From CAYFZR01 sp046760505 [NCBI: Candidatus Hydrothermarchaeota archaeon] (GTDB lineage Archaea; CAYFZR01), in the NCBI GenBank assembly GCA_046760505.1, contig JBHIEG010000004.1:23111-87110 (forward strand): a stretch of 64,000 nucleotides of DNA. The letters are read 5' to 3'. How positions within the stretch are numbered: the stretch's first letter is position 1; each line of letters begins with the position of its first letter. Of the stretch, positions 1 to 64,000 are shown one piece after another. The notes beneath the pieces are model-generated. The model searched no databases, was not told the origin of the DNA, and saw only the letters and a list, made by a program, of their open reading frames with translations. A program made the translations under genes and the position numbers.

Positions 1-125
1 TTCGTTTCCTTGACAGCTTGGACGACTCTTTCTATCATCTTCTTTCCTTTTATCTCTAGAAGGGGCTTTTCCACGTAGCCTAGTCTAGATCCCTTTCCTC
101 CAGCCATTATAATGCATTTATACAT
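1..125 (-). CDS. cobY: Adenosylcobinamide-phosphate guanylyltransferase CobY, N-terminal part
   Basis: Only the first 41 or so codons are inside the window. The N-terminus MYKCIIMAGGKGSRLG followed by a VEKPLL stretch is the nucleotide-binding start of the archaeal CobY family of nucleotidyltransferases, which activates adenosylcobinamide phosphate with GTP. The start at 125 overlaps the 3' end of cobS by 19 bases, so the two are probably translated from one mRNA. The pairing of a guanylyltransferase with cobS, which uses its GDP-cobinamide product, supports the call. A general sugar-phosphate nucleotidyltransferase is the main alternative. Confidence 0.75.
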   Translation of the reverse strand, partial: MYKCIIMAGGKGSRLGYVEKPLLEIKGKKMIERVVQAVKET

Positions 126-817
126 AGGATCACTACCAGTGAGAGGACCCTCGAAATCTCATGAGAGGCGCCGAGCGTGTCTCCTGTCGTACCTCCGAAA
201 GAAGAGGCAGAGAGTTTTGCGAAGGAGTAACCGAATATTACTGTTAGAATGACCAGTATTGGCGCAGGCTTATAAATCAAATAGGTAAAAAATAGGGCAA
301 TAAAGACACCGGATAAAAATTGTTTTGAGTCAATTCCCTCCACAAAGTGTTTACCGAGACCATTCCATAAGGGGTTGCCAAAGTACATGCAAGAAATCAT
401 ACCAAGTTTTGCATAGGTTTCAGATAATATCAGTCCCACATATCCCAATTCGAGAAGGGAAAAGAAGGTTATTAGAATAGTAAAAATTGCGATACCAAAG
501 CCGCCAACTCCAATATTGCTATCTTTCATGATTTCAACTCTTTTTTCCCTGTCTTTTATCATCCAAGCATCTCCCACGTCTATTAAACCGTCTAGGTGCA
601 AAAAACCTGTGAGGAAATATAGTGAGAACAGCCCCGCTGTTAATCCTAATTTCATATCCAATATTCCAATGAAATTAGCAATCCAGTAGGAGAAGCACCC
701 CAAGGAAAAACCCACAAAAGGTAAAAGATATAAAAATTTTATTATCTCTGAGATCTCACATTTCTTGAAGGGCATTACGGTAAAAAATGAGAACAGACCC
801 CTTATTCCATTCAACAT
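107..817 (-). CDS. cobS: Adenosylcobinamide-GDP ribazoletransferase (cobalamin synthase) CobS
   Basis: A 236-residue polytopic membrane protein that joins adenosylcobinamide-GDP to alpha-ribazole (or its phosphate), the last assembly step of cobamides. The diagnostic acidic motif GFLHLDGLIDVGDAWM lies near residues 71-86, and an MKDSNIGVGGFG block follows at about 97-108; both match the CobS signature of metal-binding acidic residues next to membrane helices. About six hydrophobic segments are visible. The length is usual for the family. It overlaps cobY and lies near the cobZ-like gene, forming a cobamide nucleotide-loop cluster. Confidence 0.9.
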   Translation of the reverse strand: MLNGIRGLFSFFTVMPFKKCEISEIIKFLYLLPFVGFSLGCFSYWIANFIGILDMKLGLTAGLFSLYFLTGFLHLDGLIDVGDAWMIKDREKRVEIMKDSNIGVGGFGIAIFTILITFFSLLELGYVGLILSETYAKLGMISCMYFGNPLWNGLGKHFVEGIDSKQFLSGVFIALFFTYLIYKPAPILVILTVIFGYSFAKLSASSFGGTTGDTLGASHEISRVLSLVVILCINAL

Positions 818-840
818 AGCGAGGAATATGTGAAATGCAC

Positions 841-1368
841 CTAATAAATATTATTTTCCCGATCTACTTTTTGGTCTATTTTATGCGCCTTAACTCGAAC
901 CTCGTCAAAACCATCCTCTATGCTGAATTCATAAATTACAGGGACCATCCATTTATGATCCACTTCATCGATCAAATTTTTTATTATGAGGAAATTTCTT
1001 AATTTTTCTACCCTCACGAATGAGGGTTTTCCGAGGGAAAAATCAATTACATCTTCTCCTCGCTCAACCATGTCTCTCAGATGGTAGATAAGTCTATCGA
1101 AGAACTTTTTGGTTCTTACTTCGGTAAGACTACTTTCTTTTCTCAACGAGTGATGCTCCTTGATCAGGTCGAATATTTTTTGATACGTTTCTTCTTCAGA
1201 GAAACTCTTGATTTCAAGAATTCTTTCTCTAACGAATAGAACAGTGTCTTCATAATCACCTATTTTTTCTCTATCTTCAAATACTTTGTTTCTAGCAAGT
1301 ATCATCAATTGATATATCTTTTCTGCATCATTTTTGGATATCGCTTGGATTATTTCCTTTTTGTACAA
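841..1368 (-). CDS. Hypothetical protein, 175 aa, in the cobamide cluster
   Basis: I do not recognise this family. The protein is highly charged and largely helical: an N-terminal helical region of about 75 residues rich in Glu and Lys, then a C-terminal part of mixed character that ends in a basic and acidic tail. There are no cysteines, no membrane segments and no nucleotide-binding motif. It lies 23 bases upstream of cobS on the same strand and downstream of the cobZ-like gene, so it is probably in the same transcript. A role in cobamide synthesis is not shown by the sequence. Confidence 0.6.
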   Translation of the reverse strand: MYKKEIIQAISKNDAEKIYQLMILARNKVFEDREKIGDYEDTVLFVRERILEIKSFSEEETYQKIFDLIKEHHSLRKESSLTEVRTKKFFDRLIYHLRDMVERGEDVIDFSLGKPSFVRVEKLRNFLIIKNLIDEVDHKWMVPVIYEFSIEDGFDEVRVKAHKIDQKVDRENNIY

Positions 1369-1435
1369 AAAACATACCCATTATTACAGAAGATTTTTTA
1401 TAGATTTAAATTATTCTGGACCCTGCTTCTAGCAT

Positions 1436-2356
1436 TCATTTTGAATAAAGGAGCCTTGATAATGCACCAGCTACAAATCCCGCGAGAACGTCATCCATAA
1501 ATATCCCCTGTTCACGGATTATTCCTGGTTTTTTTTCATCATATCGCTTAAAATTAAATATACCTTTTGTTCCTGCAATTTCATTTGCAATTGCCATCCC
1601 TAAAATCTCGTCTGCATATAAAAAAGATGGATCTTCTTTGTTGCTTAACCCTTTTATTTTTCCATGCGCTAATTCTTCTTCAAGTTTTATTCCGGCTAAG
1701 ATCAATGAAGAGATGTTGATATCCTCTGATAGCCCTATTAATTCTTTTTTCAACTCTTTCTTAATTATTTCGCTTTCCTCTCCTATATACAATGCCATTC
1801 CTGCTTCTACAAGATCCCGCAGGAAAATTTTCTTTTCTTCGAGTTTTTCCAAAATCGTTTTCGGAAATTTGATGTTTTTTTGCTTTATCAAGGCATCCTT
1901 TAAAAGTTCCTTTGTTTTTTTAAATATTTCATCATAATCAATTTTTCTAGGATTTATTTCTTTTATAGCCAAAACTGCGTTATATGAACAGTATTCTCGT
2001 GCAGCATCCAGTTCTAAAAAAGCATATGCTTTTGCTTCTCCTATCAGAGCGTAGAGGTCTTGTATTGCATTCTCTGCTATCTCTCTAAGAATTAATAGAG
2101 TGTTAATCTTCCCATTGAAAAACTCTAACAAGAGAAATGATTTTTGATCTTCCTTGAAGATACACCTTTCAATGTTTTCCACACCAAAGAAGAATCCTCT
2201 TGGATACTGTATTTTTAAATCCTCCAGATTTAAACCATCCTCGAAAACTACAATTCTATCCGTCTTGAGAGTTTCTTTAAGGGAGTATACAGTAAATTCT
2301 TCTTTGAGGGATATAATGATATACTTATCCATGGGATATACTTCGATATCCTCCAT
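1436..2356 (-). CDS. cobZ: PgpA-like phosphatase, probable alpha-ribazole-phosphate phosphatase CobZ
   Basis: The last 60 residues carry a PgpA-type active-site block: DEILGMAIAN, then RYDEKKPGIIREQG and MDDVLAGFVAG, with the paired aspartates that bind metal in phosphatidylglycerophosphatase A. The first 240 residues are an extra domain; its middle part (EAKAYAFLELD...YNAVLAI) faintly resembles the CbiZ amidohydrolase fold. PgpA-related proteins in methanogens include CobZ, which dephosphorylates alpha-ribazole phosphate, and the cobS/cobY neighbourhood favours that role over lipid metabolism. ATG 2356 has an AAGGTG ribosome-binding site 6 bases upstream; a GTG at 2365 is the alternative. 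Confidence 0.6.
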   Translation of the reverse strand: MEDIEVYPMDKYIIISLKEEFTVYSLKETLKTDRIVVFEDGLNLEDLKIQYPRGFFFGVENIERCIFKEDQKSFLLLEFFNGKINTLLILREIAENAIQDLYALIGEAKAYAFLELDAAREYCSYNAVLAIKEINPRKIDYDEIFKKTKELLKDALIKQKNIKFPKTILEKLEEKKIFLRDLVEAGMALYIGEESEIIKKELKKELIGLSEDINISSLILAGIKLEEELAHGKIKGLSNKEDPSFLYADEILGMAIANEIAGTKGIFNFKRYDEKKPGIIREQGIFMDDVLAGFVAGALSRLLYSK

Positions 2357-2409
2357 CCCAAACACCTTAAAAACCTCTAGTTAAAATGTACTTAAGGATT
2401 GTGAGCACA

Positions 2410-3537
2410 ATGAAAGTACTCCTCCTAGATCCTCAACTAGCGGGAATATCAGGAGACATGTGCTTGGCATCATTGTTAGATATAGGCTTGGTTGAAATCA
2501 TAGATGAACTGGAGAATTTGTTTCCCGTAAAGATTAATGCTACGGTGAGTGAAGACAGAGGTATCCGTGGGGTAAGACTTGAAATTTTGAGAGAAGAAAA
2601 AGAAATGTCTTTCGAGGAGATAAAGGAAAATATAAGAGGCAGTAAACAAATCGTTGAAACGTCCTACAAGATCATAGATGTACTCTCAAAGGCAGAGGAA
2701 GGAATTCATGGTGAAAGACATTTTCATGATGCATGGGATCTTCTGGTAGATGTAGTGGGTTTTTCCATGTGCATAGAGAAAATTTCTCCAGAAATAATAC
2801 TTTCTTTGCCTCCAGCACTTGGAACAGGCATCGTAGAATCTCCTCATGGAACATTGCCTGTTCCAAGTCCAGCAACTCTTGAGATCTTGCGGATTTTAAA
2901 CTTCTCAACAAGGAGAACAAGTATTAAAGAGGAATTGACCACGCCGACAGGCGCCTCACTGCTCAGCGTTTCTAGCCAAGTTCTATCTTTTCCGGAGATT
3001 TATGTGAATGAAATCGGTTATGGCCTAGGTTGGAAGAAATTGGAAGTGCCCAATGTTTTCAGAAGTATAGTTGGCGAATCAATAGATATTTTTCTCACAG
3101 ACCAAGTATTCGTACTCGAGACAAATATCGATGATGTTAGTCCCGAGATTTTGAGTTACACCATGGAAAAATTGCTTGAAAAAGGTGCTAAGGACGTCTG
3201 CTACGTCCCAATATATGCGAAGAAGAACAGACCCGCCTATCAGTTGCAGGTCATATGCAGTGCTGAAGATTTATCAGACCACATAAAAATAATTTCTAAG
3301 GAAACAGGGTCTTTGGGCATAAGAATATTACCTATACAGCATAGATGGATATCAGAAAGGAAAATAGATACTCTCTCGGTAAAGATAAAAGAGAAGGAGT
3401 TTGATGTAAGGATAAAAAGATCTCAGTATGCAGCATCCATAGAATATGAGGATGCAAAAAAGATATCGGAGGAGACTGGAATTCCTCTAAGAGAGGTTTT
3501 TTCCATCATAGAAAGGCAAATCAGGAAAAAAAATTAA
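2410..3537 (+). CDS. larC: LarC-like nickel insertion protein (pyridinium-3,5-bisthiocarboxylate mononucleotide nickel chelatase)
   Basis: The protein of about 375 residues begins [19 protein letters not shown], matching the LarC/DUF111 N-terminus (FDCFSGISGDM type). A TPTGASLL motif lies near residue 180 and [11 protein letters not shown] near residue 235, both characteristic of LarC. LarC builds the nickel-pincer cofactor of lactate racemase and related enzymes; in archaea its client enzymes are mostly unknown. I chose ATG 2410 because the family begins here; an in-frame ATG at 2386 would add eight unconserved residues. It is divergent from the cobZ-like gene and overlaps the next gene tail-to-tail by four bases. 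No larB or larE is in the window. Confidence 0.85.
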
Positions 3538-4286
3538 CTTTCTCCTTTCTTCAAGGCTTCGCCAATCATTGGAACAAATCTAACGTTTGTTATGTATTTA
3601 AGCTTCAATTCCCCTCTTTCTTTCTTTATCAGGGTTAGTGTTTGATAATATCTGGTGCTTCCCAAGGGTAAGACCATCACTCCACCCTCTTTCAGTTGAT
3701 CTATCAGATACGGGGGAATATGGTTTACCGCGCACGTTATTATAATTGCATCAAACGGAGCGTGCTCTTTCCACCCAAAGTATCCGTCTGCATGCTTCAC
3801 ATGTACGTTGTCGTATCCTAGTTCTTTTAAAGTCTTTTTTGCATTATTAGCTAGCTTTTCACGGATCTCTATTGTATAAACTTCATCAGCAAGTTCAGAT
3901 AGAATTGCTGCTTGGTATCCGGAGCCAGTACCTATTTCTAGAACCTTTTCAGTTCCATTTAGCTCCAAGGATTCGGTCATCAGAGCAACAACATACGGCT
4001 GGGAAATGGTCTGGCCTTCTCCTATCGGGAGTGGATGATCGTCATATGCCTCATCTATCATGCTTGGTTCCACAAACTTGTGCCTTGGAACCTTGTTCAT
4101 GACTTCCAGTACCCTCTCATCTGAAATACCTCTTGCTTTAATCTGTTTTTCAACCATTTCTTTTCTTGCTTTGGTTAGACTTGGATCTTCAAAAAATTTT
4201 TCTTCCCTAGTTTCTTTAATGCTCTCCAAACAACCTAGGAATAGAAAAGTAAAGAGCATGATTAAAGTTATTTTTTTTAGATCCAT
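3534..4286 (-). CDS. pcm: Protein-L-isoaspartate O-methyltransferase with signal/lipoprotein N-terminus
   Basis: Residues about 40-245 are a standard [26 protein letters not shown], the SAM-binding [12 protein letters not shown] motif near residue 116, and VLPLGS. The enzyme methylates isoaspartyl residues to start repair of aged proteins. Unusually, the N-terminus is [19 protein letters not shown], a basic start, hydrophobic core and a cysteine at 19 in a lipobox-like setting, followed by a charged linker of about 20 residues. This predicts export or membrane anchoring rather than the usual cytosolic location. A membrane-tethered enzyme facing inward is the alternative. It converges on larC with a four-base overlap. 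Confidence 0.85.
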
Positions 4287-4429
4287 ATGGATTGATTGTT
4301 AGTTTTATTAAAAAAATTTGTTGGACGACAGTTTGACTATTAAACGATAAAATCTTTTTAAGCGGAAGTTAGGAAGAAGATAGGGGTGTTTAAAAGCGCG
4401 GATAAGCTCGAATTTTTAGGAGGTAATTT

Positions 4430-4558
4430 ATGACCCATTTCCCCCCATATATAATACTTTTTAACTATTTTAATCGATACCACTCTAGCGTTCCTTATGG
4501 TATTAAAAATATAGCATTAAAAAGTATGAAATATAAGTCGATTATAATAAGATGTTAG
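4430..4558 (+). CDS. Possible small ORF upstream of the multiheme cytochrome
   Basis: A 42-codon frame starts at ATG 4430, five bases after a strong GGAGGT ribosome-binding site, and ends 9 bases before the cytochrome start. The predicted peptide is Tyr-, Ile- and Lys-rich with no recognised motif. It could be a leader peptide or a translationally coupling ORF. The region also holds an imperfect palindrome (ATACCA / TGGTAT, about 4480-4507) and AT-rich stretches typical of a promoter, so it may equally be untranslated. Confidence 0.25.
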   Translation: MTHFPPYIILFNYFNRYHSSVPYGIKNIALKSMKYKSIIIRC

Positions 4559-4567
4559 GTATGAATC

Positions 4568-5893
4568 ATGCTCCTGCGATGGATGTGCTTAATTTGCTCA
4601 TTACTTGCTGTGGGCTACATTGCTTCAGGTGCAAATCTCTCAGTCTATGTTGTCTACAAAGAACCTGTGGTGAATACCAGCGGATATGACTGTAAGGAAT
4701 GCCACATGGAGAGAGAGGTACTCTCTAGATACGGTAGGCTAGATCTATACATAAATAGGACCGCATACGAAAAGACAAGCCACAACAAAAACTGTACCGT
4801 CTGCCATCCTTATTCTGTAAAAATATTCTATAACGATACCCTTTTTATTTTTAATCTTACATATTGTCCACCAAGTAGATTTAGAGGAGGATTTGGAAGG
4901 GAAAATGTAACTAGAACAACCCGGTCAGAGACGTGCGTAAGCGAAGAGTGCCATGAGTACAGAGAACTTTTCTTCGGTAGCAAGCACCACCTTGCACCGG
5001 ATATCGTGAAGATGCCTCAATATAGAAATGCATCTCATCCCGAATACAGACCCCAATACTGCGAGACATGTCATGCAACCTGCTCCTCATGCCATTGGGC
5101 AGGTAAAATTCAAAATATCTCGGGGAAATTCACCCTAAATATATCAGTAAATATCAAAGATCACGCCTTTACGAAGAACATTACAAGCGAGAGATGTGCA
5201 ATATGCCATACAGGCGAATATGTATTCATAAATAAATCCACGGTAGAAATAAAAGGTCACCCCCAATATCAGGAGAAAATGGCAAGCGTGCACAAAAAAA
5301 TGGAATGCAAGGAGTGCCATACCACAATCCATACACTGGGAATCTCGGAAAAAGAAAAACCCGCGACATGCGATAAATGTCATAAGATTCAGGCTGAAAT
5401 GTATAAATTTGGGCCACATAGAATTGTAGAATGTACTATATGCCATTCTTCTTGGCTTCCTGTTTCTATCGAGCGTGGGACGTACAAAATATTCCTAAAG
5501 GCTTACAGATTCGGAGACTACGCGAGCTGGAAGACCCATGAGGTAAGAAGAAAGGCTCGCAACTGCACCCTATGTCATGGAAACAGCACGATAATTAAAG
5601 AATATAAAGAAAGGAGAGACATAATACTTGAAAAAATGAATTCAACAATTAATATGGGAGAAAGGGCCGGAGCAAATATGCTGGAGGCAAAATTGAAACA
5701 TATAGAAGCAAGGGCGGCTTGGTTTCATATCGCGCCAAATAGGGAAGAACTTTCAGAAGAAACTATTCGTTTAGCAGAGAAAGCCATAGGCCAGGCAAAT
5801 ATAACAAATTTAATAGCTTTGTTAGCGGTAGTTACGGCTTCTGTCGTAACCGTTCTCGTAGTTTTGATCATCTGGCCCTACGAGGAAAAATAA
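4568..5893 (+). CDS. Membrane-anchored multiheme c-type cytochrome (about ten hemes)
   Basis: The 441-residue protein has an N-terminal signal peptide (about residues 1-22), nine CXXCH heme-attachment motifs (CKECH, CTVCH, CETCH, CSSCH, CAICH, CKECH, CDKCH, CTICH, CTLCH) and one CVSEECH motif of the CX4CH type, giving up to ten c-hemes. A helical, heme-free segment follows, and a single C-terminal transmembrane helix (about 413-436) with a short WPYEEK tail. It should sit on the outer face of the membrane and carry electrons, perhaps to an extracellular acceptor. Many NxS/T sites could be glycosylated. A CcdA-like protein at 46.3 kb could help its maturation. The exact partner is unknown. Confidence 0.9.
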   Translation: MLLRWMCLICSLLAVGYIASGANLSVYVVYKEPVVNTSGYDCKECHMEREVLSRYGRLDLYINRTAYEKTSHNKNCTVCHPYSVKIFYNDTLFIFNLTYCPPSRFRGGFGRENVTRTTRSETCVSEECHEYRELFFGSKHHLAPDIVKMPQYRNASHPEYRPQYCETCHATCSSCHWAGKIQNISGKFTLNISVNIKDHAFTKNITSERCAICHTGEYVFINKSTVEIKGHPQYQEKMASVHKKMECKECHTTIHTLGISEKEKPATCDKCHKIQAEMYKFGPHRIVECTICHSSWLPVSIERGTYKIFLKAYRFGDYASWKTHEVRRKARNCTLCHGNSTIIKEYKERRDIILEKMNSTINMGERAGANMLEAKLKHIEARAAWFHIAPNREELSEETIRLAEKAIGQANITNLIALLAVVTASVVTVLVVLIIWPYEEK

Positions 5894-5925
5894 CTATGTT
5901 TATCTTTTTCTCAGTTGATTATGTA

Positions 5926-7116
5926 CTAGTTGATTTTGCATTCATCGAGATAAAGACAGCACATGAAGGGATCTTTTCCATAGAATCCGCCTTCTTTTAA
6001 AGCCCTGTATCGACATCCACCCTTACAATTTTTCAAAACTTTACAATCCTCGCAATCGAGCTCACTAAGTTTTGGCAGATATTCCCGAGTAATTATCTTC
6101 CAAAAATCTTCTAACTTGCCTTCTCTGATGTTACCGACGCCTTCATCGAAAAAACCACATTTGGTGACGTTCCCGCTCACATCAATTGAGCAGAGATTGG
6201 CTCCGCATGAATAATCTTCCTCACCCGCGTGAATTCCTACGGAGTACCCATATTCTTTGAAAATTCTTGCAGCATGAAGGAAATCGATGGTTAATTCTTT
6301 GTTTTTTATTAAATTTCCGCATTCCGCTGGAATATCAAGAATCCATTCGTCTACCATTAGTTCTCTCATCAACTTATTCATTTCATCGAACTCCAGCATA
6401 TTCGCGGAGTGAATCATTGTGGCTACTGTAACGTTAAGGTATTTTTTGGCATTTTTTATCCCATTTATCGTCTTGAGAAAAGTTCCTCTTCCTCTTAAAG
6501 TTTCATGACCTTCCTCCATTCCATCTAGACTTATTTGTACGCCGTTAACATACTTGAAAAGCCTTTCAGCGATTTCTTCTTCTATTAGAGTTCCATTTGT
6601 TAGTAATTCAATTCTTATGGGGAATTTTCTAGCGTATTTCAAAATGTCCCAAAAATTTTCGTGTAAGAGTGGCTCTCCACCTGTAATCAGCAGTTTAAAA
6701 CCATATTCGCCGAATTCATTCAATATTTTCTTAATTAATCCCAGTTCCAGATCTCTATTGCTTTTTTCACCGAGATAGCAGTGTCTGCATTTTAAGTTAC
6801 ACTTCTCCGTGATGTGCAGCAGTAGATATTTTAAAGGTGGTCTCGAGTTTTGTTTAACCGTAAATTTTTCGTTTGCTGTTTGATCCTTCTGAAAAACTAG
6901 GCATCTTTCTTTCTTCAGATAGTTTATCAATTCTAAACTTTCATTTTTATTACATCCAGTTTTCAGGAGTATGTCTTCAAAGCTATTTTTTCCGGTACAA
7001 TAACTTAAAAATTCGAATGATTCATCGTCTAGCTCATATAATTCATCTTCCACAAAATTGTAAAGTACCCTCTTATCTGTCAATTTTAACGCACAGTTCT
7101 TTAACTTCGGATACAT
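5926..7116 (-). CDS. Radical SAM/SPASM peptide-maturase-like protein with PqqD/RRE-like N-terminus
   Basis: Residues about 10-80 resemble a PqqD-type RiPP recognition element (LYELDDESFEFLSYCTG, then a FEDIL...YLKKERCLVF helix-strand pattern). The radical SAM core has CNLKCRHC (Cys106, 110, 113) for the 4Fe-4S/SAM site and a GGEP motif near 146. The C-terminal SPASM region is rich in cysteines (CGANLC, KCGFF, CEDCKVLKNCKGGC, CC...C) for two auxiliary clusters. This architecture is typical of enzymes that modify ribosomal peptides, though heme-synthesis AhbC/D enzymes and sulfatase maturases share parts of it. Tiny Cys-bearing genes lie 0.7-0.9 kb away. The substrate is unknown. Confidence 0.85.
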   Translation of the reverse strand: MYPKLKNCALKLTDKRVLYNFVEDELYELDDESFEFLSYCTGKNSFEDILLKTGCNKNESLELINYLKKERCLVFQKDQTANEKFTVKQNSRPPLKYLLLHITEKCNLKCRHCYLGEKSNRDLELGLIKKILNEFGEYGFKLLITGGEPLLHENFWDILKYARKFPIRIELLTNGTLIEEEIAERLFKYVNGVQISLDGMEEGHETLRGRGTFLKTINGIKNAKKYLNVTVATMIHSANMLEFDEMNKLMRELMVDEWILDIPAECGNLIKNKELTIDFLHAARIFKEYGYSVGIHAGEEDYSCGANLCSIDVSGNVTKCGFFDEGVGNIREGKLEDFWKIITREYLPKLSELDCEDCKVLKNCKGGCRYRALKEGGFYGKDPFMCCLYLDECKIN

Positions 7117-7220
7117 AAAAACTCTTCCCAGATATTCTTTATAACGTCTTACAATCGATAGATATGATCAAACACTAAAAGGAGTTTAATAAATACTTTT
7201 CGTTGATGAGTTTTGACATC

Positions 7221-7250
7221 AGGTATAAATATAACAGGTATAAATATAAC
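7221..7250. repeat. Perfect 15-bp tandem duplication containing a TATA-like element
   Basis: The unit AGGTATAAATATAAC occurs twice head to tail (7221-7235 and 7236-7250). Each unit contains TATAAATATA, a good archaeal TATA box, so the duplication gives two TATA boxes 15 bp apart, about 60 bp upstream of the zincin-like gene at 7308. Confidence 0.85.
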
Positions 7251-7307
7251 TGTTCATCTGTTAGACCAAACAATGAATTTAGGAAATGAATTTTTGTCTT
7301 AAAGGAA

Positions 7308-7760
7308 GTGGATGCAACGATAAATTTAAAAAAATCATATGATAACATGAACATAGAAGGTACCAAAGTCTTTCCATCAGCAAGAGTGATAATGCCCAGC
7401 TTATTCTCAAAGTTTTTTCCGGATATTTGTCATGGTTGTTTTAAAAGATCTCCACTGGAGAACTGGGGCGAATATAGATACTGTGAGGACTGCGGAAATA
7501 TGAGAAGAAAAAAATTCGCCTCAGCCAATCCAGATTTCGAAGTAAGACCCGTTAATTTTGCCATACCTGTCAAAGGAATAGCCTACAATATGGACGAAGG
7601 GATATTCGAGATTGTCAATTTCTTAACCGAAGACTTCGAAAATCTCATAAAAGGACTCATTCATGAGTGCGTCCATCATGTAATACATCTAAGGGTTGGG
7701 GTGAGGGAATGTTATCAGTTTGATAACCTGCCTAAAAAGTGGTTTGAAAATGAGGACTGA
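7308..7760 (+). CDS. Zinc-ribbon plus HExxH zincin-like protein, 150 aa
   Basis: I do not recognise the family. Two CxxC pairs (Cys41/44 and Cys59/62) form a probable zinc ribbon. Residues 119-128 read HECVHHVIHL, which fits the HExxH motif of zinc metallopeptidases within a predicted helix. No signal peptide or membrane segment is visible. It stands between the divergent radical SAM/SPASM gene and the two tiny minus-strand genes, which suggests, but does not prove, a peptidase role for a modified peptide. The start at 7308 has an AGGAAG sequence upstream; another ATG is at 7347. Confidence 0.7.
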   Translation: MDATINLKKSYDNMNIEGTKVFPSARVIMPSLFSKFFPDICHGCFKRSPLENWGEYRYCEDCGNMRRKKFASANPDFEVRPVNFAIPVKGIAYNMDEGIFEIVNFLTEDFENLIKGLIHECVHHVIHLRVGVRECYQFDNLPKKWFENED

Positions 7761-7781
7761 TTTTATTGATTCAATGAAATC

Positions 7782-7919
7782 TCACAACTCTTCCCAAGTT
7801 ACTTTACCTTCTCCTATTAATTTTTTAATCACCTTGAATGCATAACACTCTGATGATTCTCCTTCTTTGTAGAAATCGCATTTCCTGCATACATATGTTC
7901 TCAGGCGCTTTTCGACCAT
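7782..7919 (-). CDS. Small cysteine-containing protein, 45 aa
   Basis: ATG 7919 follows a strong GAGAGGAT ribosome-binding site with 6-base spacing. The peptide begins MVEKRLRTYVCRKCDFYKEG and has CxxC (11/14) plus a third cysteine at 25, then a basic-acidic tail ending TWEEL. It could be half of a zinc site or a redox peptide. It lies downstream of a 22-codon gene on the same strand and converges on the zincin-like gene with a gap of about 20 bases. The family is not recognised. Confidence 0.6.
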   Translation of the reverse strand: MVEKRLRTYVCRKCDFYKEGESSECYAFKVIKKLIGEGKVTWEEL

Positions 7920-7978
7920 TTTATCCTCTCTTAATCTTAGATATTAGAAAAAATTAATAAAAATTGAGCAAATTTGAA

Positions 7979-8047
7979 TTACATGCAGGTCATCTTGCAG
8001 TCACAAGCACCGTATCTCATCTCTTTCTTTATTTTTCTGATCTTCAT
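7979..8047 (-). CDS. Candidate Cys-rich peptide gene, 22 aa (possible radical-SAM substrate)
   Basis: ATG 8047 is preceded by AAGGTG five bases upstream. The predicted peptide has a basic leader-like half (MKIRKIKKEMR) and a compact core YGACDCKMTCM with three cysteines in seven residues. A TATA-like TTTAAATA lies about 40-45 bases upstream on the same strand, and a 26-bp palindrome lies just beyond it. The size and Cys-rich C-terminus resemble precursor peptides of radical SAM/SPASM maturases, one of which is encoded 0.9 kb away. A chance ORF of this length is possible. Confidence 0.4.
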   Translation of the reverse strand: MKIRKIKKEMRYGACDCKMTCM

Positions 8048-8117
8048 TCCAACACCTTGGAAATCTCATTAGAGAAGTCATTTTATTTAAATCTTTTGTT
8101 ATTTAAATTTAATTCAG

Positions 8118-8143
8118 TAATACTAATTAATAAAAAAGTATTA
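8118..8143. promoter_or_regulatory. Palindromic operator-like site, TAATACT-N12-AGTATTA
   Basis: The arms TAATACT and AGTATTA are perfect inverted repeats with a 12-base spacer. Extended by one base, the site reads GTAATA-N16-TATTAA. The same arms and spacing occur upstream of the Ni/Co transporter at 10457-10482. Here the site lies upstream of the TATA-like element for the tiny minus-strand genes. No gene I can support lies to its right before 8264. Confidence 0.6.
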
Positions 8144-8263
8144 ATTCAAATAGAAGGCTTGGAGATCAGAATAAACAATAAGGACACCAGACCTTTTCGG
8201 AAGGCTCTTCTTTTAAGAAATGGGAATAACTTGCCTATACTTATCCGATTTTTAATATGATAC

Positions 8264-9007
8264 TCAGAATTGTTTTTTGAGCTCAATGCCAGAATCAGTT
8301 ATTTCAAAGGGAATTAGTTGAGTTGGATGTTTTGTATTGTGCATTTTGAGTATTTGGAGCTTTCTTTCCCATTTATCTTCAGTTCTGGCATAGTGTAGAA
8401 CTATAACCCCTTGAGTAACGTATTCTTCTACGCCAAAGGTGCTTATCTGATCTTTTCCTCCTATTCCCGATACCAGCAGACTTGTAGCACCAGTATTGCC
8501 TAATGATTTTACCAAGGAGAGTATTTCTCCCCTCGCGGCCATGAGGCTTTCATGCTGTAAGAGAAGCGATGAAATCGGATCGATCACTATTCTTTGAGCA
8601 CCCATTTCATCCACTGTTTTTTCGAGAATGTTTCCTATGGAACTGGCGGAAAATTGTTTGGTTCCCAAAAATTCTGGAGGAGAAATAATGTATTCATCTT
8701 TAACGGATGTTCCGATTCTTACTGGAGATGCGTCAATGAATTTCAGCAGTCCTTTCTTTTCAAAACTCTCAAGATCCCAGCCAAATCTGCGCATAGCCCA
8801 TCTAATATGAATGGGACTTAATTCAAGGGAGAGATATATTCCCGGCTCTTCGTATATCGCGGCTCCCTTGTACAAGTATTGGATCCCGAATATGGTTTTA
8901 CCAGCGCCAGCGCCGCCGGACAATAGCACTGTAAGACCCCTCGGTATTCCCCCCTCGATTAATTCGTCGAGATTTGGAACTCCTGTCTTGACCCTAAATA
9001 TACTCAT
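8264..9007 (-). CDS. KaiC-like RecA-superfamily ATPase
   Basis: A single KaiC domain of 247 residues: Walker A GGAGAGKT at 31-38, a GIYLSLE strand, and Walker B RIVIDPISSL near residue 140. Single-domain KaiC homologues are abundant in archaea and act as regulatory ATPases, often with signalling or archaellum-like partners. The start ATG 9007 has GGTGAT upstream. It is 8 bases downstream of the membrane coiled-coil gene, so the pair is likely co-transcribed and may interact. The biological role is not known. Confidence 0.85.
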   Translation of the reverse strand: MSIFRVKTGVPNLDELIEGGIPRGLTVLLSGGAGAGKTIFGIQYLYKGAAIYEEPGIYLSLELSPIHIRWAMRRFGWDLESFEKKGLLKFIDASPVRIGTSVKDEYIISPPEFLGTKQFSASSIGNILEKTVDEMGAQRIVIDPISSLLLQHESLMAARGEILSLVKSLGNTGATSLLVSGIGGKDQISTFGVEEYVTQGVIVLHYARTEDKWERKLQILKMHNTKHPTQLIPFEITDSGIELKKQF

Positions 9008-9015
9008 ATCATCAC

Positions 9016-10341
9016 CTACAACATATTGCTTTTCTCATCGATTTCCTTACTTATTGCTTTTAATTTATTTTGAATTTTTGATCTTTTATATTCGTAATCT
9101 TTAACTCCCTTTAATCTATTCAAAGCCTCTAATTTTTCTAATTCTACTTTTAATTTTTCTTCCTCGTGTTTTAATCTGGCTATCTGGTCTTTTAACTTGA
9201 TTTCTTCTTCTTCCAAATTGATCAAAGCCGTCTTGTATTCTGTGTATAATTCTTCATAAGCTTTTTGCGTAATTTTTCCTTTCTTTAAATCAGAGTCCAA
9301 AACTTTGAGTAAATGAGTAATTCTCCTTTTTTCTCTAGATATTTTTCTTCCTTCCCTTTTTTTACCAAATACTTCCTTAAAACTTTTTATGTGCTTAAAC
9401 TTACCTTTCAGATCTTTCAGATTATTCATTAGGATTGAGCCGACTCTAAGGTAATTAGCCTTAAAAATTTTTTCTCTTCCAAAGAACAAAAGCAGAATTC
9501 CAAGGAATAATAATGAGCCATATAAGACAATCGCTGGGTCGAAAAAAACAGGGATTTCTGGATAGAATGCTAGAAGATGAACCTTTTTATACATAAAGTC
9601 GATTTTTCCTGAAATTGGGGAAAATACAACTGGATGGGAAGCGACTATCTTGCAGACAGTGACCGGATTTCCTTGGTAGGATAAACCTTCTTTATGAACT
9701 TTAACGTAATTTCTTATTTTTTCGGAGGGAATGACCTCTAGATCTTCACTTTTATAGCCTATGAACAGTATGCTCAAAGATTTCTCAGGTGTTATCAGAA
9801 CCTTTTTGTTGTTAATTTTTTCCTCTTCACCTGGTACTAAATAATCACAACTAAACTTTATCTTTGGATTCTCTTGTATTTGAACTGTGATAGAATCTTC
9901 CCACAGTACCAGATTTGGAATGTCTTTTGGTCTGATGGAAATTGTTATGATGGATTCGCCAAGGGAAGAGTTTTTTCTTGTAACAATGCTCAGATGGAGG
10001 GGTTTATCCGTAACTTCCATTTCTTTTTCTAAGTTGGCAGGCAGATAAAACTTGGTTTCGTCAAAATTTATGGTTAAAACCGGTTTTAATTCTTTAAACG
10101 AATAATTGACCATTAAAACTCCTATGTCGTTGAATTTCCCGGGATAAGTTTGTAGTACATCCGTCGTTGGGGTAATCCTTACGTTAAGGATATCTTCCAA
10201 CCCATTTACAACTGTAAAACAAAATAATAATGTTATCAGCAAGGCGAATTTAGTTTTCATGATTTTAGTTTTGGTATGCATCCAATAAAAAATGTATTGT
10301 ATCAGAAATCTCTCTGCATTGGGTGGATGTTTACATCTCAT
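9016..10341 (-). CDS. Membrane protein with extracytoplasmic beta-rich domain and cytoplasmic coiled coil
   Basis: Unrecognised. A hydrophobic segment KFALLITLLFCFTVVNG (about residues 30-46) looks like a signal sequence. Next come about 230 residues of beta-rich sequence, probably outside the cell, one transmembrane helix (about 272-292), and a cytoplasmic half dominated by Lys/Glu coiled coil (about 335-430). ATG 10341 has AAGGTG upstream; the ATG at 10260 directly precedes the signal segment and is a possible start. Coupling to the adjacent KaiC-like ATPase suggests a sensor or scaffold working through that ATPase. Confidence 0.7.
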   Translation of the reverse strand: MRCKHPPNAERFLIQYIFYWMHTKTKIMKTKFALLITLLFCFTVVNGLEDILNVRITPTTDVLQTYPGKFNDIGVLMVNYSFKELKPVLTINFDETKFYLPANLEKEMEVTDKPLHLSIVTRKNSSLGESIITISIRPKDIPNLVLWEDSITVQIQENPKIKFSCDYLVPGEEEKINNKKVLITPEKSLSILFIGYKSEDLEVIPSEKIRNYVKVHKEGLSYQGNPVTVCKIVASHPVVFSPISGKIDFMYKKVHLLAFYPEIPVFFDPAIVLYGSLLFLGILLLFFGREKIFKANYLRVGSILMNNLKDLKGKFKHIKSFKEVFGKKREGRKISREKRRITHLLKVLDSDLKKGKITQKAYEELYTEYKTALINLEEEEIKLKDQIARLKHEEEKLKVELEKLEALNRLKGVKDYEYKRSKIQNKLKAISKEIDEKSNML

Positions 10342-10454
10342 ATTTACACCTTATACATAGCACATGTTTTTCAAGGGGGATAAGTTGCCCACTCTTGTTA
10401 CTGCGAACAGGTTCTATCGGCACCGAGTTGGTTGAAGTTCATCTTGATAAAAAT

Positions 10455-10484
10455 GGTAATACTTTTATACTAGAAAGTATTACC
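10455..10484. promoter_or_regulatory. Perfect palindrome upstream of the Ni/Co transporter (NikR-like geometry)
   Basis: The arms GGTAATACTTT and AAAGTATTACC are 11-base perfect inverted repeats with an 8-base spacer. Viewed as GTAATA-N16-TATTAC, the geometry equals the 6-N16-6 arrangement of bacterial NikR operators, although the arm sequence differs. A further AGTATTACT half-site follows at 10492-10500. It lies about 50 bases upstream of cbiM, so metal-dependent repression of the transporter is likely; the regulator itself is not in the window. Confidence 0.75.
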
Positions 10485-10530
10485 GTAGTTCAGTATTACT
10501 AACTAACTGAAAATTATTACTGGTGTGAAA

Positions 10531-11166
10531 ATGCACATACCAGATGGATTTTTGAGTCCAGCAGTTTGGATGACCATGTGGATTATTTCAGCCGGAATAA
10601 TAGGCTATGCAATTTTAAGAACAAACAAAAGGCTTAGAGAGAGACATGTTCCTTTAATGGGTGTTCTAGCAGCCTTTATATTTGCGGGGCAGATGTTAAA
10701 TGTTCCTATTGCGGCTGGAACGTCAGGACACCTGCTCGGTGGAGTTTTGTCCGCCATATTCTTGGGTCCTTTCGCGGGTAGCATAGTGATGTCAACTGTT
10801 TTTATTGTTCAGGCAGTATTTTTCCAAGATGGAGGGATCTTTGCGCTGGGAGCAAATATATTCAATATGGGCTTAATCGGTACCATACTAGGATATTACA
10901 TTTACACAGGAGTAAAAAATCTTATAGGCGGAACTAAGGGCATGTTAGTAGGCGCAGGAATCGCTGGATGGCTGGCAGTAGTACTAGCATCCATTGCTAC
11001 TTCTCTAGAACTTGGTTTCTCGGGAACTGTTCCGCTCAACTATGTTTTACCGGCTATGGTAGGCATACACGCAATCATAGGGATTATTGAAGCAGCAATC
11101 ACGATTACAGTTGTGGCATACGTTTTAAGAGTTAGACCAGACCTATTGGAACTACCTAAAGTTTGA
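10531..11166 (+). CDS. cbiM: Ni/Co ECF transporter substrate-binding membrane subunit CbiM/NikM
   Basis: The protein begins MHIPDGFLSPAVW. In this family the free amino group of Met1 and His2 bind the metal, so ATG 10531 is the meaningful start rather than the in-frame GTG two codons earlier. Six to seven hydrophobic segments follow, with the conserved HLLGG near residue 69. It is the S component that captures Ni2+ or Co2+. The PDGLE-type partner and the NikR-like operator favour nickel; the nearby cobamide genes keep cobalt possible. First gene of a four-gene operon. Confidence 0.9.
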   Translation: MHIPDGFLSPAVWMTMWIISAGIIGYAILRTNKRLRERHVPLMGVLAAFIFAGQMLNVPIAAGTSGHLLGGVLSAIFLGPFAGSIVMSTVFIVQAVFFQDGGIFALGANIFNMGLIGTILGYYIYTGVKNLIGGTKGMLVGAGIAGWLAVVLASIATSLELGFSGTVPLNYVLPAMVGIHAIIGIIEAAITITVVAYVLRVRPDLLELPKV

Positions 11167-11175
11167 GGTGATAAT

Positions 11176-11472
11176 ATGGGTTTAAAATGGTGGCATCTTG
11201 GATTAATAATCTCCTTGATTATGGCTGGAATAATTTCTATTTACGCTTCTTCAAGTCCAGATGGTCTTGAAAGAGTAGCGGAGGATAAAGGATTCATTTC
11301 AAAAGGAAAGAAAGAGGTCATTCACTCACCAATGCCTGAGTACACAATCCCAGGCATAAGTAACGTTAAATTATCAACATCTTTGGCAGGACTAGTAGGT
11401 ACGCTCTTAGTTTTCTTGCTTATGTACAGTATGGGAAAAGCGTTGAAGGGAGAAAAAAGGAATGGAGCATGA
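11176..11472 (+). CDS. cbiN: PDGLE-domain ECF transporter subunit (NikN/CbiN type)
   Basis: A 98-residue protein with a membrane helix at each end (about 5-24 and 68-87) and the SPDGLE motif near residues 27-32 in the external loop. The PDGLE domain is characteristic of NikN-type small subunits, which are required for metal capture together with CbiM/NikM. It is 9 bases downstream of cbiM and overlaps cbiQ by 11 bases. Confidence 0.85.
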   Translation: MGLKWWHLGLIISLIMAGIISIYASSSPDGLERVAEDKGFISKGKKEVIHSPMPEYTIPGISNVKLSTSLAGLVGTLLVFLLMYSMGKALKGEKRNGA

Positions 11473-12232
11473 CTTTTTAGATAAGTATGCCGATCTCAAC
11501 AGTCCAATACACAAATTGGATCCGAGAGTTAAGGTGGTCTCCTTTCTTATCTTCATCTTCTCAGTAATCTTGACTCCTCCTTTAAAATTCAAAAATTTTT
11601 TATTCTTCTTCATTTTGATTTTAGCGTTTATTTTAATCTCAAAAGTACCGCTGAGATTTATTTTAAAACGCTCACTCATAATAATACCCTTTGTTTTCTT
11701 GGTTGCTATTTTTATTCCCTTTTTAAAACAGGGTGAGATAGCTGGCTCCTATAGTTTTGGGACTTTGCATCTTTCGGTAAGTTATGGAGGTTTAATCGTA
11801 CTGTGGAACGTACTGATAAAATCCTGGCTCTCTGTCTTAAGTATGATTGTTTTGGTATCAACCACAAAATTTCAAAGGATTTTAAAGGCACTCGAGAGTT
11901 TGGGAGTTCCAAAAGTTATGGTCATGGTATTATCCTTTTTTTATCGCTATGTATTCGTACTTTTAGATGAAATGATTAGGATGAAAAGAGCAAAAGATTC
12001 GAGAAGTTTTAATGGTGGTAGAATCTGGCACATTAAAACCATAGGGAATATAATTGGCATTTTGTTTATAAGATCTTACGAAAGAGCAGAGCGAGTATAT
12101 ATTTCCATGGTCTCAAGGGGCTTTACAGGCAAAATGAGAACCATAGATGATTTTAAGATTAATAAGCATGATATTCTGTTTATCCTTCCCTTCCTCATAA
12201 TTCTCATTATAATAAACGTTCTGGTGATATAA
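11462..12232 (+). CDS. cbiQ: ECF transporter transmembrane T component CbiQ/NikQ
   Basis: The 256-residue integral membrane protein has about five helices. It begins with the HKLDPRVKV-type motif of energy-coupling-factor T subunits (LNSPIHKLDPRVKVVS, residues 13-28), and the two Ala-Arg-Gly-like coupling regions are seen as MKRAKDSRSF and SMVSRGFTG. It links the metal-binding subunits to the ATPase. It overlaps both neighbours (11 bases with cbiN, 1 base with cbiO). Confidence 0.9.
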   Translation: MEHDFLDKYADLNSPIHKLDPRVKVVSFLIFIFSVILTPPLKFKNFLFFFILILAFILISKVPLRFILKRSLIIIPFVFLVAIFIPFLKQGEIAGSYSFGTLHLSVSYGGLIVLWNVLIKSWLSVLSMIVLVSTTKFQRILKALESLGVPKVMVMVLSFFYRYVFVLLDEMIRMKRAKDSRSFNGGRIWHIKTIGNIIGILFIRSYERAERVYISMVSRGFTGKMRTIDDFKINKHDILFILPFLIILIIINVLVI

Positions 12233-13035
12233 TGCCGAGAAAAATGGTGGAAATTAAAGACCTGAGTTATATATACCCGGATGGAACCGAAGCGCTAAGA
12301 GGAATAAATCTGGAGATCTTTGAAGGGGAGAGCGTAGGTTTGATAGGACCCAATGGAGCAGGCAAATCTACGTTAATCCTACATTTAAACGGTATTTTGA
12401 GGAGTAACAACGGAGAAGTTCGAGTTATGGACATGGATATGGAGAAAGATATCAAAGAAATCAGGAGCAAAATCGGATTGGTTTTTCAGGATCCGGATGA
12501 TCAATTATTTTCTCCCTCAGTATTTGATGACGTGGCATTTGGTCCCATAAACATGGGATTTTCAAAAAAGGAGGTGGAAAAAAGGGTTAATATGGCGTTA
12601 AGTCAAGTTAACATGCTCGGATACGAAGAGAGATCTCCGCACCATTTGAGTTATGGAGAGAAGAAAAGAATAGCCATAGCAACCGTTCTCTCCATGAATC
12701 CCGAGATACTGGTCCTAGATGAGCCGACGAGCAACATCGATCCACGATCAAGAAAAGGATTGATAAAACTGTTGAGAAGTTTTAATATCACGAAGATAAT
12801 TGCCTCTCACGACATGGATTTGGTTGCAGAAGTGTGTGACAAGGCAGTTTTGCTGTACAATGGGAAAATAGTTGCAAATGGACCCGTAGAAGAAATTTTG
12901 ACTGATATAGATCTCTTAGAATCTCATGGACTGGAGCCTCCAACCATGGTCAAGCTTTTTAAGACAATAAATCATAAAAATGTTCCCTTGAGGTTGGAAG
13001 ATGGCATAGAGAGATTAAAGAAAATCATGGGATGA
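12232..13035 (+). CDS. cbiO: ECF transporter ATPase CbiO/NikO
   Basis: An ABC ATPase of 267 residues with Walker A GPNGAGKS (about 39-46), Q-loop [10 protein letters not shown], signature LSYGEKKR, Walker [10 protein letters not shown] and switch SHDMD. The [11 protein letters not shown] sequence after the Q-loop is typical of energy-coupling-factor ATPases. It drives metal uptake by the preceding three proteins. The start overlaps the stop of cbiQ (TAATG). Confidence 0.93.
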
Positions 13036-13106
13036 GTTTACACAAGGGAGACAATTCTTTACATTAAATTCTTTACATTATCTACCTTTACGTTACCATT
13101 TCTATG

Positions 13107-13466
13107 TTACGAACCCTTCCTTGAATGACTCCATTCCATTAGAGGCATTACTGCCTTTCTTAATTCTTCTCCGTCTTTTGTGAGGGAATACTCTACTCTT
13201 GGAGGTATTTCCGCAAACGTTTCTCTCTTGATGAGTCCTTCTTTTTCTAACTCTTTCAGTCTATCAGATAGGGTTTTTGGACTAATGCCCCCTAATTTTT
13301 CTTTAATTTCGTTATATCTTATTTTTTTGTGGTTACCTATGATTGCTATGATTTGTAGGGTCCACTTTTTACTTATGGTATTTATTATGCCTTCTAGAGG
13401 ACATAGACACGTATCATCAACGTTTTTGTCAGTGTTTTTACACTTGGATTTGATTTCTTCCTGCAT
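13107..13466 (-). CDS. HxlR-family winged-helix transcriptional regulator
   Basis: A 119-residue HxlR/DUF24 regulator: CPLEGIINTISKKWTLQII near residues 22-40, then ISPKTLSDRLKELEKEGLIKRE as the recognition helix region and VEYSLTKDGEELR. Four cysteines near the N-terminus (including CLC-P) could sense redox state or thiol reagents, as in related HypR/YodB-like proteins. It is divergent from the CopD-like membrane gene, with a perfect palindrome between them. Confidence 0.9.
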   Translation of the reverse strand: MQEEIKSKCKNTDKNVDDTCLCPLEGIINTISKKWTLQIIAIIGNHKKIRYNEIKEKLGGISPKTLSDRLKELEKEGLIKRETFAEIPPRVEYSLTKDGEELRKAVMPLMEWSHSRKGS

Positions 13467-13499
13467 ACTCGGTCACTTTATCCATAGTTACTATGTTAC

Positions 13500-13519
13500 T
13501 TTAAACTCTATAGTTTAAA
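13500..13519. promoter_or_regulatory. Palindrome TTTAAACT-N4-AGTTTAAA between hxlR-like gene and CopD-like gene
   Basis: Eight-base perfect arms with a 4-base spacer lie 34 bases upstream of the HxlR start and overlap AT-rich TATA-like sequence facing the CopD-like gene. It is a plausible operator for the divergently encoded HxlR regulator. Confidence 0.5.
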
Positions 13520-13630
13520 TACTTTATAATTTATATCTACTTCATAATAAGAAGTAAAGAAATGAGGTGTTGTCTACATATAAACACTCCGCAGAAGGAT
13601 GCAGAAGCAAAAACAGGAGGAGAGGAAAAA

Positions 13631-14131
13631 ATGGAGTTTATTACGGTTATATTACGATGGATTCATGATGTTGCTACCGTTGTATGGATTGGTGGTATGG
13701 CCTTTAACATATCAGTTGTTCGTCCATCGCTGATCGTCGTCGATCCGTCTCAGCGTATAAAACTAGCAGTCACCGTATTAAAGCGTTTTATATACTTTGC
13801 CTGGGGATGTATTTTTTTGCTCGTTTTCTCGGGCGTATTCATGGTAAATAAAGCCATTTCTCTTGGCATGTACTTAAATACTCCTTATGGGAATGTTTTA
13901 GCCATTAAACATTTTGTATTACTAGCAATGGTTGTTCTGGTAGCATGGATAAGTTTTATATCATGTCCAAAGGTCGCAGAGTTGGTGAAGCCTGAACAAC
14001 CACCTGAGCCAACTCCTGAGCTAATGAAGTTGCTAGGAAACATTGTTTCAATAGTAAAGGTTAACTTGGCACTCGGCTTCCTTGTACTTCTTTTAACAGA
14101 GATAATGGTACAATTAGGAGGATTTGTCTGA
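13631..14131 (+). CDS. CopD-like four-helix membrane protein
   Basis: The 166-residue protein begins MEFITVILRWIHDVATVVWIGGMAFN, which resembles the CopD / DUF2269-like N-terminus with conserved His and Trp, and has four hydrophobic segments. HFVLL with another histidine lies near residue 97, so heme or copper binding is possible. ATG 13631 follows a strong AGGAGGAGAGG ribosome-binding region; an upstream in-frame ATG at 13562 would add 23 polar residues. The divergent HxlR regulator probably controls it. The substrate is unknown. Confidence 0.7.
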   Translation: MEFITVILRWIHDVATVVWIGGMAFNISVVRPSLIVVDPSQRIKLAVTVLKRFIYFAWGCIFLLVFSGVFMVNKAISLGMYLNTPYGNVLAIKHFVLLAMVVLVAWISFISCPKVAELVKPEQPPEPTPELMKLLGNIVSIVKVNLALGFLVLLLTEIMVQLGGFV

Positions 14132-14177
14132 GTGTTTGTTTGAGCATGTCTAGCAGCAAAGAAGGAGGTGAGGAAAC

Positions 14178-14243
14178 ATGTGCATAGAATGTTTGCAACG
14201 TAAAAAAGAAAAAAAGGATAAGAATACTCCAAAAGACAAATGA
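14178..14243 (+). CDS. Tiny CxxC peptide, 21 aa
   Basis: ATG 14178 lies 7 bases after GGAGGTGAG, one of the best ribosome-binding sites in the window. The predicted peptide is MCIECLQRKKEKKDKNTPKDK: a CxxC pair at the very N-terminus and a strongly basic tail. It is 46 bases downstream of the CopD-like gene and probably in its transcript. It may be a small metal-binding partner, but no family is recognised and a chance ORF cannot be excluded. Confidence 0.4.
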   Translation: MCIECLQRKKEKKDKNTPKDK

Positions 14244-14245
14244 AG

Positions 14246-14385
14246 TAGAAGGGGGTTTTAACATAGCTTATACTGAAATTATTTTATACTACCTTATCAC
14301 CCCCTCTCTACACCCTAGAAGGGGGTTTTAACGTAACTTATACCGCAATTACCCTATTCTAACTTATCTCCCCCTTTCTAAACCC
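14246..14385. repeat. Two tandem copies of a 70-bp unit with G5/C5 hairpin ends
   Basis: Two units with an exact 70-base period begin TAGAAGGGGGTTTTAAC (14246 and 14316). They share roughly three quarters of their positions, and each contains GGGGGT near the left end and ACCCCC or TCCCCC near the right end, so each can fold into a long stem. The copies differ mostly in the loop. They may be terminators for the upstream genes or a small repeat element. A pyrimidine-rich stretch with similar words (ctaacttat...ctcctcc) occurs near 36245-36275. Confidence 0.65.
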
Positions 14386-14505
14386 CCATATAAAATAGAA
14401 TGCGTGAAAAAGCGGGTAAAAAAGTGGATAAAAAGTTTAGAACAGAAAACGACTCTTGTCTTAATTCTCGTCTCAGTAATAATATAATTTTTTATAAAAT
14501 TGCGG

Positions 14506-14526
14506 ATGGAGCAAGCCATGCTCCAT
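14506..14526 (-). terminator. Hairpin downstream of atpK (one-hairpin form)
   Basis: ATGGAGCA-AGCCA-TGCTCCAT forms a perfect 8-bp stem 13 bases after the atpK stop. On the minus strand it is followed within about 10 bases by a T/A-rich tract, fitting a transcription terminator or mRNA 3'-end stabiliser. Confidence 0.5.
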
Positions 14527-14538
14527 AGGCATACTCCG

Positions 14539-14877
14539 TTACAGTTTACCCATTAAAATGAACGCTACTGCCAACCCATATAATGCTACTCCTTCCGCTA
14601 GACCAACCATAACGAGACTCCAAGCAACCATCTCTCTCTTCTCTGCTATAGCGCCTAGTGCTGCTGATCCTGCTGTACCAACGCCTATTCCTGCTCCGGT
14701 GCAGGCAAGACCGGCAGATAGGCCAATTCCTATTGCTATCCCGAGGGATTTTAAACCGTCCCCAACTGCGAGCTCTTCTATTTTTTCTTCTCCTTGTGCA
14801 AGTACAGGTATTGTGCAAATCAAAAATAGTATCAAAAAGGCATTTAAAATTACAATTCCTTTTAACATCCTTTTCAT
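14539..14877 (-). CDS. atpK: A-type ATPase rotor subunit K (c), single-hairpin form
   Basis: The 112-residue protein has an N-terminal hydrophobic segment that may be a cleaved signal, then one glycine-rich hairpin: helix AIGIGLSAGLACTGAGIGVG and helix LVMVGLAEGVALYGLAVAF, with the ion-binding carboxylate in GLAEGVALYG. The TQ pair that helps form the Na+ site in two-hairpin NtpK proteins is absent. It forms the rotor ring of an A/V-type ATPase with the adjacent subunit I, encoded just upstream. No catalytic subunits are nearby. The start follows GGAGGG at 6 bases. Confidence 0.85.
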   Translation of the reverse strand: MKRMLKGIVILNAFLILFLICTIPVLAQGEEKIEELAVGDGLKSLGIAIGIGLSAGLACTGAGIGVGTAGSAALGAIAEKREMVAWSLVMVGLAEGVALYGLAVAFILMGKL

Positions 14878-14924
14878 CCAATCCCTCCTTTTTATTGCTT
14901 TTTCTTATTGGCAATCATTGCGTT

Positions 14925-16922
14925 TCATAAAGGTGCTAAGAATGTATATTTACGTATTGCCTTAAAGGCTTCGAATTTAGTTCCCCCCGCATCGTAAAAC
15001 TTGGAAAACCACTCGTAGTAATGAAGCCTTAGTGTCTGTATAAAGGACACAAAGCCCTCTATTCCGATTATGAAGATGTTTCCGATTAAGAATATTATGG
15101 ATTTCAAAAACAGCGGGGCTACCATTTCCATGAACATTACCATTATGCTACACAAAGCCGCGTGAACTAATGCAATTGCTGTAATTCTTACATACGATAT
15201 ACAGTTCGCCAAATATCTCGTTATAGCCTCGAAAGAACCATAAAAGCCCCACAAAAAAGAGGTATGCTCAGCGTACTTGGTGCCGATGCATATCACCAGC
15301 AAAGGCAAATACAGGAAGGGTATTGCTAGTGTATCTCTTAACAATAGAAATACATCTGTTCCGTGTTTTATAATCAATAATGTGCCGCCCCAAAGGAGCC
15401 AGAGACCGGAGAGGCTCCATGGAGGGAATAATGCTTCCAGATAATCTTTGTGCATGATGTGGTTTAGCATATTCAGTATTATACCCAGACTTAACTGTAC
15501 CAAGCCAATAACGATTGCAAATACAACCAGATTAGTACCGCTTTCTAAAGGTCTAAGCCAGAGAGGCTCTAATATTTCCAATCCGAATACGCTTCCGTAC
15601 AATAAACCTCCAAGCGTACCCATTATTCCACAAGCAAGCATAATCTTCCCAAATTTTTCTATAACTTCGCCGAATTTAAAATAAAAACCCAGCAAGAAAC
15701 CTAAAATTGCTATTACGAGCCCCTGTCCGACATCTCCAAACATTAGCCCATACATGAAGGGGAAACTTATTCCCATAAAGAAGGTTGGATCGATTTTGTC
15801 GTAGCCAGGGAGCCCGTATGTTTCTGTCAGGATTTCAACAGGCTTTATAGGGGGTGGATTTGATAGCATTGTAGGGGGGTTATCTCCTTTTTTTGGTTCA
15901 TCTATTCTAATGATGCCATATCCATTCGTAGTATTGTTAAAGATCTCTTTTAACTTTTCAATTAGATAATAAGGAACCCAACCGCTTATCAAGTAGCTTT
16001 TAGTAGTCTTACCGAATAGAGAGGTGATTTCATCAAGATTTTTTTCTATTTCCAACTGTTCTTTCATTAAGAGTAGTTCTTTTTCATTAACGTTTGCAAT
16101 TCTTTTTAATTCTTCTTTAAGTTTATCCTCTTCTACGGTAATATGAGATATGCTTTCTTCCAAAAAGTTCTCAGCGTCTTCCAATTCAAGATCACAAATT
16201 TTTCTTGGTATGCTAAGACTCTCAAAGCCTCTAGCGCGTAAAATTTTTCGTATTTCACTTTCATATTCATATAAACTAACAATTATGATGAATTTGGTTT
16301 TTTTATCGACATCCCCCGAGAACAAATAGAGAAAATCTTCTGTTGCTTCCTTAAGTTCTGGTTCAAGGAAATTTAATTGATCTTTAGGTACGGTTCCAGT
16401 TTCTAAGTAAAATAGTTTGAAACCCTCCAGATACTTTGGACCGATACCAAAATTTTCCAAAATGGATAAAACTTCTTGGCAAGTAAGAATATCGCTTCTC
16501 TCTTCTCTCAAAGCATCAAGTTTCGATGAAGTCTTTAAAACTTCCTTTTCTATGTTCTCAAACTTTTTTTCGAATCCTTCAAATAGTTCTAGAATAGACG
16601 TTTCTTTGATCGGTATTTTTTCGATTTCTTTTACTTCTAAGATTTTTTTTATTTTGTTGCTAAATGTTTTTTCTTCTTCAACTGACTGCAGAATATCCAA
16701 AATCCTATTTATCCTAGATAAGAGCCCTGATGTTTTATATCTTACCCAAGTAGATGGTGGAACTTCTATTCCTATCTCCTTAAGCATTTCTTGGGATTCT
16801 ATTTCCTCATGAACATTAATGAGATGAATTATTCCCAATTCTTTTAGTTCTCTCATTAGGGGATCTAACTTATCTTCAAGTACAATAGCGTGAACCTTTT
16901 TCATACGTATCGGTCTTAACAT
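14925..16922 (-). CDS. atpI: A-type ATPase stator subunit I (a), first paralogue
   Basis: A 665-residue subunit I: MLRPIRMKKV start, about 330 residues of soluble coiled-coil arm, then a membrane half with about seven helices, including PTFFMGISFPFMYGLMFGDVGQG and the C-terminal SYVRITAIALVHAAL region with the essential arginine, and RLHYYEWFSKFYDAGG at the end. It forms the ion half-channels facing subunit K. It lies 47 bases upstream of the one-hairpin atpK, forming a two-gene unit with no E, C, A, B or D genes. Confidence 0.92.
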   Translation of the reverse strand: MLRPIRMKKVHAIVLEDKLDPLMRELKELGIIHLINVHEEIESQEMLKEIGIEVPPSTWVRYKTSGLLSRINRILDILQSVEEEKTFSNKIKKILEVKEIEKIPIKETSILELFEGFEKKFENIEKEVLKTSSKLDALREERSDILTCQEVLSILENFGIGPKYLEGFKLFYLETGTVPKDQLNFLEPELKEATEDFLYLFSGDVDKKTKFIIIVSLYEYESEIRKILRARGFESLSIPRKICDLELEDAENFLEESISHITVEEDKLKEELKRIANVNEKELLLMKEQLEIEKNLDEITSLFGKTTKSYLISGWVPYYLIEKLKEIFNNTTNGYGIIRIDEPKKGDNPPTMLSNPPPIKPVEILTETYGLPGYDKIDPTFFMGISFPFMYGLMFGDVGQGLVIAILGFLLGFYFKFGEVIEKFGKIMLACGIMGTLGGLLYGSVFGLEILEPLWLRPLESGTNLVVFAIVIGLVQLSLGIILNMLNHIMHKDYLEALFPPWSLSGLWLLWGGTLLIIKHGTDVFLLLRDTLAIPFLYLPLLVICIGTKYAEHTSFLWGFYGSFEAITRYLANCISYVRITAIALVHAALCSIMVMFMEMVAPLFLKSIIFLIGNIFIIGIEGFVSFIQTLRLHYYEWFSKFYDAGGTKFEAFKAIRKYTFLAPL

Positions 16923-17035
16923 ATTTTGTACTCCTAATTACTACAAATAGAGGTTATAAATGGATTATTAGACATTATATAATTTTTTTGGTTTTAATAG
17001 GAAACTCTAAATAGGAAGAGAAGAACTTTCTATCC

Positions 17036-17614
17036 ATGATGGAGGAAGCTTTAGGCGAAGATATAGGAGAGATAGAAGAAGAGATCGAAGTTAAAGAGGT
17101 TGATGAGGTCAAACTCGAGCTGAGAGATATATCCTCTAGCCCCGAAAAAATTACCGTTGGAGCAAAAGACGTACGGTTAAATGTTAGGATATTGAATTCC
17201 GGAACAAAAACCGCTGAACTGCTAGAGATAACGATAAAATCTGACGTGATGAAACCATCCATTACAGATTCCCACCGAGCATTCATAGACGAAATAAAAC
17301 CAAAGGGCTCTGAAACAGCGAAGTTTCGCGTTGATATAACCACGAGAGAGGACGGAGTGGTTCCTGTTGACTTTGAAATAAAGTACGTTGAAGATGAAAC
17401 TGAGAAAAAGATAATTAGAACGAGAGAAATACCAATAATGCCAAAGAAAAAGAAATCAAAGGTTCTAACATTGATTACCGCCCTGATAATTATCGCTGTT
17501 CTATTATCCATTTCTTTGGGGGCTAACTATTACTTTGATTTTTATCCGCCCGTAAATCAGCAGCTATCTCAAATCATCCAGAAGATACCCCTTGAAAAGA
17601 TACCTATAAGATGA
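17036..17614 (+). CDS. Hypothetical CARDB-like protein with C-terminal membrane helix
   Basis: A 192-residue protein with a very acidic N-terminus (about 25 residues), a central beta-rich domain (about 30-130) of the CARDB / immunoglobulin-like type (VRLNVRILNSGTKTAELLEI), and a C-terminal helix (about 143-164) followed by a short tail. The domain type is inferred from the NSG turn and strand pattern. The membrane topology is unclear because there is no signal peptide. It is divergent from atpI and upstream of the PIN-ATPase gene. Confidence 0.6.
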   Translation: MMEEALGEDIGEIEEEIEVKEVDEVKLELRDISSSPEKITVGAKDVRLNVRILNSGTKTAELLEITIKSDVMKPSITDSHRAFIDEIKPKGSETAKFRVDITTREDGVVPVDFEIKYVEDETEKKIIRTREIPIMPKKKKSKVLTLITALIIIAVLLSISLGANYYFDFYPPVNQQLSQIIQKIPLEKIPIR

Positions 17615-17686
17615 GATAACGGTGTAAAGCAGAATAAGGTCTGATATCATTAGTTATTTAACGGGAAAGTTAGTGTAAAGGCGAAT

Positions 17687-19264
17687 ATGATGAAGGTACT
17701 CGTACCAGATACAAGCGTCATAATTGATGGAAGATTCAACATTTTTCTAAAACAAATAAAGGATAAATGCAAGATCGTTATTCCTGAGGCAGTCATATCA
17801 GAGCTTGAAAATCAAGCCAATAAGGGTAGAGAGATAGGTTTTAAGGGGTTAGATGAGGTAATAGCCTTAAAAAAGTTAGCAGAAGAGATGGGATTGGAAT
17901 TAGTATTTCATGGTGCCAGACCCACGCCAGAACAAATAAAATACTCTCGCACCGGAGAGATCGATGAAATAATTAGATACGTCGCATTAGATGTTGGAGG
18001 AACCTTGGTTACAGGGGACAATGTCCAAGCAAAAGTTGCACAGATAAAAGGAATTGATGTTGAATTGCTCCCTCCTCTGGAAGAGAAAAGGGAAAACATC
18101 CTTGAAAGAATGTTTGAAGAGAATATAATGTCCATTCATCTAAAAGAGAACGTTATACCTGTGGCAAAGAAAGGCAGGCCAGGAAATATAAGAATCATAA
18201 AACTTCGTGAAACACCATGCACGCTGGAACAGCTTGAATATCTCGCTAAAGACATCCTGAGAGAAGCTAAGGCAAGAAGAGACGGTTTTATTGAAATAGA
18301 AAGAAGAGGAGCCACTGTAATCCAACTTGGACCATACAGAATATCGATTTGCAGGCCGCCATTCAGCGATGGGTTCGAGATAACAGCGGTAAGACCCATA
18401 GCAAAGGTAAGTTTGGAGGACTATTCTTTGTCGGACAAACTGATGAACAGACTAGAAAAGAGAGCTGAGGGAATACTCATTGCAGGACCTCCTGGTGCTG
18501 GAAAATCTACCTTTGCTCAAGCACTGGCGGAATTTTACAGTAAAAGAGAGAAGATAGTTAAGACGATGGAAAGCCCCAGAGATCTTCAGGTCACGGAGGA
18601 AATAACTCAATACTCTCCTCTGGAAGGGAGCATGGAGAAAACTGCGGATATATTGTTGTTGGTAAGACCAGATTACACGATATACGATGAACTTAGAAAA
18701 ACAAGCGATTTCCAAGTATTCGCTGACATGAGACTTGCTGGCGTAGGCATGATTGGGGTTGTGCATTCCACAGAGGCTATAGATGCAATTCAGAGGTTAA
18801 TTGGAAGAGTGGAGATGGGAATGATACCCCAAGTGGTAGACACAATTATATTCATAAAAGATGGGTGGATCAAGAAGGTTTACGAAATCAATTTCACCGT
18901 GAGAGTACCCACCGGCATGGTAGAAGCAGACTTGGCAAGACCGCTGGTAGAGGTCAGAGACTTCGACTCTGGAAAGGTGGAATACGAGATCTATACTTAC
19001 GGAGAAGAAGTCATAGTTATGCCCCTCACCGGAGAGATTGATACTGAATCTAAAAGAGACAGGGCAATAGAGAAGATCACGAGAGAGTTGGAAAGATATG
19101 TGGAAGATATAAGAAAAATAGACATGATATCCGATAGAGAAGCAATAGTCTACATCGATAAAAGAAGTATACCAAGGCTCCTTGGAAGGAAGGGAAAAAG
19201 AATTTTAAGAATAGAAAAAAGATTAGGAATAAGGATAGATATAAGACCAATAGAGGATTATTAG
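17687..19264 (+). CDS. PIN-domain ATPase with KH domain (PINA-like)
   Basis: Residues 1-125 are a PIN nuclease domain (VPDTSVIIDGR with Asp8; acidic residues near Glu39 and Asp111). A VirB11/PilT-like ATPase follows, with Walker A GPPGAGKST at 267-275 and a histidine-containing VVHSTEAIDAIQRLIGR region. The C-terminus is a KH RNA-binding domain (RLLGRKGKRILRIEKRLGI). Archaeal homologues such as PINA of Sulfolobus are hexameric ATPases connected with nucleic-acid processing and Holliday-junction work. The order and length (525 aa) match the family. Confidence 0.9.
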   Translation: MMKVLVPDTSVIIDGRFNIFLKQIKDKCKIVIPEAVISELENQANKGREIGFKGLDEVIALKKLAEEMGLELVFHGARPTPEQIKYSRTGEIDEIIRYVALDVGGTLVTGDNVQAKVAQIKGIDVELLPPLEEKRENILERMFEENIMSIHLKENVIPVAKKGRPGNIRIIKLRETPCTLEQLEYLAKDILREAKARRDGFIEIERRGATVIQLGPYRISICRPPFSDGFEITAVRPIAKVSLEDYSLSDKLMNRLEKRAEGILIAGPPGAGKSTFAQALAEFYSKREKIVKTMESPRDLQVTEEITQYSPLEGSMEKTADILLLVRPDYTIYDELRKTSDFQVFADMRLAGVGMIGVVHSTEAIDAIQRLIGRVEMGMIPQVVDTIIFIKDGWIKKVYEINFTVRVPTGMVEADLARPLVEVRDFDSGKVEYEIYTYGEEVIVMPLTGEIDTESKRDRAIEKITRELERYVEDIRKIDMISDREAIVYIDKRSIPRLLGRKGKRILRIEKRLGIRIDIRPIEDY

Positions 19265-19353
19265 AATCTAGTTACGCATTTAACAATATTGCAAATTGGA
19301 TGAGGGAAAATATAAAAATGTAAGATTTGAGACCAAAGTAGGAGGTTAACACA

Positions 19354-19980
19354 TTGGAAAATTACTTAAAAGGCACAACCTGTGTAGGTTTGGTATGTAA
19401 GGACGGCATTGTTCTGGCAGCGGAGAAAAGGGCTTCCATGGGCTCTTTAGTTGTTCATAAGGAGGCTGTGAAGATATATAAGATTGATAATTATGTTGGG
19501 GCTACCATAGCGGGTTTAGTTGCCGATGCTCAAAGATTGATCAGATTATTGAAGGCAGAAACTCAATTATACAAGGTTACAAGGGGAGAATCAATGAAAG
19601 TAGAAGCTATGGCAACTTTACTAGCAAATATAATGTTTTCACAGAGATGGTTTCCATACATAAGCCAACTGCTTGTTGGGGGAATAGACAATGAAGGAAA
19701 ACATCTCTTTGCCATAAGCTTTACCGGAGACATTATAGAAGATAACATGATTGCTACAGGATCAGGATCTCCGATTGCATACGGAATACTTGAAGGTTTG
19801 TATAAAGAAGATCTTACAGTTGAAGAGGGCAAGAAATTGGCTGTTAAGGCGGTTAAGGCAGCGACTGAAAGGGACGTCTTTTCGGGAGAAGGAATTGATG
19901 TAGTGGTAATCAATGAGGGAGGTTATAACAAGTTAAGCAAAGAGGAAATCAAAAAAATAGTCGAAGGGCCCGTGGCCTAG
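19354..19980 (+). CDS. psmB: 20S proteasome beta subunit
   Basis: The protein starts with TTG 19354, 7 bases after a GGAGGT ribosome-binding site. A seven-residue propeptide MENYLKG precedes the catalytic Thr8 of TTCVGLVCKDGIVLAAEKRAS. Lys of EKRAS and the SGEGIDVVVI C-terminal block are conserved. It forms the proteolytic rings of the archaeal proteasome. No alpha subunit is in the window. The last five codons (GGG CCC GTG GCC TAG) are also the first 15 bases of the following tRNA. Confidence 0.95.
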   Translation: MENYLKGTTCVGLVCKDGIVLAAEKRASMGSLVVHKEAVKIYKIDNYVGATIAGLVADAQRLIRLLKAETQLYKVTRGESMKVEAMATLLANIMFSQRWFPYISQLLVGGIDNEGKHLFAISFTGDIIEDNMIATGSGSPIAYGILEGLYKEDLTVEEGKKLAVKAVKAATERDVFSGEGIDVVVINEGGYNKLSKEEIKKIVEGPVA

Positions 19981-20039
19981 CTGGATAGGGCGACGGCCTC
20001 CTAAGCCGTAGATCCCGGGTTCAAATCCCGGCGGGCCCG
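19966..20039 (+). tRNA. tRNA-Arg (CCT anticodon)
   Basis: The 74-base cloverleaf has acceptor GGGCCCG / CGGGCCC with discriminator G, D stem GCCT/GGGC, anticodon stem ACGGC/GCCGT with loop CTCCTAA (anticodon CCT, reading AGG), and T arm CCGGG-TTCAAAT-CCCGG. CCA is not encoded. The 5' acceptor strand overlaps the psmB stop codon and its four preceding codons. Confidence 0.95.
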
Positions 20040-20103
20040 CTATATTTAATCTTTCTGTATTTTTGAAAATCAAATCAAGTCTGAAGTTTTAGGTGGTGAT
20101 TCT

Positions 20104-20850
20104 ATGGATTGGAAAGATGTTGCCAACGTATTATACAAGTACATAAGACTGAATAGCTTCCCAGTAGGTGTAAAGTTACTGGAAAAAAAAGAGGAGATTC
20201 CTCCAAAAACGAGAAGATTTAAAACGAAAATGAATAATTGCCAGCTTGCTGGTCTTGCCCGATCTTACGGCTGGGTTGTGGGAGCCACGAAGGAGGATCT
20301 CGTTTGCGTGGCAGGAGCAGCCTGTGTTGGATTAATTGAGACTCCTGAAAAAATAACTTCGGGGAAAATATCCTACAAGGTAAATCAGAAAACATTGGAA
20401 GCCGCCAAAAAAATGCAAGACGCTGTTTTCCGATTAAAACCTATATACGAGGCAATACTCTTTTACTCTATAGAGAGGGCTCCGATGGATCCTGATGTAG
20501 TTCTATGTTACGTAAATCCTGCACAAGCCATGAGGCTTATTCATGCTTCTTTATGGGAGATAGGAGGAAAATTAAAATTCGGGTCTAGCGGTGAATATGG
20601 TCTCTGCGGAGAGGCAATCGCTCAAACAATCATAGAAAAAGAACCAAAAATAGCAGTAGCCTGCTATGGCGACAGGAGGTTCGGTTTAACTCAAGATCAC
20701 GAACTGATTTTTTCATTTCCGGCTGAGTGGACGGAAAGAATCTTGGAAGGATTGGAAGAGACACACAAAGCGGGCGTCAGGTATCCAATACCATTCCAAT
20801 TAGAATTCGCGCCCCAGATGCCAGAAATTTATTTCATTGAAGAAGAATAG
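20104..20850 (+). CDS. DUF169-family protein
   Basis: A 248-residue protein matching the DUF169 pattern: a start with FPVGVKLL, then a cysteine-bearing NNCQLAGLARSYGW region, VCVAGAACVGL near residue 80, and GLCGEAI and ACYGDRRFGL near residues 165-195. Members are widespread in anaerobic archaea and bacteria; the biochemical function is not established, and the conserved cysteines suggest metal or cofactor binding. The start has AGGTGGTGA upstream. It stands alone between tRNA-Arg and the coenzyme B operon, on the opposite strand from the latter. Confidence 0.8.
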   Translation: MDWKDVANVLYKYIRLNSFPVGVKLLEKKEEIPPKTRRFKTKMNNCQLAGLARSYGWVVGATKEDLVCVAGAACVGLIETPEKITSGKISYKVNQKTLEAAKKMQDAVFRLKPIYEAILFYSIERAPMDPDVVLCYVNPAQAMRLIHASLWEIGGKLKFGSSGEYGLCGEAIAQTIIEKEPKIAVACYGDRRFGLTQDHELIFSFPAEWTERILEGLEETHKAGVRYPIPFQLEFAPQMPEIYFIEEE

Positions 20851-20905
20851 AGCATGAGTTCTGCATGTAACAACGCATCCTCCACATCCTCGAATAAGAA
20901 TTGAT

Positions 20906-22414
20906 CTAAATTAGATCAGGTATCTGCTCCTCCTCCCTGACTATGCATTCTATGAGAAAAGGCTCTCTTATTCTAATTGTCTCATTTAAAACTTCATTTA
21001 GAGAGGGTATGTCATCTACTCTTTCCCCATTTATTCCATAAGAATTAGCCAGCTTTGTAAAATCGGGATTTCTTAAATTTATTGAGGTAGTTCTTCCGTA
21101 TATTCTCTCTTGGAATTGTCCTATCAGTTCGAGAGATGAGTTGTTTATCAGAACTATTTTTATTGGTATCTCATATTGTTTTATCGTTGCTAGTTCACTT
21201 GAACTCATCATAAAACCGCCATCTCCAACTATAGAAACTACTAATTCGTGAGGCATTGCAATCTGCACACCTATTGAAGCAGGTACAGAGAAACCCATGG
21301 GGGTGAAGTTACCCGGTACGATAAAACTTCTCGGTCTATATACCTTAGAAAGCATGCAACCCCAAACGGTAAAGGATCCTATGTCATAGACTGTTATTCC
21401 TTTCTTACCTAGCGTATCATGGACTGTTTTGCATATGCTCTTGCTTGTGAATCCTTTATGTCCTTCAAGGTCTTCTTTGTCCTTTTTTATTCCTATCTTT
21501 TTGTTTATATCGTATTTCAACAGTCCCAGTAAGACTAATTTTGCATCTCCAATTATCTCCATATCAGCAAGGACTCTGGATGAATTTTTCTTAACGTCTA
21601 TTCTTACTACCTCAGCATCGATATCTTCAAGATCAATGGTCAATGGAGAAGCGCTGCATCCTATAATGATTAAGAGATCTGTCTCCTTTAACATTTCATT
21701 TGCTTTCTTATTACCCCTTTTCCCCATAACTCCTAAAGAAAGGGGATGATCCTCTGGTATAACTCCTCTTGCCATCATCGAGGTCGCAACAGGTATGGAA
21801 ATGGACTCTGCTAGTTTGACTAACTCTTTACATGCGTTACTCCATAAAATTCCTGATCCTGCTAAAATCATCGGATTACTCGAATTTTCAATTCTCTCCG
21901 CAAGTTTTCTAATTAAGTTCTCATCGGGCTTTCTTCTAGAAACATGAAATTTTCTTCTTTTTACATCTTCTTTTTTCTTCAAAACGTCTTCAGGTACCGC
22001 TATGTGCACTGGTCCAGGACAATCTTTCAAAGAGAACTCATAACAAGAAAGGACGGTTTCATAAACATTATTTTCCAATATAACGCTTTTTTTTGTTATA
22101 TTTCTAAATAAATTTGTTGAAACATCATCTACTCCGGTAATGGCTACGACTGGTATGTTATCTTTTTTTGCATTTGCTACTCCCATGGTAAGATTCAATG
22201 CTCCTGGACCTGCTGTTGCTATACAAGTGCCGGGAGAACCAGAAACTCTTGCGTAACCATCACATGCATGTACAGCTCCTTGTTCGTGTCTTGTCAATAT
22301 GTTTTTGATGTTAGAATCTAGCAAAAGATCGTACATTTCCAAAATTCTTTTTCCGGGAATTCCAAAAACAGTCTTTACGTTAGCATCTTCTAATGCCTTT
22401 AAGAAGGGATTCAT
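20906..22414 (-). CDS. Thiamine-diphosphate enzyme; candidate 2-oxosuberate decarboxylase
   Basis: A complete ThDP enzyme of the acetolactate synthase/decarboxylase superfamily, 502 residues. Glu44 in TRHEQGAVHACDGYARVSG is the ThDP-activating glutamate, a central Rossmann-like domain (PMILAGSGILWSNACKEL) follows, and the ThDP/Mg motif is GDGGFMM (397) ending with NN (424-425). It overlaps aksF by four bases and is the last gene of an operon holding every chain-extension enzyme for coenzyme B. That pathway needs a non-oxidative decarboxylation of 2-oxosuberate, exactly the chemistry of this family. Acetolactate synthase is the main alternative, but no ilv partners are present. Confidence 0.85.
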   Translation of the reverse strand: MNPFLKALEDANVKTVFGIPGKRILEMYDLLLDSNIKNILTRHEQGAVHACDGYARVSGSPGTCIATAGPGALNLTMGVANAKKDNIPVVAITGVDDVSTNLFRNITKKSVILENNVYETVLSCYEFSLKDCPGPVHIAVPEDVLKKKEDVKRRKFHVSRRKPDENLIRKLAERIENSSNPMILAGSGILWSNACKELVKLAESISIPVATSMMARGVIPEDHPLSLGVMGKRGNKKANEMLKETDLLIIIGCSASPLTIDLEDIDAEVVRIDVKKNSSRVLADMEIIGDAKLVLLGLLKYDINKKIGIKKDKEDLEGHKGFTSKSICKTVHDTLGKKGITVYDIGSFTVWGCMLSKVYRPRSFIVPGNFTPMGFSVPASIGVQIAMPHELVVSIVGDGGFMMSSSELATIKQYEIPIKIVLINNSSLELIGQFQERIYGRTTSINLRNPDFTKLANSYGINGERVDDIPSLNEVLNETIRIREPFLIECIVREEEQIPDLI

Positions 22415-23415
22415 AAGATTTCCCTTAACGTTTTTATTAGAGATTCAGTAAATTCTTTTGTAGACGAATTTCCATTTAAATCAGGAGTTTTTATTCCTCT
22501 TTTTAATACTTTTTCGATGGACGATTCAATCTTTTTTGCATAATCTTTTTTTCCGAGATAACTCAGCATTAGGCAAGAGGACAATATGCTAGCAATGGGA
22601 TTTGCTATGCCTTTACCTGCGATATCTGGGGCACTACCATGAATCGGCTCGAAGAGAGCATAATTATCCCCCAAATTCATACTTGGAACTATACCGATGC
22701 CCCCTATCAAACCTGCGCCGATGTCGGAGATTATGTCTCCGAAGAGATTTGTCGTCAGAATAACGTCAAATTTTTTTGGATCTTCTACGAGATGCATACA
22801 AAATGAATCTATCAGACACTCTTCTTTCTCTATTTCTTGATATCTTTCACCCACTTTAAGAGAGACATCTCTGAACAATCCACATGTCTTTCTTAGGACA
22901 TTTGCTTTGTGGACAATTGTTACTTTCTTTCTTTTTTCTTTTCTAGCCTGTTCAAAAGCAATCTTTGCTATTCTCTCGCTTCCCTTTTTTGTAATAATTC
23001 TCTTCGCAGAGTATCCGTCGTTTAACTCTTCTTCAATTCCTGAGTATAATCCCTCTGAGTTTTCCCTTACCACTATCAGGTCGACATCTTTGTGGATTCC
23101 TCTTATTTCCTTTAGGCTCTTTATGGGTCTGATATTAGCGTATAATTCAAGTTCTTTTCTTAATGTAAGTATGGGACTTTTATATCCTTCAATAATCTTG
23201 GGAGGGGTGGTTGTTGCACCGAATAAACATGCATCAGTTTCTTTTACTGTCTCAATTACTTCTTCAGATATGGACTCTCCGCATTTCTTATAACATTCAT
23301 ATCCTGCTTCCAGAAAGACGAATTCCATGTCCAAATTCAATTCTTTTAAAATTTTTATGGTGGCTCCAATTACTTCAGGTCCTATTCCGTCGCCTTCAAT
23401 AACCGAGATTCGCAT
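22411..23415 (-). CDS. aksF: Homoisocitrate/isopropylmalate-type dehydrogenase AksF
   Basis: A 334-residue beta-decarboxylating dehydrogenase: EGDGIGPEV near residue 8, [38 protein letters not shown], the metal-binding [17 protein letters not shown], and [20 protein letters not shown]. The absence of leuCD and the presence of a homoaconitase pair upstream indicate AksF, which oxidises homoisocitrate and its longer homologues in 2-oxosuberate synthesis. It overlaps aksE by 34 bases and the ThDP gene by four. Confidence 0.88.
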
Positions 23416-23894
23416 ATCCTTTTCTTCCTGTAAGGGATTAAACCTCCACTTTTTAGAATATCTAACATAAATTCTGGAAGTTTTTCTGCCTTTAGCACGT
23501 TTTTTTCGGTTTTTACGATGCCATTTTCAATATCCACCTCTATTATATCACCTTCTTCAACCATTTTTGTTATTCCTTTGCATTCGACAACTGGGAGACC
23601 TAAGTTTATCGAGTTTCTGAAGAAAATTCTGGCAAAGGATTCTGCGATAACACATTTTATGCCCGCCTCTTTTATTGCTATGGGGGCCTGTTCCCTACTA
23701 GATCCACATCCAAAGTTTTCTCCCGCTACTATTAAGTCACCTTCCTTTATTTTCTTAGAAAAATCAGGATCTAACCCTTCTAATAGATGTTCTACCCAGA
23801 TGGTGTGATCCAACGTCCTTAGATATTTTCCAGGAATGATAACGTCAGTATCGATATGATCGCCAAGTTTCCATACCCTTCCTTTAATTCTCAT
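23382..23894 (-). CDS. aksE: Homoaconitase small subunit AksE (HacB)
   Basis: The 170-residue small subunit has [13 protein letters not shown] near residues 15-27, [14 protein letters not shown], and [18 protein letters not shown]. The flexible loop is YLRT with Arg26, the signature that separates homoaconitase (as in MJ1271) from isopropylmalate isomerase, whose loop is hydrophobic after YL. The protein therefore most likely hydrates homoaconitate and its homologues for coenzyme B. Its ATG overlaps the aksD stop (ATGA). Confidence 0.92.
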
Positions 23895-25072
23895 GTTATC
23901 TCCCTTGGGTCCGTTATCTCTCCCGTTATCGCAGAAGCTGCCACGGTCGCAGGGCTAGCCAGGTATATCTTTGCCTTTCTGCTTCCCATTCTTCCTATGA
24001 AATTTCTATTCGAGGAGGAAATACAGATTTCCCCCTTTCCAAGAACCCCGAAATTCCCACCCAAGCACGGGCCGCAACCTGGCGGACCCAAAACCGCTCC
24101 GGCTCTTAAAAAATGTGCCAACAAACCTTCTTTACATGCTTTGTCCAAAGTCTTCTTTGAAGCAGGAACAATGATGAGTCTAACGTCTTCATGGATTTTT
24201 TTATCCTTCAAAATATTTGCAACTATCCTAAGATCCTCTATCCTTCCGTTAGTACATGATCCAATGAAAGCCTGATCTATCGAGCTTTTTACGTCTGATA
24301 CTGGCCTTACAGAGTCTACTCTGTTTGGAGAAGAAACTGAAATATCTATATCGTCTGCATCTAAGAATATTTCTTTTTCCACCTGGTATGAATCATTGTT
24401 GGCGATGATTCCTGTTTTTGCACCCATCTCTACTGACATATTACAAAGAGTCTGTTTTTCTGAGATGTTCATGTTATTTACGGTCTCTCCGAAGAATTCT
24501 ATGCACATATAGTGGGCCCCACTCATTCCGATTTCTTTTATTACATTAAGAATTACATCTTTTGCACTAACTAAGTTTGTGAGGTTACCGTTTATGTTCA
24601 CCCTGTACGTTTTTGGTACCTTGAGCCAAGTCATCCCGCTTTCTAAAATATAGGCGCAGTCTGTAGCACCCATACCTATGGCAAGGGCTTTAGATGCCCC
24701 ATTCGTACACGTGTGAGAATCCGCTCCTACCAATATCATTCCTGGCTTCACCAGTCCCCTTTCATAGATTACTTGGTGGCATATTCCGTGACCTATGTCA
24801 AAGAAGTTTTTTATATTCTGCTCTCTTGCAAATCTTCTTATCATGTTGTGCAAGTTGGCTGTTTGTTCATTGTTAGCAGGTATTAGGTGATCAAACACGA
24901 TAGCTACTTTATCAGGATCCCATACTTTCTCTGCTAGCTCTTTAAAGCTTTTAACAACTAAGGTTGCGGAACCATCATGCATCATGCAAAGATCCACAGG
25001 AGTTTCAACGAAATCTCCAGCGTATACTTTTTCTTTTATTTTTTTGCTGATTATTTCCTCAGCCAAGGACAT
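23891..25072 (-). CDS. aksD: Homoaconitase large subunit AksD (HacA)
   Basis: A 393-residue aconitase-family large subunit. 4Fe-4S ligands appear in [13 protein letters not shown] and PGCGPCLGG; other family blocks are [25 protein letters not shown] and [12 protein letters not shown]. The length fits archaeal two-subunit isomerases rather than full-length aconitase. Together with AksE it converts homocitrate to homoisocitrate and the chain-extended equivalents. It overlaps aksA by 14 bases and aksE by four. Confidence 0.92.
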
Positions 25073-26255
25073 ATCTTTCTCCTTTCTTTACTCTTTCAGC
25101 AAATTCTCTGATTAAATCGTCTGTTATTGTGTATCCATCCTCTCTGTATTCTTTAACGAGATAAACTACCGAATCTACTTCTTCTTCGCTCAAATTATAG
25201 TTTAATTCCTTTAATTTTTCCAAAACACCACGAAATCCGCTGTGTTTACCATAAACTAATTCTCTTTTCTTTCCAACTATCTGAGGAAGGTATGGTTCGT
25301 AGGTAAATGAATTTTCCAATACGGCAGCAACATGAATTCCTGATTCATGTCTGAAAACATTTTTGCCGACTATAGCCTTGTTTGGTGGAATATCTATTCC
25401 TGAGTACCTAGACACCAACTCAGAGAGCTCACTGAGCACAGAATACCTGAAGCCCAAGTCGACTCCATACAGGATGTAAAGAGACATGATTACTTCCTCG
25501 AGAGAGGCATTTCCCCCTCTTTCTCCGATTCCATTTACCGTACATGATACCGCATTAATTCCGGCTTCCACAGCGGCTAAGGAATTGGCAACTGCAAGCC
25601 CAAAGTCGTTGTGACAATGAACCGCCATGGGTATTTTGATCTCTTTTCTGAGCGTGGATATGAGTGATTTCATTGCAGTTGGGTGTATGCAGCCAACCGT
25701 ATCTGCCAGCCCCACTCTATCGGTTTTTAATTCCTCAGCGATTTTGTATACCTTTAACAGGGCATCGATATCGGATCTCGTACCATCTTCACAACTTAAC
25801 TGTGTCCATATACCATGGTCTTTTGCATACTCTACTGTTTCTATTCCTTTTTCGATTATTTCGTCTAAACGCGCTTTTACTTTATACTTCAGGTGGATAT
25901 GAGATGTTGGGAAAAATATTATGACACCGTCAACTCCACACTTCAGGGCATAGTCCACATCCTTTATGTTTGCCCTTGCAAGAGAAAGTACTTTTAAATT
26001 TAAACCTTGGTCAACTATCTTTTTTATACCAATCCTTTCCCTTCTTGATACACTGGGAAAGCCAGCTTCGATTTCTTGAACACCCAGTTCATCCAGCTTT
26101 ATTGCTATTTCTAACTTTTGTTGGGGAGTAAACGCCACCCCCGGAGTTTGTTCACCATCCCTTAAGGTAGTATCATATATAGTCAGGTTTTCCGCTATAG
26201 AGATGTTTTTTCTCACTTCATCTGTTAAGTTAAATCCACTGACACAACTTTTCAT
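25059..26255 (-). CDS. aksA: Homocitrate synthase AksA
   Basis: A 398-residue member of the isopropylmalate/homocitrate synthase family: YDTTLRDGEQTPGVAF near residue 28, the HCHNDFGLAVANSLAA metal-binding motif, and NGIGERGGNASLEE. It lacks the C-terminal leucine-binding regulatory domain of LeuA, and the operon carries aksD/E/F, so repeated condensation of acetyl-CoA with 2-oxoglutarate, 2-oxoadipate and 2-oxopimelate is the most likely role. Citramalate synthase is an alternative that context argues against. Confidence 0.88.
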   Translation of the reverse strand: MKSCVSGFNLTDEVRKNISIAENLTIYDTTLRDGEQTPGVAFTPQQKLEIAIKLDELGVQEIEAGFPSVSRRERIGIKKIVDQGLNLKVLSLARANIKDVDYALKCGVDGVIIFFPTSHIHLKYKVKARLDEIIEKGIETVEYAKDHGIWTQLSCEDGTRSDIDALLKVYKIAEELKTDRVGLADTVGCIHPTAMKSLISTLRKEIKIPMAVHCHNDFGLAVANSLAAVEAGINAVSCTVNGIGERGGNASLEEVIMSLYILYGVDLGFRYSVLSELSELVSRYSGIDIPPNKAIVGKNVFRHESGIHVAAVLENSFTYEPYLPQIVGKKRELVYGKHSGFRGVLEKLKELNYNLSEEEVDSVVYLVKEYREDGYTITDDLIREFAERVKKGERYVLG

Positions 26256-27161
26256 CTATATCCTTCCTATGAGTTCATTCAGAGATGAGGCAATCTCTTC
26301 TTTTGAAGCGCCAAAGTGAATTGCGATTCCTATATTATTGTTTAACTTCATGAATCCTAATTTATCTCTCAGACAACACCTCAGTATAAAAGGATGTCTC
26401 ACGATTTCTTTTGCTACTTCTCTTGGACATATGTTTTCGTGGATGAATTTCTCGTTAAATTTCTCTTCAAATACCATCTTTGATACTTCACAGCCAATAA
26501 GCACATTATTTTCCTTTACCTCTTGGACATCTGTTAGAAAGGCGAAGTTTCCATTCAGTTCATTTTTTGTTATCCCGATATCACACGGAAATAGGAGAAG
26601 GGTATTTTTAGCAATATATTTTCTTCCTTTTTCTATCAAATTTATGGCATTCAACTCGAAATCTATGAAAAAATCTTTTTCTTTTATCAAACCGCACCGT
26701 CTTAGATAAGTGATATCCTCCATCAGTTTTGAGGGGAAAGGCGGAACAACGTCTATGACCTGTATTTTTTTGATATTTGAATCTAAGGGATCGATAACGA
26801 AATTCATATGTTCATGCTCTCCAAATACTACTACTGCCTTTGCATTAGATTTTTTAGCCTCTTTGTAAGCAGTGGTTATAAGTTCGCTCTTACATCTCAC
26901 GTCTATGGGTCTTTTTATCACTGAAGTCTCTTCTGGCATTGAAATTATGGATAAATTAATTATTTTTTGAATAAATCCTTTTCCAGCTAATTCTGTCTCA
27001 ACGATTGCTGCATCATTACTTTTTTCATTTAACAGAACTATGTACTTAGATGAAAAGTAGGCTTCTTTGTTCTTAAGAGACCTTTTAATTTCTTCTCTGT
27101 CCCTCAAATTGATTTTGACTTTTTTCAATGAAACAAATCTACAGTGCTCCGGCAAGATCAT
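26256..27161 (-). CDS. Uncharacterised protein in the coenzyme B / Mmp11 operon, 301 aa
   Basis: I do not recognise the family with certainty. The predicted soluble protein starts MILPEHCRFVSLKKVKINL; features include a VVVFGEHEHMNFVIDP strand-turn with two histidines (about residue 110) and several cysteines (RRCGL, FPCDIG, LIGCEV, NICPRE, RCCLRD) that could bind metal or a cluster. ATG 27161 overlaps the stop of the upstream radical SAM gene (ATGA), which is the reason for preferring it over a longer frame. It is directly next to aksA, so it probably acts in coenzyme B synthesis or MCR maturation. Confidence 0.7.
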   Translation of the reverse strand: MILPEHCRFVSLKKVKINLRDREEIKRSLKNKEAYFSSKYIVLLNEKSNDAAIVETELAGKGFIQKIINLSIISMPEETSVIKRPIDVRCKSELITTAYKEAKKSNAKAVVVFGEHEHMNFVIDPLDSNIKKIQVIDVVPPFPSKLMEDITYLRRCGLIKEKDFFIDFELNAINLIEKGRKYIAKNTLLLFPCDIGITKNELNGNFAFLTDVQEVKENNVLIGCEVSKMVFEEKFNEKFIHENICPREVAKEIVRHPFILRCCLRDKLGFMKLNNNIGIAIHFGASKEEIASSLNELIGRI

Positions 27162-28156
27162 AAGATATCCCTGTGAGGAGTTAGGTCGCATCCTGTACAC
27201 GGCGGACACATTGTCTTTGGCTTATCCATCTTTAGCCCGTATGAATCGAGTATTTCCTTCTGCGCTATAGCGAGTCTTAAAAGCCTATCAGCGCTGGGTC
27301 TACTTGCTCTATTATCTGTTGAACGCATCAAATCCCCCCTTCTCAAAGGAGATATAACTAGTGCCCGTAGTATGGGAATGACCCCAATCGATGCTAAATG
27401 CTCGATTCCTTCTATTACCGTTTCATCGCTCTCTCCCAGACCTATAATCATGTTTGAAGTCACTTTATTTTCTCCAAATACTTCTACAGCATATTTCAGT
27501 GAATCTATAATTTCATCGAGAGATAAATCCTTGCATGTTCTTTTGAATATCTCCTGATCGTAACTCTCTATGTTGTACTTTATTTCATCGGCTCCAGCGC
27601 TGTACAGTAGATCTGTCCCCTCGTTTCCTGCAGAATAAGGAGATACGCCTATTGGGACATTAAATTCTTCTTTTGCCAGTCTGATTATTTTTGCCAGTTT
27701 AATTACCTCTTCTCTGGGATCTTTAGGTACCCCACTCGTTAGAGAAATCGCTGAAAATTCCTTATTTTTTGAGGCTGATCTTATCATATCCAATACTTTC
27801 TCAACTGATCTGTTTTCACCTTTCAGTTTGGGTACTGGACAGAATTTACAATCGAATATACAGGAGGCATCTACTGTTATGTAAGCCTGTTTTGGACAAT
27901 GAAGAATTGGTTCTTCAAGTTCAAATTTATCGATTATTATTTCGTCCTCCATTATTATTTCATTTTCCTTTAGTATAAGAGGAGAATCCTTTGCTATTGT
28001 AAGTCTTACTCTTTTCCCACCTTTTTTTATGAATATGGATTCTGAACCGGCGCCAGGTCCAGAAGCAGAGTAACCTAGCCTTAAATTATCAATACTAACC
28101 TCGTCGATGTTTATTTTTCCTATTGAGATTAGTTTTGCCTTTATTTCGGGCTTCAT
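27158..28156 (-). CDS. Radical SAM protein with extra C-terminal cysteines, in the coenzyme B operon
   Basis: The radical SAM motif is CIFDCKFC (Cys99, 103, 106), after an N-terminal domain of about 85 residues. The core resembles the biotin-synthase/ThiH-like subgroup (DEIKYNIESYDQEIFKRTC; MIIGLGESDETVIEG). Near the end, CPPCTGCDLTPHRD offers three more cysteines for an auxiliary cluster. It is not Mmp10, which has a different GIDCGGFCxxCYF motif. Position between Mmp11 and aksA suggests a methanogen-specific role such as MCR modification or a sulfur step; this is inference. Confidence 0.8.
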   Translation of the reverse strand: MKPEIKAKLISIGKINIDEVSIDNLRLGYSASGPGAGSESIFIKKGGKRVRLTIAKDSPLILKENEIIMEDEIIIDKFELEEPILHCPKQAYITVDASCIFDCKFCPVPKLKGENRSVEKVLDMIRSASKNKEFSAISLTSGVPKDPREEVIKLAKIIRLAKEEFNVPIGVSPYSAGNEGTDLLYSAGADEIKYNIESYDQEIFKRTCKDLSLDEIIDSLKYAVEVFGENKVTSNMIIGLGESDETVIEGIEHLASIGVIPILRALVISPLRRGDLMRSTDNRASRPSADRLLRLAIAQKEILDSYGLKMDKPKTMCPPCTGCDLTPHRDIL

Positions 28157-29091
28157 ATCAGAACACCTTGATCTGGTTTATCATAATAAGGTATCGCTGC
28201 CAATGCACCGATTAACCCTCTTTTTCCTGTTATTTGGAATAAGTTTACGTCGTTTTTTCTCGCAACATTATAGGCTTTTTCTATTGTGACTATGCTTTCC
28301 TTTGCCTCTCTTGAAAATTTTTTTAAATCCTCATTAATAAAAAATCTCCCATATGTTGCGAGTCCGGTTTGATCAGATAGGGTATTCTTTTCGAGATATT
28401 TCTGGGCAAACTCTATGATTTCATTCTTTTTTTCTTTTTTTGAGGCAAATCCCAATGATACACTCACGCAATTTTGAGTTTTATCAGGATTTTTTGGATA
28501 AAGCTGAACTATTGAGTGATATATGTATTCTCCCAATCCTTTTTTCTGAATTTCGCACCCCAAATTATGCGTTAATGACCATGTTGCTCCTTCTTCTTTA
28601 TTATCTGTATCATCTACTCCCAAGACTAATCTTTCCATTCTTGGCAAGACTACGGTTGCTCTACTGTACTTGCTTCCGCCTCCGCTAGCGTGTATCTCGA
28701 CTCTTTTAACTCCTTCTGCCATTCCACGCGAATAGGATGCGCCAACACCTCCTCCCCCCAATCCTGCATAAGTAACATGGATTTCATTCTCTATTATTTT
28801 GATTTCCTCTATTCCTGCGCCCGAAATGCCGGGAACCAAGTTGAGATCGCATTTTCCAGCAAGAGTTAAGAAAACATTTCTCTTTCCTTCCCTTCTAGCT
28901 TCTTTTACTAATTTGCTGGTTTTTTTGAAGTGGAGAGTGGTCCAAGCCGAACCCCCAAAACTTGCAGTCTCCTCTATAATCTCTACATAGGTATTGTCCT
29001 CGCTTGCTATGGCAATTATTTTGTCACAGGGAGCAATCCACTCCTTATCTCCGAATTCTTCAGCAAACTCCTCTCTCGAATAGACCTTCAT
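28153..29091 (-). CDS. Methanogenesis marker protein 11
   Basis: The 312-residue protein carries the features I associate with methanogenesis marker 11: ITYAGLGGGGVGASYSRGMAEGV-like glycine block near residue 120, LVLGVDDTDNKEEGATWS near 165, HSIVQLYPKNPDKTQNC, TLSDQTGLATYGRF and TGKRGLIGALAA near the end. The DDTD motif resembles nucleotide-dependent TiaS-like folds. The family tracks with organisms that use methyl-coenzyme M reductase; its biochemical function is unknown. It overlaps the downstream radical SAM gene by four bases. Confidence 0.85.
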   Translation of the reverse strand: MKVYSREEFAEEFGDKEWIAPCDKIIAIASEDNTYVEIIEETASFGGSAWTTLHFKKTSKLVKEARREGKRNVFLTLAGKCDLNLVPGISGAGIEEIKIIENEIHVTYAGLGGGGVGASYSRGMAEGVKRVEIHASGGGSKYSRATVVLPRMERLVLGVDDTDNKEEGATWSLTHNLGCEIQKKGLGEYIYHSIVQLYPKNPDKTQNCVSVSLGFASKKEKKNEIIEFAQKYLEKNTLSDQTGLATYGRFFINEDLKKFSREAKESIVTIEKAYNVARKNDVNLFQITGKRGLIGALAAIPYYDKPDQGVLI

Positions 29092-29115
29092 CCTATCACC
29101 TTTGAAGAAGGTTTA

Positions 29116-29922
29116 TTAAAATGATATTTCTTTTCTAAAGAACCTTTGGATGTCAAAGCCCTTAGTTTTCATCCTTAAGAGAGTTGTTGAGTAGGGATCG
29201 ATAATCTCCTCTTCCAGATATTTTACCAAAATGGGATCTATCTCCTTTAATTTATCGATTAACTCGTTTCTTTCAGATTTATTCATTATTCTGGGATCTG
29301 TCATTGCTGCAACATGAAATCTTACACCGTAATCCAACAGATTTTTGATAGCATCAAATGGAATTTCGAAAGACTCGGGAATTGCTCCTGTCAGAAATGA
29401 GAACTTTTCCGGAGTTCCTGCTTTGAGCGATACTCTTACATGGACTTTTTTATAATTTTTTAATTTTTTTACGTAGTCTTTATCAATTCCAAATAAGATT
29501 CCGTTGGTTTCTAATATAAATAAAGAAAAATCCGAATCTTCTACATACTCTAAAAGAGATAGAAGGTGTTCTTTTCCTAAAGTTGGTTCTGCTCCTGAAA
29601 TCCTTAATTTTCGAACGTTATACATTTTTGCTGCCTTGGATAACCTCTCATAGGCTTCTTTGGGAGAATAGAAAGAACCCATGCTCTCAGGATACTCTCT
29701 GCTTAAATCCACCCAGCAAAAACAGCATCTCAAGCAGCATCCACATGCGTATCCAGTACTGATCCCTCCATAGACACCTACCGTATAGAAATCCGTGTAT
29801 TTTCTCTCTTCTCTATTTTTTCCTCTGGTAACTATTTTCTCGGTTTCTTTAGCTAACCAAACCGGATCGAATGGTTTTGAGTCCTCTTCTAGAAGCCTTG
29901 GATACATAGGTGAAACATTCAT
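29116..29922 (-). CDS. Radical SAM protein with CGCCLRCCFC motif
   Basis: A 268-residue radical SAM enzyme. Cys62, 66 and 69 (in CCLRCCFCW) supply the SAM-cluster motif, and two further cysteines in the same stretch are unusual. SGAEPTLGKEH is the SAM-binding strand. The start MNVSPMYPRLLEED at 29922 is chosen because the longer open frame runs into the tRNA on the other strand; ATG 29907 is also possible. It is the first gene of the coenzyme B/marker operon, 24 bases before the Mmp11 gene. Function unknown. Confidence 0.8.
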   Translation of the reverse strand: MNVSPMYPRLLEEDSKPFDPVWLAKETEKIVTRGKNREERKYTDFYTVGVYGGISTGYACGCCLRCCFCWVDLSREYPESMGSFYSPKEAYERLSKAAKMYNVRKLRISGAEPTLGKEHLLSLLEYVEDSDFSLFILETNGILFGIDKDYVKKLKNYKKVHVRVSLKAGTPEKFSFLTGAIPESFEIPFDAIKNLLDYGVRFHVAAMTDPRIMNKSERNELIDKLKEIDPILVKYLEEEIIDPYSTTLLRMKTKGFDIQRFFRKEISF

Positions 29923-30011
29923 AAATAAAATTTGGAACCGATGATTAATAAGTTGAAGGATAAGGCAAGAGATAAATATCAGTTTATGGTTTCTTAAATA
30001 TCGTGTCTCAT

Positions 30012-30084
30012 GGGCCCGTAGCTTAGTGGTTAGAGCGCCCGGCTCATAACCGGGCGGTCGCGGGTTCGAATCCTGCCGGGCCCA
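30012..30084 (+). tRNA. tRNA with CAT anticodon (tRNA-Ile2 or elongator tRNA-Met)
   Basis: The 73-base cloverleaf has acceptor GGGCCCG / CGGGCCC with discriminator A, D arm GCTT...GAGC, anticodon stem CCCGG/CCGGG with loop CTCATAA, and T arm GCGGG-TTCGAAT-CCTGC. The GGGCCCG acceptor resembles archaeal isoleucine tRNAs, which would make it the agmatidine-modified Ile2 species; an elongator Met identity cannot be excluded from sequence alone. It is not an initiator tRNA by its anticodon stem and acceptor. Confidence 0.9.
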
Positions 30085-30131
30085 CCTCACACGAAGATCG
30101 AAGATCCTCGGTGCGCCAAAAATCCTCGATT

Positions 30132-30150
30132 CAACCTTTTATAAAGGTTG
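30132..30150. terminator. Perfect inverted repeat CAACCTTT-TAT-AAAGGTTG
   Basis: Eight-base perfect arms with a 3-base loop lie 48 bases after the tRNA, followed by a second small hairpin ACCTC-TTC-GAGGT near 30162-30174. This is probably a transcript 3' end between the tRNA and the converging remnant gene; an operator is possible. Confidence 0.4.
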
Positions 30151-30247
30151 ATCAAAGGAACCACCTCTTCGAGGTAGATCATCATGCATTTGTTTTTACA
30201 TTTTTGTTTTATTTCTAAAAGTTCGTTTTTTATTTTCGCTTTGTCAC

Positions 30248-30577
30248 CTATCTCACGCAAGATCTTCCCTCTTGAATTATTTCTTTCATTTCTACAGGAG
30301 CGTTCTCTTCATAAAATTGTGTCACATATCCTAATACTTTTTCAGCATTTCCTACCAATTCCTTAGACAACTTTTCATCGTAGATTTCTTCAGGGGAGAT
30401 TATTCTCTCGTGTGTTTCCCATCCATATCTTGGCATACTCCGTTGTTCTTCCAACGAACCCGCTTCTTTAATAATTTTTACCAGGAGATTTACGTCTTTT
30501 TCTTTAATTTTCAGTCTCTTTAACTGAGTGGGCTTTCCAAAATATCTGAGATGTTTCTCGATGGAAAATGAGTTTTT
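30248..30577 (-). pseudogene. Probable 5'-truncated gene remnant
   Basis: A frame open from a TGA at 30578-30580 to a TAG at 30248 encodes 109 protein-like residues (KHLRYFGKPTQLKRL, VNLLVKIIKEAG, MPRYGWETHERIISPEEIYD, KEIIQEGRSC). No ATG, GTG or TTG occurs in the first third; the first are TTG 30454 and ATG 30436, inside the conserved-looking sequence. The simplest reading is a gene that lost its 5' part, or one with a frameshift near 30578. The family is not recognised. Confidence 0.4.
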
Positions 30578-30760
30578 TCAATTGTCATCCGAAACCAATC
30601 AGAAGACCCTTGCGTGTTTTTCATTGATATCTAAATTTCATTTAAGAATAGGAGTTTAGATGCATGAGGAGAAAATCAAAAGCAAGACATAATTAAGCGA
30701 TTTCTAAGAATGAATATCACTTAATCAAATTATTTAAACTAGTTATGCTGGATAAAATTC

Positions 30761-32131
30761 ATGGATGATACTCTGAATAAGAGATCTGTTTTACTTGTTG
30801 CTACATTGGCTTCTTTCCTTACTCCATTTATGGGCTCATCCATTAATATTGCACTTCCTTCAATTGGAACAGAATTTGCAATGGATGCGGTTCTGTTGAG
30901 TTGGGTTGCCACTTCGTATCTTTTAGCCGCCGCAATGTTTCTTGTTCCATTTGGAAGGATAGCAGACATACATGGAAGAAAGAGAATCTTTACATACGGC
31001 ATAATAATCTATACGGTTTCCTCATTCCTCTCCGCAATCTCAACTTCTTCTCTTATGCTTATTTCATTTAGGGTTTTACATGGGATAGGTAGTGCAATGA
31101 TATTTGGTACTGGGGTTGCACTTCTCACTTCCGTATTTCCTGTTGGAGAGAGGGGTAAGGTCTTGGGAATAAATGTTGCAGCAGTTTATTTAGGACTTTC
31201 ATCTGGCCCATTTTTGGGCGGATTTCTTACACAACATTTTGGCTGGAGAAGCATATTTCTTGCAAACATCCCTCTAGGCTTGATAATAATTTTTTTAATT
31301 TTCTGGAAATTGAAGGGAGAGTGGGCAGGGGCAAAAGGTGAAAAGTTCGATTTCACCGGCTCCATAATCTACAGTCTCACGCTCATCGCGATAATTTATG
31401 GTTTCTCCCTGCTTCCAGCGATGTCAGGTGCTTGGTTAATTTTGATTGGTCTTTTGGGGATTTCAACATTTGTTAGGTGGGAAATGAATGTGGAAAGTCC
31501 TGTTTTGGATATAAATCTCTTCAGAAATAACACAGTATTTGCTTTCTCTAATCTTGCGGCGTTGATTAACTATAGTGCAACCTTTGCGGTAAGTTTCCTC
31601 TTAAGTCTTTACTTGCAGTACGTAAAAGGGCTTAACCCTCAGGAAGCAGGTTTCATCCTTGTCTCTCAGCCAGCTGTGATGGCTGTTTTTTCACCACTAG
31701 CAGGAAGGCTTTCCGATAGAATAGAGCCAAGAATAGTTGCCTCATCAGGAATGGCCTTGACAACCATAGGACTTTTCCTATTTACCTTTTTATCTGAAAA
31801 AACAGCCTTAGAGTTCGTTGTGGGCAGTTTAATTCTGCTAGGTTTTGGTCTCGCCCTTTTTTCGTCTCCAAATACAAACGCGGTTATGAGTTCTGTTGAA
31901 AAAAGATTTTATGGAGTGGCTTCAGGGACACTTGCAACTATGCGGCTCGTTGGACAGATGCTCAGCATGGGCATTGCCATGCTGATATTTGCCATATTTC
32001 TTGGTAGGGTTCAGATTACACCTGCTAACTTCCATCTCTTTTTAATAAGTGCGAAGGTAGCGTTCATCGTTTTCTCCATACTTTGTTTTGGTGGCATATT
32101 CGCATCGCTTGGAAGGGGAAAAGTTAGATAA
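30761..32131 (+). CDS. MFS multidrug efflux transporter (EmrB/QacA-like, DHA2)
   Basis: A 456-residue polytopic protein. Motif A is FGRIADIHGRKRIF (about residues 65-78); the N-terminal SFLTPFMGSSINIALPSIG and the GVALLTSVFPVGERGKVLGIN loop are typical of the DHA2 drug:proton antiporters, and LAGRLSDRIEPR is the repeat motif in the second half. About 14 hydrophobic segments are present. It likely exports hydrophobic drugs or metabolites. No regulator adjoins it. The sequence is close to bacterial examples, so lateral acquisition is possible. Confidence 0.88.
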   Translation: MDDTLNKRSVLLVATLASFLTPFMGSSINIALPSIGTEFAMDAVLLSWVATSYLLAAAMFLVPFGRIADIHGRKRIFTYGIIIYTVSSFLSAISTSSLMLISFRVLHGIGSAMIFGTGVALLTSVFPVGERGKVLGINVAAVYLGLSSGPFLGGFLTQHFGWRSIFLANIPLGLIIIFLIFWKLKGEWAGAKGEKFDFTGSIIYSLTLIAIIYGFSLLPAMSGAWLILIGLLGISTFVRWEMNVESPVLDINLFRNNTVFAFSNLAALINYSATFAVSFLLSLYLQYVKGLNPQEAGFILVSQPAVMAVFSPLAGRLSDRIEPRIVASSGMALTTIGLFLFTFLSEKTALEFVVGSLILLGFGLALFSSPNTNAVMSSVEKRFYGVASGTLATMRLVGQMLSMGIAMLIFAIFLGRVQITPANFHLFLISAKVAFIVFSILCFGGIFASLGRGKVR

Positions 32132-32178
32132 TTTTTTAAGTTTTTTCTGGTATTTTAAGCACCAGATTTTTAAGTTTT

Positions 32179-33255
32179 ATGAAAAAGTCTAATGATATGA
32201 CTCTTAAATTCAAACCCATATGGTTTGATTCTTTTGGTGCAAAAAGTTCTTGCACGCTGGTTAAAACTCCAGATGTTTCTGTTCTAATAGACCCTGGGAT
32301 AGCGGTCATGCATCCGAGTTTTCCCGCTGGTAAAGAAGAAAAAATTTACTGGAAATCTCAGGGTCAAAAAGCGATAAAAAAAGCGAGTGAAAAAGCAGAT
32401 GTGATAATCATATCTCATTATCATTACGATCACTATCTTCCAAATGATATGAATTTGTACGAAAATAAACTTTTGCTCGCAAAAAATCCAAATGAATACA
32501 TAAACGATTCACAGCGAAGGAGAGCAGAGGATTTTTATTCAAAAATTTGCGAGCAATTTGGAAAGATTAAACTGGAAAGTGTATTAAAACAACCAAAGAG
32601 CAAAGAGTATGTAGATCCCTTGGACGATTTGCCCATAGCCAGACATAAAGACTTTGGAAATTATAACGAAAGGAGAAACCAATTGTTTGATCAAGGTAGA
32701 AAAGGATTTAAACGCAGAGTTAGCAAGTGGAACAAAAATCCAGAGATACCTGAGTTGAGATTCAACGGGTTAGAGGTAAAATTCGCAGAAGGCAGGGAGT
32801 TCCGCTTCGGTGAGACAAAACTAAGATTCACAAACCCTTTGTTTCATGGAATTGAATTTTCAAGGGTAGGATGGATATTTGCTACGGTAATAGAGCATGA
32901 AGGTAAAAAATTGATGCACACAAGCGATATGAACGGTCCAATAATAGAAGACTATGCAGAATTAATTGTAGGGGAAAAGCCAAACATACTGATTTTAGAC
33001 GGTCCGATGACTTATATGCTCGGTTACTTGCTGAACAGAACTAATTTGAAAAGAGCAATAACCAATGTTTTGAGGATAATAAAGGATACTAAAACAGATC
33101 TCATTATCTATGACCATCATTTGCCGAGAGAAGCCAAATTTAAGGAAAATACCAAAGATGTCTGGGAGGTTGCAAAAAAATTAAATAAAAAGGTGCTTAC
33201 TGCTGCGGAGTTTTTGGGTGAAACCCCAAAGGTTTTGGAAAGGAAGACTTCGTGA
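32179..33255 (+). CDS. UPF0282-family metallo-beta-lactamase-fold hydrolase
   Basis: A 358-residue protein with SHYHYDHYLP (about residue 78), the HxHxDH metal motif of the metallo-beta-lactamase fold, and further histidines in FHGIEFSRVG, MHTSDMNG and YDHHLPRE. Length and the SFGAKSSCTLVKTP start match UPF0282 (MJ1629 type), whose substrate is unknown. ATG 32179 lacks a clear ribosome-binding site; ATG 32197 is an alternative. Confidence 0.85.
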   Translation: MKKSNDMTLKFKPIWFDSFGAKSSCTLVKTPDVSVLIDPGIAVMHPSFPAGKEEKIYWKSQGQKAIKKASEKADVIIISHYHYDHYLPNDMNLYENKLLLAKNPNEYINDSQRRRAEDFYSKICEQFGKIKLESVLKQPKSKEYVDPLDDLPIARHKDFGNYNERRNQLFDQGRKGFKRRVSKWNKNPEIPELRFNGLEVKFAEGREFRFGETKLRFTNPLFHGIEFSRVGWIFATVIEHEGKKLMHTSDMNGPIIEDYAELIVGEKPNILILDGPMTYMLGYLLNRTNLKRAITNVLRIIKDTKTDLIIYDHHLPREAKFKENTKDVWEVAKKLNKKVLTAAEFLGETPKVLERKTS

Positions 33256-33397
33256 ACTTTACTTCGACCTTCTTTTTTATTCTTTGAACTTCTTCCAGTA
33301 GGACAAATCCTCTCTCAGGACTTTATATGAATTGGTTTAAATCTAATTTCTGGAGAGAGTCAAGTACTCTTGACATATAGTAAAGTTTAAATAACAT

Positions 33398-33419
33398 TAT
33401 GTAATATATTCTTTACATA
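33398..33419. promoter_or_regulatory. Inverted repeat TATGTAA-N8-TTACATA before the DUF2178/HTH pair
   Basis: Seven-base perfect arms lie 13 bases upstream of the DUF2178 start and directly follow TTTAAATAAC, a TATA-like element (about 33386-33395). The site would cover the transcription start, so it suits autorepression by the HTH protein encoded second in the operon. Confidence 0.5.
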
Positions 33420-33431
33420 AGAGGTGATGAT

Positions 33432-33818
33432 ATGGATCGGAAGAAATTCAGACTGTGCGCAATAATAATATCAGGAACTATGGGAGGCTTAATCGGTTGG
33501 TCTGTGGCAATTGGAAATCCCGTACTGCCAATAGTTGCGGTTTTTGGGGGGATGGCGCTACTTTACTTGTGTAAAAGCAGAGTTGAAGAAGTAATAGAGG
33601 ATGAGAGACTCTGGAGAATAGGTGAAAAGGCATCCCAAAGAACGCTACAGATCTTCGGATTGATGATTGCGCTAACTGGTGCCGTTTTAATAGCACTGAG
33701 TAAAGGCGGGAGCGCTGAGTTTACACAGGCTGGCTTTGCATTAGCCTACTCTGCCTGCGCCTTAATGGTGTTGTATTACATTTTCTACGGATACTACAGC
33801 AAGAAATATGGATACTAG
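33432..33818 (+). CDS. DUF2178-family membrane protein
   Basis: A 128-residue protein with two helices near the start (about 10-45), a conserved central EEVIEDERLWRIGEKASQRT segment and two further helices. The VIEDER..RI..KA..RT motif is the hallmark of DUF2178. These proteins are commonly encoded with a small HTH repressor, as here, where the HTH gene begins 8 bases after the stop. Function unknown. The start follows GAGGTGATGAT. Confidence 0.8.
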   Translation: MDRKKFRLCAIIISGTMGGLIGWSVAIGNPVLPIVAVFGGMALLYLCKSRVEEVIEDERLWRIGEKASQRTLQIFGLMIALTGAVLIALSKGGSAEFTQAGFALAYSACALMVLYYIFYGYYSKKYGY

Positions 33819-33825
33819 TGGTAAG

Positions 33826-34029
33826 ATGAGAAACAAACTCAAGGTTTACAGAGCGATGCATGATTTAACACAGGAGGCGCTTGCAGAGGAGCTTGGAGTA
33901 ACTAGACAGACAATAATAGCCATAGAAAAAGGAAAGTACGACCCATCTTTAGAACTGGCATTCAAAATAGCAAGGCTCTTTAAAGTTAAAATTGAAGACA
34001 TCTTTATCTATGAAGAAAATGAGAAATAA
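33826..34029 (+). CDS. Small HTH (XRE/YgzD-like) transcriptional regulator
   Basis: A 67-residue helix-turn-helix protein: MRNKLKVYRAMHDLTQEALAEELGVTRQTI, EKGKYDPSLELAFKIARLFKVKIEDIF. This is the compact family that pairs with DUF2178 membrane proteins and probably represses its own operon. I chose ATG 33826 because the family starts MRNKL; an in-frame ATG at 33808 would overlap the previous gene by 11 bases. Confidence 0.88.
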   Translation: MRNKLKVYRAMHDLTQEALAEELGVTRQTIIAIEKGKYDPSLELAFKIARLFKVKIEDIFIYEENEK

Positions 34030-34044
34030 GTTGGCAACTCTGGT

Positions 34045-34191
34045 ATGCTTCGCTTATATGGTTCCACCGAGTCGAACAATGGCAAGTATATGATCGCTTC
34101 TGCCGTTCAAATTGCTCTCGTCAACTCTCCTATCCGCGAAACGCTAGCAGAAATTTGGTGCTCTAAATTAGTTAACGATACAAAATTCTAA
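34045..34191 (+). CDS. Doubtful 48-aa ORF of unusual composition
   Basis: The frame MLRLYGSTESNNGKYMIASA... to a TAA at 34189 is open and richer in GC and in codons such as CGC and GTC than the neighbours. No ribosome-binding site is clear. It may be a remnant of transferred DNA rather than an expressed gene. Confidence 0.2.
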   Translation: MLRLYGSTESNNGKYMIASAVQIALVNSPIRETLAEIWCSKLVNDTKF

Positions 34192-34197
34192 AATTTT

Positions 34198-34716
34198 TTA
34201 AATATATGATTCAATCACGCTAGGATATTCTTTATGGAGCAATTTCTCTAGTTCTTCCGTTAACATTAAATCCAATTTCTTCTGCTTCTTTGAAATAAGC
34301 CTAAGATTAGAGTATATTACAGGTCCTTGCGCCACCATGGGACCCTTTAACTTATCTTGTGGAACCGGTTTTATGTCCGCAATCATTTCAACCGTTTGCT
34401 GAGAAAGAAAACCTTTTTTCTCTATTTCTTTTGATAATTCAATCATCAATCTCTTAGAAATAGGTCTAAATCCATAAGATGGGAATTTTTCTGTGATTTT
34501 CTTTATATAATCTCTATCCGTTCTTGCACCAAATCCAACTGACTTGTAAGGATTTATTGTTTCCGTTTTAATGTGCCAAGATTCTTCTAAACTGGAAATG
34601 AATATATTACTATAACCTCTCTCATCTTTTCCTACCAAAACTCCCCATCCCTCGGGTTTTTTGTTGTACTTTCTTACTATTTCATCCATTATTTCTTCAA
34701 AGTGTTTTATTTCCAT
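34198..34716 (-). CDS. Hypothetical protein, 172 aa
   Basis: Unrecognised. A soluble protein with a mixed alpha/beta pattern: GWGVLVGKDERGYSNIFISS, GFGARTDRDYIKKI, a conserved-looking PISKRLMIELSKEI helix and DKLKGPMVAQGPVIYSNLRL. No cysteines and no membrane segments. It lies 39 bases downstream of the membrane coiled-coil gene on the same strand. No function can be assigned. Confidence 0.6.
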   Translation of the reverse strand: MEIKHFEEIMDEIVRKYNKKPEGWGVLVGKDERGYSNIFISSLEESWHIKTETINPYKSVGFGARTDRDYIKKITEKFPSYGFRPISKRLMIELSKEIEKKGFLSQQTVEMIADIKPVPQDKLKGPMVAQGPVIYSNLRLISKKQKKLDLMLTEELEKLLHKEYPSVIESYI

Positions 34717-34755
34717 ACGTCATCATCTTAGGATCATTTATTTTAACATAAATCT

Positions 34756-35343
34756 TCATTCGGGAAGGTATATTACAACTTTCCCCTTCTCATTAGTACT
34801 CTCATTTATCTTCTTGATCAGGTAATTTCTCCATTCTTGGGTTCCAACGGCTCTGACATCTATATCTTTCAATTCTGAAATTGAATTTGCGGTTAATATT
34901 TTCTTTCTTAACCTAGCTTTTTCGGGATTATATGCCAGAGGGCCCGTGAAAATTTTCTCAACCTCTGATAGTTTTTCATACCTAAGTCTTTCAAGCGTGG
35001 CTATGCTCTTTACCTCTATTGCATTAACTTCTTCTATTGATCTTGCTTTCATTGTTCTTTCAATTAAGTCATTCATTTTTGGACTCCTAATGCCAGAAAA
35101 CTCCTTTTTAATCTCCAAAATTTTGTTCTTTTTTGTAATTTCTAGTTTTTCCTTTTTAGGCTTCAGATAAAATAAATAAGTGATTCCACCACCTATTGAG
35201 GAGAATATTAAAATAAAAACCAACGCTCCCACAATCAATCTTAGTTTATCTCTTTCTGGAGGTCTTTCTACTACTAATTCAGCTTCAGGTATTCTTTCTC
35301 TAAGATCCCTGATTTTTTCTCTAATATCCTCAGTCCTTGCCAT
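34756..35343 (-). CDS. Hypothetical single-helix membrane protein (DUF515-like N-terminus?)
   Basis: A 195-residue protein: charged N-terminal 35 residues, a transmembrane helix (LIVGALVFILIFSSIGGGITYLFYL, about 36-60, basic residues on both sides), then a Lys/Glu-rich helical region with repeated SIEEVNAI / SISELKDI-like segments. The helix plus helical repeats vaguely recall methanogen DUF515 proteins, but it is much shorter. Its partner is the downstream 172-residue gene. Confidence 0.55.
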   Translation of the reverse strand: MARTEDIREKIRDLRERIPEAELVVERPPERDKLRLIVGALVFILIFSSIGGGITYLFYLKPKKEKLEITKKNKILEIKKEFSGIRSPKMNDLIERTMKARSIEEVNAIEVKSIATLERLRYEKLSEVEKIFTGPLAYNPEKARLRKKILTANSISELKDIDVRAVGTQEWRNYLIKKINESTNEKGKVVIYLPE

Positions 35344-35452
35344 CTTTAAAATGAATCATTTTTCTTTGTTTGGATTATTTTCAAATATATGTTTCTTTCT
35401 TTAAGAACCTATCGTGTTTGCGATAACTTTGGAATTTAACGATAAAATACAA

Positions 35453-35461
35453 TTTATATAA
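35453..35461 (+). promoter_or_regulatory. TATA box for the DUF192 gene
   Basis: TTTATATAA ends 22 bases before the ATG at 35484. With archaeal transcription starting about 25 bases downstream of the box, the mRNA should be leaderless or nearly so, consistent with the absence of a ribosome-binding site. Confidence 0.55.
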
Positions 35462-35483
35462 ATAATTTAACACAATAATAGGT

Positions 35484-36203
35484 ATGGAGTATTCCATAGT
35501 AAATACTACAAAATCCATGGTGTTAGCACATACGGCTAAAATAGCAAATAATTTTTTTTCTAGATTTAAAGGACTCATGCTGAAAACTGAGTTAAAAGAC
35601 GGCTCTGGGTTGATTATTGATTTAAAAAAAGAGAGAAAATGGGCGAGCATTCACACCTTTTTCATGAGATTCCCAATTGATCTGATATATGTTGATTCGA
35701 ATAACATCGTAAAAGAGGTTGTGGAAGACCTAAGACCCTGGAGATTATACTTTCCTAAAAATAATGCTAGATACGTGATTGAATTGCCAGCGGGAATTCT
35801 TGCCGCAACCAAAACAGAAGTTGGAGATGAAATTTCATTAGAAGAGGCAGACTTCAGCTCAGCATTAACCCTAAAAGTCCAGTCTAGAAAAAACGTTACG
35901 AAAGCACTTACTTATGTGGTAAGAAATTCAATTCTCTCAATGAAATTGAAATCCGAGGTTTACTATAATCCGAACACAGGGGGACTCCATGTTGGGGGGC
36001 CTGATAAATACTTCGTTATTGACGCTCTGGAAGAAATTTTCGGGGACGACATAGAAATTAGCGAGGGAAAAATGAAGTTCATGAAGGACGACCATACACT
36101 GGTAGTTAGAGTAAAAAGAACGCTTCCTCTAATAAAAAAATTAAAAGAGATGAAAGGATACGAAGAAAGTATAATCCTCAAAGAAATCCACGAGTTGTTC
36201 TAG
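35484..36203 (+). CDS. DUF192 domain protein with extra C-terminal domain
   Basis: Residues about 1-120 match DUF192: SRFKGLMLKTEL, HTFFMRFPIDLIYVDSNNIV, RYVIELPAGI. The second half (about 130-239) is a separate unrecognised domain with NPNTGGLHVGGPDKYFVIDALEEIFG and a basic C-terminal helix. Stand-alone archaeal DUF192 proteins are usually about 120-150 residues, so this is a fusion. Function unknown. Confidence 0.75.
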   Translation: MEYSIVNTTKSMVLAHTAKIANNFFSRFKGLMLKTELKDGSGLIIDLKKERKWASIHTFFMRFPIDLIYVDSNNIVKEVVEDLRPWRLYFPKNNARYVIELPAGILAATKTEVGDEISLEEADFSSALTLKVQSRKNVTKALTYVVRNSILSMKLKSEVYYNPNTGGLHVGGPDKYFVIDALEEIFGDDIEISEGKMKFMKDDHTLVVRVKRTLPLIKKLKEMKGYEESIILKEIHELF

Positions 36204-36436
36204 AAGAGGACCCTACTTATTTAATGCTGATTTTATTCTATCTCCCATCCTAACTTATTATCTCCTCCTCTCTCTTTCCTGCATCCCTATAAAGGAGGTC
36301 GGATAAAAATAAAGGGTGGAACACGACTAATTTAAACCATTAATAAAATAATCTCGGATATTATCGCGCATAGAACAAGTATCGCTGTATTTTTCTATCA
36401 AAAAATTTGTAAAGTCTGACAAACGTCTTAAACACA

Positions 36437-36444
36437 TTTATATA
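36437..36444 (+). promoter_or_regulatory. TATA box in the 280-base intergenic region 36204-36483
   Basis: TTTATATA lies 40 bases before the GTG start at 36484, which also has a GGAGGGGG ribosome-binding site. The rest of the gap holds a pyrimidine-rich stretch (36235-36290), which may contain the 3' end of the upstream transcript, and no ORF I can support. Confidence 0.5.
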
Positions 36445-36483
36445 CTTGTTATTCTAAGAATTAAATGTTCGGAGGGGGGCAAT

Positions 36484-37728
36484 GTGCTCAACGAACTCGT
36501 AATAGATGATTTGGGATTAACCAAAGAGGAGTTGTATCATTTATTCAAGGGAAAGTACAGTGCGGAATGGTTGCACAGTCTCTTGGATACAAAAGATTCC
36601 CAGCCAATTAAGGAGAATGCAGAAGGAATATGGAGTAATGCCGTAAAAGCAGTTATTGACTTGGAATCCTGTAAGTATTATGAAGTGACAAGTATAAACT
36701 TGGGGAAAACAACAAAAATAGCAGGACATTTTGAGGTGGATTTTAAGTCCGAAAAGGCCCATCATGTAATCCAACTAAACGGGCAGAAATCAGAGGCTTA
36801 TATAATCGGGAATACCGAATACCTCTACAAGAATAAATGGAAGAAGACTCACGCAAGACTCGATTATTGGAGTGATGAAGCTAAACTGGAGGAACTATTG
36901 GGTTCAAAAGAAAATGCTAAAATAAGTTTTATCGGCAGTGATAATATAAATGGGGAAGAATGTTGGGTTTTGAAAGTTATACCTAACGAAAAACAAGAAG
37001 ATGTCGAAAAAATCGTAAGAGTTTGGGTATCAAAAGAGAGTTACCTGCCATTGAAAAACGTGGTAGAGGCGAAGATAAAAGTTAAGAAGGGAATTCTCAC
37101 TTCAACCAAAATAACATCCATATACGATTTCAACGTTCCGATAGATATAAAATTGCCTGATCACCTCCGCCCTCACTTTGCGAGTGTTGAGATCAACCAT
37201 AACTTGAATAAAAAGAGATTTTCCGTGACTGGGGAAGTTGAGAATGTGGGCACAATGAACATTGGTTTCATGAGGGTCATTGCTTTCTTCCGTGATGAAG
37301 AAGGAAATCTGATAGATAAAGAATCTTTTGAAACCAACGACATAATAACGCCTGGAATGAAATATCCCTTCGAAATTAGTGTTGGATCAACTCCATTTGA
37401 AATCGCGAGTTGCGATCTAGATGTTGATTTCATGACGACAAGAGAGAAACCTTATAAGGAGTTAGAGATTTTGAGGAAAGAACTTAAAGTAACTCACCAT
37501 CACTATCAGGTCGAGGCGGTTGTGAAAAATAAAGGAGAATTGGATTTAGATAAGGTAAAAGGTATAGGTACTTTCTATGATGCAAAGGGAAATGTAATAG
37601 CCATGGTTAACTCAACAGTAAATAACTTAGCCTCAGGTAAAATCGCCTTACTTTATCTGCAGGTACCTAAAGATAACTTGACTGAGGAGGTAAGTGATTA
37701 CTCTGTACAGGTGTTTGTTCCGAGGTAG
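36484..37728 (+). CDS. Protein with LolA-like and two FxLYD-like domains
   Basis: A 414-residue protein without a signal peptide. Residues about 55-225 have the long antiparallel strand pattern of LolA/LppX-like lipoprotein-sorting domains (ending VWVSKESYLPLKN...). Two FxLYD-like beta domains follow (about 235-310: FSVTGEVENVGTMNIGFMRVIAFF; about 325-410: YQVEAVVKNKGELDLDKVKGIGTFYD). GTG 36484 is the start, as the overlapping ATG at 36482 stops at once. Both domain types usually act outside the cell, so the missing signal is odd. Confidence 0.65.
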   Translation: MLNELVIDDLGLTKEELYHLFKGKYSAEWLHSLLDTKDSQPIKENAEGIWSNAVKAVIDLESCKYYEVTSINLGKTTKIAGHFEVDFKSEKAHHVIQLNGQKSEAYIIGNTEYLYKNKWKKTHARLDYWSDEAKLEELLGSKENAKISFIGSDNINGEECWVLKVIPNEKQEDVEKIVRVWVSKESYLPLKNVVEAKIKVKKGILTSTKITSIYDFNVPIDIKLPDHLRPHFASVEINHNLNKKRFSVTGEVENVGTMNIGFMRVIAFFRDEEGNLIDKESFETNDIITPGMKYPFEISVGSTPFEIASCDLDVDFMTTREKPYKELEILRKELKVTHHHYQVEAVVKNKGELDLDKVKGIGTFYDAKGNVIAMVNSTVNNLASGKIALLYLQVPKDNLTEEVSDYSVQVFVPR

Positions 37729-37737
37729 AATGAACTA

Positions 37738-38190
37738 CTAGAGTCTATCCAACTCATCACCTATTTTTTCTTTTATTATATTCAAAAGCGCTGTAAAACC
37801 ATCTATTGCTCTCTTTTCTTCCTCTTTTTTTGCCTCAATTAATTTGAGGTTTGACTCTAGAACATCAACGCACGTTTCGATATTTACTCTACCTTTTAGC
37901 CAAGCGTATAGTATTAACGATTCCACAATATCCCCTATTTTACCCCTATCTAGACGTGAAGGAAAAAATTCACGAATTCCGGAGGCAATACAGGCATTTT
38001 TTAAAATTTTGTCTGAAACTTTTTTCCCTCCTGGTTTTTTGAGGGCTTTTGAATAAGAAAGCGAATATATGAAGTTGACAAAACTGTCCCCAAGCCTTGC
38101 CCACCCACTATCTTCCAGAACTGCTCTTAAATTTAATCCGGGAGAGATTTCAAGAATTCTTTCCTGAAGACTTGAAATTTCTTTATTAAT
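37738..38190 (-). CDS. Archaeal RNase III-like protein, probable non-standard start
   Basis: The reading frame encodes WARLGDSFVNFIYSLSYSKAL and, about 50 residues later, LDRGKIGDIVESLILYAWLKG. The spaced acidic residues (GDSFVNF and GDIVESLI) match the RNase III fold seen in archaeal Ribonucleas_3_2 / mini-III-like proteins. The open frame begins after a TGA at 38194-38196 and has no ATG, GTG or TTG before the conserved part. An ATT at 38190, 10 bases after AAGGAGG, is the best candidate start. The gene would overlap rpoL by 58 bases. A later ATG at 37926 would remove half of the fold. Confidence 0.6.
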   Translation of the reverse strand: MNKEISSLQERILEISPGLNLRAVLEDSGWARLGDSFVNFIYSLSYSKALKKPGGKKVSDKILKNACIASGIREFFPSRLDRGKIGDIVESLILYAWLKGRVNIETCVDVLESNLKLIEAKKEEEKRAIDGFTALLNIIKEKIGDELDRL

Positions 38191-38414
38191 CTTTCAGCAG
38201 CCTCCTTAAATGCCTGCTTTGGATCTTTATTACCATCTGTAATTACATATATTTTTGGATTACTCAGGAGAGGATGTTCTATTATGTAAGCAGAAGAAAC
38301 GACGTTTTCATCTTCAAACAATTCTGTTCTCAATGAGTTGCAAAAGGTATGGTCTTCTCCAATGATCTCAATCTCAAGCATATTCTCGCCGACCTCAACT
38401 AACTTGATCTCCAT
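38133..38414 (-). CDS. rpo11: DNA-directed RNA polymerase subunit Rpo11 (L)
   Basis: The 93-residue protein has the Rpo11/RPB11-like pattern: EIEIIGEDHTFCNSLRTELFED, SSAYIIEHPLLSNPKIYV, then a long C-terminal helix with AFKEAAERLIKKF. It pairs with Rpo3 to nucleate polymerase assembly. It is one base downstream of the DUF2067 gene, in the common archaeal order csl4-DUF2067-rpo11. Confidence 0.93.
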   Translation of the reverse strand: MEIKLVEVGENMLEIEIIGEDHTFCNSLRTELFEDENVVSSAYIIEHPLLSNPKIYVITDGNKDPKQAFKEAAERLIKKFQVFRKEFLKSLPD

Positions 38415-39023
38415 TTAGAAACCCCCTAGGGCATTCATAATTTTTTCAATTGCTATTTTTTTATCTGTTGCCAGTTCAAATCTACTTTCGTCAATAACTC
38501 TAAATACTCCAATTTTACAGCCTGTTTCAGCGATTTCACGTGGGTCAAATTCGGTAAAGAACGATATTTCAGTCAGTATCTCTGCCAACGGTTTTGATGA
38601 AGAAATTTTGGAACTTTCATCCATCAAGTAAGATAGTTCAATGCATACGTCTACAAGTTCTTCCTCAGGGATGTTACTTTTTAAAATGTTTCCATGAGAA
38701 TATGCAAGATGACCAAGGCGCCTTAAGACGTTGGTTACCAGTTTCGGGGAAACAGTCCTTTTACATTCCTTGAATATATCGTTCCAAACATAAGTATAGA
38801 ATCCATTTTTGTCAGCAAGTTTCTTTTTTCTCGCGTTCTCAACTATTTTTTTGATTAAATAGGATGCCTGCTTCAACTGGTCTCTTTCTCCATAAAGTCT
38901 TATCTTAATTTCTCCTGGTCTTGAGTCAATTTTCATGTTTAACTCTTCCAATCTGCTAAATGCAGTTAGCAGGCTTATCCTTTCTTCCTCGTTTACATGA
39001 ATACCAATTACTTTCTTCTTCAT
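38415..39023 (-). CDS. DUF2067-family protein
   Basis: A 202-residue protein between csl4 and rpo11, the usual place of DUF2067 in euryarchaea. The N-terminal ferredoxin-like half (KVIGIHVNEEERISLLTAFSRLEEL, EIKIRLYGERDQLKQASYLIKKI) suggests RNA or protein binding, and the C-terminal half is helical. An RNA-processing link is inferred from the neighbours only. It is adjacent to both genes without a gap. Confidence 0.65.
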   Translation of the reverse strand: MKKKVIGIHVNEEERISLLTAFSRLEELNMKIDSRPGEIKIRLYGERDQLKQASYLIKKIVENARKKKLADKNGFYTYVWNDIFKECKRTVSPKLVTNVLRRLGHLAYSHGNILKSNIPEEELVDVCIELSYLMDESSKISSSKPLAEILTEISFFTEFDPREIAETGCKIGVFRVIDESRFELATDKKIAIEKIMNALGGF

Positions 39024-39602
39024 TTATATCATACCCTTCCCATAAAGTGTAGATAACTTTCTGGTTTCCATGTTTTTACATCGAGGACATATCAATGATC
39101 TTCTATTCTTTTTCACCATGGAAGCTCTGCACTTGGAGCAGTACGCCTTTATTACCCCCAGATGGTCTTGGACCGTGGAGAGTTGAAGGGGTAATTTCCC
39201 TGCGTTTATTACACTGGCAGTAATGATGTCTCCTGGTCTGAATTCTTCCGTGAGAGAGTTCACGTATGCGTCCTTTACTTGAGAGATATGTATTCCAGCA
39301 AGCGTAGGTACAGGAAGTTCTCTATCCTCTCTGCCTTTGAGTCTAGAAACATCTACGAGAACGAGTTGATCCCTAATTTCTATGACTTTACCCATCACAA
39401 CGTCCTTGTCTTTCAGTGTGGGCGGTGTGCTTGTCTTTGGAAATATCGAAATTACCTTTTCCTTAAGATCTATCAAAACTATGCCTGTTAAGGATGCGAA
39501 AACTTTTCCCTTCTCCTCATAGGTACCTTCTCCTGGTATGAATTCTTCTGAAACACCGAGTATATCTCCGGGAACAACGAAATCGCCACTCTTAACCTTC
39601 AT
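39024..39602 (-). CDS. csl4: Exosome complex RNA-binding subunit Csl4
   Basis: A 192-residue Csl4: N-terminal beta domain (VKSGDFVVPGDILGVSEEFIPGEGTYEE), a central S1 domain (VVMGKVIEIRDQLVLVDV, IHISQVKDAYVNSLTEEFRPGDIITASV) and a C-terminal zinc ribbon (CSKCRASM...CPRCKNM). It caps the archaeal exosome and recruits DnaG. First gene of an operon with DUF2067, rpo11 and the RNase III-like gene. Confidence 0.93.
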   Translation of the reverse strand: MKVKSGDFVVPGDILGVSEEFIPGEGTYEEKGKVFASLTGIVLIDLKEKVISIFPKTSTPPTLKDKDVVMGKVIEIRDQLVLVDVSRLKGREDRELPVPTLAGIHISQVKDAYVNSLTEEFRPGDIITASVINAGKLPLQLSTVQDHLGVIKAYCSKCRASMVKKNRRSLICPRCKNMETRKLSTLYGKGMI

Positions 39603-39743
39603 ACCTACACCTCAACCAATTTGTCTTGGAAACAAACAGGAAAATCTCCATTAATTTTTCTATGGTATATATTTATAAACTTCTCGAAAGAGCATGAGCT
39701 TATAATTAAATTCATAACTTATGTTTGGTCCATAACTATTGTT

Positions 39744-41402
39744 ATGCTTTACTCAGAACTCGCAGACGTATTTGAGAAAGTGGAAGGGACAAGCAAGAGA
39801 CTTGAAAAAATTGAGATAGTTAGCAATCTTTTAAGAAGTTTGGAAGACGATGAAATTCCAATCGTTGTTTTACTTACCCTAGGCAAAATATTCCCTGATG
39901 GTGATCCAAGGGAATTAGGTGTTTCTTCAAGGACGATAAAAAAAGTATTAACCAATCTGGCGGGATTAAAGGGGGAAGATATTGTGAGAGCCCACAAAAA
40001 AACAGGAGATCTGGGCGGGGCTATAGAAATATTACTTGATAAAAAATCCCAGACCACTCTCAGGGAATCTGCCCCTCTTTCTGTGAGAACACTGTACCAA
40101 AAACTCTTGAAGTTGTCGGAGTATAGCGGAGAGGATTCAATGAGAAGGAAGGAGAGATCCCTCTTCGATATATTTGGTAAGTTGTCCCCAAGAGAGGCGA
40201 AGTATGTCGTTAGAACGATCTTGTTTTCTATGTATATAGGGTTTAACGAGGGATTGATGGAAGAGTCAATTTCAAAAGCCTTCAATGTAAAAATAGATCT
40301 AGTCAGGAGATCCAATCAGATAATCTGTGATTTGGGCGAGATCGCCTTAATAGCCAAGCAAGAAGGTAGGGAAGGTTTAGAAAAAATAAAACCAAAGCCA
40401 TTGAAACCTATAAAACCTATGTTGGCAGTAAATGCATCATTAGATGAATTAAAAGGTGAATACGCCTTCGAATACAAGTACGATGGAGCGAGAATCCAGT
40501 TACATAGAAGTTACGACAGGATAAAAATCTTCTCAAGAAGGTTGGAAGATGTAACTCATGCTTTTCCTGAAATTGTCTCGGAAGCATTTGAAAAAATTGA
40601 GGGTAAAGAATACATAATCGAGGGAGAAATTATAGCAGAAAGAATGAAGGAAAAGTTACCTTTCCAAGAACTTCTCCATAGGTTGAGGCGCAAATATGAT
40701 GTAGAAGAGAAACTTAAAGATATTCCAATTACACTCTATGCTTTTGATTTGTTGTACTACAAGAGCCTAAATTATGATTCCCTCTTAAAAAAGCCTTTTT
40801 TCCAAAGAAGAGGATTGTTAGAGAGTATAATCAAAGAATCCGATCATATCAAACTTTCTCATCTAACGATTACGGAGGATATGGATGAAATTAGAAATCT
40901 GTTTGAAAATGCTATAAAGCAAGGATATGAAGGATTGATGGCAAAAAATCTAAAAGCCACCTATTCTCCCGGAATCAGGGGTAAGAAAATGCTAAAAATA
41001 AAAGAGGCTTTGGATACATTAGATTTAGTGATAACCGGAGCGGAGTACGGTGAAGGAAGAAAAAGCAAATATTTAAGCAGGTACTTCATGGCATGCCTCA
41101 ACGATGAACTTATACCTCTTGCAAAAGTATCTTCCGGTTTAACCGATCAAGAACTGGAATACTTGACGAAAAGGCTAAAAGAACTAATCATATCAGAGAA
41201 AGGAAGAATAGTTCAGGTGAGACCAGAAATTGTATTAGAGATAGCGTTCAGTGAAATTCAAAAGAGTAAAAAATATGAATGCGGATACACGTTAAGGTTC
41301 CCAAGAATCAAGAGATTGAGGGAGGATCTCTCGATTTACGATGTTGATACCTTAAAGAGAGTGGAGGAAATCTATAAAATCCAGAGGAGGCGCGCTAAAT
41401 GA
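39744..41402 (+). CDS. lig: ATP-dependent DNA ligase
   Basis: A 552-residue archaeal replicative ligase. The adenylated lysine is Lys245 in EYKYDGARIQLH; further nucleotidyltransferase motifs are FSRRLEDVTH, YIIEGEIIA, YAFDLLYYK, EGLMAKNL and KMLKIKEALDTLDLVITGAE. The N-terminal 220 residues are the DNA-binding domain. ATG 39744 is the family-like start (MLYSELADVFEKVEGTSKRL); a longer frame to 39621 is unlike ligases. A strong hairpin overlaps the stop codon. Confidence 0.93.
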   Translation: MLYSELADVFEKVEGTSKRLEKIEIVSNLLRSLEDDEIPIVVLLTLGKIFPDGDPRELGVSSRTIKKVLTNLAGLKGEDIVRAHKKTGDLGGAIEILLDKKSQTTLRESAPLSVRTLYQKLLKLSEYSGEDSMRRKERSLFDIFGKLSPREAKYVVRTILFSMYIGFNEGLMEESISKAFNVKIDLVRRSNQIICDLGEIALIAKQEGREGLEKIKPKPLKPIKPMLAVNASLDELKGEYAFEYKYDGARIQLHRSYDRIKIFSRRLEDVTHAFPEIVSEAFEKIEGKEYIIEGEIIAERMKEKLPFQELLHRLRRKYDVEEKLKDIPITLYAFDLLYYKSLNYDSLLKKPFFQRRGLLESIIKESDHIKLSHLTITEDMDEIRNLFENAIKQGYEGLMAKNLKATYSPGIRGKKMLKIKEALDTLDLVITGAEYGEGRKSKYLSRYFMACLNDELIPLAKVSSGLTDQELEYLTKRLKELIISEKGRIVQVRPEIVLEIAFSEIQKSKKYECGYTLRFPRIKRLREDLSIYDVDTLKRVEEIYKIQRRRAK

Positions 41403-41420
41403 AGTTAAATGCGCCTCCTC
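41384..41420 (+). terminator. Ten-base-pair GC-rich hairpin across the ligase stop codon
   Basis: GAGGAGGCGC (41384-41393) pairs perfectly with GCGCCTCCTC (41411-41420) across a 17-base loop that contains the TGA stop. It is among the strongest stems in the window and probably marks or protects the transcript end. The right arm lies 14 bases from the stop of the converging small membrane gene. Confidence 0.55.
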
Positions 41421-41433
41421 CCGAGGGGGTGGT

Positions 41434-41592
41434 TTAGGTGTTATGTACGATGTACTTCAAAGTTATAAAGAAAGCAGAAGCGATAATGCCTATGAACAAG
41501 AAAAAGAGCGTATATGCAAATAATTTAGTTCCTATAGAAGCATCTTTGACGATAGGTCTCCCATAGGCATCAACTTCGTAATCGCATTTCAA
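41434..41592 (-). CDS. Small single-helix membrane protein, 52 aa
   Basis: TTG 41592 follows AGGTGG by 5 bases and begins MKCDYEVDAYGRPIVKDASIG, a polar N-terminus of about 22 residues, followed by one transmembrane helix (about 25-46) and a short basic tail. The composition is protein-like and the ribosome-binding site is good. The family is not recognised; a role as a small partner of a membrane complex is possible. Confidence 0.5.
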   Translation of the reverse strand: MKCDYEVDAYGRPIVKDASIGTKLFAYTLFFLFIGIIASAFFITLKYIVHNT

Positions 41593-41752
41593 AATAACCA
41601 CCTGTTCTATAGGTTAACAAACACAAATAAACAATTTTCATCTACAAAAATGTATAAAAAGAAGGACACTTATGCAAATTTTTTTTAAACTCTTTGGGGG
41701 TACAAATTTGTTATGAGCGGTAGCAATTGTGTTCAGATTCAATCTAAATAAC

Positions 41753-42790
41753 TCATTCGAAGTCTTTGATGGAAGAGATGATGAGATCTGTAGGATCTTC
41801 CATTGTTCTTTTTACCTCTTTAGAGAGATCCTCAAAATATTTTTTACCCTCTAACAACTCAATCGATTTTTTTACTATTTCATCCGGGTCGAATAATTTA
41901 AAAGCCAATCCCTTCTTTATTATAAAATCATCCGAGACAGGAATGGGCCCAGAATAACAATTTATAACTGGTGTGCCAAGTAAAGCAGCCTCCCTATTCA
42001 TCGTTCCTCCTGCCCCTATCAACAAATTTGAATATGCAAGTAAACTTGGAGCATCGATAGCCCCCTTTGGAACAATAACCTTATTACCAAACTTCTTTTC
42101 TATTACGCTACGCTGATTTGGATATCTGGGCAAAACAACAATTTTTATATCACCCAAATTAATTAATTTATTGATTGTTGGAAATAAAACTGAATTCGAT
42201 AGCATATAGGAAGATTGGGGTTCTGTTCTTACGACAACAATCGCATCTTCACTTTCCAATCCTAAATCTTCAAGCACTTTCGAGCTTGGGGTGAAATTTT
42301 TGAGATAGGCATATTCAAATATTCCGTCGAAGAGCCTAATTCCATTGGGATCTGCTCCGCATGAAATTAATTCCTCCATGTCGGTTACGCTTGGAGCAAT
42401 GATCCTATCGCTAAAGGGCAACCCAAGTTTGCTCTGTGCTTTGGCGTGAATATCGTCTATAAGATATACAACGGGCTTTCCCAGTCCAAATCCTACCTGA
42501 GAGGCAGGGGCAGAATGTCTTGATAGGACAACATCAGGGGGATTCTCTTTAAACATTTTTGCAAGTTCTAGAGTTCTTTCAAGCCGCATTAAAAGTTTTT
42601 CGCCCAATGTATTGCCGCCGTGGGATCCCACAATTATATGGGGCATTTTCACACACTGTAGCAGAGAAGGAGTTTCCTGATAAGTTCTACCTGTGATAAT
42701 TATCTCATGTCCTTCTTTGCTCAGGAACTTCCATATATCCTTGAATAAGAATACGTCAGGGGGACAGATAACATCGATCCATATCTTCAT
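41753..42790 (-). CDS. DUF354-family glycosyltransferase-like protein
   Basis: A 345-residue protein with two Rossmann-like halves, as in GT-B glycosyltransferases of the UDP-GlcNAc 2-epimerase type. It begins MKIWIDVICPPDVFLFKDIW, the DUF354 hallmark. Others are HSAPASQVGFGLGKP, a possible acceptor-binding stretch, and GAGGTMNREAALLGTPVINCYSGP, the nucleotide-sugar-binding region. Likely acts in surface polysaccharide or glycolipid synthesis, but the substrate is unknown. Confidence 0.85.
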   Translation of the reverse strand: MKIWIDVICPPDVFLFKDIWKFLSKEGHEIIITGRTYQETPSLLQCVKMPHIIVGSHGGNTLGEKLLMRLERTLELAKMFKENPPDVVLSRHSAPASQVGFGLGKPVVYLIDDIHAKAQSKLGLPFSDRIIAPSVTDMEELISCGADPNGIRLFDGIFEYAYLKNFTPSSKVLEDLGLESEDAIVVVRTEPQSSYMLSNSVLFPTINKLINLGDIKIVVLPRYPNQRSVIEKKFGNKVIVPKGAIDAPSLLAYSNLLIGAGGTMNREAALLGTPVINCYSGPIPVSDDFIIKKGLAFKLFDPDEIVKKSIELLEGKKYFEDLSKEVKRTMEDPTDLIISSIKDFE

Positions 42791-42905
42791 AGGATTTACC
42801 TTAGTCGGGATGAATAAAAGATTTTCCCCAGAACCATGGATAAAAACTTGTTCAAAGGAGAACTTTTTTGAAAGGTGAGTATTGAGTTCTAAAACACAGA
42901 GACAA

Positions 42906-42913
42906 TATATTTA
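42906..42913 (+). promoter_or_regulatory. TATA box for the aminotransferase gene
   Basis: TATATTTA ends 27 bases before ATG 42941 and no ribosome-binding site precedes the start, suggesting a leaderless mRNA. Confidence 0.5.
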
Positions 42914-42940
42914 TCTATAGAGTCGTTCAATATCAAACCT

Positions 42941-44089
42941 ATGGGATTCGCAAAAAGGACAGAGGAGATTTCTCTCTCAGGTATAAGGAAGATGTTCGAA
43001 CTTATTAAAGAGGATACGATAAATCTGGCGCTTGGAGAGCCAGATTTTACAACTCCCAAGCATATATGCGATGCTGCTAAAAATGCATTGAATGCTGGTT
43101 TTACTCACTACACATCAACTTTCGGCATGGAAGAGCTGAGAGAGGCTATTGCAAATAAATTAAAAAAAGATAACAACTTGGATGTGACTTCTGAAAATAT
43201 AATGGTTACCTGCGGAGCGAGTGAGGCTATACTATGCGCAATACTCGCTTTGGTGGAGAAAGGAGACGAAGTAATAATTACGGACCCCGGATTCGTCTCT
43301 TACGATGCATGTGTGAAGATCGCAGAGGGAAAAACCGTTTATCTGCCTGTTTACGAAGAAAACGAATTTTCCATTTCGCTTGAGAGCCTTTCTGAAAAAA
43401 TTACCAAAAGAACTAAGTTACTGATAATAAACTCCCCAAACAATCCAACAGGCTCCGTATTTCCAAAATCAAATCTCAAGGCAATAGCTGACCTAGCAGA
43501 GGATCATGATTTTTTTGTCCTTTCGGATGAGGTTTATGAGAAGATATTGTATGAAGGAGAGCACCACAGCATAGGAAAATGGATACCTGATAGAACAATA
43601 ACAGTAAATGCTTTTTCAAAGACTTATGCCATGACCGGCTGGAGAATAGGATATTTAGCAGCTAGTGAAGAGTTGATGGAGGAGATACTGAAGATACATC
43701 AATATACAAGTGTTTGTGCATCTTCCATTTCACAATTCGCAGCATTGGCAGCATTAAATGGTCCACAGGACTTTGTCTATCAAATGAAAGAAGATTTTCT
43801 CAAGAGAAGGAACTTAATGTTAACTAAAATAAATGAGATAGAGGGCTTTTCTTGTATGAAACCAAAGGGAGCCTTTTATGTCTTTGTGAATGCAAAAGCT
43901 CTGGGAATGCTCTCTACTTCACTCGCTGATTATATATTTGAAGACGCAGGAGTACTAACCGTTCCAGGAATAGCCTTCGGAAAAAATGGAGAAGGGTATT
44001 TAAGAATCTCATACGCTACATCTATGGATAAAATATCCCTAGCTCTAGACCTAATCAAGAAATCTATAGAAAAACTGAGTAAAAAATGA
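42941..44089 (+). CDS. Class I/II PLP-dependent aminotransferase
   Basis: A 382-residue fold-type I aminotransferase of the aspartate/alanine/aromatic group. NLALGEPDFTTPKH near the start, NSPNNPTGSVFPKSNL with the cofactor-binding Asn, SDEVYEKILY, and Lys227 in AFSKTYAMTGWRIGYLA bind PLP; the C-terminal YLRISYATS has the carboxylate-binding arginine. The exact amino acid substrate cannot be set by eye. It lies 9 bases before the M42 peptidase gene, likely an operon. Confidence 0.9.
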   Translation: MGFAKRTEEISLSGIRKMFELIKEDTINLALGEPDFTTPKHICDAAKNALNAGFTHYTSTFGMEELREAIANKLKKDNNLDVTSENIMVTCGASEAILCAILALVEKGDEVIITDPGFVSYDACVKIAEGKTVYLPVYEENEFSISLESLSEKITKRTKLLIINSPNNPTGSVFPKSNLKAIADLAEDHDFFVLSDEVYEKILYEGEHHSIGKWIPDRTITVNAFSKTYAMTGWRIGYLAASEELMEEILKIHQYTSVCASSISQFAALAALNGPQDFVYQMKEDFLKRRNLMLTKINEIEGFSCMKPKGAFYVFVNAKALGMLSTSLADYIFEDAGVLTVPGIAFGKNGEGYLRISYATSMDKISLALDLIKKSIEKLSKK

Positions 44090-44098
44090 GGTGGTGGA

Positions 44099-45148
44099 AT
44101 GTTTGAATTACTCAAAAGACTTTCAGAAGCTCCTGGTTTGTCTAGCAGCGAAGATAACGTAAGAAACATAATTTACGAGGAACTGAAGGGGCATGCAGAC
44201 AAGGTAGAGAAAGATAGATTAGGCAACCTGATTTTCACCAAAGAAGGTAAACCCCCTAAGGTTATGCTAGCGGCTCATATGGATGAAATAGGCTTAATGG
44301 TAAAGTTCATAGACGAAAAAGGATTCGTAAGGTTCATAAAGGTAGGTGGCTTCTACGATCCTTCACTTCTGAATCAGAGAGTGGTGATTCATGGAGAGAA
44401 GGATGTTTATGGAGTCATTGGATCTAAACCTCCTCATTTGCTAAAGGAAGAGGAAAAAAAGAAGGAAATAAAGAGTGAAGACATGTTCATAGACGTTGGT
44501 GCCTTAAGCAGGGAAGATTGCAAGAAACTAGGCATAAAGCACGGAGACCCTATTACACTCGAGAGAGAAATGATCAGACTCGCAAATAACCTTGTTACCG
44601 GCAAGGCATTTGATGATAGAGTTGGCTGCGCAATCTTAATAGAGACTTTTAAAGGTTTAGAGACCGATAATTCTGTCTATGCAGTCTTTACTGTGCAGGA
44701 AGAAGTTGGTTTGAAGGGAGCTACCGTATCGAGTTTCAAGATAAATCCAGATGTTGGAATAGCGATAGATGTAACAACTGCTGGCGATTATCCAGGAATG
44801 AAGGAACATGAGTCTCCCATCTACGTAGGAAAGGGTCCCGCTATAAAGATAGCAGATGGAAGAAGAGAGAGCCTAGGAGGAGGTTTGATTTCCCATCCTT
44901 TGGTTAGACAATTGCTCATAGAAACCGCAAAAGCAGAAAACATTCCACATCAGGTCGAAATACTAGAGGGAGGAACCACAGATGCTACGGCAATACATTT
45001 GTCTAGGGAAGGAGTACCATCTGGAGTACTATCCATACCCACGAGGTATATTCACTCTGCGGTAGAGGTCTTGTCACTTGACGACGTTGAAAATTCCGTA
45101 AAGTTACTCAGAGCCTCTTTGAAGCGAATAAATGAATACTTTAAATAA
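44099..45148 (+). CDS. M42-family metallopeptidase (tetrahedral aminopeptidase-like)
   Basis: A 349-residue M42 peptidase: AAHMDEIGLMVKFID supplies the first zinc ligands, TGKAFDDRVGCAIL the bridging aspartate, TVQEEVGLKGA the catalytic glutamates, IAIDVTTAGDYPG another ligand, and IPTRYIHSAVEV the C-terminal histidine. Such enzymes form dodecameric tetrahedra that trim peptides released by the proteasome. Its stop overlaps the start of the next small gene. Confidence 0.92.
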   Translation: MFELLKRLSEAPGLSSSEDNVRNIIYEELKGHADKVEKDRLGNLIFTKEGKPPKVMLAAHMDEIGLMVKFIDEKGFVRFIKVGGFYDPSLLNQRVVIHGEKDVYGVIGSKPPHLLKEEEKKKEIKSEDMFIDVGALSREDCKKLGIKHGDPITLEREMIRLANNLVTGKAFDDRVGCAILIETFKGLETDNSVYAVFTVQEEVGLKGATVSSFKINPDVGIAIDVTTAGDYPGMKEHESPIYVGKGPAIKIADGRRESLGGGLISHPLVRQLLIETAKAENIPHQVEILEGGTTDATAIHLSREGVPSGVLSIPTRYIHSAVEVLSLDDVENSVKLLRASLKRINEYFK

Positions 45149-45539
45149 AAACTCCAGGAAATCTTTTATGGATGTTCCCAAGTCTATACTAAAGGAAAGG
45201 TGTATGAAGTTATTGAGTATCATAGATCAGAATACAATTCCATATTCAGAATTTGTGAATCTGCTGGAACTGGTTACATTTGACTTAGAGGTAAAAAAAG
45301 AAGTAATCAGGGAGGCACAAGAAAAAGGTATCATAAAAAAAGAAGGGAAACACATAATATTTTGCGTTTCCGAAAAGAGAGAATTTGAACCAAAGATTAT
45401 AAAAAGAGAATTAGAGAATAAGTGTAGAAGATGTGGAAGAAGGATAAAAAACTGCTATTATATAGAATTCTCAGACGGTAGACTGGGTCCATTTGGTTCA
45501 TCGTGTATAAAAAAGTCTGGGCTGTCTACAAAAATATAA
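45132..45539 (+). CDS. Winged-helix-like protein with C-terminal zinc finger, 135 aa
   Basis: Unrecognised family. Residues about 20-85 are helical with a winged-helix look (LSIIDQNTIPYSEFVNLLELV; VIREAQEKGIIKKEG). The C-terminus has CRRCGRRIKNCYYIEFSDGRLGPFGSSC, four cysteines that probably bind zinc. It overlaps the M42 gene by 17 bases and precedes uppS, so it is in the same operon. A role in transcription or translation control is possible. Confidence 0.65.
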   Translation: MNTLNKNSRKSFMDVPKSILKERCMKLLSIIDQNTIPYSEFVNLLELVTFDLEVKKEVIREAQEKGIIKKEGKHIIFCVSEKREFEPKIIKRELENKCRRCGRRIKNCYYIEFSDGRLGPFGSSCIKKSGLSTKI

Positions 45540-45556
45540 TAAAATGGAGAGATAAA

Positions 45557-46324
45557 ATGGTAAGCATCTTATCGCCTATTTACAAGGTGTATGAGTGGAA
45601 ACTGATGCAGGAAGTGAGAAATGGGCCAATACCCAATCATGTTGCAATTATAATGGATGGCAACAGGAGATTTGCAAAGAAACTTGGTATGAAGCCATGG
45701 GACGGTCACGAACTAGGTGCAAACAAACTTGAAGAAGTTTTGGATTGGTGTCTCGAACTTGGTATTAAAGTTGTTACGGTATACGGATTTTCCACTGAAA
45801 ATAAGGGGAGATCACATCCTGAGCTGGATCAGTTGATGAAAATAATCGAAAGAAAGTTTAACGAGGTCTGCAATCATAGCAAAATACACAAAAAGAAGGT
45901 AAGAATAAAGGCGATTGGAAGAATTGAAGAACTACCAGAAGGGGTTAAAAAAGCAATCAAGAAAGCCGAGGAAGCGACAAAAGATTATGATAACTATTTC
46001 CTAAATGTAGCGATACTTTATGGGGGTAGAGGGGAGATAGTAGACGCAGTTAAAAAGATATCAAACGCGGTACTCTCTGGAGAATTGGCACCCGAAGATA
46101 TAGATGAGAAAGTCATAAATAAAAACTTATACACGGCAGGACTTCCAGATCCGGACCTAATAATCAGGACGAGTGGAGAAGAAAGAATAAGCGGCTTCCT
46201 CCTCTGGCAGGCAGCATACAGTGAGTTCTACTTTTGCGATACTTACTGGCCTGTTTTTAGGAAGGTCGATTTCCTAAGGGCACTGCGAACCTATCAGCAG
46301 AGGGAAAGGAGATATGGACTTTAA
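45557..46324 (+). CDS. uppS: Cis-prenyltransferase (polyprenyl diphosphate synthase) UppS
   Basis: A 255-residue cis-prenyltransferase: HVAIIMDGNRRFAKKLG (P-loop Asp and Asn), GHELGANKLEEVLDWC, TVYGFSTENKGRS, LYGGRGEIVDAV, and DLIIRTSGEERISGFLLWQAAYSEFYF with TYWPVF near the end. In archaea it makes the long isoprenoid carrier for glycosylation. ATG 45557 follows GGAGAG; a longer frame from 45503 overlaps the previous gene and is less likely. Confidence 0.93.
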   Translation: MVSILSPIYKVYEWKLMQEVRNGPIPNHVAIIMDGNRRFAKKLGMKPWDGHELGANKLEEVLDWCLELGIKVVTVYGFSTENKGRSHPELDQLMKIIERKFNEVCNHSKIHKKKVRIKAIGRIEELPEGVKKAIKKAEEATKDYDNYFLNVAILYGGRGEIVDAVKKISNAVLSGELAPEDIDEKVINKNLYTAGLPDPDLIIRTSGEERISGFLLWQAAYSEFYFCDTYWPVFRKVDFLRALRTYQQRERRYGL

Positions 46325-46339
46325 GGGGAGTAATGAATC

Positions 46340-47383
46340 ATGAGAAAAAACTTTGCTTTGCTCTCTATCTTGATTCTCTCATTGTTCTTCATTAAACCCT
46401 CAACATCTTTAAATGTAACACTAATCTATGTCAAGGGTTGCCCCTCGTGCGAGAGAGCCTACGAGGTTATGGAAGAAACCAAGATTAAAAATGTAACCTA
46501 TAACGTCATCGATTGGTATGAGGTCCCAGATTTGGTGGCAGAATATGGAGAGAAATGCTGCCCCATGTTAATGATTGGCAATAAGGTTATATCTGCCTCT
46601 GAACTTGAAGAAATGTCTAAACAGGAGATAAGGGATACTTTGGTAAGAGAGGTGATGTATCAGAGGATGAATAAAACTAAACCAAAAGATGAGAGTACCA
46701 TAAGGAAATTCGTTTTGAGTCCATACGTAGTATTTTCTACAGGGTTTCTTGCTGGTTTAAGTCCATGTACCTATGCGGTATGGGTCTTTCTTGTTTCCTA
46801 TCTGATAGCATCCGGAAAGAGGAGACTGCAGATGTTTTATCTGTTAACTGCCTTTTGCCTAGGAATATTTGCCCTCTCAATGTCTCAGGGTTTGTTAATA
46901 TTATTTCTATTCCAGTCTCTACCTGAGTATACGGGAATATTAACCTATATTCTGGCTATATTTACCATTTTCCTCGGTCTATGGTATATAAAAGACTATG
47001 CGAACCCAGAAAGTAGATTATTCAGAACTCCTGATAGTGTTAAGAGGTTGGTCAGCAAATTCACGTTGCGTGCAACCCTCTTATCTGTTTTTCTTTTGGG
47101 ATTCATCTTTAGCCTCGTAAAAGCACCATGTATAAGTGGTGTTTACATAGCAATAGTAAATGCAATAGCAAAAGGACACAATGTAGCGCAGGGAGTGCCA
47201 TTGTTGATATTATACAACATTGGTCAAACCATAGATGATTTCTTGCTTGGAATAGGAACGGTTATAAGTTTGAGCCCAAAAGCATTGGATAAATTTAGAG
47301 AAGAGGAAAGGCCCATATTCAGGCTATTTGCGGGCATACTAATGGTAATCCTCGGAATACTCCTGATAACGGGCATTCTTTAG
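46340..47383 (+). CDS. CcdA-like membrane protein with N-terminal thioredoxin-like domain
   Basis: A 347-residue protein: signal sequence (1-23), an external thioredoxin-like domain of about 75 residues with active-site GCPSC (Cys34/37), and a CcdA/DsbD-like membrane domain of six helices with paired cysteines in GLSPCTYAVWVF and KAPCISGVYIA. It would move reducing power across the membrane to keep thiols reduced, for example for c-type cytochrome assembly (a multiheme cytochrome is encoded at 4.6 kb). Fusion of the receiving thioredoxin to the carrier is convenient and not unusual. Confidence 0.85.
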   Translation: MRKNFALLSILILSLFFIKPSTSLNVTLIYVKGCPSCERAYEVMEETKIKNVTYNVIDWYEVPDLVAEYGEKCCPMLMIGNKVISASELEEMSKQEIRDTLVREVMYQRMNKTKPKDESTIRKFVLSPYVVFSTGFLAGLSPCTYAVWVFLVSYLIASGKRRLQMFYLLTAFCLGIFALSMSQGLLILFLFQSLPEYTGILTYILAIFTIFLGLWYIKDYANPESRLFRTPDSVKRLVSKFTLRATLLSVFLLGFIFSLVKAPCISGVYIAIVNAIAKGHNVAQGVPLLILYNIGQTIDDFLLGIGTVISLSPKALDKFREEERPIFRLFAGILMVILGILLITGIL

Positions 47384-47416
47384 TAGATGAAAATTAAAAT
47401 CTCTTATTTCTCGAAA

Positions 47417-47878
47417 TCAGATATATTCTTCTATCCCCTCGAACAACCTCTCGCAGTAGTAACATCTCAACCTAACCGGTGCTGTGGTTTCGACAAAAAA
47501 TTTGGTTTTGATGGGTTCAGGGTCGTTTGTAATGCAGTCAGGATTTGGACACTTCAAGAATGCTTCTATTGTGGGTGGTAGTGCTACCTTTCTTTTTTCC
47601 ACAACTTTGTAATCTCTGATGATGTTTATAGTGGCTTCTGATGAGATCAGGGCAATTTTATTTACCTCGTCTTCAGCAAGCTCTCTCCCTTCCACCTTTA
47701 CTATGTCCTTTGATCCCATCTTTTCGCTTGGAACGTTCATAGCAACCGAGACTGTAGTCTGGAGAGATCTATGGTCCACGCCCAAGATCTTTAAAACAAT
47801 TAGAGCCTTTCCTTTTTGGATATGATCGATTACAGTTCCATTTCTTATTTTTTTAACCTTTAATTCTTCCTCCATCAA
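47417..47878 (-). CDS. pyrI: Aspartate carbamoyltransferase regulatory chain
   Basis: A 153-residue PyrI: VKKIRNGTVIDHIQKGKALIVLKIL binds nucleotides, IALISSEATINIIRDYKVVEKRKV is the middle part, and the zinc domain uses CPNPDC and CYYC. It gives allosteric CTP/ATP control to PyrB. Its ATG overlaps the pyrB stop (ATGA), and length and order are standard. Confidence 0.95.
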   Translation of the reverse strand: MMEEELKVKKIRNGTVIDHIQKGKALIVLKILGVDHRSLQTTVSVAMNVPSEKMGSKDIVKVEGRELAEDEVNKIALISSEATINIIRDYKVVEKRKVALPPTIEAFLKCPNPDCITNDPEPIKTKFFVETTAPVRLRCYYCERLFEGIEEYI

Positions 47879-48795
47879 AAGTCAACTCCTAAAACAAGAC
47901 AGAGTAAAGCCATTCTTACTATCAACCCGTTAAGGACTTGGTCGAAGTACTTTGCATGTGCTGTACTGTCCAAGGATGGATCTATCTCATCTATTCTTGG
48001 GAGCGGATGCAGGACTATTGCGTCGGTATTTCTTAAAATCTCTGCTGATAACCTGTATGTTCCCTTGACTTTTTCATATTCGCTAGGATCAGCAAATCTT
48101 TCTCTCTGAATTCTCGTCACATATATTACATCAGCATCGACTAATTCCTTTAAATCATGTGTTTGTTTAAGAGATGAATTGTATGACTTTAAATCATTTA
48201 TAACGCTTTCTGGCATCTCCAATCCTTTTGGTGAGATACAGATTATATTTGAATCGTAGTGAGCGAGAGCATAGGCAAGAGAATGAACAGTTCTACCATA
48301 TTTGAGATCTCCTACAAGAGCAATACTCAAACCGTCTATTTTCCCTTTTTCTTTTTTTATTGAATATAAATCTAACAGTGTCTGGGTTGGATGCTGATTT
48401 GCTCCATCTCCTGCATTTATGACAGGTATCTTGGCTACTTCTGCGGCCCATCTTGCCGATCCTTCTTTTGGATGTCTGATTACTATTACGTCCGAGTATT
48501 TCTCAATGGTCTTTATCGTATCCGCGAGTGTTTCGCCCTTCGCTAGGGAAGTAGTTTCCCTTTCCGATATACCAACAACCCTTCCTCCTAGTCTATGCAT
48601 TGCGCTTTCAAAAGAAAAGCGTGTTCTCGTACTTGGTTCAAAGAACAGGCTAGCCAATACCCTTCCCGAGGCAAAATCAAGGTTCTTTTTCGTTTCAATA
48701 ATTTTCTCCATTATTTTGCTTTTATCTAAAATAAGTTCTAGATCTTCTCTTGAAAGATCCCTAATTGAGAGGATATCTCTCCCTAAAAAACTCAT
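47875..48795 (-). CDS. pyrB: Aspartate carbamoyltransferase catalytic chain
   Basis: A 306-residue transcarbamoylase: FFEPSTRTRFSFESAMHRLGG binds carbamoyl phosphate, TTSLAKGETLADTIKTIEKYSDVIVIRHP, NAGDGANQHPTQTLLDLYSI, LVGDLKYGRTVHSLAYAL and HPLPRIDEID complete the active site. It makes carbamoyl aspartate in pyrimidine synthesis together with the downstream PyrI. Confidence 0.96.
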   Translation of the reverse strand: MSFLGRDILSIRDLSREDLELILDKSKIMEKIIETKKNLDFASGRVLASLFFEPSTRTRFSFESAMHRLGGRVVGISERETTSLAKGETLADTIKTIEKYSDVIVIRHPKEGSARWAAEVAKIPVINAGDGANQHPTQTLLDLYSIKKEKGKIDGLSIALVGDLKYGRTVHSLAYALAHYDSNIICISPKGLEMPESVINDLKSYNSSLKQTHDLKELVDADVIYVTRIQRERFADPSEYEKVKGTYRLSAEILRNTDAIVLHPLPRIDEIDPSLDSTAHAKYFDQVLNGLIVRMALLCLVLGVDF

Positions 48796-48844
48796 TTGAG
48801 ACCTCCTTCAGCATTTCTTTTTATAGCCCCTTCGTATAGAATCT

Positions 48845-49105
48845 TCACCATCTCCAGAACAAGAAAAACGCCAACAAGGTAAGTATTAATGCCAGTACAA
48901 GCACAATCTTGGCAGAATCTATATCAGTACCCAATACTATGGGTATTGGTCCGATAAGAATGACTCCTCCACCTTTTACTTCTGATCTCCCCTCTTTTTG
49001 TGCAAAACTACCTTTAGCAATGCTAAATAGGATGCCCGCCGTTATCAGCAAGAAACCTAGGACTAGAAATACTATTCCCAGTCCTATAATGCTAATCCCC
49101 TTCAT
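48845..49105 (-). CDS. DUF131 (TIGR00304-like) small membrane protein
   Basis: An 86-residue protein with two helices (about 5-27 and 63-83) and a central GGGVILIGPIPIVLGTD motif, the DUF131 signature. Such genes are commonly next to secF/secD in euryarchaea, as here (divergent). ATG 49105 follows a GGGGGGAT ribosome-binding region. Function unknown. Confidence 0.8.
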   Translation of the reverse strand: MKGISIIGLGIVFLVLGFLLITAGILFSIAKGSFAQKEGRSEVKGGGVILIGPIPIVLGTDIDSAKIVLVLALILTLLAFFLFWRW

Positions 49106-49189
49106 CGTATCCCCCCAAAGTATAAATAAATAGGATACATGATCACATCCAAATGCTTTATTCCTATTCATGAATCTTATGGTGTTGAG

Positions 49190-50047
49190 ATGGTTGAGAG
49201 ATTCAAGATTCCATATGAAAAACTCATGGTTATTCCAGTTTTCCTTCTGATATCTTCATTATTGATTGTATATTTCCATGGACTCTCTTTAGGTGTTGAT
49301 CTAAAGGGGGGGACAACTGTCACCATTTTACTTTCTGATAACCCCTCCTCTTATGAGATAGAAAGTCTTTTGGAAACCGAACTGAAAATATCTGATGTTG
49401 TGGTCAGAATAACGCAACCTTGGGGAGAAAAAAATAGATACGCTGAGATTGATTTTCCATTAAGTAAAGAAGAATTAGATATGAAAAGAGTGGAGGAGGT
49501 ACTATCAAGGTATGGCACTATTACCGAGTCGGTATCGTTTGGGGCATCTCTAAGCAGATCGTTCGTTGAGCAAGGGAAGAAGGCCATACTAATTGCTTTC
49601 TTTTTTATGGCCGCGGTTGTTTTCATAACCTTTAGAACCATCGTACCGGCCTTTGCAGTTATTTTAGCCGCTTTCTCAGACATCGTTGTTACGCTTGGAG
49701 TTATGAGTCTTTTGAAAATACCTGTTTCTCTGGCATCAATAGCTGCACTGCTCGTGCTAATAGGCTACTCGGTAGATACTGATATATTGTTAACCACACG
49801 CGTTCTGAAAAGAAAAAAAGGCTCCGTAGAAGATAGAATTTGGTCTGCTATGGAAACAGGGTTGACTACGGGCGGAACAACTATTGCTGTCGTCTTAATA
49901 ATGTACTTGATTGCAAAATTCTTGGCTGTTGAGGTAATCGATCAGATTGCGAGTGTTTTGGTAATAGGTTTATTTATAGACATGATAAATACTTGGATAC
50001 AGAATGCATGGATAATCAAGATTTATGCTGAGCGTGGTAAGAGATGA
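49190..50047 (+). CDS. secF: Protein-export membrane protein SecF
   Basis: A 285-residue SecF: one helix, LSLGVDLKGGTTVTILL (the GGT strand of the SecDF family), an external ferredoxin-like domain, and five further helices with SIAALLVLIGYSVDTDILLTTRVL and ETGLTTGGTTIAVVLIM. It assists Sec-dependent translocation using the ion gradient. ATG 49190 has GGTG upstream. SecF precedes SecD, the archaeal order, with a four-base overlap. Confidence 0.95.
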   Translation: MVERFKIPYEKLMVIPVFLLISSLLIVYFHGLSLGVDLKGGTTVTILLSDNPSSYEIESLLETELKISDVVVRITQPWGEKNRYAEIDFPLSKEELDMKRVEEVLSRYGTITESVSFGASLSRSFVEQGKKAILIAFFFMAAVVFITFRTIVPAFAVILAAFSDIVVTLGVMSLLKIPVSLASIAALLVLIGYSVDTDILLTTRVLKRKKGSVEDRIWSAMETGLTTGGTTIAVVLIMYLIAKFLAVEVIDQIASVLVIGLFIDMINTWIQNAWIIKIYAERGKR

Positions 50048-51315
50048 AAGTTGAAGATTTTATTCGTGATACGAAAATTATCATACTTCTTTTGTTTCTG
50101 GCAGGGTCATTCACCCTTATCTTTTCAAAAGGCTTAGTAATGGGTCTTGATCTTCAAGGAGGAACAAGAATCATTGTAGAATTGAAGGAAAAGCCTGAAA
50201 ACAAGACAATGACTCAAGTAAGGGAGGAAGCAATCGATGTTTTGAAAATAAGGTTGAATGCCCTAGGTATTGGAGATATAACTCCGAAACCATGGGGAGA
50301 TCGATTTATTCTAATCGATGCCGCAATAAGGGGAAAAAATGAGAGTCAAATGAGAAAAGAAGCAGAGACCATACTCGGTATTCTGCAGGAAACAGGTGTT
50401 TTTGAGGCAAAAATTGGCAATAAAACTGTATTCACAGGAGAGGACATCGTTCAGGTATTCCCACCACGAGTATCTCAGATTCAAACTGCTGGAGGAACAT
50501 CATTCAGGTGGGAAGTTCCCTTTGCCCTCTCTTCTGAAGGAGCAAGACGTTTTGCAAACCTAACTAAAGATATGGAGAGTTACTACGATCAGAGCGAAGG
50601 AAAGAGATATCTTGTCAAGCCTCTTGATATGTATCTAGATAAATCTCTGGAATCCAGTCCAAGGATCTCCGCAGATTTAGCAGGGAGAATAGAGCAAAGA
50701 GTGGAGATAAGTGGTGTGAATGCTTCTCATAGATTCGCATTAAAAGAAGCAGAGAGAATCAAGTCAATATTGACCTCTGGTCGCCTACCTGTAGAAATAG
50801 AGATCGTGCAGAAAAAAAGCGTTTCACCTAGGCTTGGTGAAGGTTTCATAGAAGCATCAAGAATTATGGGCCTTCTTGCTGTTTTTGTAGTTGCAGCCAT
50901 AGTCTTCGGTAGATATAAAGAAAAGAAGATCGTTGTCCCGATAATTGTTACGTGTATAAGCGAGGTAGTAATAATTTTAGGTTTTGCCTCTTTCATAAGG
51001 TGGAACCTAGACCTTGCATCGATAGGGGGTATAATAGCAGCAGTCGGCACCGGGGTAGATCATCAAATCGTAATAACAGATGAGGTTTTGAGAGGAGAGA
51101 CAAGAAGAACTGCTTACGGTATAAAAAAAGGCATAGATATGGCCTTTTTCATTATCCTTGCTGCTGCGGCAACCACAATTGTTGCAATGATACCGCTTTT
51201 CAGAATTATAGATGTAAGAGGATTTGCCCTGACCACGATAGTTGGGGTGTTTGTCGGCGTGTTTGTAACAAGGCCAGCTTATGCGAGGATCATCGCCATT
51301 TTACTTAAAGAGTAA
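50044..51315 (+). CDS. secD: Protein-export membrane protein SecD
   Basis: A 423-residue SecD of the short archaeal type: VMGLDLQGGTRIIVEL, the external P1 domain with DVLKIRLNALGIGDITPKPWGDRFILIDA, then six helices with LASIGGIIAAVGTGVDHQIVITDEVL and FFIILAAAATTIVAM. The DxxS/T-like membrane acidic residues sit in the VGTGVDHQIV helix. It works with SecF as one unit. Confidence 0.95.
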   Translation: MKVEDFIRDTKIIILLLFLAGSFTLIFSKGLVMGLDLQGGTRIIVELKEKPENKTMTQVREEAIDVLKIRLNALGIGDITPKPWGDRFILIDAAIRGKNESQMRKEAETILGILQETGVFEAKIGNKTVFTGEDIVQVFPPRVSQIQTAGGTSFRWEVPFALSSEGARRFANLTKDMESYYDQSEGKRYLVKPLDMYLDKSLESSPRISADLAGRIEQRVEISGVNASHRFALKEAERIKSILTSGRLPVEIEIVQKKSVSPRLGEGFIEASRIMGLLAVFVVAAIVFGRYKEKKIVVPIIVTCISEVVIILGFASFIRWNLDLASIGGIIAAVGTGVDHQIVITDEVLRGETRRTAYGIKKGIDMAFFIILAAAATTIVAMIPLFRIIDVRGFALTTIVGVFVGVFVTRPAYARIIAILLKE

Positions 51316-51416
51316 AATTACCGTAAAAATATAGACAAAAAAAGAGAGTTGATGGTTGAGAAGCATTGTTAAATGTTGTATAACAAAAAATTAAAATACA
51401 AACCCACATAATTCTT

Positions 51417-52286
51417 ATGACGGTGCATCCAATGAAAACTCACTCGGTAAAGGCAGTAGTTTTCACTTCTCCTTATTGCGTTGTATGTGAGATCCTTGCA
51501 TCTCAGTTGATGGACATTGCCGATGAAATCAAGATTCCGGTTAAGGTATACATGGTTGACGTAGTTGAGGCTCCAGACATGGCAGGGAAATATTGCATAA
51601 GAACTGTTCCAACTACATTTATCGGTGAAGAAAGGTTCGAGGGAACAGTAGACGATGAGGATCTCCGTGAATTACTGACAACTGCATATTGTGAACGTCA
51701 GGCATCTCCAATTGATAAGGATGAGAGGCTTTTTCAGGTGGCAAAATCGTATCCCATGTACTGGTACGAACTTGCGAGCAAGATTAACGTAATGGTCAAA
51801 GACTCGATAAAAAAAAGTATTAAAGGTGAGGAGATGAGAAATATGGGTGATAAGGCTACCATGCATCTCATCAATACCTTAGGACTTTCATTAATTGAAG
51901 AGAGTAAAGGGAGGAAAATAGGACACATTCTGAGAAGATCTGCCAATTTAGTAGCGGATGCTTGTATTGAATCCATTGACCTTGAGAGAGTCGAATCTAT
52001 TGAATCTGAGATTAAAAAATATGCTGAGAGACTGGGATTAGGAAGAATTGAGTTAGTAAAGGAAACCCCTGAAAAGATGATATGCCGTGTTCATGAGTGT
52101 TATCTGTGTGTTTTTTTCAAAGATCAAAAATTTGAGTTAGACTTTCCTTATTGTTTGTGGATGGGCGAGTTTCTTTTAGCAGTTTTCTCCCATGTAGCAG
52201 AAGTTACCACGTTCAAAGAGATTCGGTGCACGGGTATGGGAGATCCGTACTGCGAATTCGAGCTGTATAAAAGAAAGAAAACATGA
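51417..52286 (+). CDS. Thioredoxin-like protein fused to a V4R (4-vinyl reductase) domain
   Basis: Residues 1-95 are thioredoxin-like with active site CVVC (21/24), and VPTTFIGEERFEG as the cis-proline region. Residues about 120-289 match the V4R ligand-binding domain, ending CTGMGDPYCEFELYKR; a CRVHECYLC cysteine pair lies before it. V4R domains bind small hydrophobic molecules and often sit in regulators or the BchJ family. The fusion suggests a redox-linked sensor or carrier. An internal ATG at 51432 is a possible start. Confidence 0.75.
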   Translation: MTVHPMKTHSVKAVVFTSPYCVVCEILASQLMDIADEIKIPVKVYMVDVVEAPDMAGKYCIRTVPTTFIGEERFEGTVDDEDLRELLTTAYCERQASPIDKDERLFQVAKSYPMYWYELASKINVMVKDSIKKSIKGEEMRNMGDKATMHLINTLGLSLIEESKGRKIGHILRRSANLVADACIESIDLERVESIESEIKKYAERLGLGRIELVKETPEKMICRVHECYLCVFFKDQKFELDFPYCLWMGEFLLAVFSHVAEVTTFKEIRCTGMGDPYCEFELYKRKKT

Positions 52287-52393
52287 TTCTTCATATTTCT
52301 ATAACTCTATAAATCTACGAAAAATTTGAAATGCGAAAATTTTAAATAACGATAAGGTCACCGATATACTCGCAAAAATTGATTTAAGGAAGG

Positions 52394-52639
52394 ATGAGTG
52401 GCTTAATGGGGAGTAAACCAAAATTTATCATTACTTGTGACTACTGTAAAAAAGAAACCGATAAAATCGTTGAATGTTACATGTGCGGAAAACTTACCTG
52501 TTTAGATTGCGAAAGAATACTTGCCGGACATTACTCCGATGGAAGACTTTTCGCACATATAGTGTGTCCCTCTTGCAAAGTTGAGGCGACATATCCTAGA
52601 TTCAAGGTTTACGAAGAAAAAGAGGAAAAGGGAAAGTAA
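52394..52639 (+). CDS. Small zinc-finger protein, 81 aa
   Basis: Seven cysteines in CDYCKKE, CYMCGKLTCLDC and CPSC, with two histidines (AGHYSDG; AHIVC), form probably two zinc sites, resembling a B-box or treble-clef pair. The start ATG follows AAGGAAGG. TTTAAATAAC at about 52342 is a TATA candidate. Family not recognised; it converges on the AtpZ-like gene with a 7-base gap. Confidence 0.65.
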   Translation: MSGLMGSKPKFIITCDYCKKETDKIVECYMCGKLTCLDCERILAGHYSDGRLFAHIVCPSCKVEATYPRFKVYEEKEEKGK

Positions 52640-52646
52640 TTCTGAT

Positions 52647-52838
52647 TTATTCTTTACTAAACTCTCTTATCACGGCATAGATATTTGTAAAAAAACCTGC
52701 AAAAAAGCCACAAATGAAACCGATTGTTGACCAGGTTGTACCGAATTTTTTTCCGATGAGGTACCCAATAAATCCAAATAAGATGCTAGATAAAGCCAAT
52801 TTTACCCCAAAAGTCATGGCTTGGATAGTTTTTCTCAT
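52647..52838 (-). CDS. AtpZ-like two-helix membrane protein, 63 aa
   Basis: Two helices (about 12-32 and 36-56) with the FIGYLIGKKFGTTWSTIGFICGFFAGF pattern of the AtpZ/AtpI small membrane proteins that accompany F- and N-type ATPases, where they help assemble or insert the c ring. It lies at the end of the second A-ATPase gene group, and a paralogue is at 60363-60572. The assignment is by pattern only. Confidence 0.6.
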   Translation of the reverse strand: MRKTIQAMTFGVKLALSSILFGFIGYLIGKKFGTTWSTIGFICGFFAGFFTNIYAVIREFSKE

Positions 52839-52886
52839 TTTACATCTTTTCTCATTTTACATCATTTATCTTATATCGTTTTTATC

Positions 52887-53219
52887 TTACATCGTTTCGA
52901 TGTATAAAATTTCTATCATGAGTGATGTGAATGAAATAAAGAGGATGAGGCAGTATATTTTACCAATCGTGCTCTTTACTATCACTTTGTGCATAACAAG
53001 CACCACGCCCAATGAGGAAAGCGCGAGCCAGAGGGATATTCCGAAAGTGATGTAAAGTAGATTTACTTTTGCTAGGAGCAGCAACCCATAGAAGAACCCA
53101 ACCAAAATTAATTGTAAACTGAGGGTGGAAACTAAAAAAATATCATTTGCATGCTCTACTCGTGCCAAAATTTGTCTTTTTCTAAGTCGTTTCAAGAGCC
53201 AGATATTTGTCGATTTCAT
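52887..53219 (-). CDS. Four-helix membrane protein in an A-ATPase group
   Basis: A 110-residue protein: basic N-terminus, then about three to four helices (starting ANDIFLVSTLSLQLILVGFF). Unrecognised. It overlaps the 3' end of the adjacent atpC by 38 bases and precedes the AtpZ-like gene, an arrangement reminiscent of the atpZ/atpI (or atpQ/atpR) pair of bacterial ATP synthase operons. Confidence 0.55.
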   Translation of the reverse strand: MKSTNIWLLKRLRKRQILARVEHANDIFLVSTLSLQLILVGFFYGLLLLAKVNLLYITFGISLWLALSSLGVVLVMHKVIVKSTIGKIYCLILFISFTSLMIEILYIETM

Positions 53220-54342
53220 CCGGGCTCAAGCCCTCCTGTATTCCCGTTAGTATACTGCGGACACAATCAATCTCAATCTCTTTTATTAGTAAGAAGGCGA
53301 TTATTGGACCGGCTCCAAATGATCTTTTCAGTGAGATATCCCGCACTCTACTAATCAAAATTTTTTGTAGGTATTTCTCAATTCCAACGTAGTCTTTATC
53401 TCTCTCAAATTCCTTAATGGCTTGTGTTATGAACTCCCCATAGGGAGTAGCAGTTAATAGATTTAATATATCCTCTATCTTATCCAGCTGGACAAGGCTG
53501 TTCATGGTTTCTGGATCGATTTCAAATCCTGGGTAAATTAAATTCTCTTTTATGGTTTCTGGTGGTACCTGATCCACTTTTAATCTGATGATAAGTCTTA
53601 TATTGGTAATATCTATAATGGTCCCGATTAGAGTGAGAAGATCTTCTCTGTCCTCCCCCTTAATGTCTTCTATGAGTCGATGGCATTTCGAGAAATAATA
53701 TCTAAATAAAAGAGTTGTTAGTGGCGATATCGAGCCGGTTTCTCTCCAGTCTCGAACACCTTCTGTAATCAGTGCAGCGTACTCTGTTTCGTCTAACTTG
53801 GGCAAAATTTCACCTAACTCTTGAGTCTCGTACATTGATTTTACTAGATCAAAATCGATTGTTCCTATTCTGATTAGATCGACTGGCATTTCAATGATTC
53901 TTTCCTTTGAATATGCCTCTAATAGGACTCTTTTAATGTTTCTGATATCCCATCTTGCTCTAACAAATGAATCAAAAAAGCCCCTTAGGTGCTGAGGAAT
54001 AACAAGGTCAATTTCCTCCTGAGTATGTGCCAGATATAACCTCAGACCCACTTCGTATCCGTTTTCCAGACTCAGGTAGGTGGGATAGTCCAAACCTTCG
54101 AGGCTGGATATGAACACTGGAACGTTATCAGCCTCTGTTAATTCCTTGATTTTGGAGGAAGAAAGGAGTTTGCCTTCCATTGTTCTTATACCTGAAACGG
54201 GATAGAAATAAGGTATTTTTCTGTACAGCCATTGTACTGTCGGGGCTATTAGAATTGCAATTAGCATGAAACCTAGGAAAATAACAATTATCAGAGCTGC
54301 CTCGAATCCCACTAGTTCTACCAGATAATCAAACAACCCCAA
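53182..54342 (-). CDS. atpC: A-type ATPase subunit C, membrane-anchored form
   Basis: A 386-residue subunit C (d), which couples the central stalk to the K ring. The alpha-helical core repeats are visible (FDSFVRARWDIRNIKRVL; LLTLIGTIIDITNIRLIIRLK, the DxxNIR motifs). An N-terminal transmembrane helix (about 12-35) is present. It is 10 bases downstream of atpK and two genes below atpI. Confidence 0.88.
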   Translation of the reverse strand: MGLFDYLVELVGFEAALIIVIFLGFMLIAILIAPTVQWLYRKIPYFYPVSGIRTMEGKLLSSSKIKELTEADNVPVFISSLEGLDYPTYLSLENGYEVGLRLYLAHTQEEIDLVIPQHLRGFFDSFVRARWDIRNIKRVLLEAYSKERIIEMPVDLIRIGTIDFDLVKSMYETQELGEILPKLDETEYAALITEGVRDWRETGSISPLTTLLFRYYFSKCHRLIEDIKGEDREDLLTLIGTIIDITNIRLIIRLKVDQVPPETIKENLIYPGFEIDPETMNSLVQLDKIEDILNLLTATPYGEFITQAIKEFERDKDYVGIEKYLQKILISRVRDISLKRSFGAGPIIAFLLIKEIEIDCVRSILTGIQEGLSPDEIDKYLALETT

Positions 54343-54352
54343 TCAGATGCAC

Positions 54353-54829
54353 CTATCCGAGTAGACCGGAGTTCAGTAAGATCATGACAGCCATGACAAA
54401 TCCCAGTATAGCGAAGAATTCTGCCATTATTCCAAATACCATGGATTTTCCGAATACTTCTTCATTCTTCGCAGTGGCGCTTATGCCCCCTGCACAGGTT
54501 ATTCCCTGCCCTATTGCTGTTAGACCTGCTACTCCCATGCATAAACCCGCAGCAATAGCAGCGAGGCTTACTGGACTTGTAATCTCCTTTCCTGAAAGAA
54601 GGGCGCCAGAAAGAATGAATATACCTACCAAAAATCCGTAGATCCCCTGAGTTTGAGGTAATTGCTGTAGTATTAGGGATTTACTGAACTTCTTCGGATC
54701 TTGCGCAGTAACTCCAGCTGCAGAGGCTCCAGCAATACCGACACCCAGTGCTGCCCCGAATCCCGCAATTCCAACTGATAGTCCAATACCTATGGTTGCG
54801 AGAGCAGCAGTTTGCGTCAATTCAACCAT
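54353..54829 (-). CDS. atpK: A-type ATPase rotor subunit K, two-hairpin form
   Basis: A protein of about 158 residues with two hairpins. Hairpin 1 ends QLPQTQGIYGF (Gln where the carboxylate would be), hairpin 2 has LTAIGQGIT and GIMAEFFAILGF with the single ion-binding Glu. Thr-Gln, Gln and Glu correspond to T64, Q65, Q110 and E139 of the Enterococcus hirae NtpK Na+ site, so Na+ coupling is likely. ATG 54829 follows GGAGGTG; a GTG at 54835 is in frame. It overlaps atpI by 8 bases. Confidence 0.9.
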   Translation of the reverse strand: MVELTQTAALATIGIGLSVGIAGFGAALGVGIAGASAAGVTAQDPKKFSKSLILQQLPQTQGIYGFLVGIFILSGALLSGKEITSPVSLAAIAAGLCMGVAGLTAIGQGITCAGGISATAKNEEVFGKSMVFGIMAEFFAILGFVMAVMILLNSGLLG

Positions 54830-56945
54830 AGTCACACCTCCTTAATTTTGTATATTTTCTTACAGCGCGGAAGGGAATGTACTTATCTCCTCCACCTTCA
54901 TAGAACTTTCCAAATAATTCTGCATAGTGTAATCTCAATGAATGGATGAATCCACCGAGAGAATTTAATCCGAAACTTGTCAAGTGTCCTATGAACAATA
55001 TCAAAAATACCAAGAAAAGTGCAAGTAAACCAAAAGGAGATTTCATTCCATTGCTTATTATACCAAAGATGCTTGTGTATCCACCTATCTCTGCCAATCC
55101 CATGGTGGTTGCCAAGATATAAGCAGTTACATTTACAGCTAGAGCCAAGCCACCCGTTGCCATTGCAAGCGCCAGAATTCTTGAATAAGAGATCAGATCG
55201 CCAAGAAGTCCGGTACAATCGAAAAAGCCTAGTGGACCTCCGCGTACTATTACTAATGCAGAGCCAACCAAGAGCAAGTAGAGTCCATATTTGAAGGCTT
55301 TTTCAGTGATAGCTTTAACTCCAAACAACTTGAATAACACAAGTATTAGGCCTATTTCGAGTGTCAATAATCCAACTTGACCTATAGCTTCTCTCAAGTT
55401 TTTATTCTCTAACGCATTCTTGAAAGAAATGAGAATCCCTATATCCATATGAACGGCTCCCAAAAGTACTGAAACTACTAATACTAGCAAAACCGGACTT
55501 ATTGGATGGCCTAAAAACAGTAATGACTCGGTAGCAAAGGGATCTACCCATATAGGCTTTGTTTCAAAGTTTAGGAAACGTTCTGAAAAATCTCCAAGGT
55601 AACTGCCTGTTAGAATACCGAAGAATATTGCTGAGAGTCCGCCTATTATAAGGATACTAGAAACGTCGTTTATACTCTCGTTGATTTTTCCATGACCCTT
55701 TTTCACGAGCAGGGCAAAAATTACGGCCATCAACCCGTAAATAGCATCTGTTAGCATAAAACCAAAGAATACTGTGAAGAAAACTGCTATTATCAAGGTT
55801 GGATCGAGTTCTCCCTTCTTTGGTAGTCCAAACATTCCGGTCAGCATCTCGTAAGGCTTTATAAGCTTGGGATTCTCAAGCAGAACCGGAGGCTCTTCTT
55901 CAGAGGAACTTTGGGCTTCCTCTACCAATACACATCCATCGGTAATTTCCTCGGATAGTTTCTTTACCCTATCAAGATTTCTCTTTGGACACCATGCCTC
56001 AAGGATAACAGCGTTTTTTGTCTCAAGAAGGAAAGGGGTTATTCCTTCTCTCTCAGCCTCTATGACAGAGATTTCATGGTTTAATAGCATGTTCCACTCA
56101 TTTTCTTTGACAATTTCGTATGCCGATTCAATTATCCTCTTTTCTTCGGCCTCTAGTTCATCAAGGGCTCTTTCTATTTTCTCTACAGACTCTGAAGGCG
56201 TACCTTCAACTTCTGGCAATTCAATAGACTCAAACTTAACTTTCAACAAAAAATCGTTTACCACTTCCATAAACTCATTGGTTGTTATTACAACCACTAG
56301 TGATCTTCCGTCTATCTCTTCGGCGTGGAAAAATAAGCATTCATTTGTTAAAGATCTTAAAATTTCTAATTCTTTCACTTTCTCCAGAGATATAGTACCG
56401 ATCCAGATTTTGCAAAACTTGTAATTTTCTTCCTTTAAATACTCAACATTTACATCTAAAGGTTCCAGCAATTTTAGTGTATTTAAATAATCCCTAAACC
56501 TGTCTTTTTCAGAATCGATTTCGTTCAGTCTTGTCTCAAAAACACTTACCTCATTCTCGATTTCCGATATGCTGGTCTCTAGACGGTTAATCAGCTCATC
56601 TACTTCAAGTTTGTCTATCTCTTCCCCTTCTATAACTCCTGGAAACAAAGCCGAGTAAATGTTGTTCAGCGCTGCTCGAACTTTTGATTTTAAATTTCCT
56701 TTTTTTGTTTCAGAACCTTTTATATCTTTTATTACATCGAAAAATGTGAGTATACGCCTGAACCTCATTGAGAAGTGCAGAAAAATACGCTCTTCACCCT
56801 TTGATTCTTCAGCAAATTCTGATAATTCTTTGCTGGTTTCTTTAACTTGGAGAAGCCCTTCTTCGTGCAGCGCTCTGATGAGGGGGGCAGCAAAGTATTT
56901 ATGCGTAACTATTACTACCTTTTTCATCTCTGCAGGCCGCATCAT
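54822..56945 (-). CDS. atpI: A-type ATPase stator subunit I, second paralogue
   Basis: A 707-residue subunit I: MMRPAEMKKVVIVTHKYF, a soluble arm of about 370 residues, then about eight helices with DPTLIIAVFFTVFFGFMLTDAIYG, the DLISYSRILALAMATGGLALAVN helix carrying the essential arginine, and SLRLHYAELFGKFYEGGG. It is much closer in motifs to the paralogue at 60998 than to that at 14925. Order on the strand: wHTH, AbrB-like, I, K, C, membrane protein, AtpZ-like. Confidence 0.93.
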   Translation of the reverse strand: MMRPAEMKKVVIVTHKYFAAPLIRALHEEGLLQVKETSKELSEFAEESKGEERIFLHFSMRFRRILTFFDVIKDIKGSETKKGNLKSKVRAALNNIYSALFPGVIEGEEIDKLEVDELINRLETSISEIENEVSVFETRLNEIDSEKDRFRDYLNTLKLLEPLDVNVEYLKEENYKFCKIWIGTISLEKVKELEILRSLTNECLFFHAEEIDGRSLVVVITTNEFMEVVNDFLLKVKFESIELPEVEGTPSESVEKIERALDELEAEEKRIIESAYEIVKENEWNMLLNHEISVIEAEREGITPFLLETKNAVILEAWCPKRNLDRVKKLSEEITDGCVLVEEAQSSSEEEPPVLLENPKLIKPYEMLTGMFGLPKKGELDPTLIIAVFFTVFFGFMLTDAIYGLMAVIFALLVKKGHGKINESINDVSSILIIGGLSAIFFGILTGSYLGDFSERFLNFETKPIWVDPFATESLLFLGHPISPVLLVLVVSVLLGAVHMDIGILISFKNALENKNLREAIGQVGLLTLEIGLILVLFKLFGVKAITEKAFKYGLYLLLVGSALVIVRGGPLGFFDCTGLLGDLISYSRILALAMATGGLALAVNVTAYILATTMGLAEIGGYTSIFGIISNGMKSPFGLLALFLVFLILFIGHLTSFGLNSLGGFIHSLRLHYAELFGKFYEGGGDKYIPFRAVRKYTKLRRCDYG

Positions 56946-56961
56946 CTAAGTACACCATGGA

Positions 56962-57378
56962 CTAAAGTGCCTTCAACTCGACCTTGAACACATTTTCAAC
57001 CTGCCTTATGTCATCGGCTAATTTTTCAAGGTTTGCTTTATCAGGTCCGGAGAGAAATCCTTCCCAAATACAAGCTTCTTTTGCATAGCAAAATCCAGTT
57101 GTATGTATGATCTTCACTTTTGCATCTGCCAGCTTCAATTCTAACTTGTGAGTGGTGTCGTAGATATCCTTTGCAACGATCCTCAATTTGTACAGTTCTT
57201 TATCGATCTTCATTAATCTAACTTGCTTCCTCTCTGGAATTAATATGGTAGCCACTGCATCTCCATCCTTTAGATTTAAGGCTTCCAGAATATTTTTAGG
57301 GATTTCGATTTTTCCATCTTTAATTTCACACCTCTCTCCTACGGATATCTCCGGAAACTCTTCAACTTTCTTTTCCAT
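56962..57378 (-). CDS. AbrB-like DNA-binding plus ACT-like domain protein
   Basis: Residues 14-55 resemble an AbrB/SpoVT swapped-hairpin domain (EIKDGKIEIPKNILEALNLKDGDAV). The C-terminal part (about 65-138) has a beta-alpha-beta look (LELKLADAKVKIIHTTGFCY; NLEKLADDIRQVENVFKVELKAL) suggesting an ACT-like sensor domain with two cysteines. It overlaps the upstream winged-helix gene by 40 bases and is 16 bases ahead of atpI, so it probably regulates this ATPase group or another set. Confidence 0.6.
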   Translation of the reverse strand: MEKKVEEFPEISVGERCEIKDGKIEIPKNILEALNLKDGDAVATILIPERKQVRLMKIDKELYKLRIVAKDIYDTTHKLELKLADAKVKIIHTTGFCYAKEACIWEGFLSGPDKANLEKLADDIRQVENVFKVELKAL

Positions 57379-57791
57379 ACTTCCACCTCTAAACTTTTAA
57401 TCAGGTCCAAATAATCTTCTCCAGCTTTTGAAAGAACTATCTTATCGTTTTGTCTCTCGACAAGACCCAAAACCTCCAACATTTTAGATCTTCTTTCTAT
57501 AAGACCCCTAGGCAGGCCTGTTAGAGTTTCTATTTGCTCTATATCATGAACTCCTGTTCCCGCGGTTTTAAGTATTAATGTCCCTGCTTCACCGAGTCTT
57601 ATTTCAGTTTTTCTTAGTAAATTCTCAATGCGCTTAAACTGGAGTGGCAGGAGGAGCCAATAACCCACAATTGATGCGATTGTTGCTATAATTACTGAGG
57701 CCCATATCAATACGTTTAGACCAAAATAAGATATGAGCAATACTATCACGAAGATGCCAATACTTCCCATTGATGCGATGTTGACTCTCAT
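57339..57791 (-). CDS. Membrane-anchored winged-helix protein in an A-ATPase group
   Basis: Two N-terminal helices (about 8-48) are followed by a winged-helix domain of about 85 residues (LGEAGTLILK, IEQIETLTGLPRGLIERRSKMLEVLGLVERQNDKIVLSKAGEDYL). The same domain, with obvious similarity (LGEMGRLI, IEGIESTTGLPRHRIEERLRVLRLMGLV), is fused to the C-terminus of the subunit C paralogue at 58009. It leads the second ATPase group and may bind DNA at the membrane or act as a protein-protein module. Confidence 0.65.
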   Translation of the reverse strand: MRVNIASMGSIGIFVIVLLISYFGLNVLIWASVIIATIASIVGYWLLLPLQFKRIENLLRKTEIRLGEAGTLILKTAGTGVHDIEQIETLTGLPRGLIERRSKMLEVLGLVERQNDKIVLSKAGEDYLDLIKSLEVEVWKRKLKSFRRYP

Positions 57792-58008
57792 TGAAATTTT
57801 CCCCCATGTTGTTATTTCAAGTTTGATCTAAAATAATATATTAAATTTTTCGTATATAATGCCCTGATAGTTGTAATTAAAATTAAGAACAGTTGATAGA
57901 ATACCTTATACAAAAAACCCCGAGTCTCATCGTTTTTTCTCCAAAAAAAGTTGTATGCATTTTAAAAAAAAATTGTAAGAAAATTATATAAAAAATGTAC
58001 AAAGGAGT
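57792..58008. other. AT-rich intergenic spacer between two A-ATPase groups
   Basis: A 217-base spacer between the winged-helix gene and the fused atpC. It holds long A and T runs (ACCCCGAG..., TTTTTTCTCC, AAAAAAAAATTG) likely to carry the 5' promoter of the left group and the 3' end of the right group. No ORF is supported. Confidence 0.5.
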
Positions 58009-59478
58009 TTATTCTTCTTCCACCCTCTTTATTAGTTTTACAATACTCTCTCCTTTTCTGGTTAATTTTAGTCCTTTTTCCGTTTCTGCAACCAAACCCA
58101 TCAATCTGAGCACTCTCAGTCTTTCTTCTATTCTATGTCTCGGTAATCCGGTGGTGGACTCTATTCCTTCAATGTCTTTAGCCCCATAGTGGATTGACAT
58201 TGTTATAAGGCGACCCATCTCGCCTAGGTCAATATCAAGCCTGGTTCTAATTGCTTCCGGCTCAAACAATTCTATTACTGGAACTGCCACTCCATATTCA
58301 ATGAGTTTTTGAGTTTGTTCAGAGTCATATCCCTCTTCCTTGCATTTAAGAACTGTTCTAATATCATTAATTTCATTCTCCCTTTGAAGTAGATAGTTTA
58401 CGAGCGGTGAAATAGAAAAAGGCTGCCTTAAGGAGAGTGCCAACTCAGTCTCCAACAAGAATTCATCAAGTTTTCTTTCAAAAGGAATTATTGACCCGAT
58501 TTCTTCGTATTCGGGCAATAGTTCACTTATTATTCTACCGTAAGGAGTTCCCTCGAGACCGCTTATGACCTCTTCTACGTTATATGCCTCTGCTAGGCTC
58601 AAGAGAACCTCAGGCATTATGTTATAGCCAATCGGTATGAGCAGACTTTTTATGTCTTCCGGAGAAACGTTCTCTGACTTCAGTCTTAGCAGATTCTTTA
58701 TATTTTCTATGTCAATCCATGTTCCGAGGAATACCTTGAACATCTTTAGCTCATCTGTTAAACCTGATGCAACCAGCGACCAAACTTTAAAGTAGTAATA
58801 CCTGTCTAGAGCACTTTCCAGGACCAAAAGAGATTTTTTCTCTTCATAATCCGGTAAAACTTCCTTGAGAACATTCGCATACTCCGTACCCTCGAGTTTT
58901 GAGATGAATTCTTCCATACTCCTAGAATCAGCAAGGGTTTCCAACTCAGTTAGGTCAAGATCGCCAATGGGTATCATCGTATTGATATCTGGCATTACAT
59001 TTGCATGGATCGCCCTGATTATCTTTTTTAGGTTTTTTATTTCCCATCTCTTCGTCCATGCAGCAACAATCCTTTTGGCATCTTCTGGAGAGTAATGTAA
59101 AATCTTCTCGTATACATCCTTCAAACAGCGGTTAAACATAATTTCAGCATCGAATAATCCCTTGCTTTCCGCTAAAACTTCTTCTGTATATTTCCCATAT
59201 TCTGTATCGCCCAGGTTTACCATAGCTTCAATCAAAGAATCAGATTCTAAAAGTTGATTGAATTTAGGTTTGCCGATGTATTTTGCTTCCATTGCCCGAA
59301 TTTTTGCGTTAAGCAAAGAATATGGTGCAATATCTGTCACGAACCTAATAATGGGTATAATGATGATTATAAAACACAGAATCGCCAAAAGAAGAACTAG
59401 AAAGAAGAAAATTTGAGGATGGTCTGAAAATCCAAAAACTTCTGCAATGGCTAGGTAATCTTCGATACCGCCTACCAT
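58009..59478 (-). CDS. atpC: A-type ATPase subunit C fused to a C-terminal winged-helix domain
   Basis: A 489-residue protein. It has an N-terminal transmembrane helix (about 23-46), the subunit C core with ILHYSPEDAKRIVAAWTKRWEIKNLKKIIRAIHANV and WIDIENIKNLLRLK motifs, and after about residue 405 a winged-helix domain of about 80 residues. Ordinary C subunits stop before this domain. It lies 32 bases downstream of the three-hairpin atpK. The function of the extra domain is unknown. Confidence 0.85.
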   Translation of the reverse strand: MVGGIEDYLAIAEVFGFSDHPQIFFFLVLLLAILCFIIIIIPIIRFVTDIAPYSLLNAKIRAMEAKYIGKPKFNQLLESDSLIEAMVNLGDTEYGKYTEEVLAESKGLFDAEIMFNRCLKDVYEKILHYSPEDAKRIVAAWTKRWEIKNLKKIIRAIHANVMPDINTMIPIGDLDLTELETLADSRSMEEFISKLEGTEYANVLKEVLPDYEEKKSLLVLESALDRYYYFKVWSLVASGLTDELKMFKVFLGTWIDIENIKNLLRLKSENVSPEDIKSLLIPIGYNIMPEVLLSLAEAYNVEEVISGLEGTPYGRIISELLPEYEEIGSIIPFERKLDEFLLETELALSLRQPFSISPLVNYLLQRENEINDIRTVLKCKEEGYDSEQTQKLIEYGVAVPVIELFEPEAIRTRLDIDLGEMGRLITMSIHYGAKDIEGIESTTGLPRHRIEERLRVLRLMGLVAETEKGLKLTRKGESIVKLIKRVEEE

Positions 59479-59510
59479 AACTTTACACCGCTTGTACCTT
59501 TGAGTGGAAT

Positions 59511-60239
59511 TTAACCAAACAGCCCAGTGCCGTACATTATTAGCAAAGCAATCAACAGGCCAAATATCGCGAAAGTTTCAGACATAACTGCCAATACAAT
59601 GCTTTTTCCCATTGTAGCGGGCTCTTTTGCAGCCGCTCCTATTCCACTTGCCGCAGTTATTCCCTGTCCTATTCCCGATAGTCCTGCTAGCCCTACAGAA
59701 GCACCTGCTCCAATTGTTGCGAGTCCTACCATGGGTGAGAGTGCTTTACCCATCGTACCTATGATACCAGCGAAAACAAGCAATAGTATAGCCGTGAGTA
59801 ACCCATAGATTGCCTGGGTCTCAGGCAATACGGAGAATACCATTCCCTTACCGAATACCTCTGGATTCTCTGATGTTGCCCCTATTCCACTTGCCGCTGC
59901 TATTCCTTGTCCTATGGCAGATAAACCTGCCATACCAACTCCTATTCCTGCTCCAAGAGATGCCATAGCCATAAGAGCGGAAAAACCCTCTCTTGGAGCC
60001 TTCGTTATTAGTCCAGTCCCTAGAAGTATTAATATCGCTGTCAATAATCCATAAATGGCTTGAGTTTGTGGCAGCGCTGAGAATACGATTGTTACGCCAA
60101 ATTTCTCTGGGCTCTCCGATATCACGGTGGCTCCTGCAGCCCCAGTTATACCTACACCAATTCCAGATCCTACCGCTGCAATTCCCATTGCAAGACCTGC
60201 TCCAACTGCTGCAAGAGCGAGATTAACATCCAATGGCAT
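59511..60239 (-). CDS. atpK: A-type ATPase rotor subunit K, three-hairpin form
   Basis: A 242-residue triplicated K. Hairpin 1 ends LPQTQAIYG (Gln at the carboxylate position), hairpin 2 LPETQAIYG and hairpin 3 MSETFAIFG (Glu in both), so three hairpins carry two carboxylates, as in the triplicated proteolipid of Methanocaldococcus. GQG motifs in the first helices complete the Na+-type ligand set. It has 79 identical bases with the four-hairpin paralogue at 63058. Encoded just ahead of the winged-helix-fused atpC. Confidence 0.92.
   Translation of the reverse strand: MPLDVNLALAAVGAGLAMGIAAVGSGIGVGITGAAGATVISESPEKFGVTIVFSALPQTQAIYGLLTAILILLGTGLITKAPREGFSALMAMASLGAGIGVGMAGLSAIGQGIAAASGIGATSENPEVFGKGMVFSVLPETQAIYGLLTAILLLVFAGIIGTMGKALSPMVGLATIGAGASVGLAGLSGIGQGITAASGIGAAAKEPATMGKSIVLAVMSETFAIFGLLIALLIMYGTGLFG
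59777..59855. repeat. 79-base perfect inverted repeat with 63442-63520 (atpK paralogues), left arm
   Basis: The minus strand here reads TTCGGTAAGGGAATGGTATT... to ...ACTATTGCTTG and equals the plus strand at 63442-63520 base for base. It lies in hairpin 2 of the three-hairpin atpK. Confidence 0.9.
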
Positions 60240-60362
60240 ATTTTCATTCCCCCGTTACGGCAGATGTTGTTACAAACAGTTCACAAAATTTATATTATTA
60301 AAGATTTCGGAGTAAAATTAAAGATTGTAGTAAAAAAATTAGAACATAATGTTGTAAAAAAA

Positions 60363-60572
60363 TTAAATATCCAATGAGAGAATCCTTTTGATCCCTATGA
60401 AGAATCCAAACAACAATCCTATAGTTAGACCTAAAACAGTTTGAATTTCACCGAACTTTCTCCCGATAAAATATCCCAAAAATGTGCAAATTACAATGGT
60501 GAATGCTAATTCCGTTCCGATTGTTATTCCCCTTATCCAAGTTATGGTTTTTTTGTCTGGTCTAGAGGCCAC
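60363..60572 (-). CDS. AtpZ-like two-helix membrane protein, 69 aa
   Basis: Two helices (about 15-35 and 44-62) with FLGYFIGRKFGEIQTVLGLTIGLLFGFFIG, parallel to the 63-residue protein at 52647. It starts with GTG 60572, 4 bases after GGGAT. It lies upstream of the three-hairpin atpK on the same strand (123-base gap) and is divergent from atpH. A small assembly factor for the rotor ring is a fair guess. Confidence 0.6.
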   Translation of the reverse strand: MASRPDKKTITWIRGITIGTELAFTIVICTFLGYFIGRKFGEIQTVLGLTIGLLFGFFIGIKRILSLDI

Positions 60573-60661
60573 TTTTATCCCGCTCTATAACTCTTTTATG
60601 GGCGATAAAATATAAATACCCATTCAATAAATTACAACGTAGAAGAGACGGGGGCTTAACA

Positions 60662-60976
60662 GTGGTTGTAGAGGCATTGATGACCATAAAAAAAGTCGAA
60701 AATGAGTGTCTAAAGAAAATAGAAGACGCAGAAAAGGAAGCAGAAAGAATGATTGAAAATGCTGAGATAGAAGCTTCTGACATGCTCAAAAAGGCTGAAG
60801 AAGAGGCAAAAGATCATGTAAGGAAATTAATCGAAAAAGCGAGAGAGGAAGCAGAGGAAGAAGCCTCAAAAATACTCAAAGAGGGTGAAAAAGAGTCAGA
60901 AGAATTAAAAAAAAGAGCTATTAGAAAACTCGATGAGGCCGTTGATGCAATAATAAAGCCAGTTCTTGGACTTTGA
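60662..60976 (+). CDS. atpH: A-type ATPase peripheral stalk subunit H
   Basis: A 104-residue protein that is almost entirely a right-handed-type coiled coil of Glu, Lys and Ala (KKIEDAEKEAERMIENAEIEASDMLKKAEEEA pattern) with a short IIKPVLGL tail. It pairs with subunit E in the peripheral stalk. The H-I-K order here is the start of a canonical A-ATPase operon. GTG 60662 is the annotated start; ATG 60680 is possible. Confidence 0.88.
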   Translation: MVVEALMTIKKVENECLKKIEDAEKEAERMIENAEIEASDMLKKAEEEAKDHVRKLIEKAREEAEEEASKILKEGEKESEELKKRAIRKLDEAVDAIIKPVLGL

Positions 60977-60997
60977 ATATTGTTCAGAGGGAAATCT

Positions 60998-63046
60998 ATG
61001 TTTAGACCAGCGAGAATGCAAAAATTAAAAGTAGTTACTTTAGACGTGTACAAACACGATCTTGTAAGGAACCTTCATGAACTGGGAACTGTCCAACTCT
61101 ATGATCTTTCTGATAAAGTTTCGGCACCTGATTTGGCAAAGATCGTTAGAAAAGATGAACCCTCGGAAATCGGCCGCAAGGTTTCCCCCCTTCTCATGAG
61201 GATCGGAAGGGTTTTATCTATTTTTGAGTCTGCCAAACCAGAACAAAAAATAAATCCTATAAAAGCATTTTTTGCTCCTAATGAGCCCAAAAAAATAAAA
61301 ATTAAAAAGAGGGAGCCTGAGGAATTAATTGAAGAAACAAACAAAATATTGAATGATATCGAGCCGTTAGTTCAAGAACTTGAGAGAAACTTGAATTCTT
61401 TAGAAGAGAGAGGAGAACAGATTGATGCTCTTCTCAAAGTGATGGACGAGTTAAAACACATAGATGTGAATTTAGAGTTACTCTATGATGGTCCTTATGT
61501 ATCTATCTTATGTGGGTCGTTGCCCGCTGGCAAGGACTTAACCAACGTAATACTCGCCGAAGCAAACGGTGAAGCAATAACGAAAACAAAAATAATCGAC
61601 GAAGAGCATGCTATACTGGTGGTTGCCGTTTCTAAGGAGTATCTCGAAAATGTTAGTGAAGTTTTGAGAAGAGCGGGATTTGAGGCGTTTGAATTACCTT
61701 CTGGTCTAAGAGGCCATCCTTCCAAGGTAACTTCAGATTTAAAGGAAGAATTGATTGAAATAAACTCAAAAAAAGATAAAATCCTTTCCGAGATAAGAGA
61801 ACTGTCTGATAATTGGGAGGATAAATTGCTGGCAATTCAAGAAGAACTTACGATAGAGAAGGAGAGAGGAGAAGTAAGTATGAACTTCTTGAAGACTGAA
61901 AATGCCTTTATGTTGGAAGCATGGGTTACTGCAAAGAACTCTCCGGAAACTGTGAGGAAAATAGAGCATATAACGGATGGACATTGTGTAATCGAAATTT
62001 CAAATCCGATTAATGAGCCTGTAGAGGAGATTCCCGTACTCTTTGATAATCCAAAGATATTCAGGCCTTTTGAACTCTTAACCGAAACTTTTTCACCTCC
62101 AAGATACGATGAAATCGATCCTACGATAATATTTGCGATTGCATTTCTAATCTTTTATGGCTTGATGCTTTCTGATGCTTTTTACGGTATCATAATAGGA
62201 TTGATAGGTTTTGGACTTTTCAGAGGGGCTGGAAAATACAATATGGGAGTAAGAAAGTTCAGCGTAATACTAATGTCCGCAGGAGCCAGCACGGTGGTTA
62301 TAGGAGCCTTGTTGGGAGGTTGGCTGGGAGATCTACCAACAAGGTTGCATGAGGCGGGAATAATCCCTTTTAAGATACCCGCGATATGGTTTGAACCTCT
62401 TGGAAAAGAAAATATAAGTTTTCTTGGAACGGTTCAGAGCCCCCTAGTTGTTTTTCTTTTAACGGCATTGATATTCGGGCTTATCCACATAAATATTGGA
62501 GTTCTAATAGGTCTCTACCTCTCCGTAAAAAGGAAGCGATATATGGAGGCGGTAAGCGAACATTTGTGGTTATGGTTTTTCCAACCGGGCATGTACGTGC
62601 TGGTGACCTCCACGTTGTTTGGTTTGGAGTTTAGCCCTTTCATAAAGAAAATTGCAGTCCTAATAACAATAGTATCTCTGTTGATGCTTTTGGTTAGACC
62701 AGAATTCCCTTACATAGATCCAATGGGCTTTTTTGATATTACGGGTTATATAGGTGACTTTTTATCCTATGCAAGGTTACTTGCATTAGGATTGGCCACT
62801 GGAGGAATTGCTATGACGGTAAACATGCTTGCCGGAATGGTAAAAGCAACTCCTTATATTGGATTGATATTAATGGTAATAGTATTCATCGTGGGTCACA
62901 CATTTAACATGGCGATGAACGGACTTGGAGCCTTTGTTCATTCGCTTAGGTTACACTACGTAGAATTCTTCGGAAAATTTTATGAGGGCGGCGGCAAAAG
63001 ATTCACGCCCTTTAAAGTAAATCGAGAGGTTACAGTAGTGGAATAG
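60998..63046 (+). CDS. atpI: A-type ATPase stator subunit I, third paralogue
   Basis: A 682-residue subunit I: MFRPARMQKLKVVTLDVYKHDLV start, a soluble arm of about 370 residues, then about eight helices (DPTIIFAIAFLIFYGLMLSDAFYG; GDFLSYARLLALGLATGGIAMTVN with the essential arginine; HSLRLHYVEFFGKFYEGGG). ATG 60998 has AGAGGG upstream; a TTG at 60980 is in frame. It lies between atpH and the four-hairpin atpK in what looks like the main ATP synthase operon. Confidence 0.94.
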   Translation: MFRPARMQKLKVVTLDVYKHDLVRNLHELGTVQLYDLSDKVSAPDLAKIVRKDEPSEIGRKVSPLLMRIGRVLSIFESAKPEQKINPIKAFFAPNEPKKIKIKKREPEELIEETNKILNDIEPLVQELERNLNSLEERGEQIDALLKVMDELKHIDVNLELLYDGPYVSILCGSLPAGKDLTNVILAEANGEAITKTKIIDEEHAILVVAVSKEYLENVSEVLRRAGFEAFELPSGLRGHPSKVTSDLKEELIEINSKKDKILSEIRELSDNWEDKLLAIQEELTIEKERGEVSMNFLKTENAFMLEAWVTAKNSPETVRKIEHITDGHCVIEISNPINEPVEEIPVLFDNPKIFRPFELLTETFSPPRYDEIDPTIIFAIAFLIFYGLMLSDAFYGIIIGLIGFGLFRGAGKYNMGVRKFSVILMSAGASTVVIGALLGGWLGDLPTRLHEAGIIPFKIPAIWFEPLGKENISFLGTVQSPLVVFLLTALIFGLIHINIGVLIGLYLSVKRKRYMEAVSEHLWLWFFQPGMYVLVTSTLFGLEFSPFIKKIAVLITIVSLLMLLVRPEFPYIDPMGFFDITGYIGDFLSYARLLALGLATGGIAMTVNMLAGMVKATPYIGLILMVIVFIVGHTFNMAMNGLGAFVHSLRLHYVEFFGKFYEGGGKRFTPFKVNREVTVVE

Positions 63047-63057
63047 GAGGAGTTGAT

Positions 63058-64000
63058 ATGCCAATGAACCCAAATGTTGCCCTTGCAGCTGTAGGAGCAG
63101 GTCTTGCAATGGGACTCTCTGGTATTGGATCTGGAATTGGTGTAGGTATAACTGGGGCTGCTGGAACCGGTGTAATAGCTGAGGATCCCGGTAAATTTGG
63201 CACGGCTATTGTATTTCAGGCACTGCCACAAACTCAAGCCATTTATGGATTATTGACAGCGATATTAATACTTCTCGGAACCGGTTTACTGGCGGGAGCG
63301 CCAAAAACAGATTTCAATTTATTAATGGGTCTTGCCTCTTTGGGAGCAGGAATAGGAGTTGGTATGGCAGGTTTGTCTGCCATAGGACAGGGGATAGCAG
63401 CGGCAAGTGGAGTTGGAATTACAGCAGAGGCGCCGGAGATGTTCGGTAAGGGAATGGTATTCTCCGTATTGCCTGAGACCCAGGCAATCTATGGGTTACT
63501 CACGGCTATACTATTGCTTGCCTCTACCGGCGTCCTCGCCGGCGCAGGAAAAGTAGCACCTTACGAAGATTTTTACTTCCTTGCGGGCCTAGCTGGTGTA
63601 GGCGCAGGAGTTGCAGTAGGTTTAGCAGGCTTATCTGCCATAGGACAGGGGATAGCGGCCTCAGCAGGCATTGGAGCCTCCAGAGAAGTACCTGAAATAT
63701 TCGGTAAGGGAATGGTATTCTCCGTATTGCCTGAGACCCAAGCAATCTATGGGTTGCTGATTGCCATACTGCTACTAGTATTTTCAGGACTTTTAGGAAC
63801 GATTAAAGAGATTTCTCCCTTGGTTGGAGTTGCTTTAATCGGAGCAGGTGCTTCTGTAGGATTAGCGGGACTATCGGGAATAGGACAGGGAATAACTGCT
63901 GCCGGAGGAATCGGTGCGGCTGCAAAAGAGCCCGCTACAATGGGTAAAAGTCTAGTCCTCTCGGTAATGTCCGAGACGTTCGCGATATTTGGCCTGTTAA
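63058..64000 (+). CDS. atpK: A-type ATPase rotor subunit K, at least four hairpins (runs off the window)
   Basis: The 314 visible codons have no stop. ATG 63058 follows GGAGG. Four hairpins are seen, with outer-helix motifs LPQTQAIYG, LPETQAIYG, LPETQAIYG and MSETFAIFG, so three carboxylates in four hairpins. The last motif matches the final hairpin of the three-hairpin paralogue, so the gene probably ends about a dozen codons beyond the window. Hairpins 2 and 3 share 41 identical bases, evidence of recent internal duplication. Confidence 0.93.
   Translation, partial: MPMNPNVALAAVGAGLAMGLSGIGSGIGVGITGAAGTGVIAEDPGKFGTAIVFQALPQTQAIYGLLTAILILLGTGLLAGAPKTDFNLLMGLASLGAGIGVGMAGLSAIGQGIAAASGVGITAEAPEMFGKGMVFSVLPETQAIYGLLTAILLLASTGVLAGAGKVAPYEDFYFLAGLAGVGAGVAVGLAGLSAIGQGIAASAGIGASREVPEIFGKGMVFSVLPETQAIYGLLIAILLLVFSGLLGTIKEISPLVGVALIGAGASVGLAGLSGIGQGITAAGGIGAAAKEPATMGKSLVLSVMSETFAIFGLL
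63442..63520. repeat. 79-base perfect inverted repeat with 59777-59855, right arm
   Basis: This stretch of hairpin 2 in the four-hairpin atpK is identical to the reverse complement of 59777-59855. Similarity continues upstream (GGAGCAGGAATAGGAGTTGG and the following helix) with only a few changes. It indicates gene conversion or recent duplication between the two oppositely oriented genes. Confidence 0.9.

What the first reader, a model, noticed from the sequence alone, without database searches (positions are those of the whole stretch)
14539..64000. Four A-ATPase rotor genes with one, two, three and at least four hairpins, three I subunits and two C subunits
Seen: K at 14539 (1 hairpin, 1 Glu), 54353 (2 hairpins, 1 Glu), 59511 (3 hairpins, 2 Glu) and 63058 (at least 4 hairpins, 3 Glu); I at 14925, 54822 and 60998; C at 53182 and 58009. 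Only the last group starts with atpH like a standard operon, and no catalytic genes accompany the others. Established: archaeal K genes vary in hairpin number between species, and the carboxylate count per ring sets the ion/ATP ratio. A single genome holding a graded series is unusual. Inference: alternative membrane sectors could swap under one catalytic head, giving different ion stoichiometry, or specialised ion channels.
Basis: partly seen in the sequence, partly recalled or inferred. Interest (0 to 1): 0.78.

Follow-up and report, generated by a model that had tools for sequence, protein, structure and literature searches.

The report
Spare rotor sets for archaeal ATPase
One archaeal DNA stretch carries four differently sized versions of the spinning ring of its ATP-making machine, together with spare membrane parts but no spare engine heads nearby, as if the cell could change the gear ratio between ions and ATP; whether it really does so is untested.

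Summary
The window has four ring-subunit (K) genes with 1, 2, 3 and 4 hairpins, three full-length stator (I) genes and two C genes. No catalytic, shaft or E-stalk gene was found among 68 window proteins scanned with Pfam; only atpH.

Three points are sharper than in the finding. (1) The series is not 1-2-3-4. K2, K3 and K4 are one Na+-type family built as cap, then 0, 1 or 2 middle units, then end hairpin. Each has hairpins minus one complete Na+ sites (1, 2, 3), all inside the chain. K1 is a different, Thermus-like, predicted H+-type subunit. (2) K3-C3 and I2-K2-C2 lie in one 10-gene directon that also holds two AtpI-like genes. It is divergent from the standard atpH-I4-K4 start, 89-107 bp apart. 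(3) C2 and C3 carry an N-terminal hydrophobic helix; C3 also has a winged-helix-like tail shared with a neighbouring membrane protein.

Best reading: alternative membrane modules for one catalytic head. This is unproven. No genome of this archaeon or a close relative could be reached, and archaea with two or three complete A-ATPases are known. Filed as a new variant of a known kind.

The parts
14539..14877 (-). K1: single-hairpin ring subunit, 112 aa, N-terminal signal-like helix, one Glu (E95); lacks the Gln/Thr/Gln Na+ ligands; predicted H+-type
   Evidence: PF00137 6.8e-15; best solved relative Thermus V/A-ATPase K; ligand table
14925..16922 (-). I1: stator/half-channel subunit, 665 aa, both conserved Arg present
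   Evidence: PF01496; aligns 19-660 with E. hirae NtpI; motifs
52647..52838 (-). AtpI-like (ATPase_gene1) small 2-TM protein, end of the minus-strand directon
   Evidence: PF09527 2.6e-7, above cut-off; TM
52887..53219 (-). unknown small membrane protein (3 hydrophobic helices), overlaps end of C2
   Evidence: no family; TM
53182..54342 (-). C2: socket subunit (AC39) with N-terminal hydrophobic helix, 386 aa
   Evidence: PF01992 1.4e-61; TM 15-33
54353..54835 (-). K2: two-hairpin Na+-type ring subunit, Q61/E139, one complete site
   Evidence: PF00137 x2; aligned to E. hirae NtpK ligands
54822..56945 (-). I2: stator/half-channel subunit, 707 aa, both Arg present; overlaps K2 by 14 nt
56962..57378 (-). 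138-aa protein with a weak MazE/AbrB-like N-terminus, same directon
   Evidence: PF04014 E 0.029 only, below cut-off
57339..57791 (-). 150-aa protein: two hydrophobic helices plus a winged-helix-like domain, paralogous to the C3 tail
   Evidence: BLASTP 37% over 98 aa, E 2e-14; AF2 pLDDT 74.4; MarR-like matches, E 0.0014 at best
58009..59478 (-). C3: socket subunit (AC39) with N-terminal hydrophobic helix and C-terminal winged-helix-like extension, 489 aa
   Evidence: PF01992 9.7e-81 over 56-390
59511..60239 (-). K3: three-hairpin Na+-type ring subunit (cap-mid-end), two complete sites
   Evidence: PF00137 x3, PRK06271 1e-84 above cut-off
60363..60572 (-). AtpI-like (ATPase_gene1), first gene of the minus-strand directon
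   Evidence: PF09527 2.3e-8, above cut-off
60573..60661 (.). divergent intergenic region (89 bp; 107 bp if atpH starts at the ATG at 60680) between the accessory directon and the standard operon
60662..60976 (+). atpH: first gene of the standard A-ATPase operon
   Evidence: TIGR02926 AhaH 3e-15, above cut-off
60980..63046 (+). I4: stator/half-channel subunit of the standard operon (start at 60980 or 60998)
63058..64000 (+). K4: four-hairpin Na+-type ring subunit (cap-mid-mid-end), three complete sites; runs off the window
   Evidence: PF00137 x4

Best explanation
The locus holds alternative membrane parts for one A-type ATP synthase. The standard operon (atpH-I4-K4-, continuing beyond the window) makes the main enzyme. 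The divergent directon makes two exchangeable sets: K3-C3, an alternative ring with its socket that could run against I4 because K3 is 81-90% identical to K4 in the three shared hairpins; and I2-K2-C2, a complete second membrane sector. Two AtpI-like proteins would help build the rings. K2, K3 and K4 differ by whole middle hairpins, each adding one complete Na+ site, so rings of equal hairpin number would carry 1/2, 2/3 or 3/4 site per hairpin and move different numbers of Na+ per ATP. More sites per turn would let ATP be made at a weaker ion gradient, fewer would save ions. I1-K1 is a separate, predicted H+-type pair. Shown here: gene identity, hairpin architecture, complete ligand sets, conserved arginines, gene order, purifying selection between K3 and K4. 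Inferred: sharing of one catalytic head, ring sizes, switching, the role of the AtpI-like proteins, and the purpose.
For: I2 and K2 overlap by 14 nt and C2 follows 10 nt after K2, a complete membrane sector; the directon is 10 genes with all gaps under 50 nt except 123 and 217, divergent from atpH. No A/B/D/E/F gene above cut-off among 68 window proteins. The ligand set L61/T64/Q65/Q110/E139 of E. hirae NtpK is complete once in K2, twice in K3, three times in K4 (ligand definition PMC2359735, passages). K3 equals K4 minus one middle hairpin: h1 81%, h2 87%, end 90% identical; dS 0.51 and 0.69 against dN 0.16 and 0.07, so both are kept under selection. 3 of 3 I keep the SYxR and LRLHY arginines, matching NtpI. 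An AtpI factor is needed for the mixed ring of Acetobacterium woodii (PMC8904574, passages).
Against: No genome held, so catalytic gene number is unknown, and the window ends inside K4. Some archaea carry two or three complete A-ATPases (PMC11738941). I2 and I4 are only 26% identical in the middle cytoplasmic region (I2 120-350) against 39% in the membrane part, so there is no sign of special conservation where shared stalks would bind. K3-C3 lacks its own I and I1-K1 lacks a C. I saw no report of gear switching in a prokaryotic ATPase in the listings of 9 answered paper searches, which is no support for it.
Confidence: 0.45

Rival explanations
1. Two or three complete A-ATPases exist in the genome, with the catalytic genes of the other groups encoded elsewhere (split clusters). 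Each works with its own ion and ring.
For: About 3% of archaeal genera have two or more complete A-ATPases; seven genera combine two of different predicted ion; eight Methanomicrobiales genera mostly have two H+ and one Na+ type (PMC11738941, parts 1-2 of 3 read). K1/I1 is predicted H+-type beside Na+-type K2-K4.
Against: Subunits of one ATPase are expected to be co-located (an assumption stated in PMC11738941). Here three groups in one window lack every catalytic and shaft gene. K2, K3 and K4 all have the same predicted ion, and K3/K4 are close paralogues.
Confidence: 0.32
2. Mixed rings: K2, K3 and K4 join in one ring, as c, c' and c'' do in eukaryotic V-ATPases (recalled) and c1 with c2/3 in Acetobacterium woodii.
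For: A mixed ring of two kinds of subunit (9:1 c2/3:c1) exists in A. woodii, with AtpI needed (PMC8904574, passages). K3 and K4 are similar enough to pack together and AtpI-like genes flank the accessory set.
Against: Each accessory ring gene comes with its own C and K2 with its own I, which a mixed ring would not need. K2 hairpins are only 40-52% identical to those of K3/K4.
Confidence: 0.12
3. The accessory sets work without a catalytic head, as Na+ or H+ channels, or are relics of lost ATPases.
For: No head genes nearby; I1-K1 has neither C nor head.
Against: C is the socket for a rotating shaft and would be pointless in a bare channel. I proteins keep the cytoplasmic arm (I1 aligns 19-660 with NtpI). 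Frames are open and K3/K4 show dN well below dS.
Confidence: 0.08
4. Assembly artefact: groups from different organisms joined in one contig.
For: The sequence is probably from metagenomic data (inference: no genome held). K3/K4 share DNA stretches 79-82% identical.
Against: Uniform tetranucleotide profile and GC3; tight operon-like spacing; K3 and K4 too different for a collapsed or duplicated repeat.
Confidence: 0.03

Closest known systems
A1AO ATP synthase of Na+-using methanogens (Methanocaldococcus type, three-hairpin K)
   Same: multi-hairpin K (M. jannaschii three hairpins, PMC2359735 passages); atpH-I-K start (order recalled); a PF09527 gene in the M. jannaschii genome
   Different: most archaeal genomes have a single A-ATPase (PMC11738941); here K2, K3 and K4 occur together with spare I and C
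Enterococcus hirae Na+ V-ATPase (NtpK 2bl2, NtpI 8wci)
   Same: best solved relatives of K2, K4, I1, I2 and I4; all Na+ ligands conserved in K2-K4
   Different: one ring type, one full operon (recalled)
Acetobacterium woodii hybrid-rotor Na+ F-ATPase
   Same: two kinds of ring subunit, AtpI needed for assembly (PMC8904574 passages); that they differ in hairpin number is recalled
   Different: F-type; both kinds sit in one ring; no extra stator or socket genes (recalled)
Eukaryotic V-ATPase a and d isoforms (e.g. yeast Vph1/Stv1)
   Same: alternative stator or socket subunits used under one catalytic head (recalled; PDB lists vacuolar and Golgi isoforms of a)
   Different: not linked to ring size (recalled); a eukaryotic organelle system
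Methanomicrobiales genomes with three A-ATPases
   Same: several A-ATPases of different predicted ion type in one archaeon (PMC11738941)
   Different: counted there as sets with all core subunits

Membership tests
A-type (A/V) ATPase membrane sector | K (PF00137), I (PF01496) and C (PF01992) families | tested here: met
   4 of 4 K, 3 of 3 I, 2 of 2 C above cut-off
A-type (A/V) ATPase membrane sector | conserved arginines in the last helices of I | tested here: met
   SYxR and LRLHY in 3 of 3 I proteins
Complete A1AO ATP synthase | catalytic A and B and shaft D, F with each group | tested here: not met
   none among 68 window proteins; the standard operon may continue past 64000
Na+-type K subunit | complete ligand set of NtpK (L61, T64, Q65, Q110, E139) | tested here: met
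   met in K2, K3 and K4, not in K1; the Leu61 ligand is a backbone carbonyl
Hybrid (mixed) rotor | different ring subunits in one ring | not testable with these tools
   needs purified rings
N-type (N-ATPase) | F-type subunits in the N-ATPase gene order | tested here: not met
   ring, stator and socket genes are A-type K/I/C
Swappable gear system | one catalytic head for several membrane sectors | not testable with these tools
   no genome held

The most novel reading that the evidence does not exclude
A rotary ATP synthase with interchangeable gears: a single catalytic head in an archaeon is fitted with Na+ rings of 2-, 3- or 4-hairpin subunits (and an H+ set), changing the ions spent per ATP with the energy supply. 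The switch may be tied to winged-helix-like domains, one of them fused to a rotor socket subunit.
Probability: 0.28. Interest if true: 0.88.

Novelty: new variant of a known kind. Interest (0 to 1): 0.6.

Why it matters
The number of ions per ATP is normally taken as fixed by ring size in each species (recalled). A genome that carries rings with 1, 2 and 3 Na+ sites per subunit, plus spare stators and sockets, would make it possible to test whether cells can change this ratio. That is of special interest for archaea that live near the energy limit. The K2-K3-K4 set also suggests how multi-hairpin ring subunits grow: by inserting a middle hairpin that brings its own complete ion site.

Tried and rejected
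Own genome: not held. Close relatives: the one genome-contig scan, with I2, gave only two Clostridia I genes at 27-28% identity. Four scans of viral contigs (K3, I alignment, C3, K alignment) gave no relative. Plasmids by protein (I4): 11 records, all bacterial, identity 22-30%. A search of 61 genomes (G001, the genome of the Clostridia locus L001, and 60 unnamed relatives) for methanogenesis marker 11 gave 1 weak match below cut-off, in G001 itself, so no methanogen-like genome was reached.

One graded series 1-2-3-4: rejected, K1 differs in closest relative and predicted ion. Chimeric contig: not supported by composition. Decayed relics: not supported (open frames; dN far below dS for K3/K4). 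Extra conservation of the I arm where a shared stalk would bind, as support for a shared head: looked for and not found. Structure models: C3 with two sequences reached pLDDT 57.9 only, and its matches to V-ATPase d and Thermus C have TM-scores of 0.25-0.45 and rmsd of 14-17 A, so it was used just for the overall layout. The 150-aa protein reached 74.4, no match at E <= 0.001, mostly winged-helix regulators among the 50 rows shown, E 0.0014-0.0097. PDB sequence searches with C3 and the 150-aa protein gave no convincing hit; for C3 the best were armadillo-repeat proteins, with V-ATPase d at E 0.012. Papers: the ANME papers PMC9012536 and PMC9539880 (passages) mention ATP synthase only in passing; PMC10656485 (passages) and PMC7793690 (passages) report no such case in what I saw. 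Search listings showed no paper on swappable membrane sectors in archaea; these are word searches of an open-access library, so absence is weak evidence.
Full report
What was checked. The window is 64 kb, 38.2% GC. It looks like a methane- or alkane-metabolising archaeon: methanogenesis marker 11 at 28153-29091 above its cut-off, an Aks-like cluster at 22411-26255 with a TPP enzyme next to it and an XcbA-like protein below cut-off, a multihaem cytochrome at 4568-5893, and a CbiM/CbiQ pair. The lineage is inference only; no genome is held for it.

The genes. K at 14539, 54353, 59511 and 63058 has 1, 2, 3 and 4 PF00137 stretches. I at 14925, 54822 and 60980/60998 gives full-length proteins of 665, 707 and 682-688 aa. 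C at 53182 and 58009 matches PF01992 at 1.4e-61 and 9.7e-81. atpH passes the AhaH cut-off. Among 68 window proteins scanned with Pfam, none matches catalytic A/B or D, E, F families above cut-off (E limits between 1e-5 and 0.01). The 68 are all 62 ORFs of at least 100 aa kept (two of them antisense frames) plus K1, K4 and four short genes. atpH itself has weak, below-cut-off coiled-coil matches that include subunit E models.

Architecture of the rings. Splitting the K proteins into hairpins shows three kinds. The cap (first) hairpin has Gln in place of the ion-binding Glu and Val at the helix-A Gln position (3 of 3). The middle hairpin has all ligands (3 of 3). The end hairpin has Glu and the helix-A Gln, but Phe where the next site would need Gln (3 of 3; in K2 also Phe for Thr). 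K2 is cap-end, K3 cap-middle-end, K4 cap-middle-middle-end. Hairpin identities K3 to K4 are 81% (cap), 87% (first middle) and 90% (end); K4's extra middle hairpin is 75-76% identical to the other middle ones. The ten-hairpin tree groups the end hairpins of K3 and K4 (96/94, the only starred branch of 7), with K2's second hairpin next to them (88/87) and cap hairpins apart (93/93); these last two fall short of the tool's mark. Against Enterococcus NtpK, whose Na+ ligands are Leu61 (backbone), Thr64, Gln65, Gln110 and Glu139 (PMC2359735, passages), complete sites form only between successive hairpins of one chain: one in K2, two in K3, three in K4. The joint from one subunit's end to the next subunit's cap has no site. 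A chain of h hairpins therefore has h-1 sites. K1 is most like Thermus K among solved structures, lacks Gln, Thr and Gln, and is predicted H+-type by the rule used in PMC11738941.

Arithmetic, not measurement. Sites per hairpin are 1/2, 2/3 and 3/4 for K2, K3, K4. For a 24-hairpin ring this would be 4.0, 5.3 and 6.0 Na+ per ATP; for 12 hairpins 2.0, 2.7 and 3.0. Known rings differ in size: the PDB lists give 10 two-hairpin chains per entry for NtpK and 12 one-hairpin chains per entry for Thermus K (chains divided by entries), so the true sizes here are unknown.

Stators and sockets. 3 of 3 I proteins have SYxR and LRLHY, aligned with the matching segments of E. hirae NtpI. C2 and C3 begin with a strongly hydrophobic helix. 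C3 carries about 90-100 extra residues at its C-terminus; 98 aa there are 37% identical (E 2e-14) to the neighbouring two-helix membrane protein at 57339-57791. A low-confidence model of C3 (pLDDT 57.9) matches V-ATPase subunit d (E down to 2.3e-5) and Thermus C (E 0.002) in the core, but with TM-scores of 0.25-0.45 and rmsd of 14-17 A, and winged-helix DNA-binding domains such as CggR in the tail at E 0.12 or worse. The model of the neighbour is better (74.4) and matches MarR-like and other winged-helix proteins at E 0.0014 or worse. Pfam hits for the tail (TrmB 0.003, HTH_45 0.0064) are below cut-off. The winged-helix label is therefore likely, not proven.

Arrangement. Ten minus-strand genes from 60572 to 52647 run gene1-K3-C3-winged helix-138 aa-I2-K2-C2-110 aa-gene1, with gaps of 123, 32, 217, -40, 16, -14, 10, -38 and 48 nt. 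They diverge from atpH-I4-K4 over an 89-107 bp region. The two gene1 proteins belong to ATPase_gene1 (PF09527), a family that the control search finds in 4 of 14 named genomes, Methanocaldococcus jannaschii among them. That AtpI is needed for ring assembly comes from A. woodii (PMC8904574, passages); that PF09527 covers AtpI-like proteins is recalled. The I1-K1 pair lies about 36 kb away, without C.

Age and selection. K3 and K4 differ at dS 0.51 and 0.69 with dN 0.16 and 0.07 in the two alignable parts: both are kept functional. K2 hairpins are 40-52% identical to those of K3/K4, I2-I4 34% and C2-C3 29%, so the I2-K2-C2 set probably parted before the K3/K4 split (inference).

How it most likely works. 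I2-K2-C2 has everything a membrane sector needs, and K3-C3 is a ring with its socket. With no head genes beside them, the simplest use is under the head of the divergent standard operon, giving Na+ motors of different ratio (confidence 0.45). The main rival is further complete ATPases whose catalytic genes lie elsewhere (0.32), since two or three complete A-ATPases occur in some archaea (PMC11738941, parts 1-2 of 3 read). Mixed rings (0.12), head-less use or relics (0.08) and an assembly artefact (0.03) are less likely. One test went against the favoured reading: the middle cytoplasmic region of I2 and I4, part of the arm that would meet shared stalks, is less conserved (26%) than the membrane part (39%).

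Limits. The genome, reads and relatives could not be reached. The only genome-contig scan returned two Clostridia.

Noticed in passing
58009-59478 and 57339-57791: A C (socket) subunit with a C-terminal winged-helix-like extension, next to a two-helix membrane protein carrying a paralogous domain (37% over 98 aa). A possible link of the ATPase to regulation.
   Followed up: partly
14246-14385: Two tandem copies of a 70-bp unit (82% alike) downstream of K1, in the gap between K1 and the convergent CopD-like gene at 13562-14131.
   Followed up: no
20906-26255: Aks-like gene run (homocitrate-synthase-like, aconitase-like large and small subunits, homoisocitrate-dehydrogenase-like) with an acetolactate-synthase-like TPP enzyme; perhaps a coenzyme B precursor cluster with its own decarboxylase. 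Subfamily but not equivalog cut-offs are reached for the three main enzymes.
   Followed up: no
26256-29091: XcbA-like protein (below that cut-off; Pfam DUF7714), a radical SAM protein and methanogenesis marker 11 in a row.
   Followed up: no
51417-52286: Thioredoxin domain with a weak V4R-like C-terminal match (E 0.0003, below cut-off) in one protein, close to the accessory ATPase directon.
   Followed up: no
17687-19264: PIN domain fused to a T2SSE-type ATPase.
   Followed up: no
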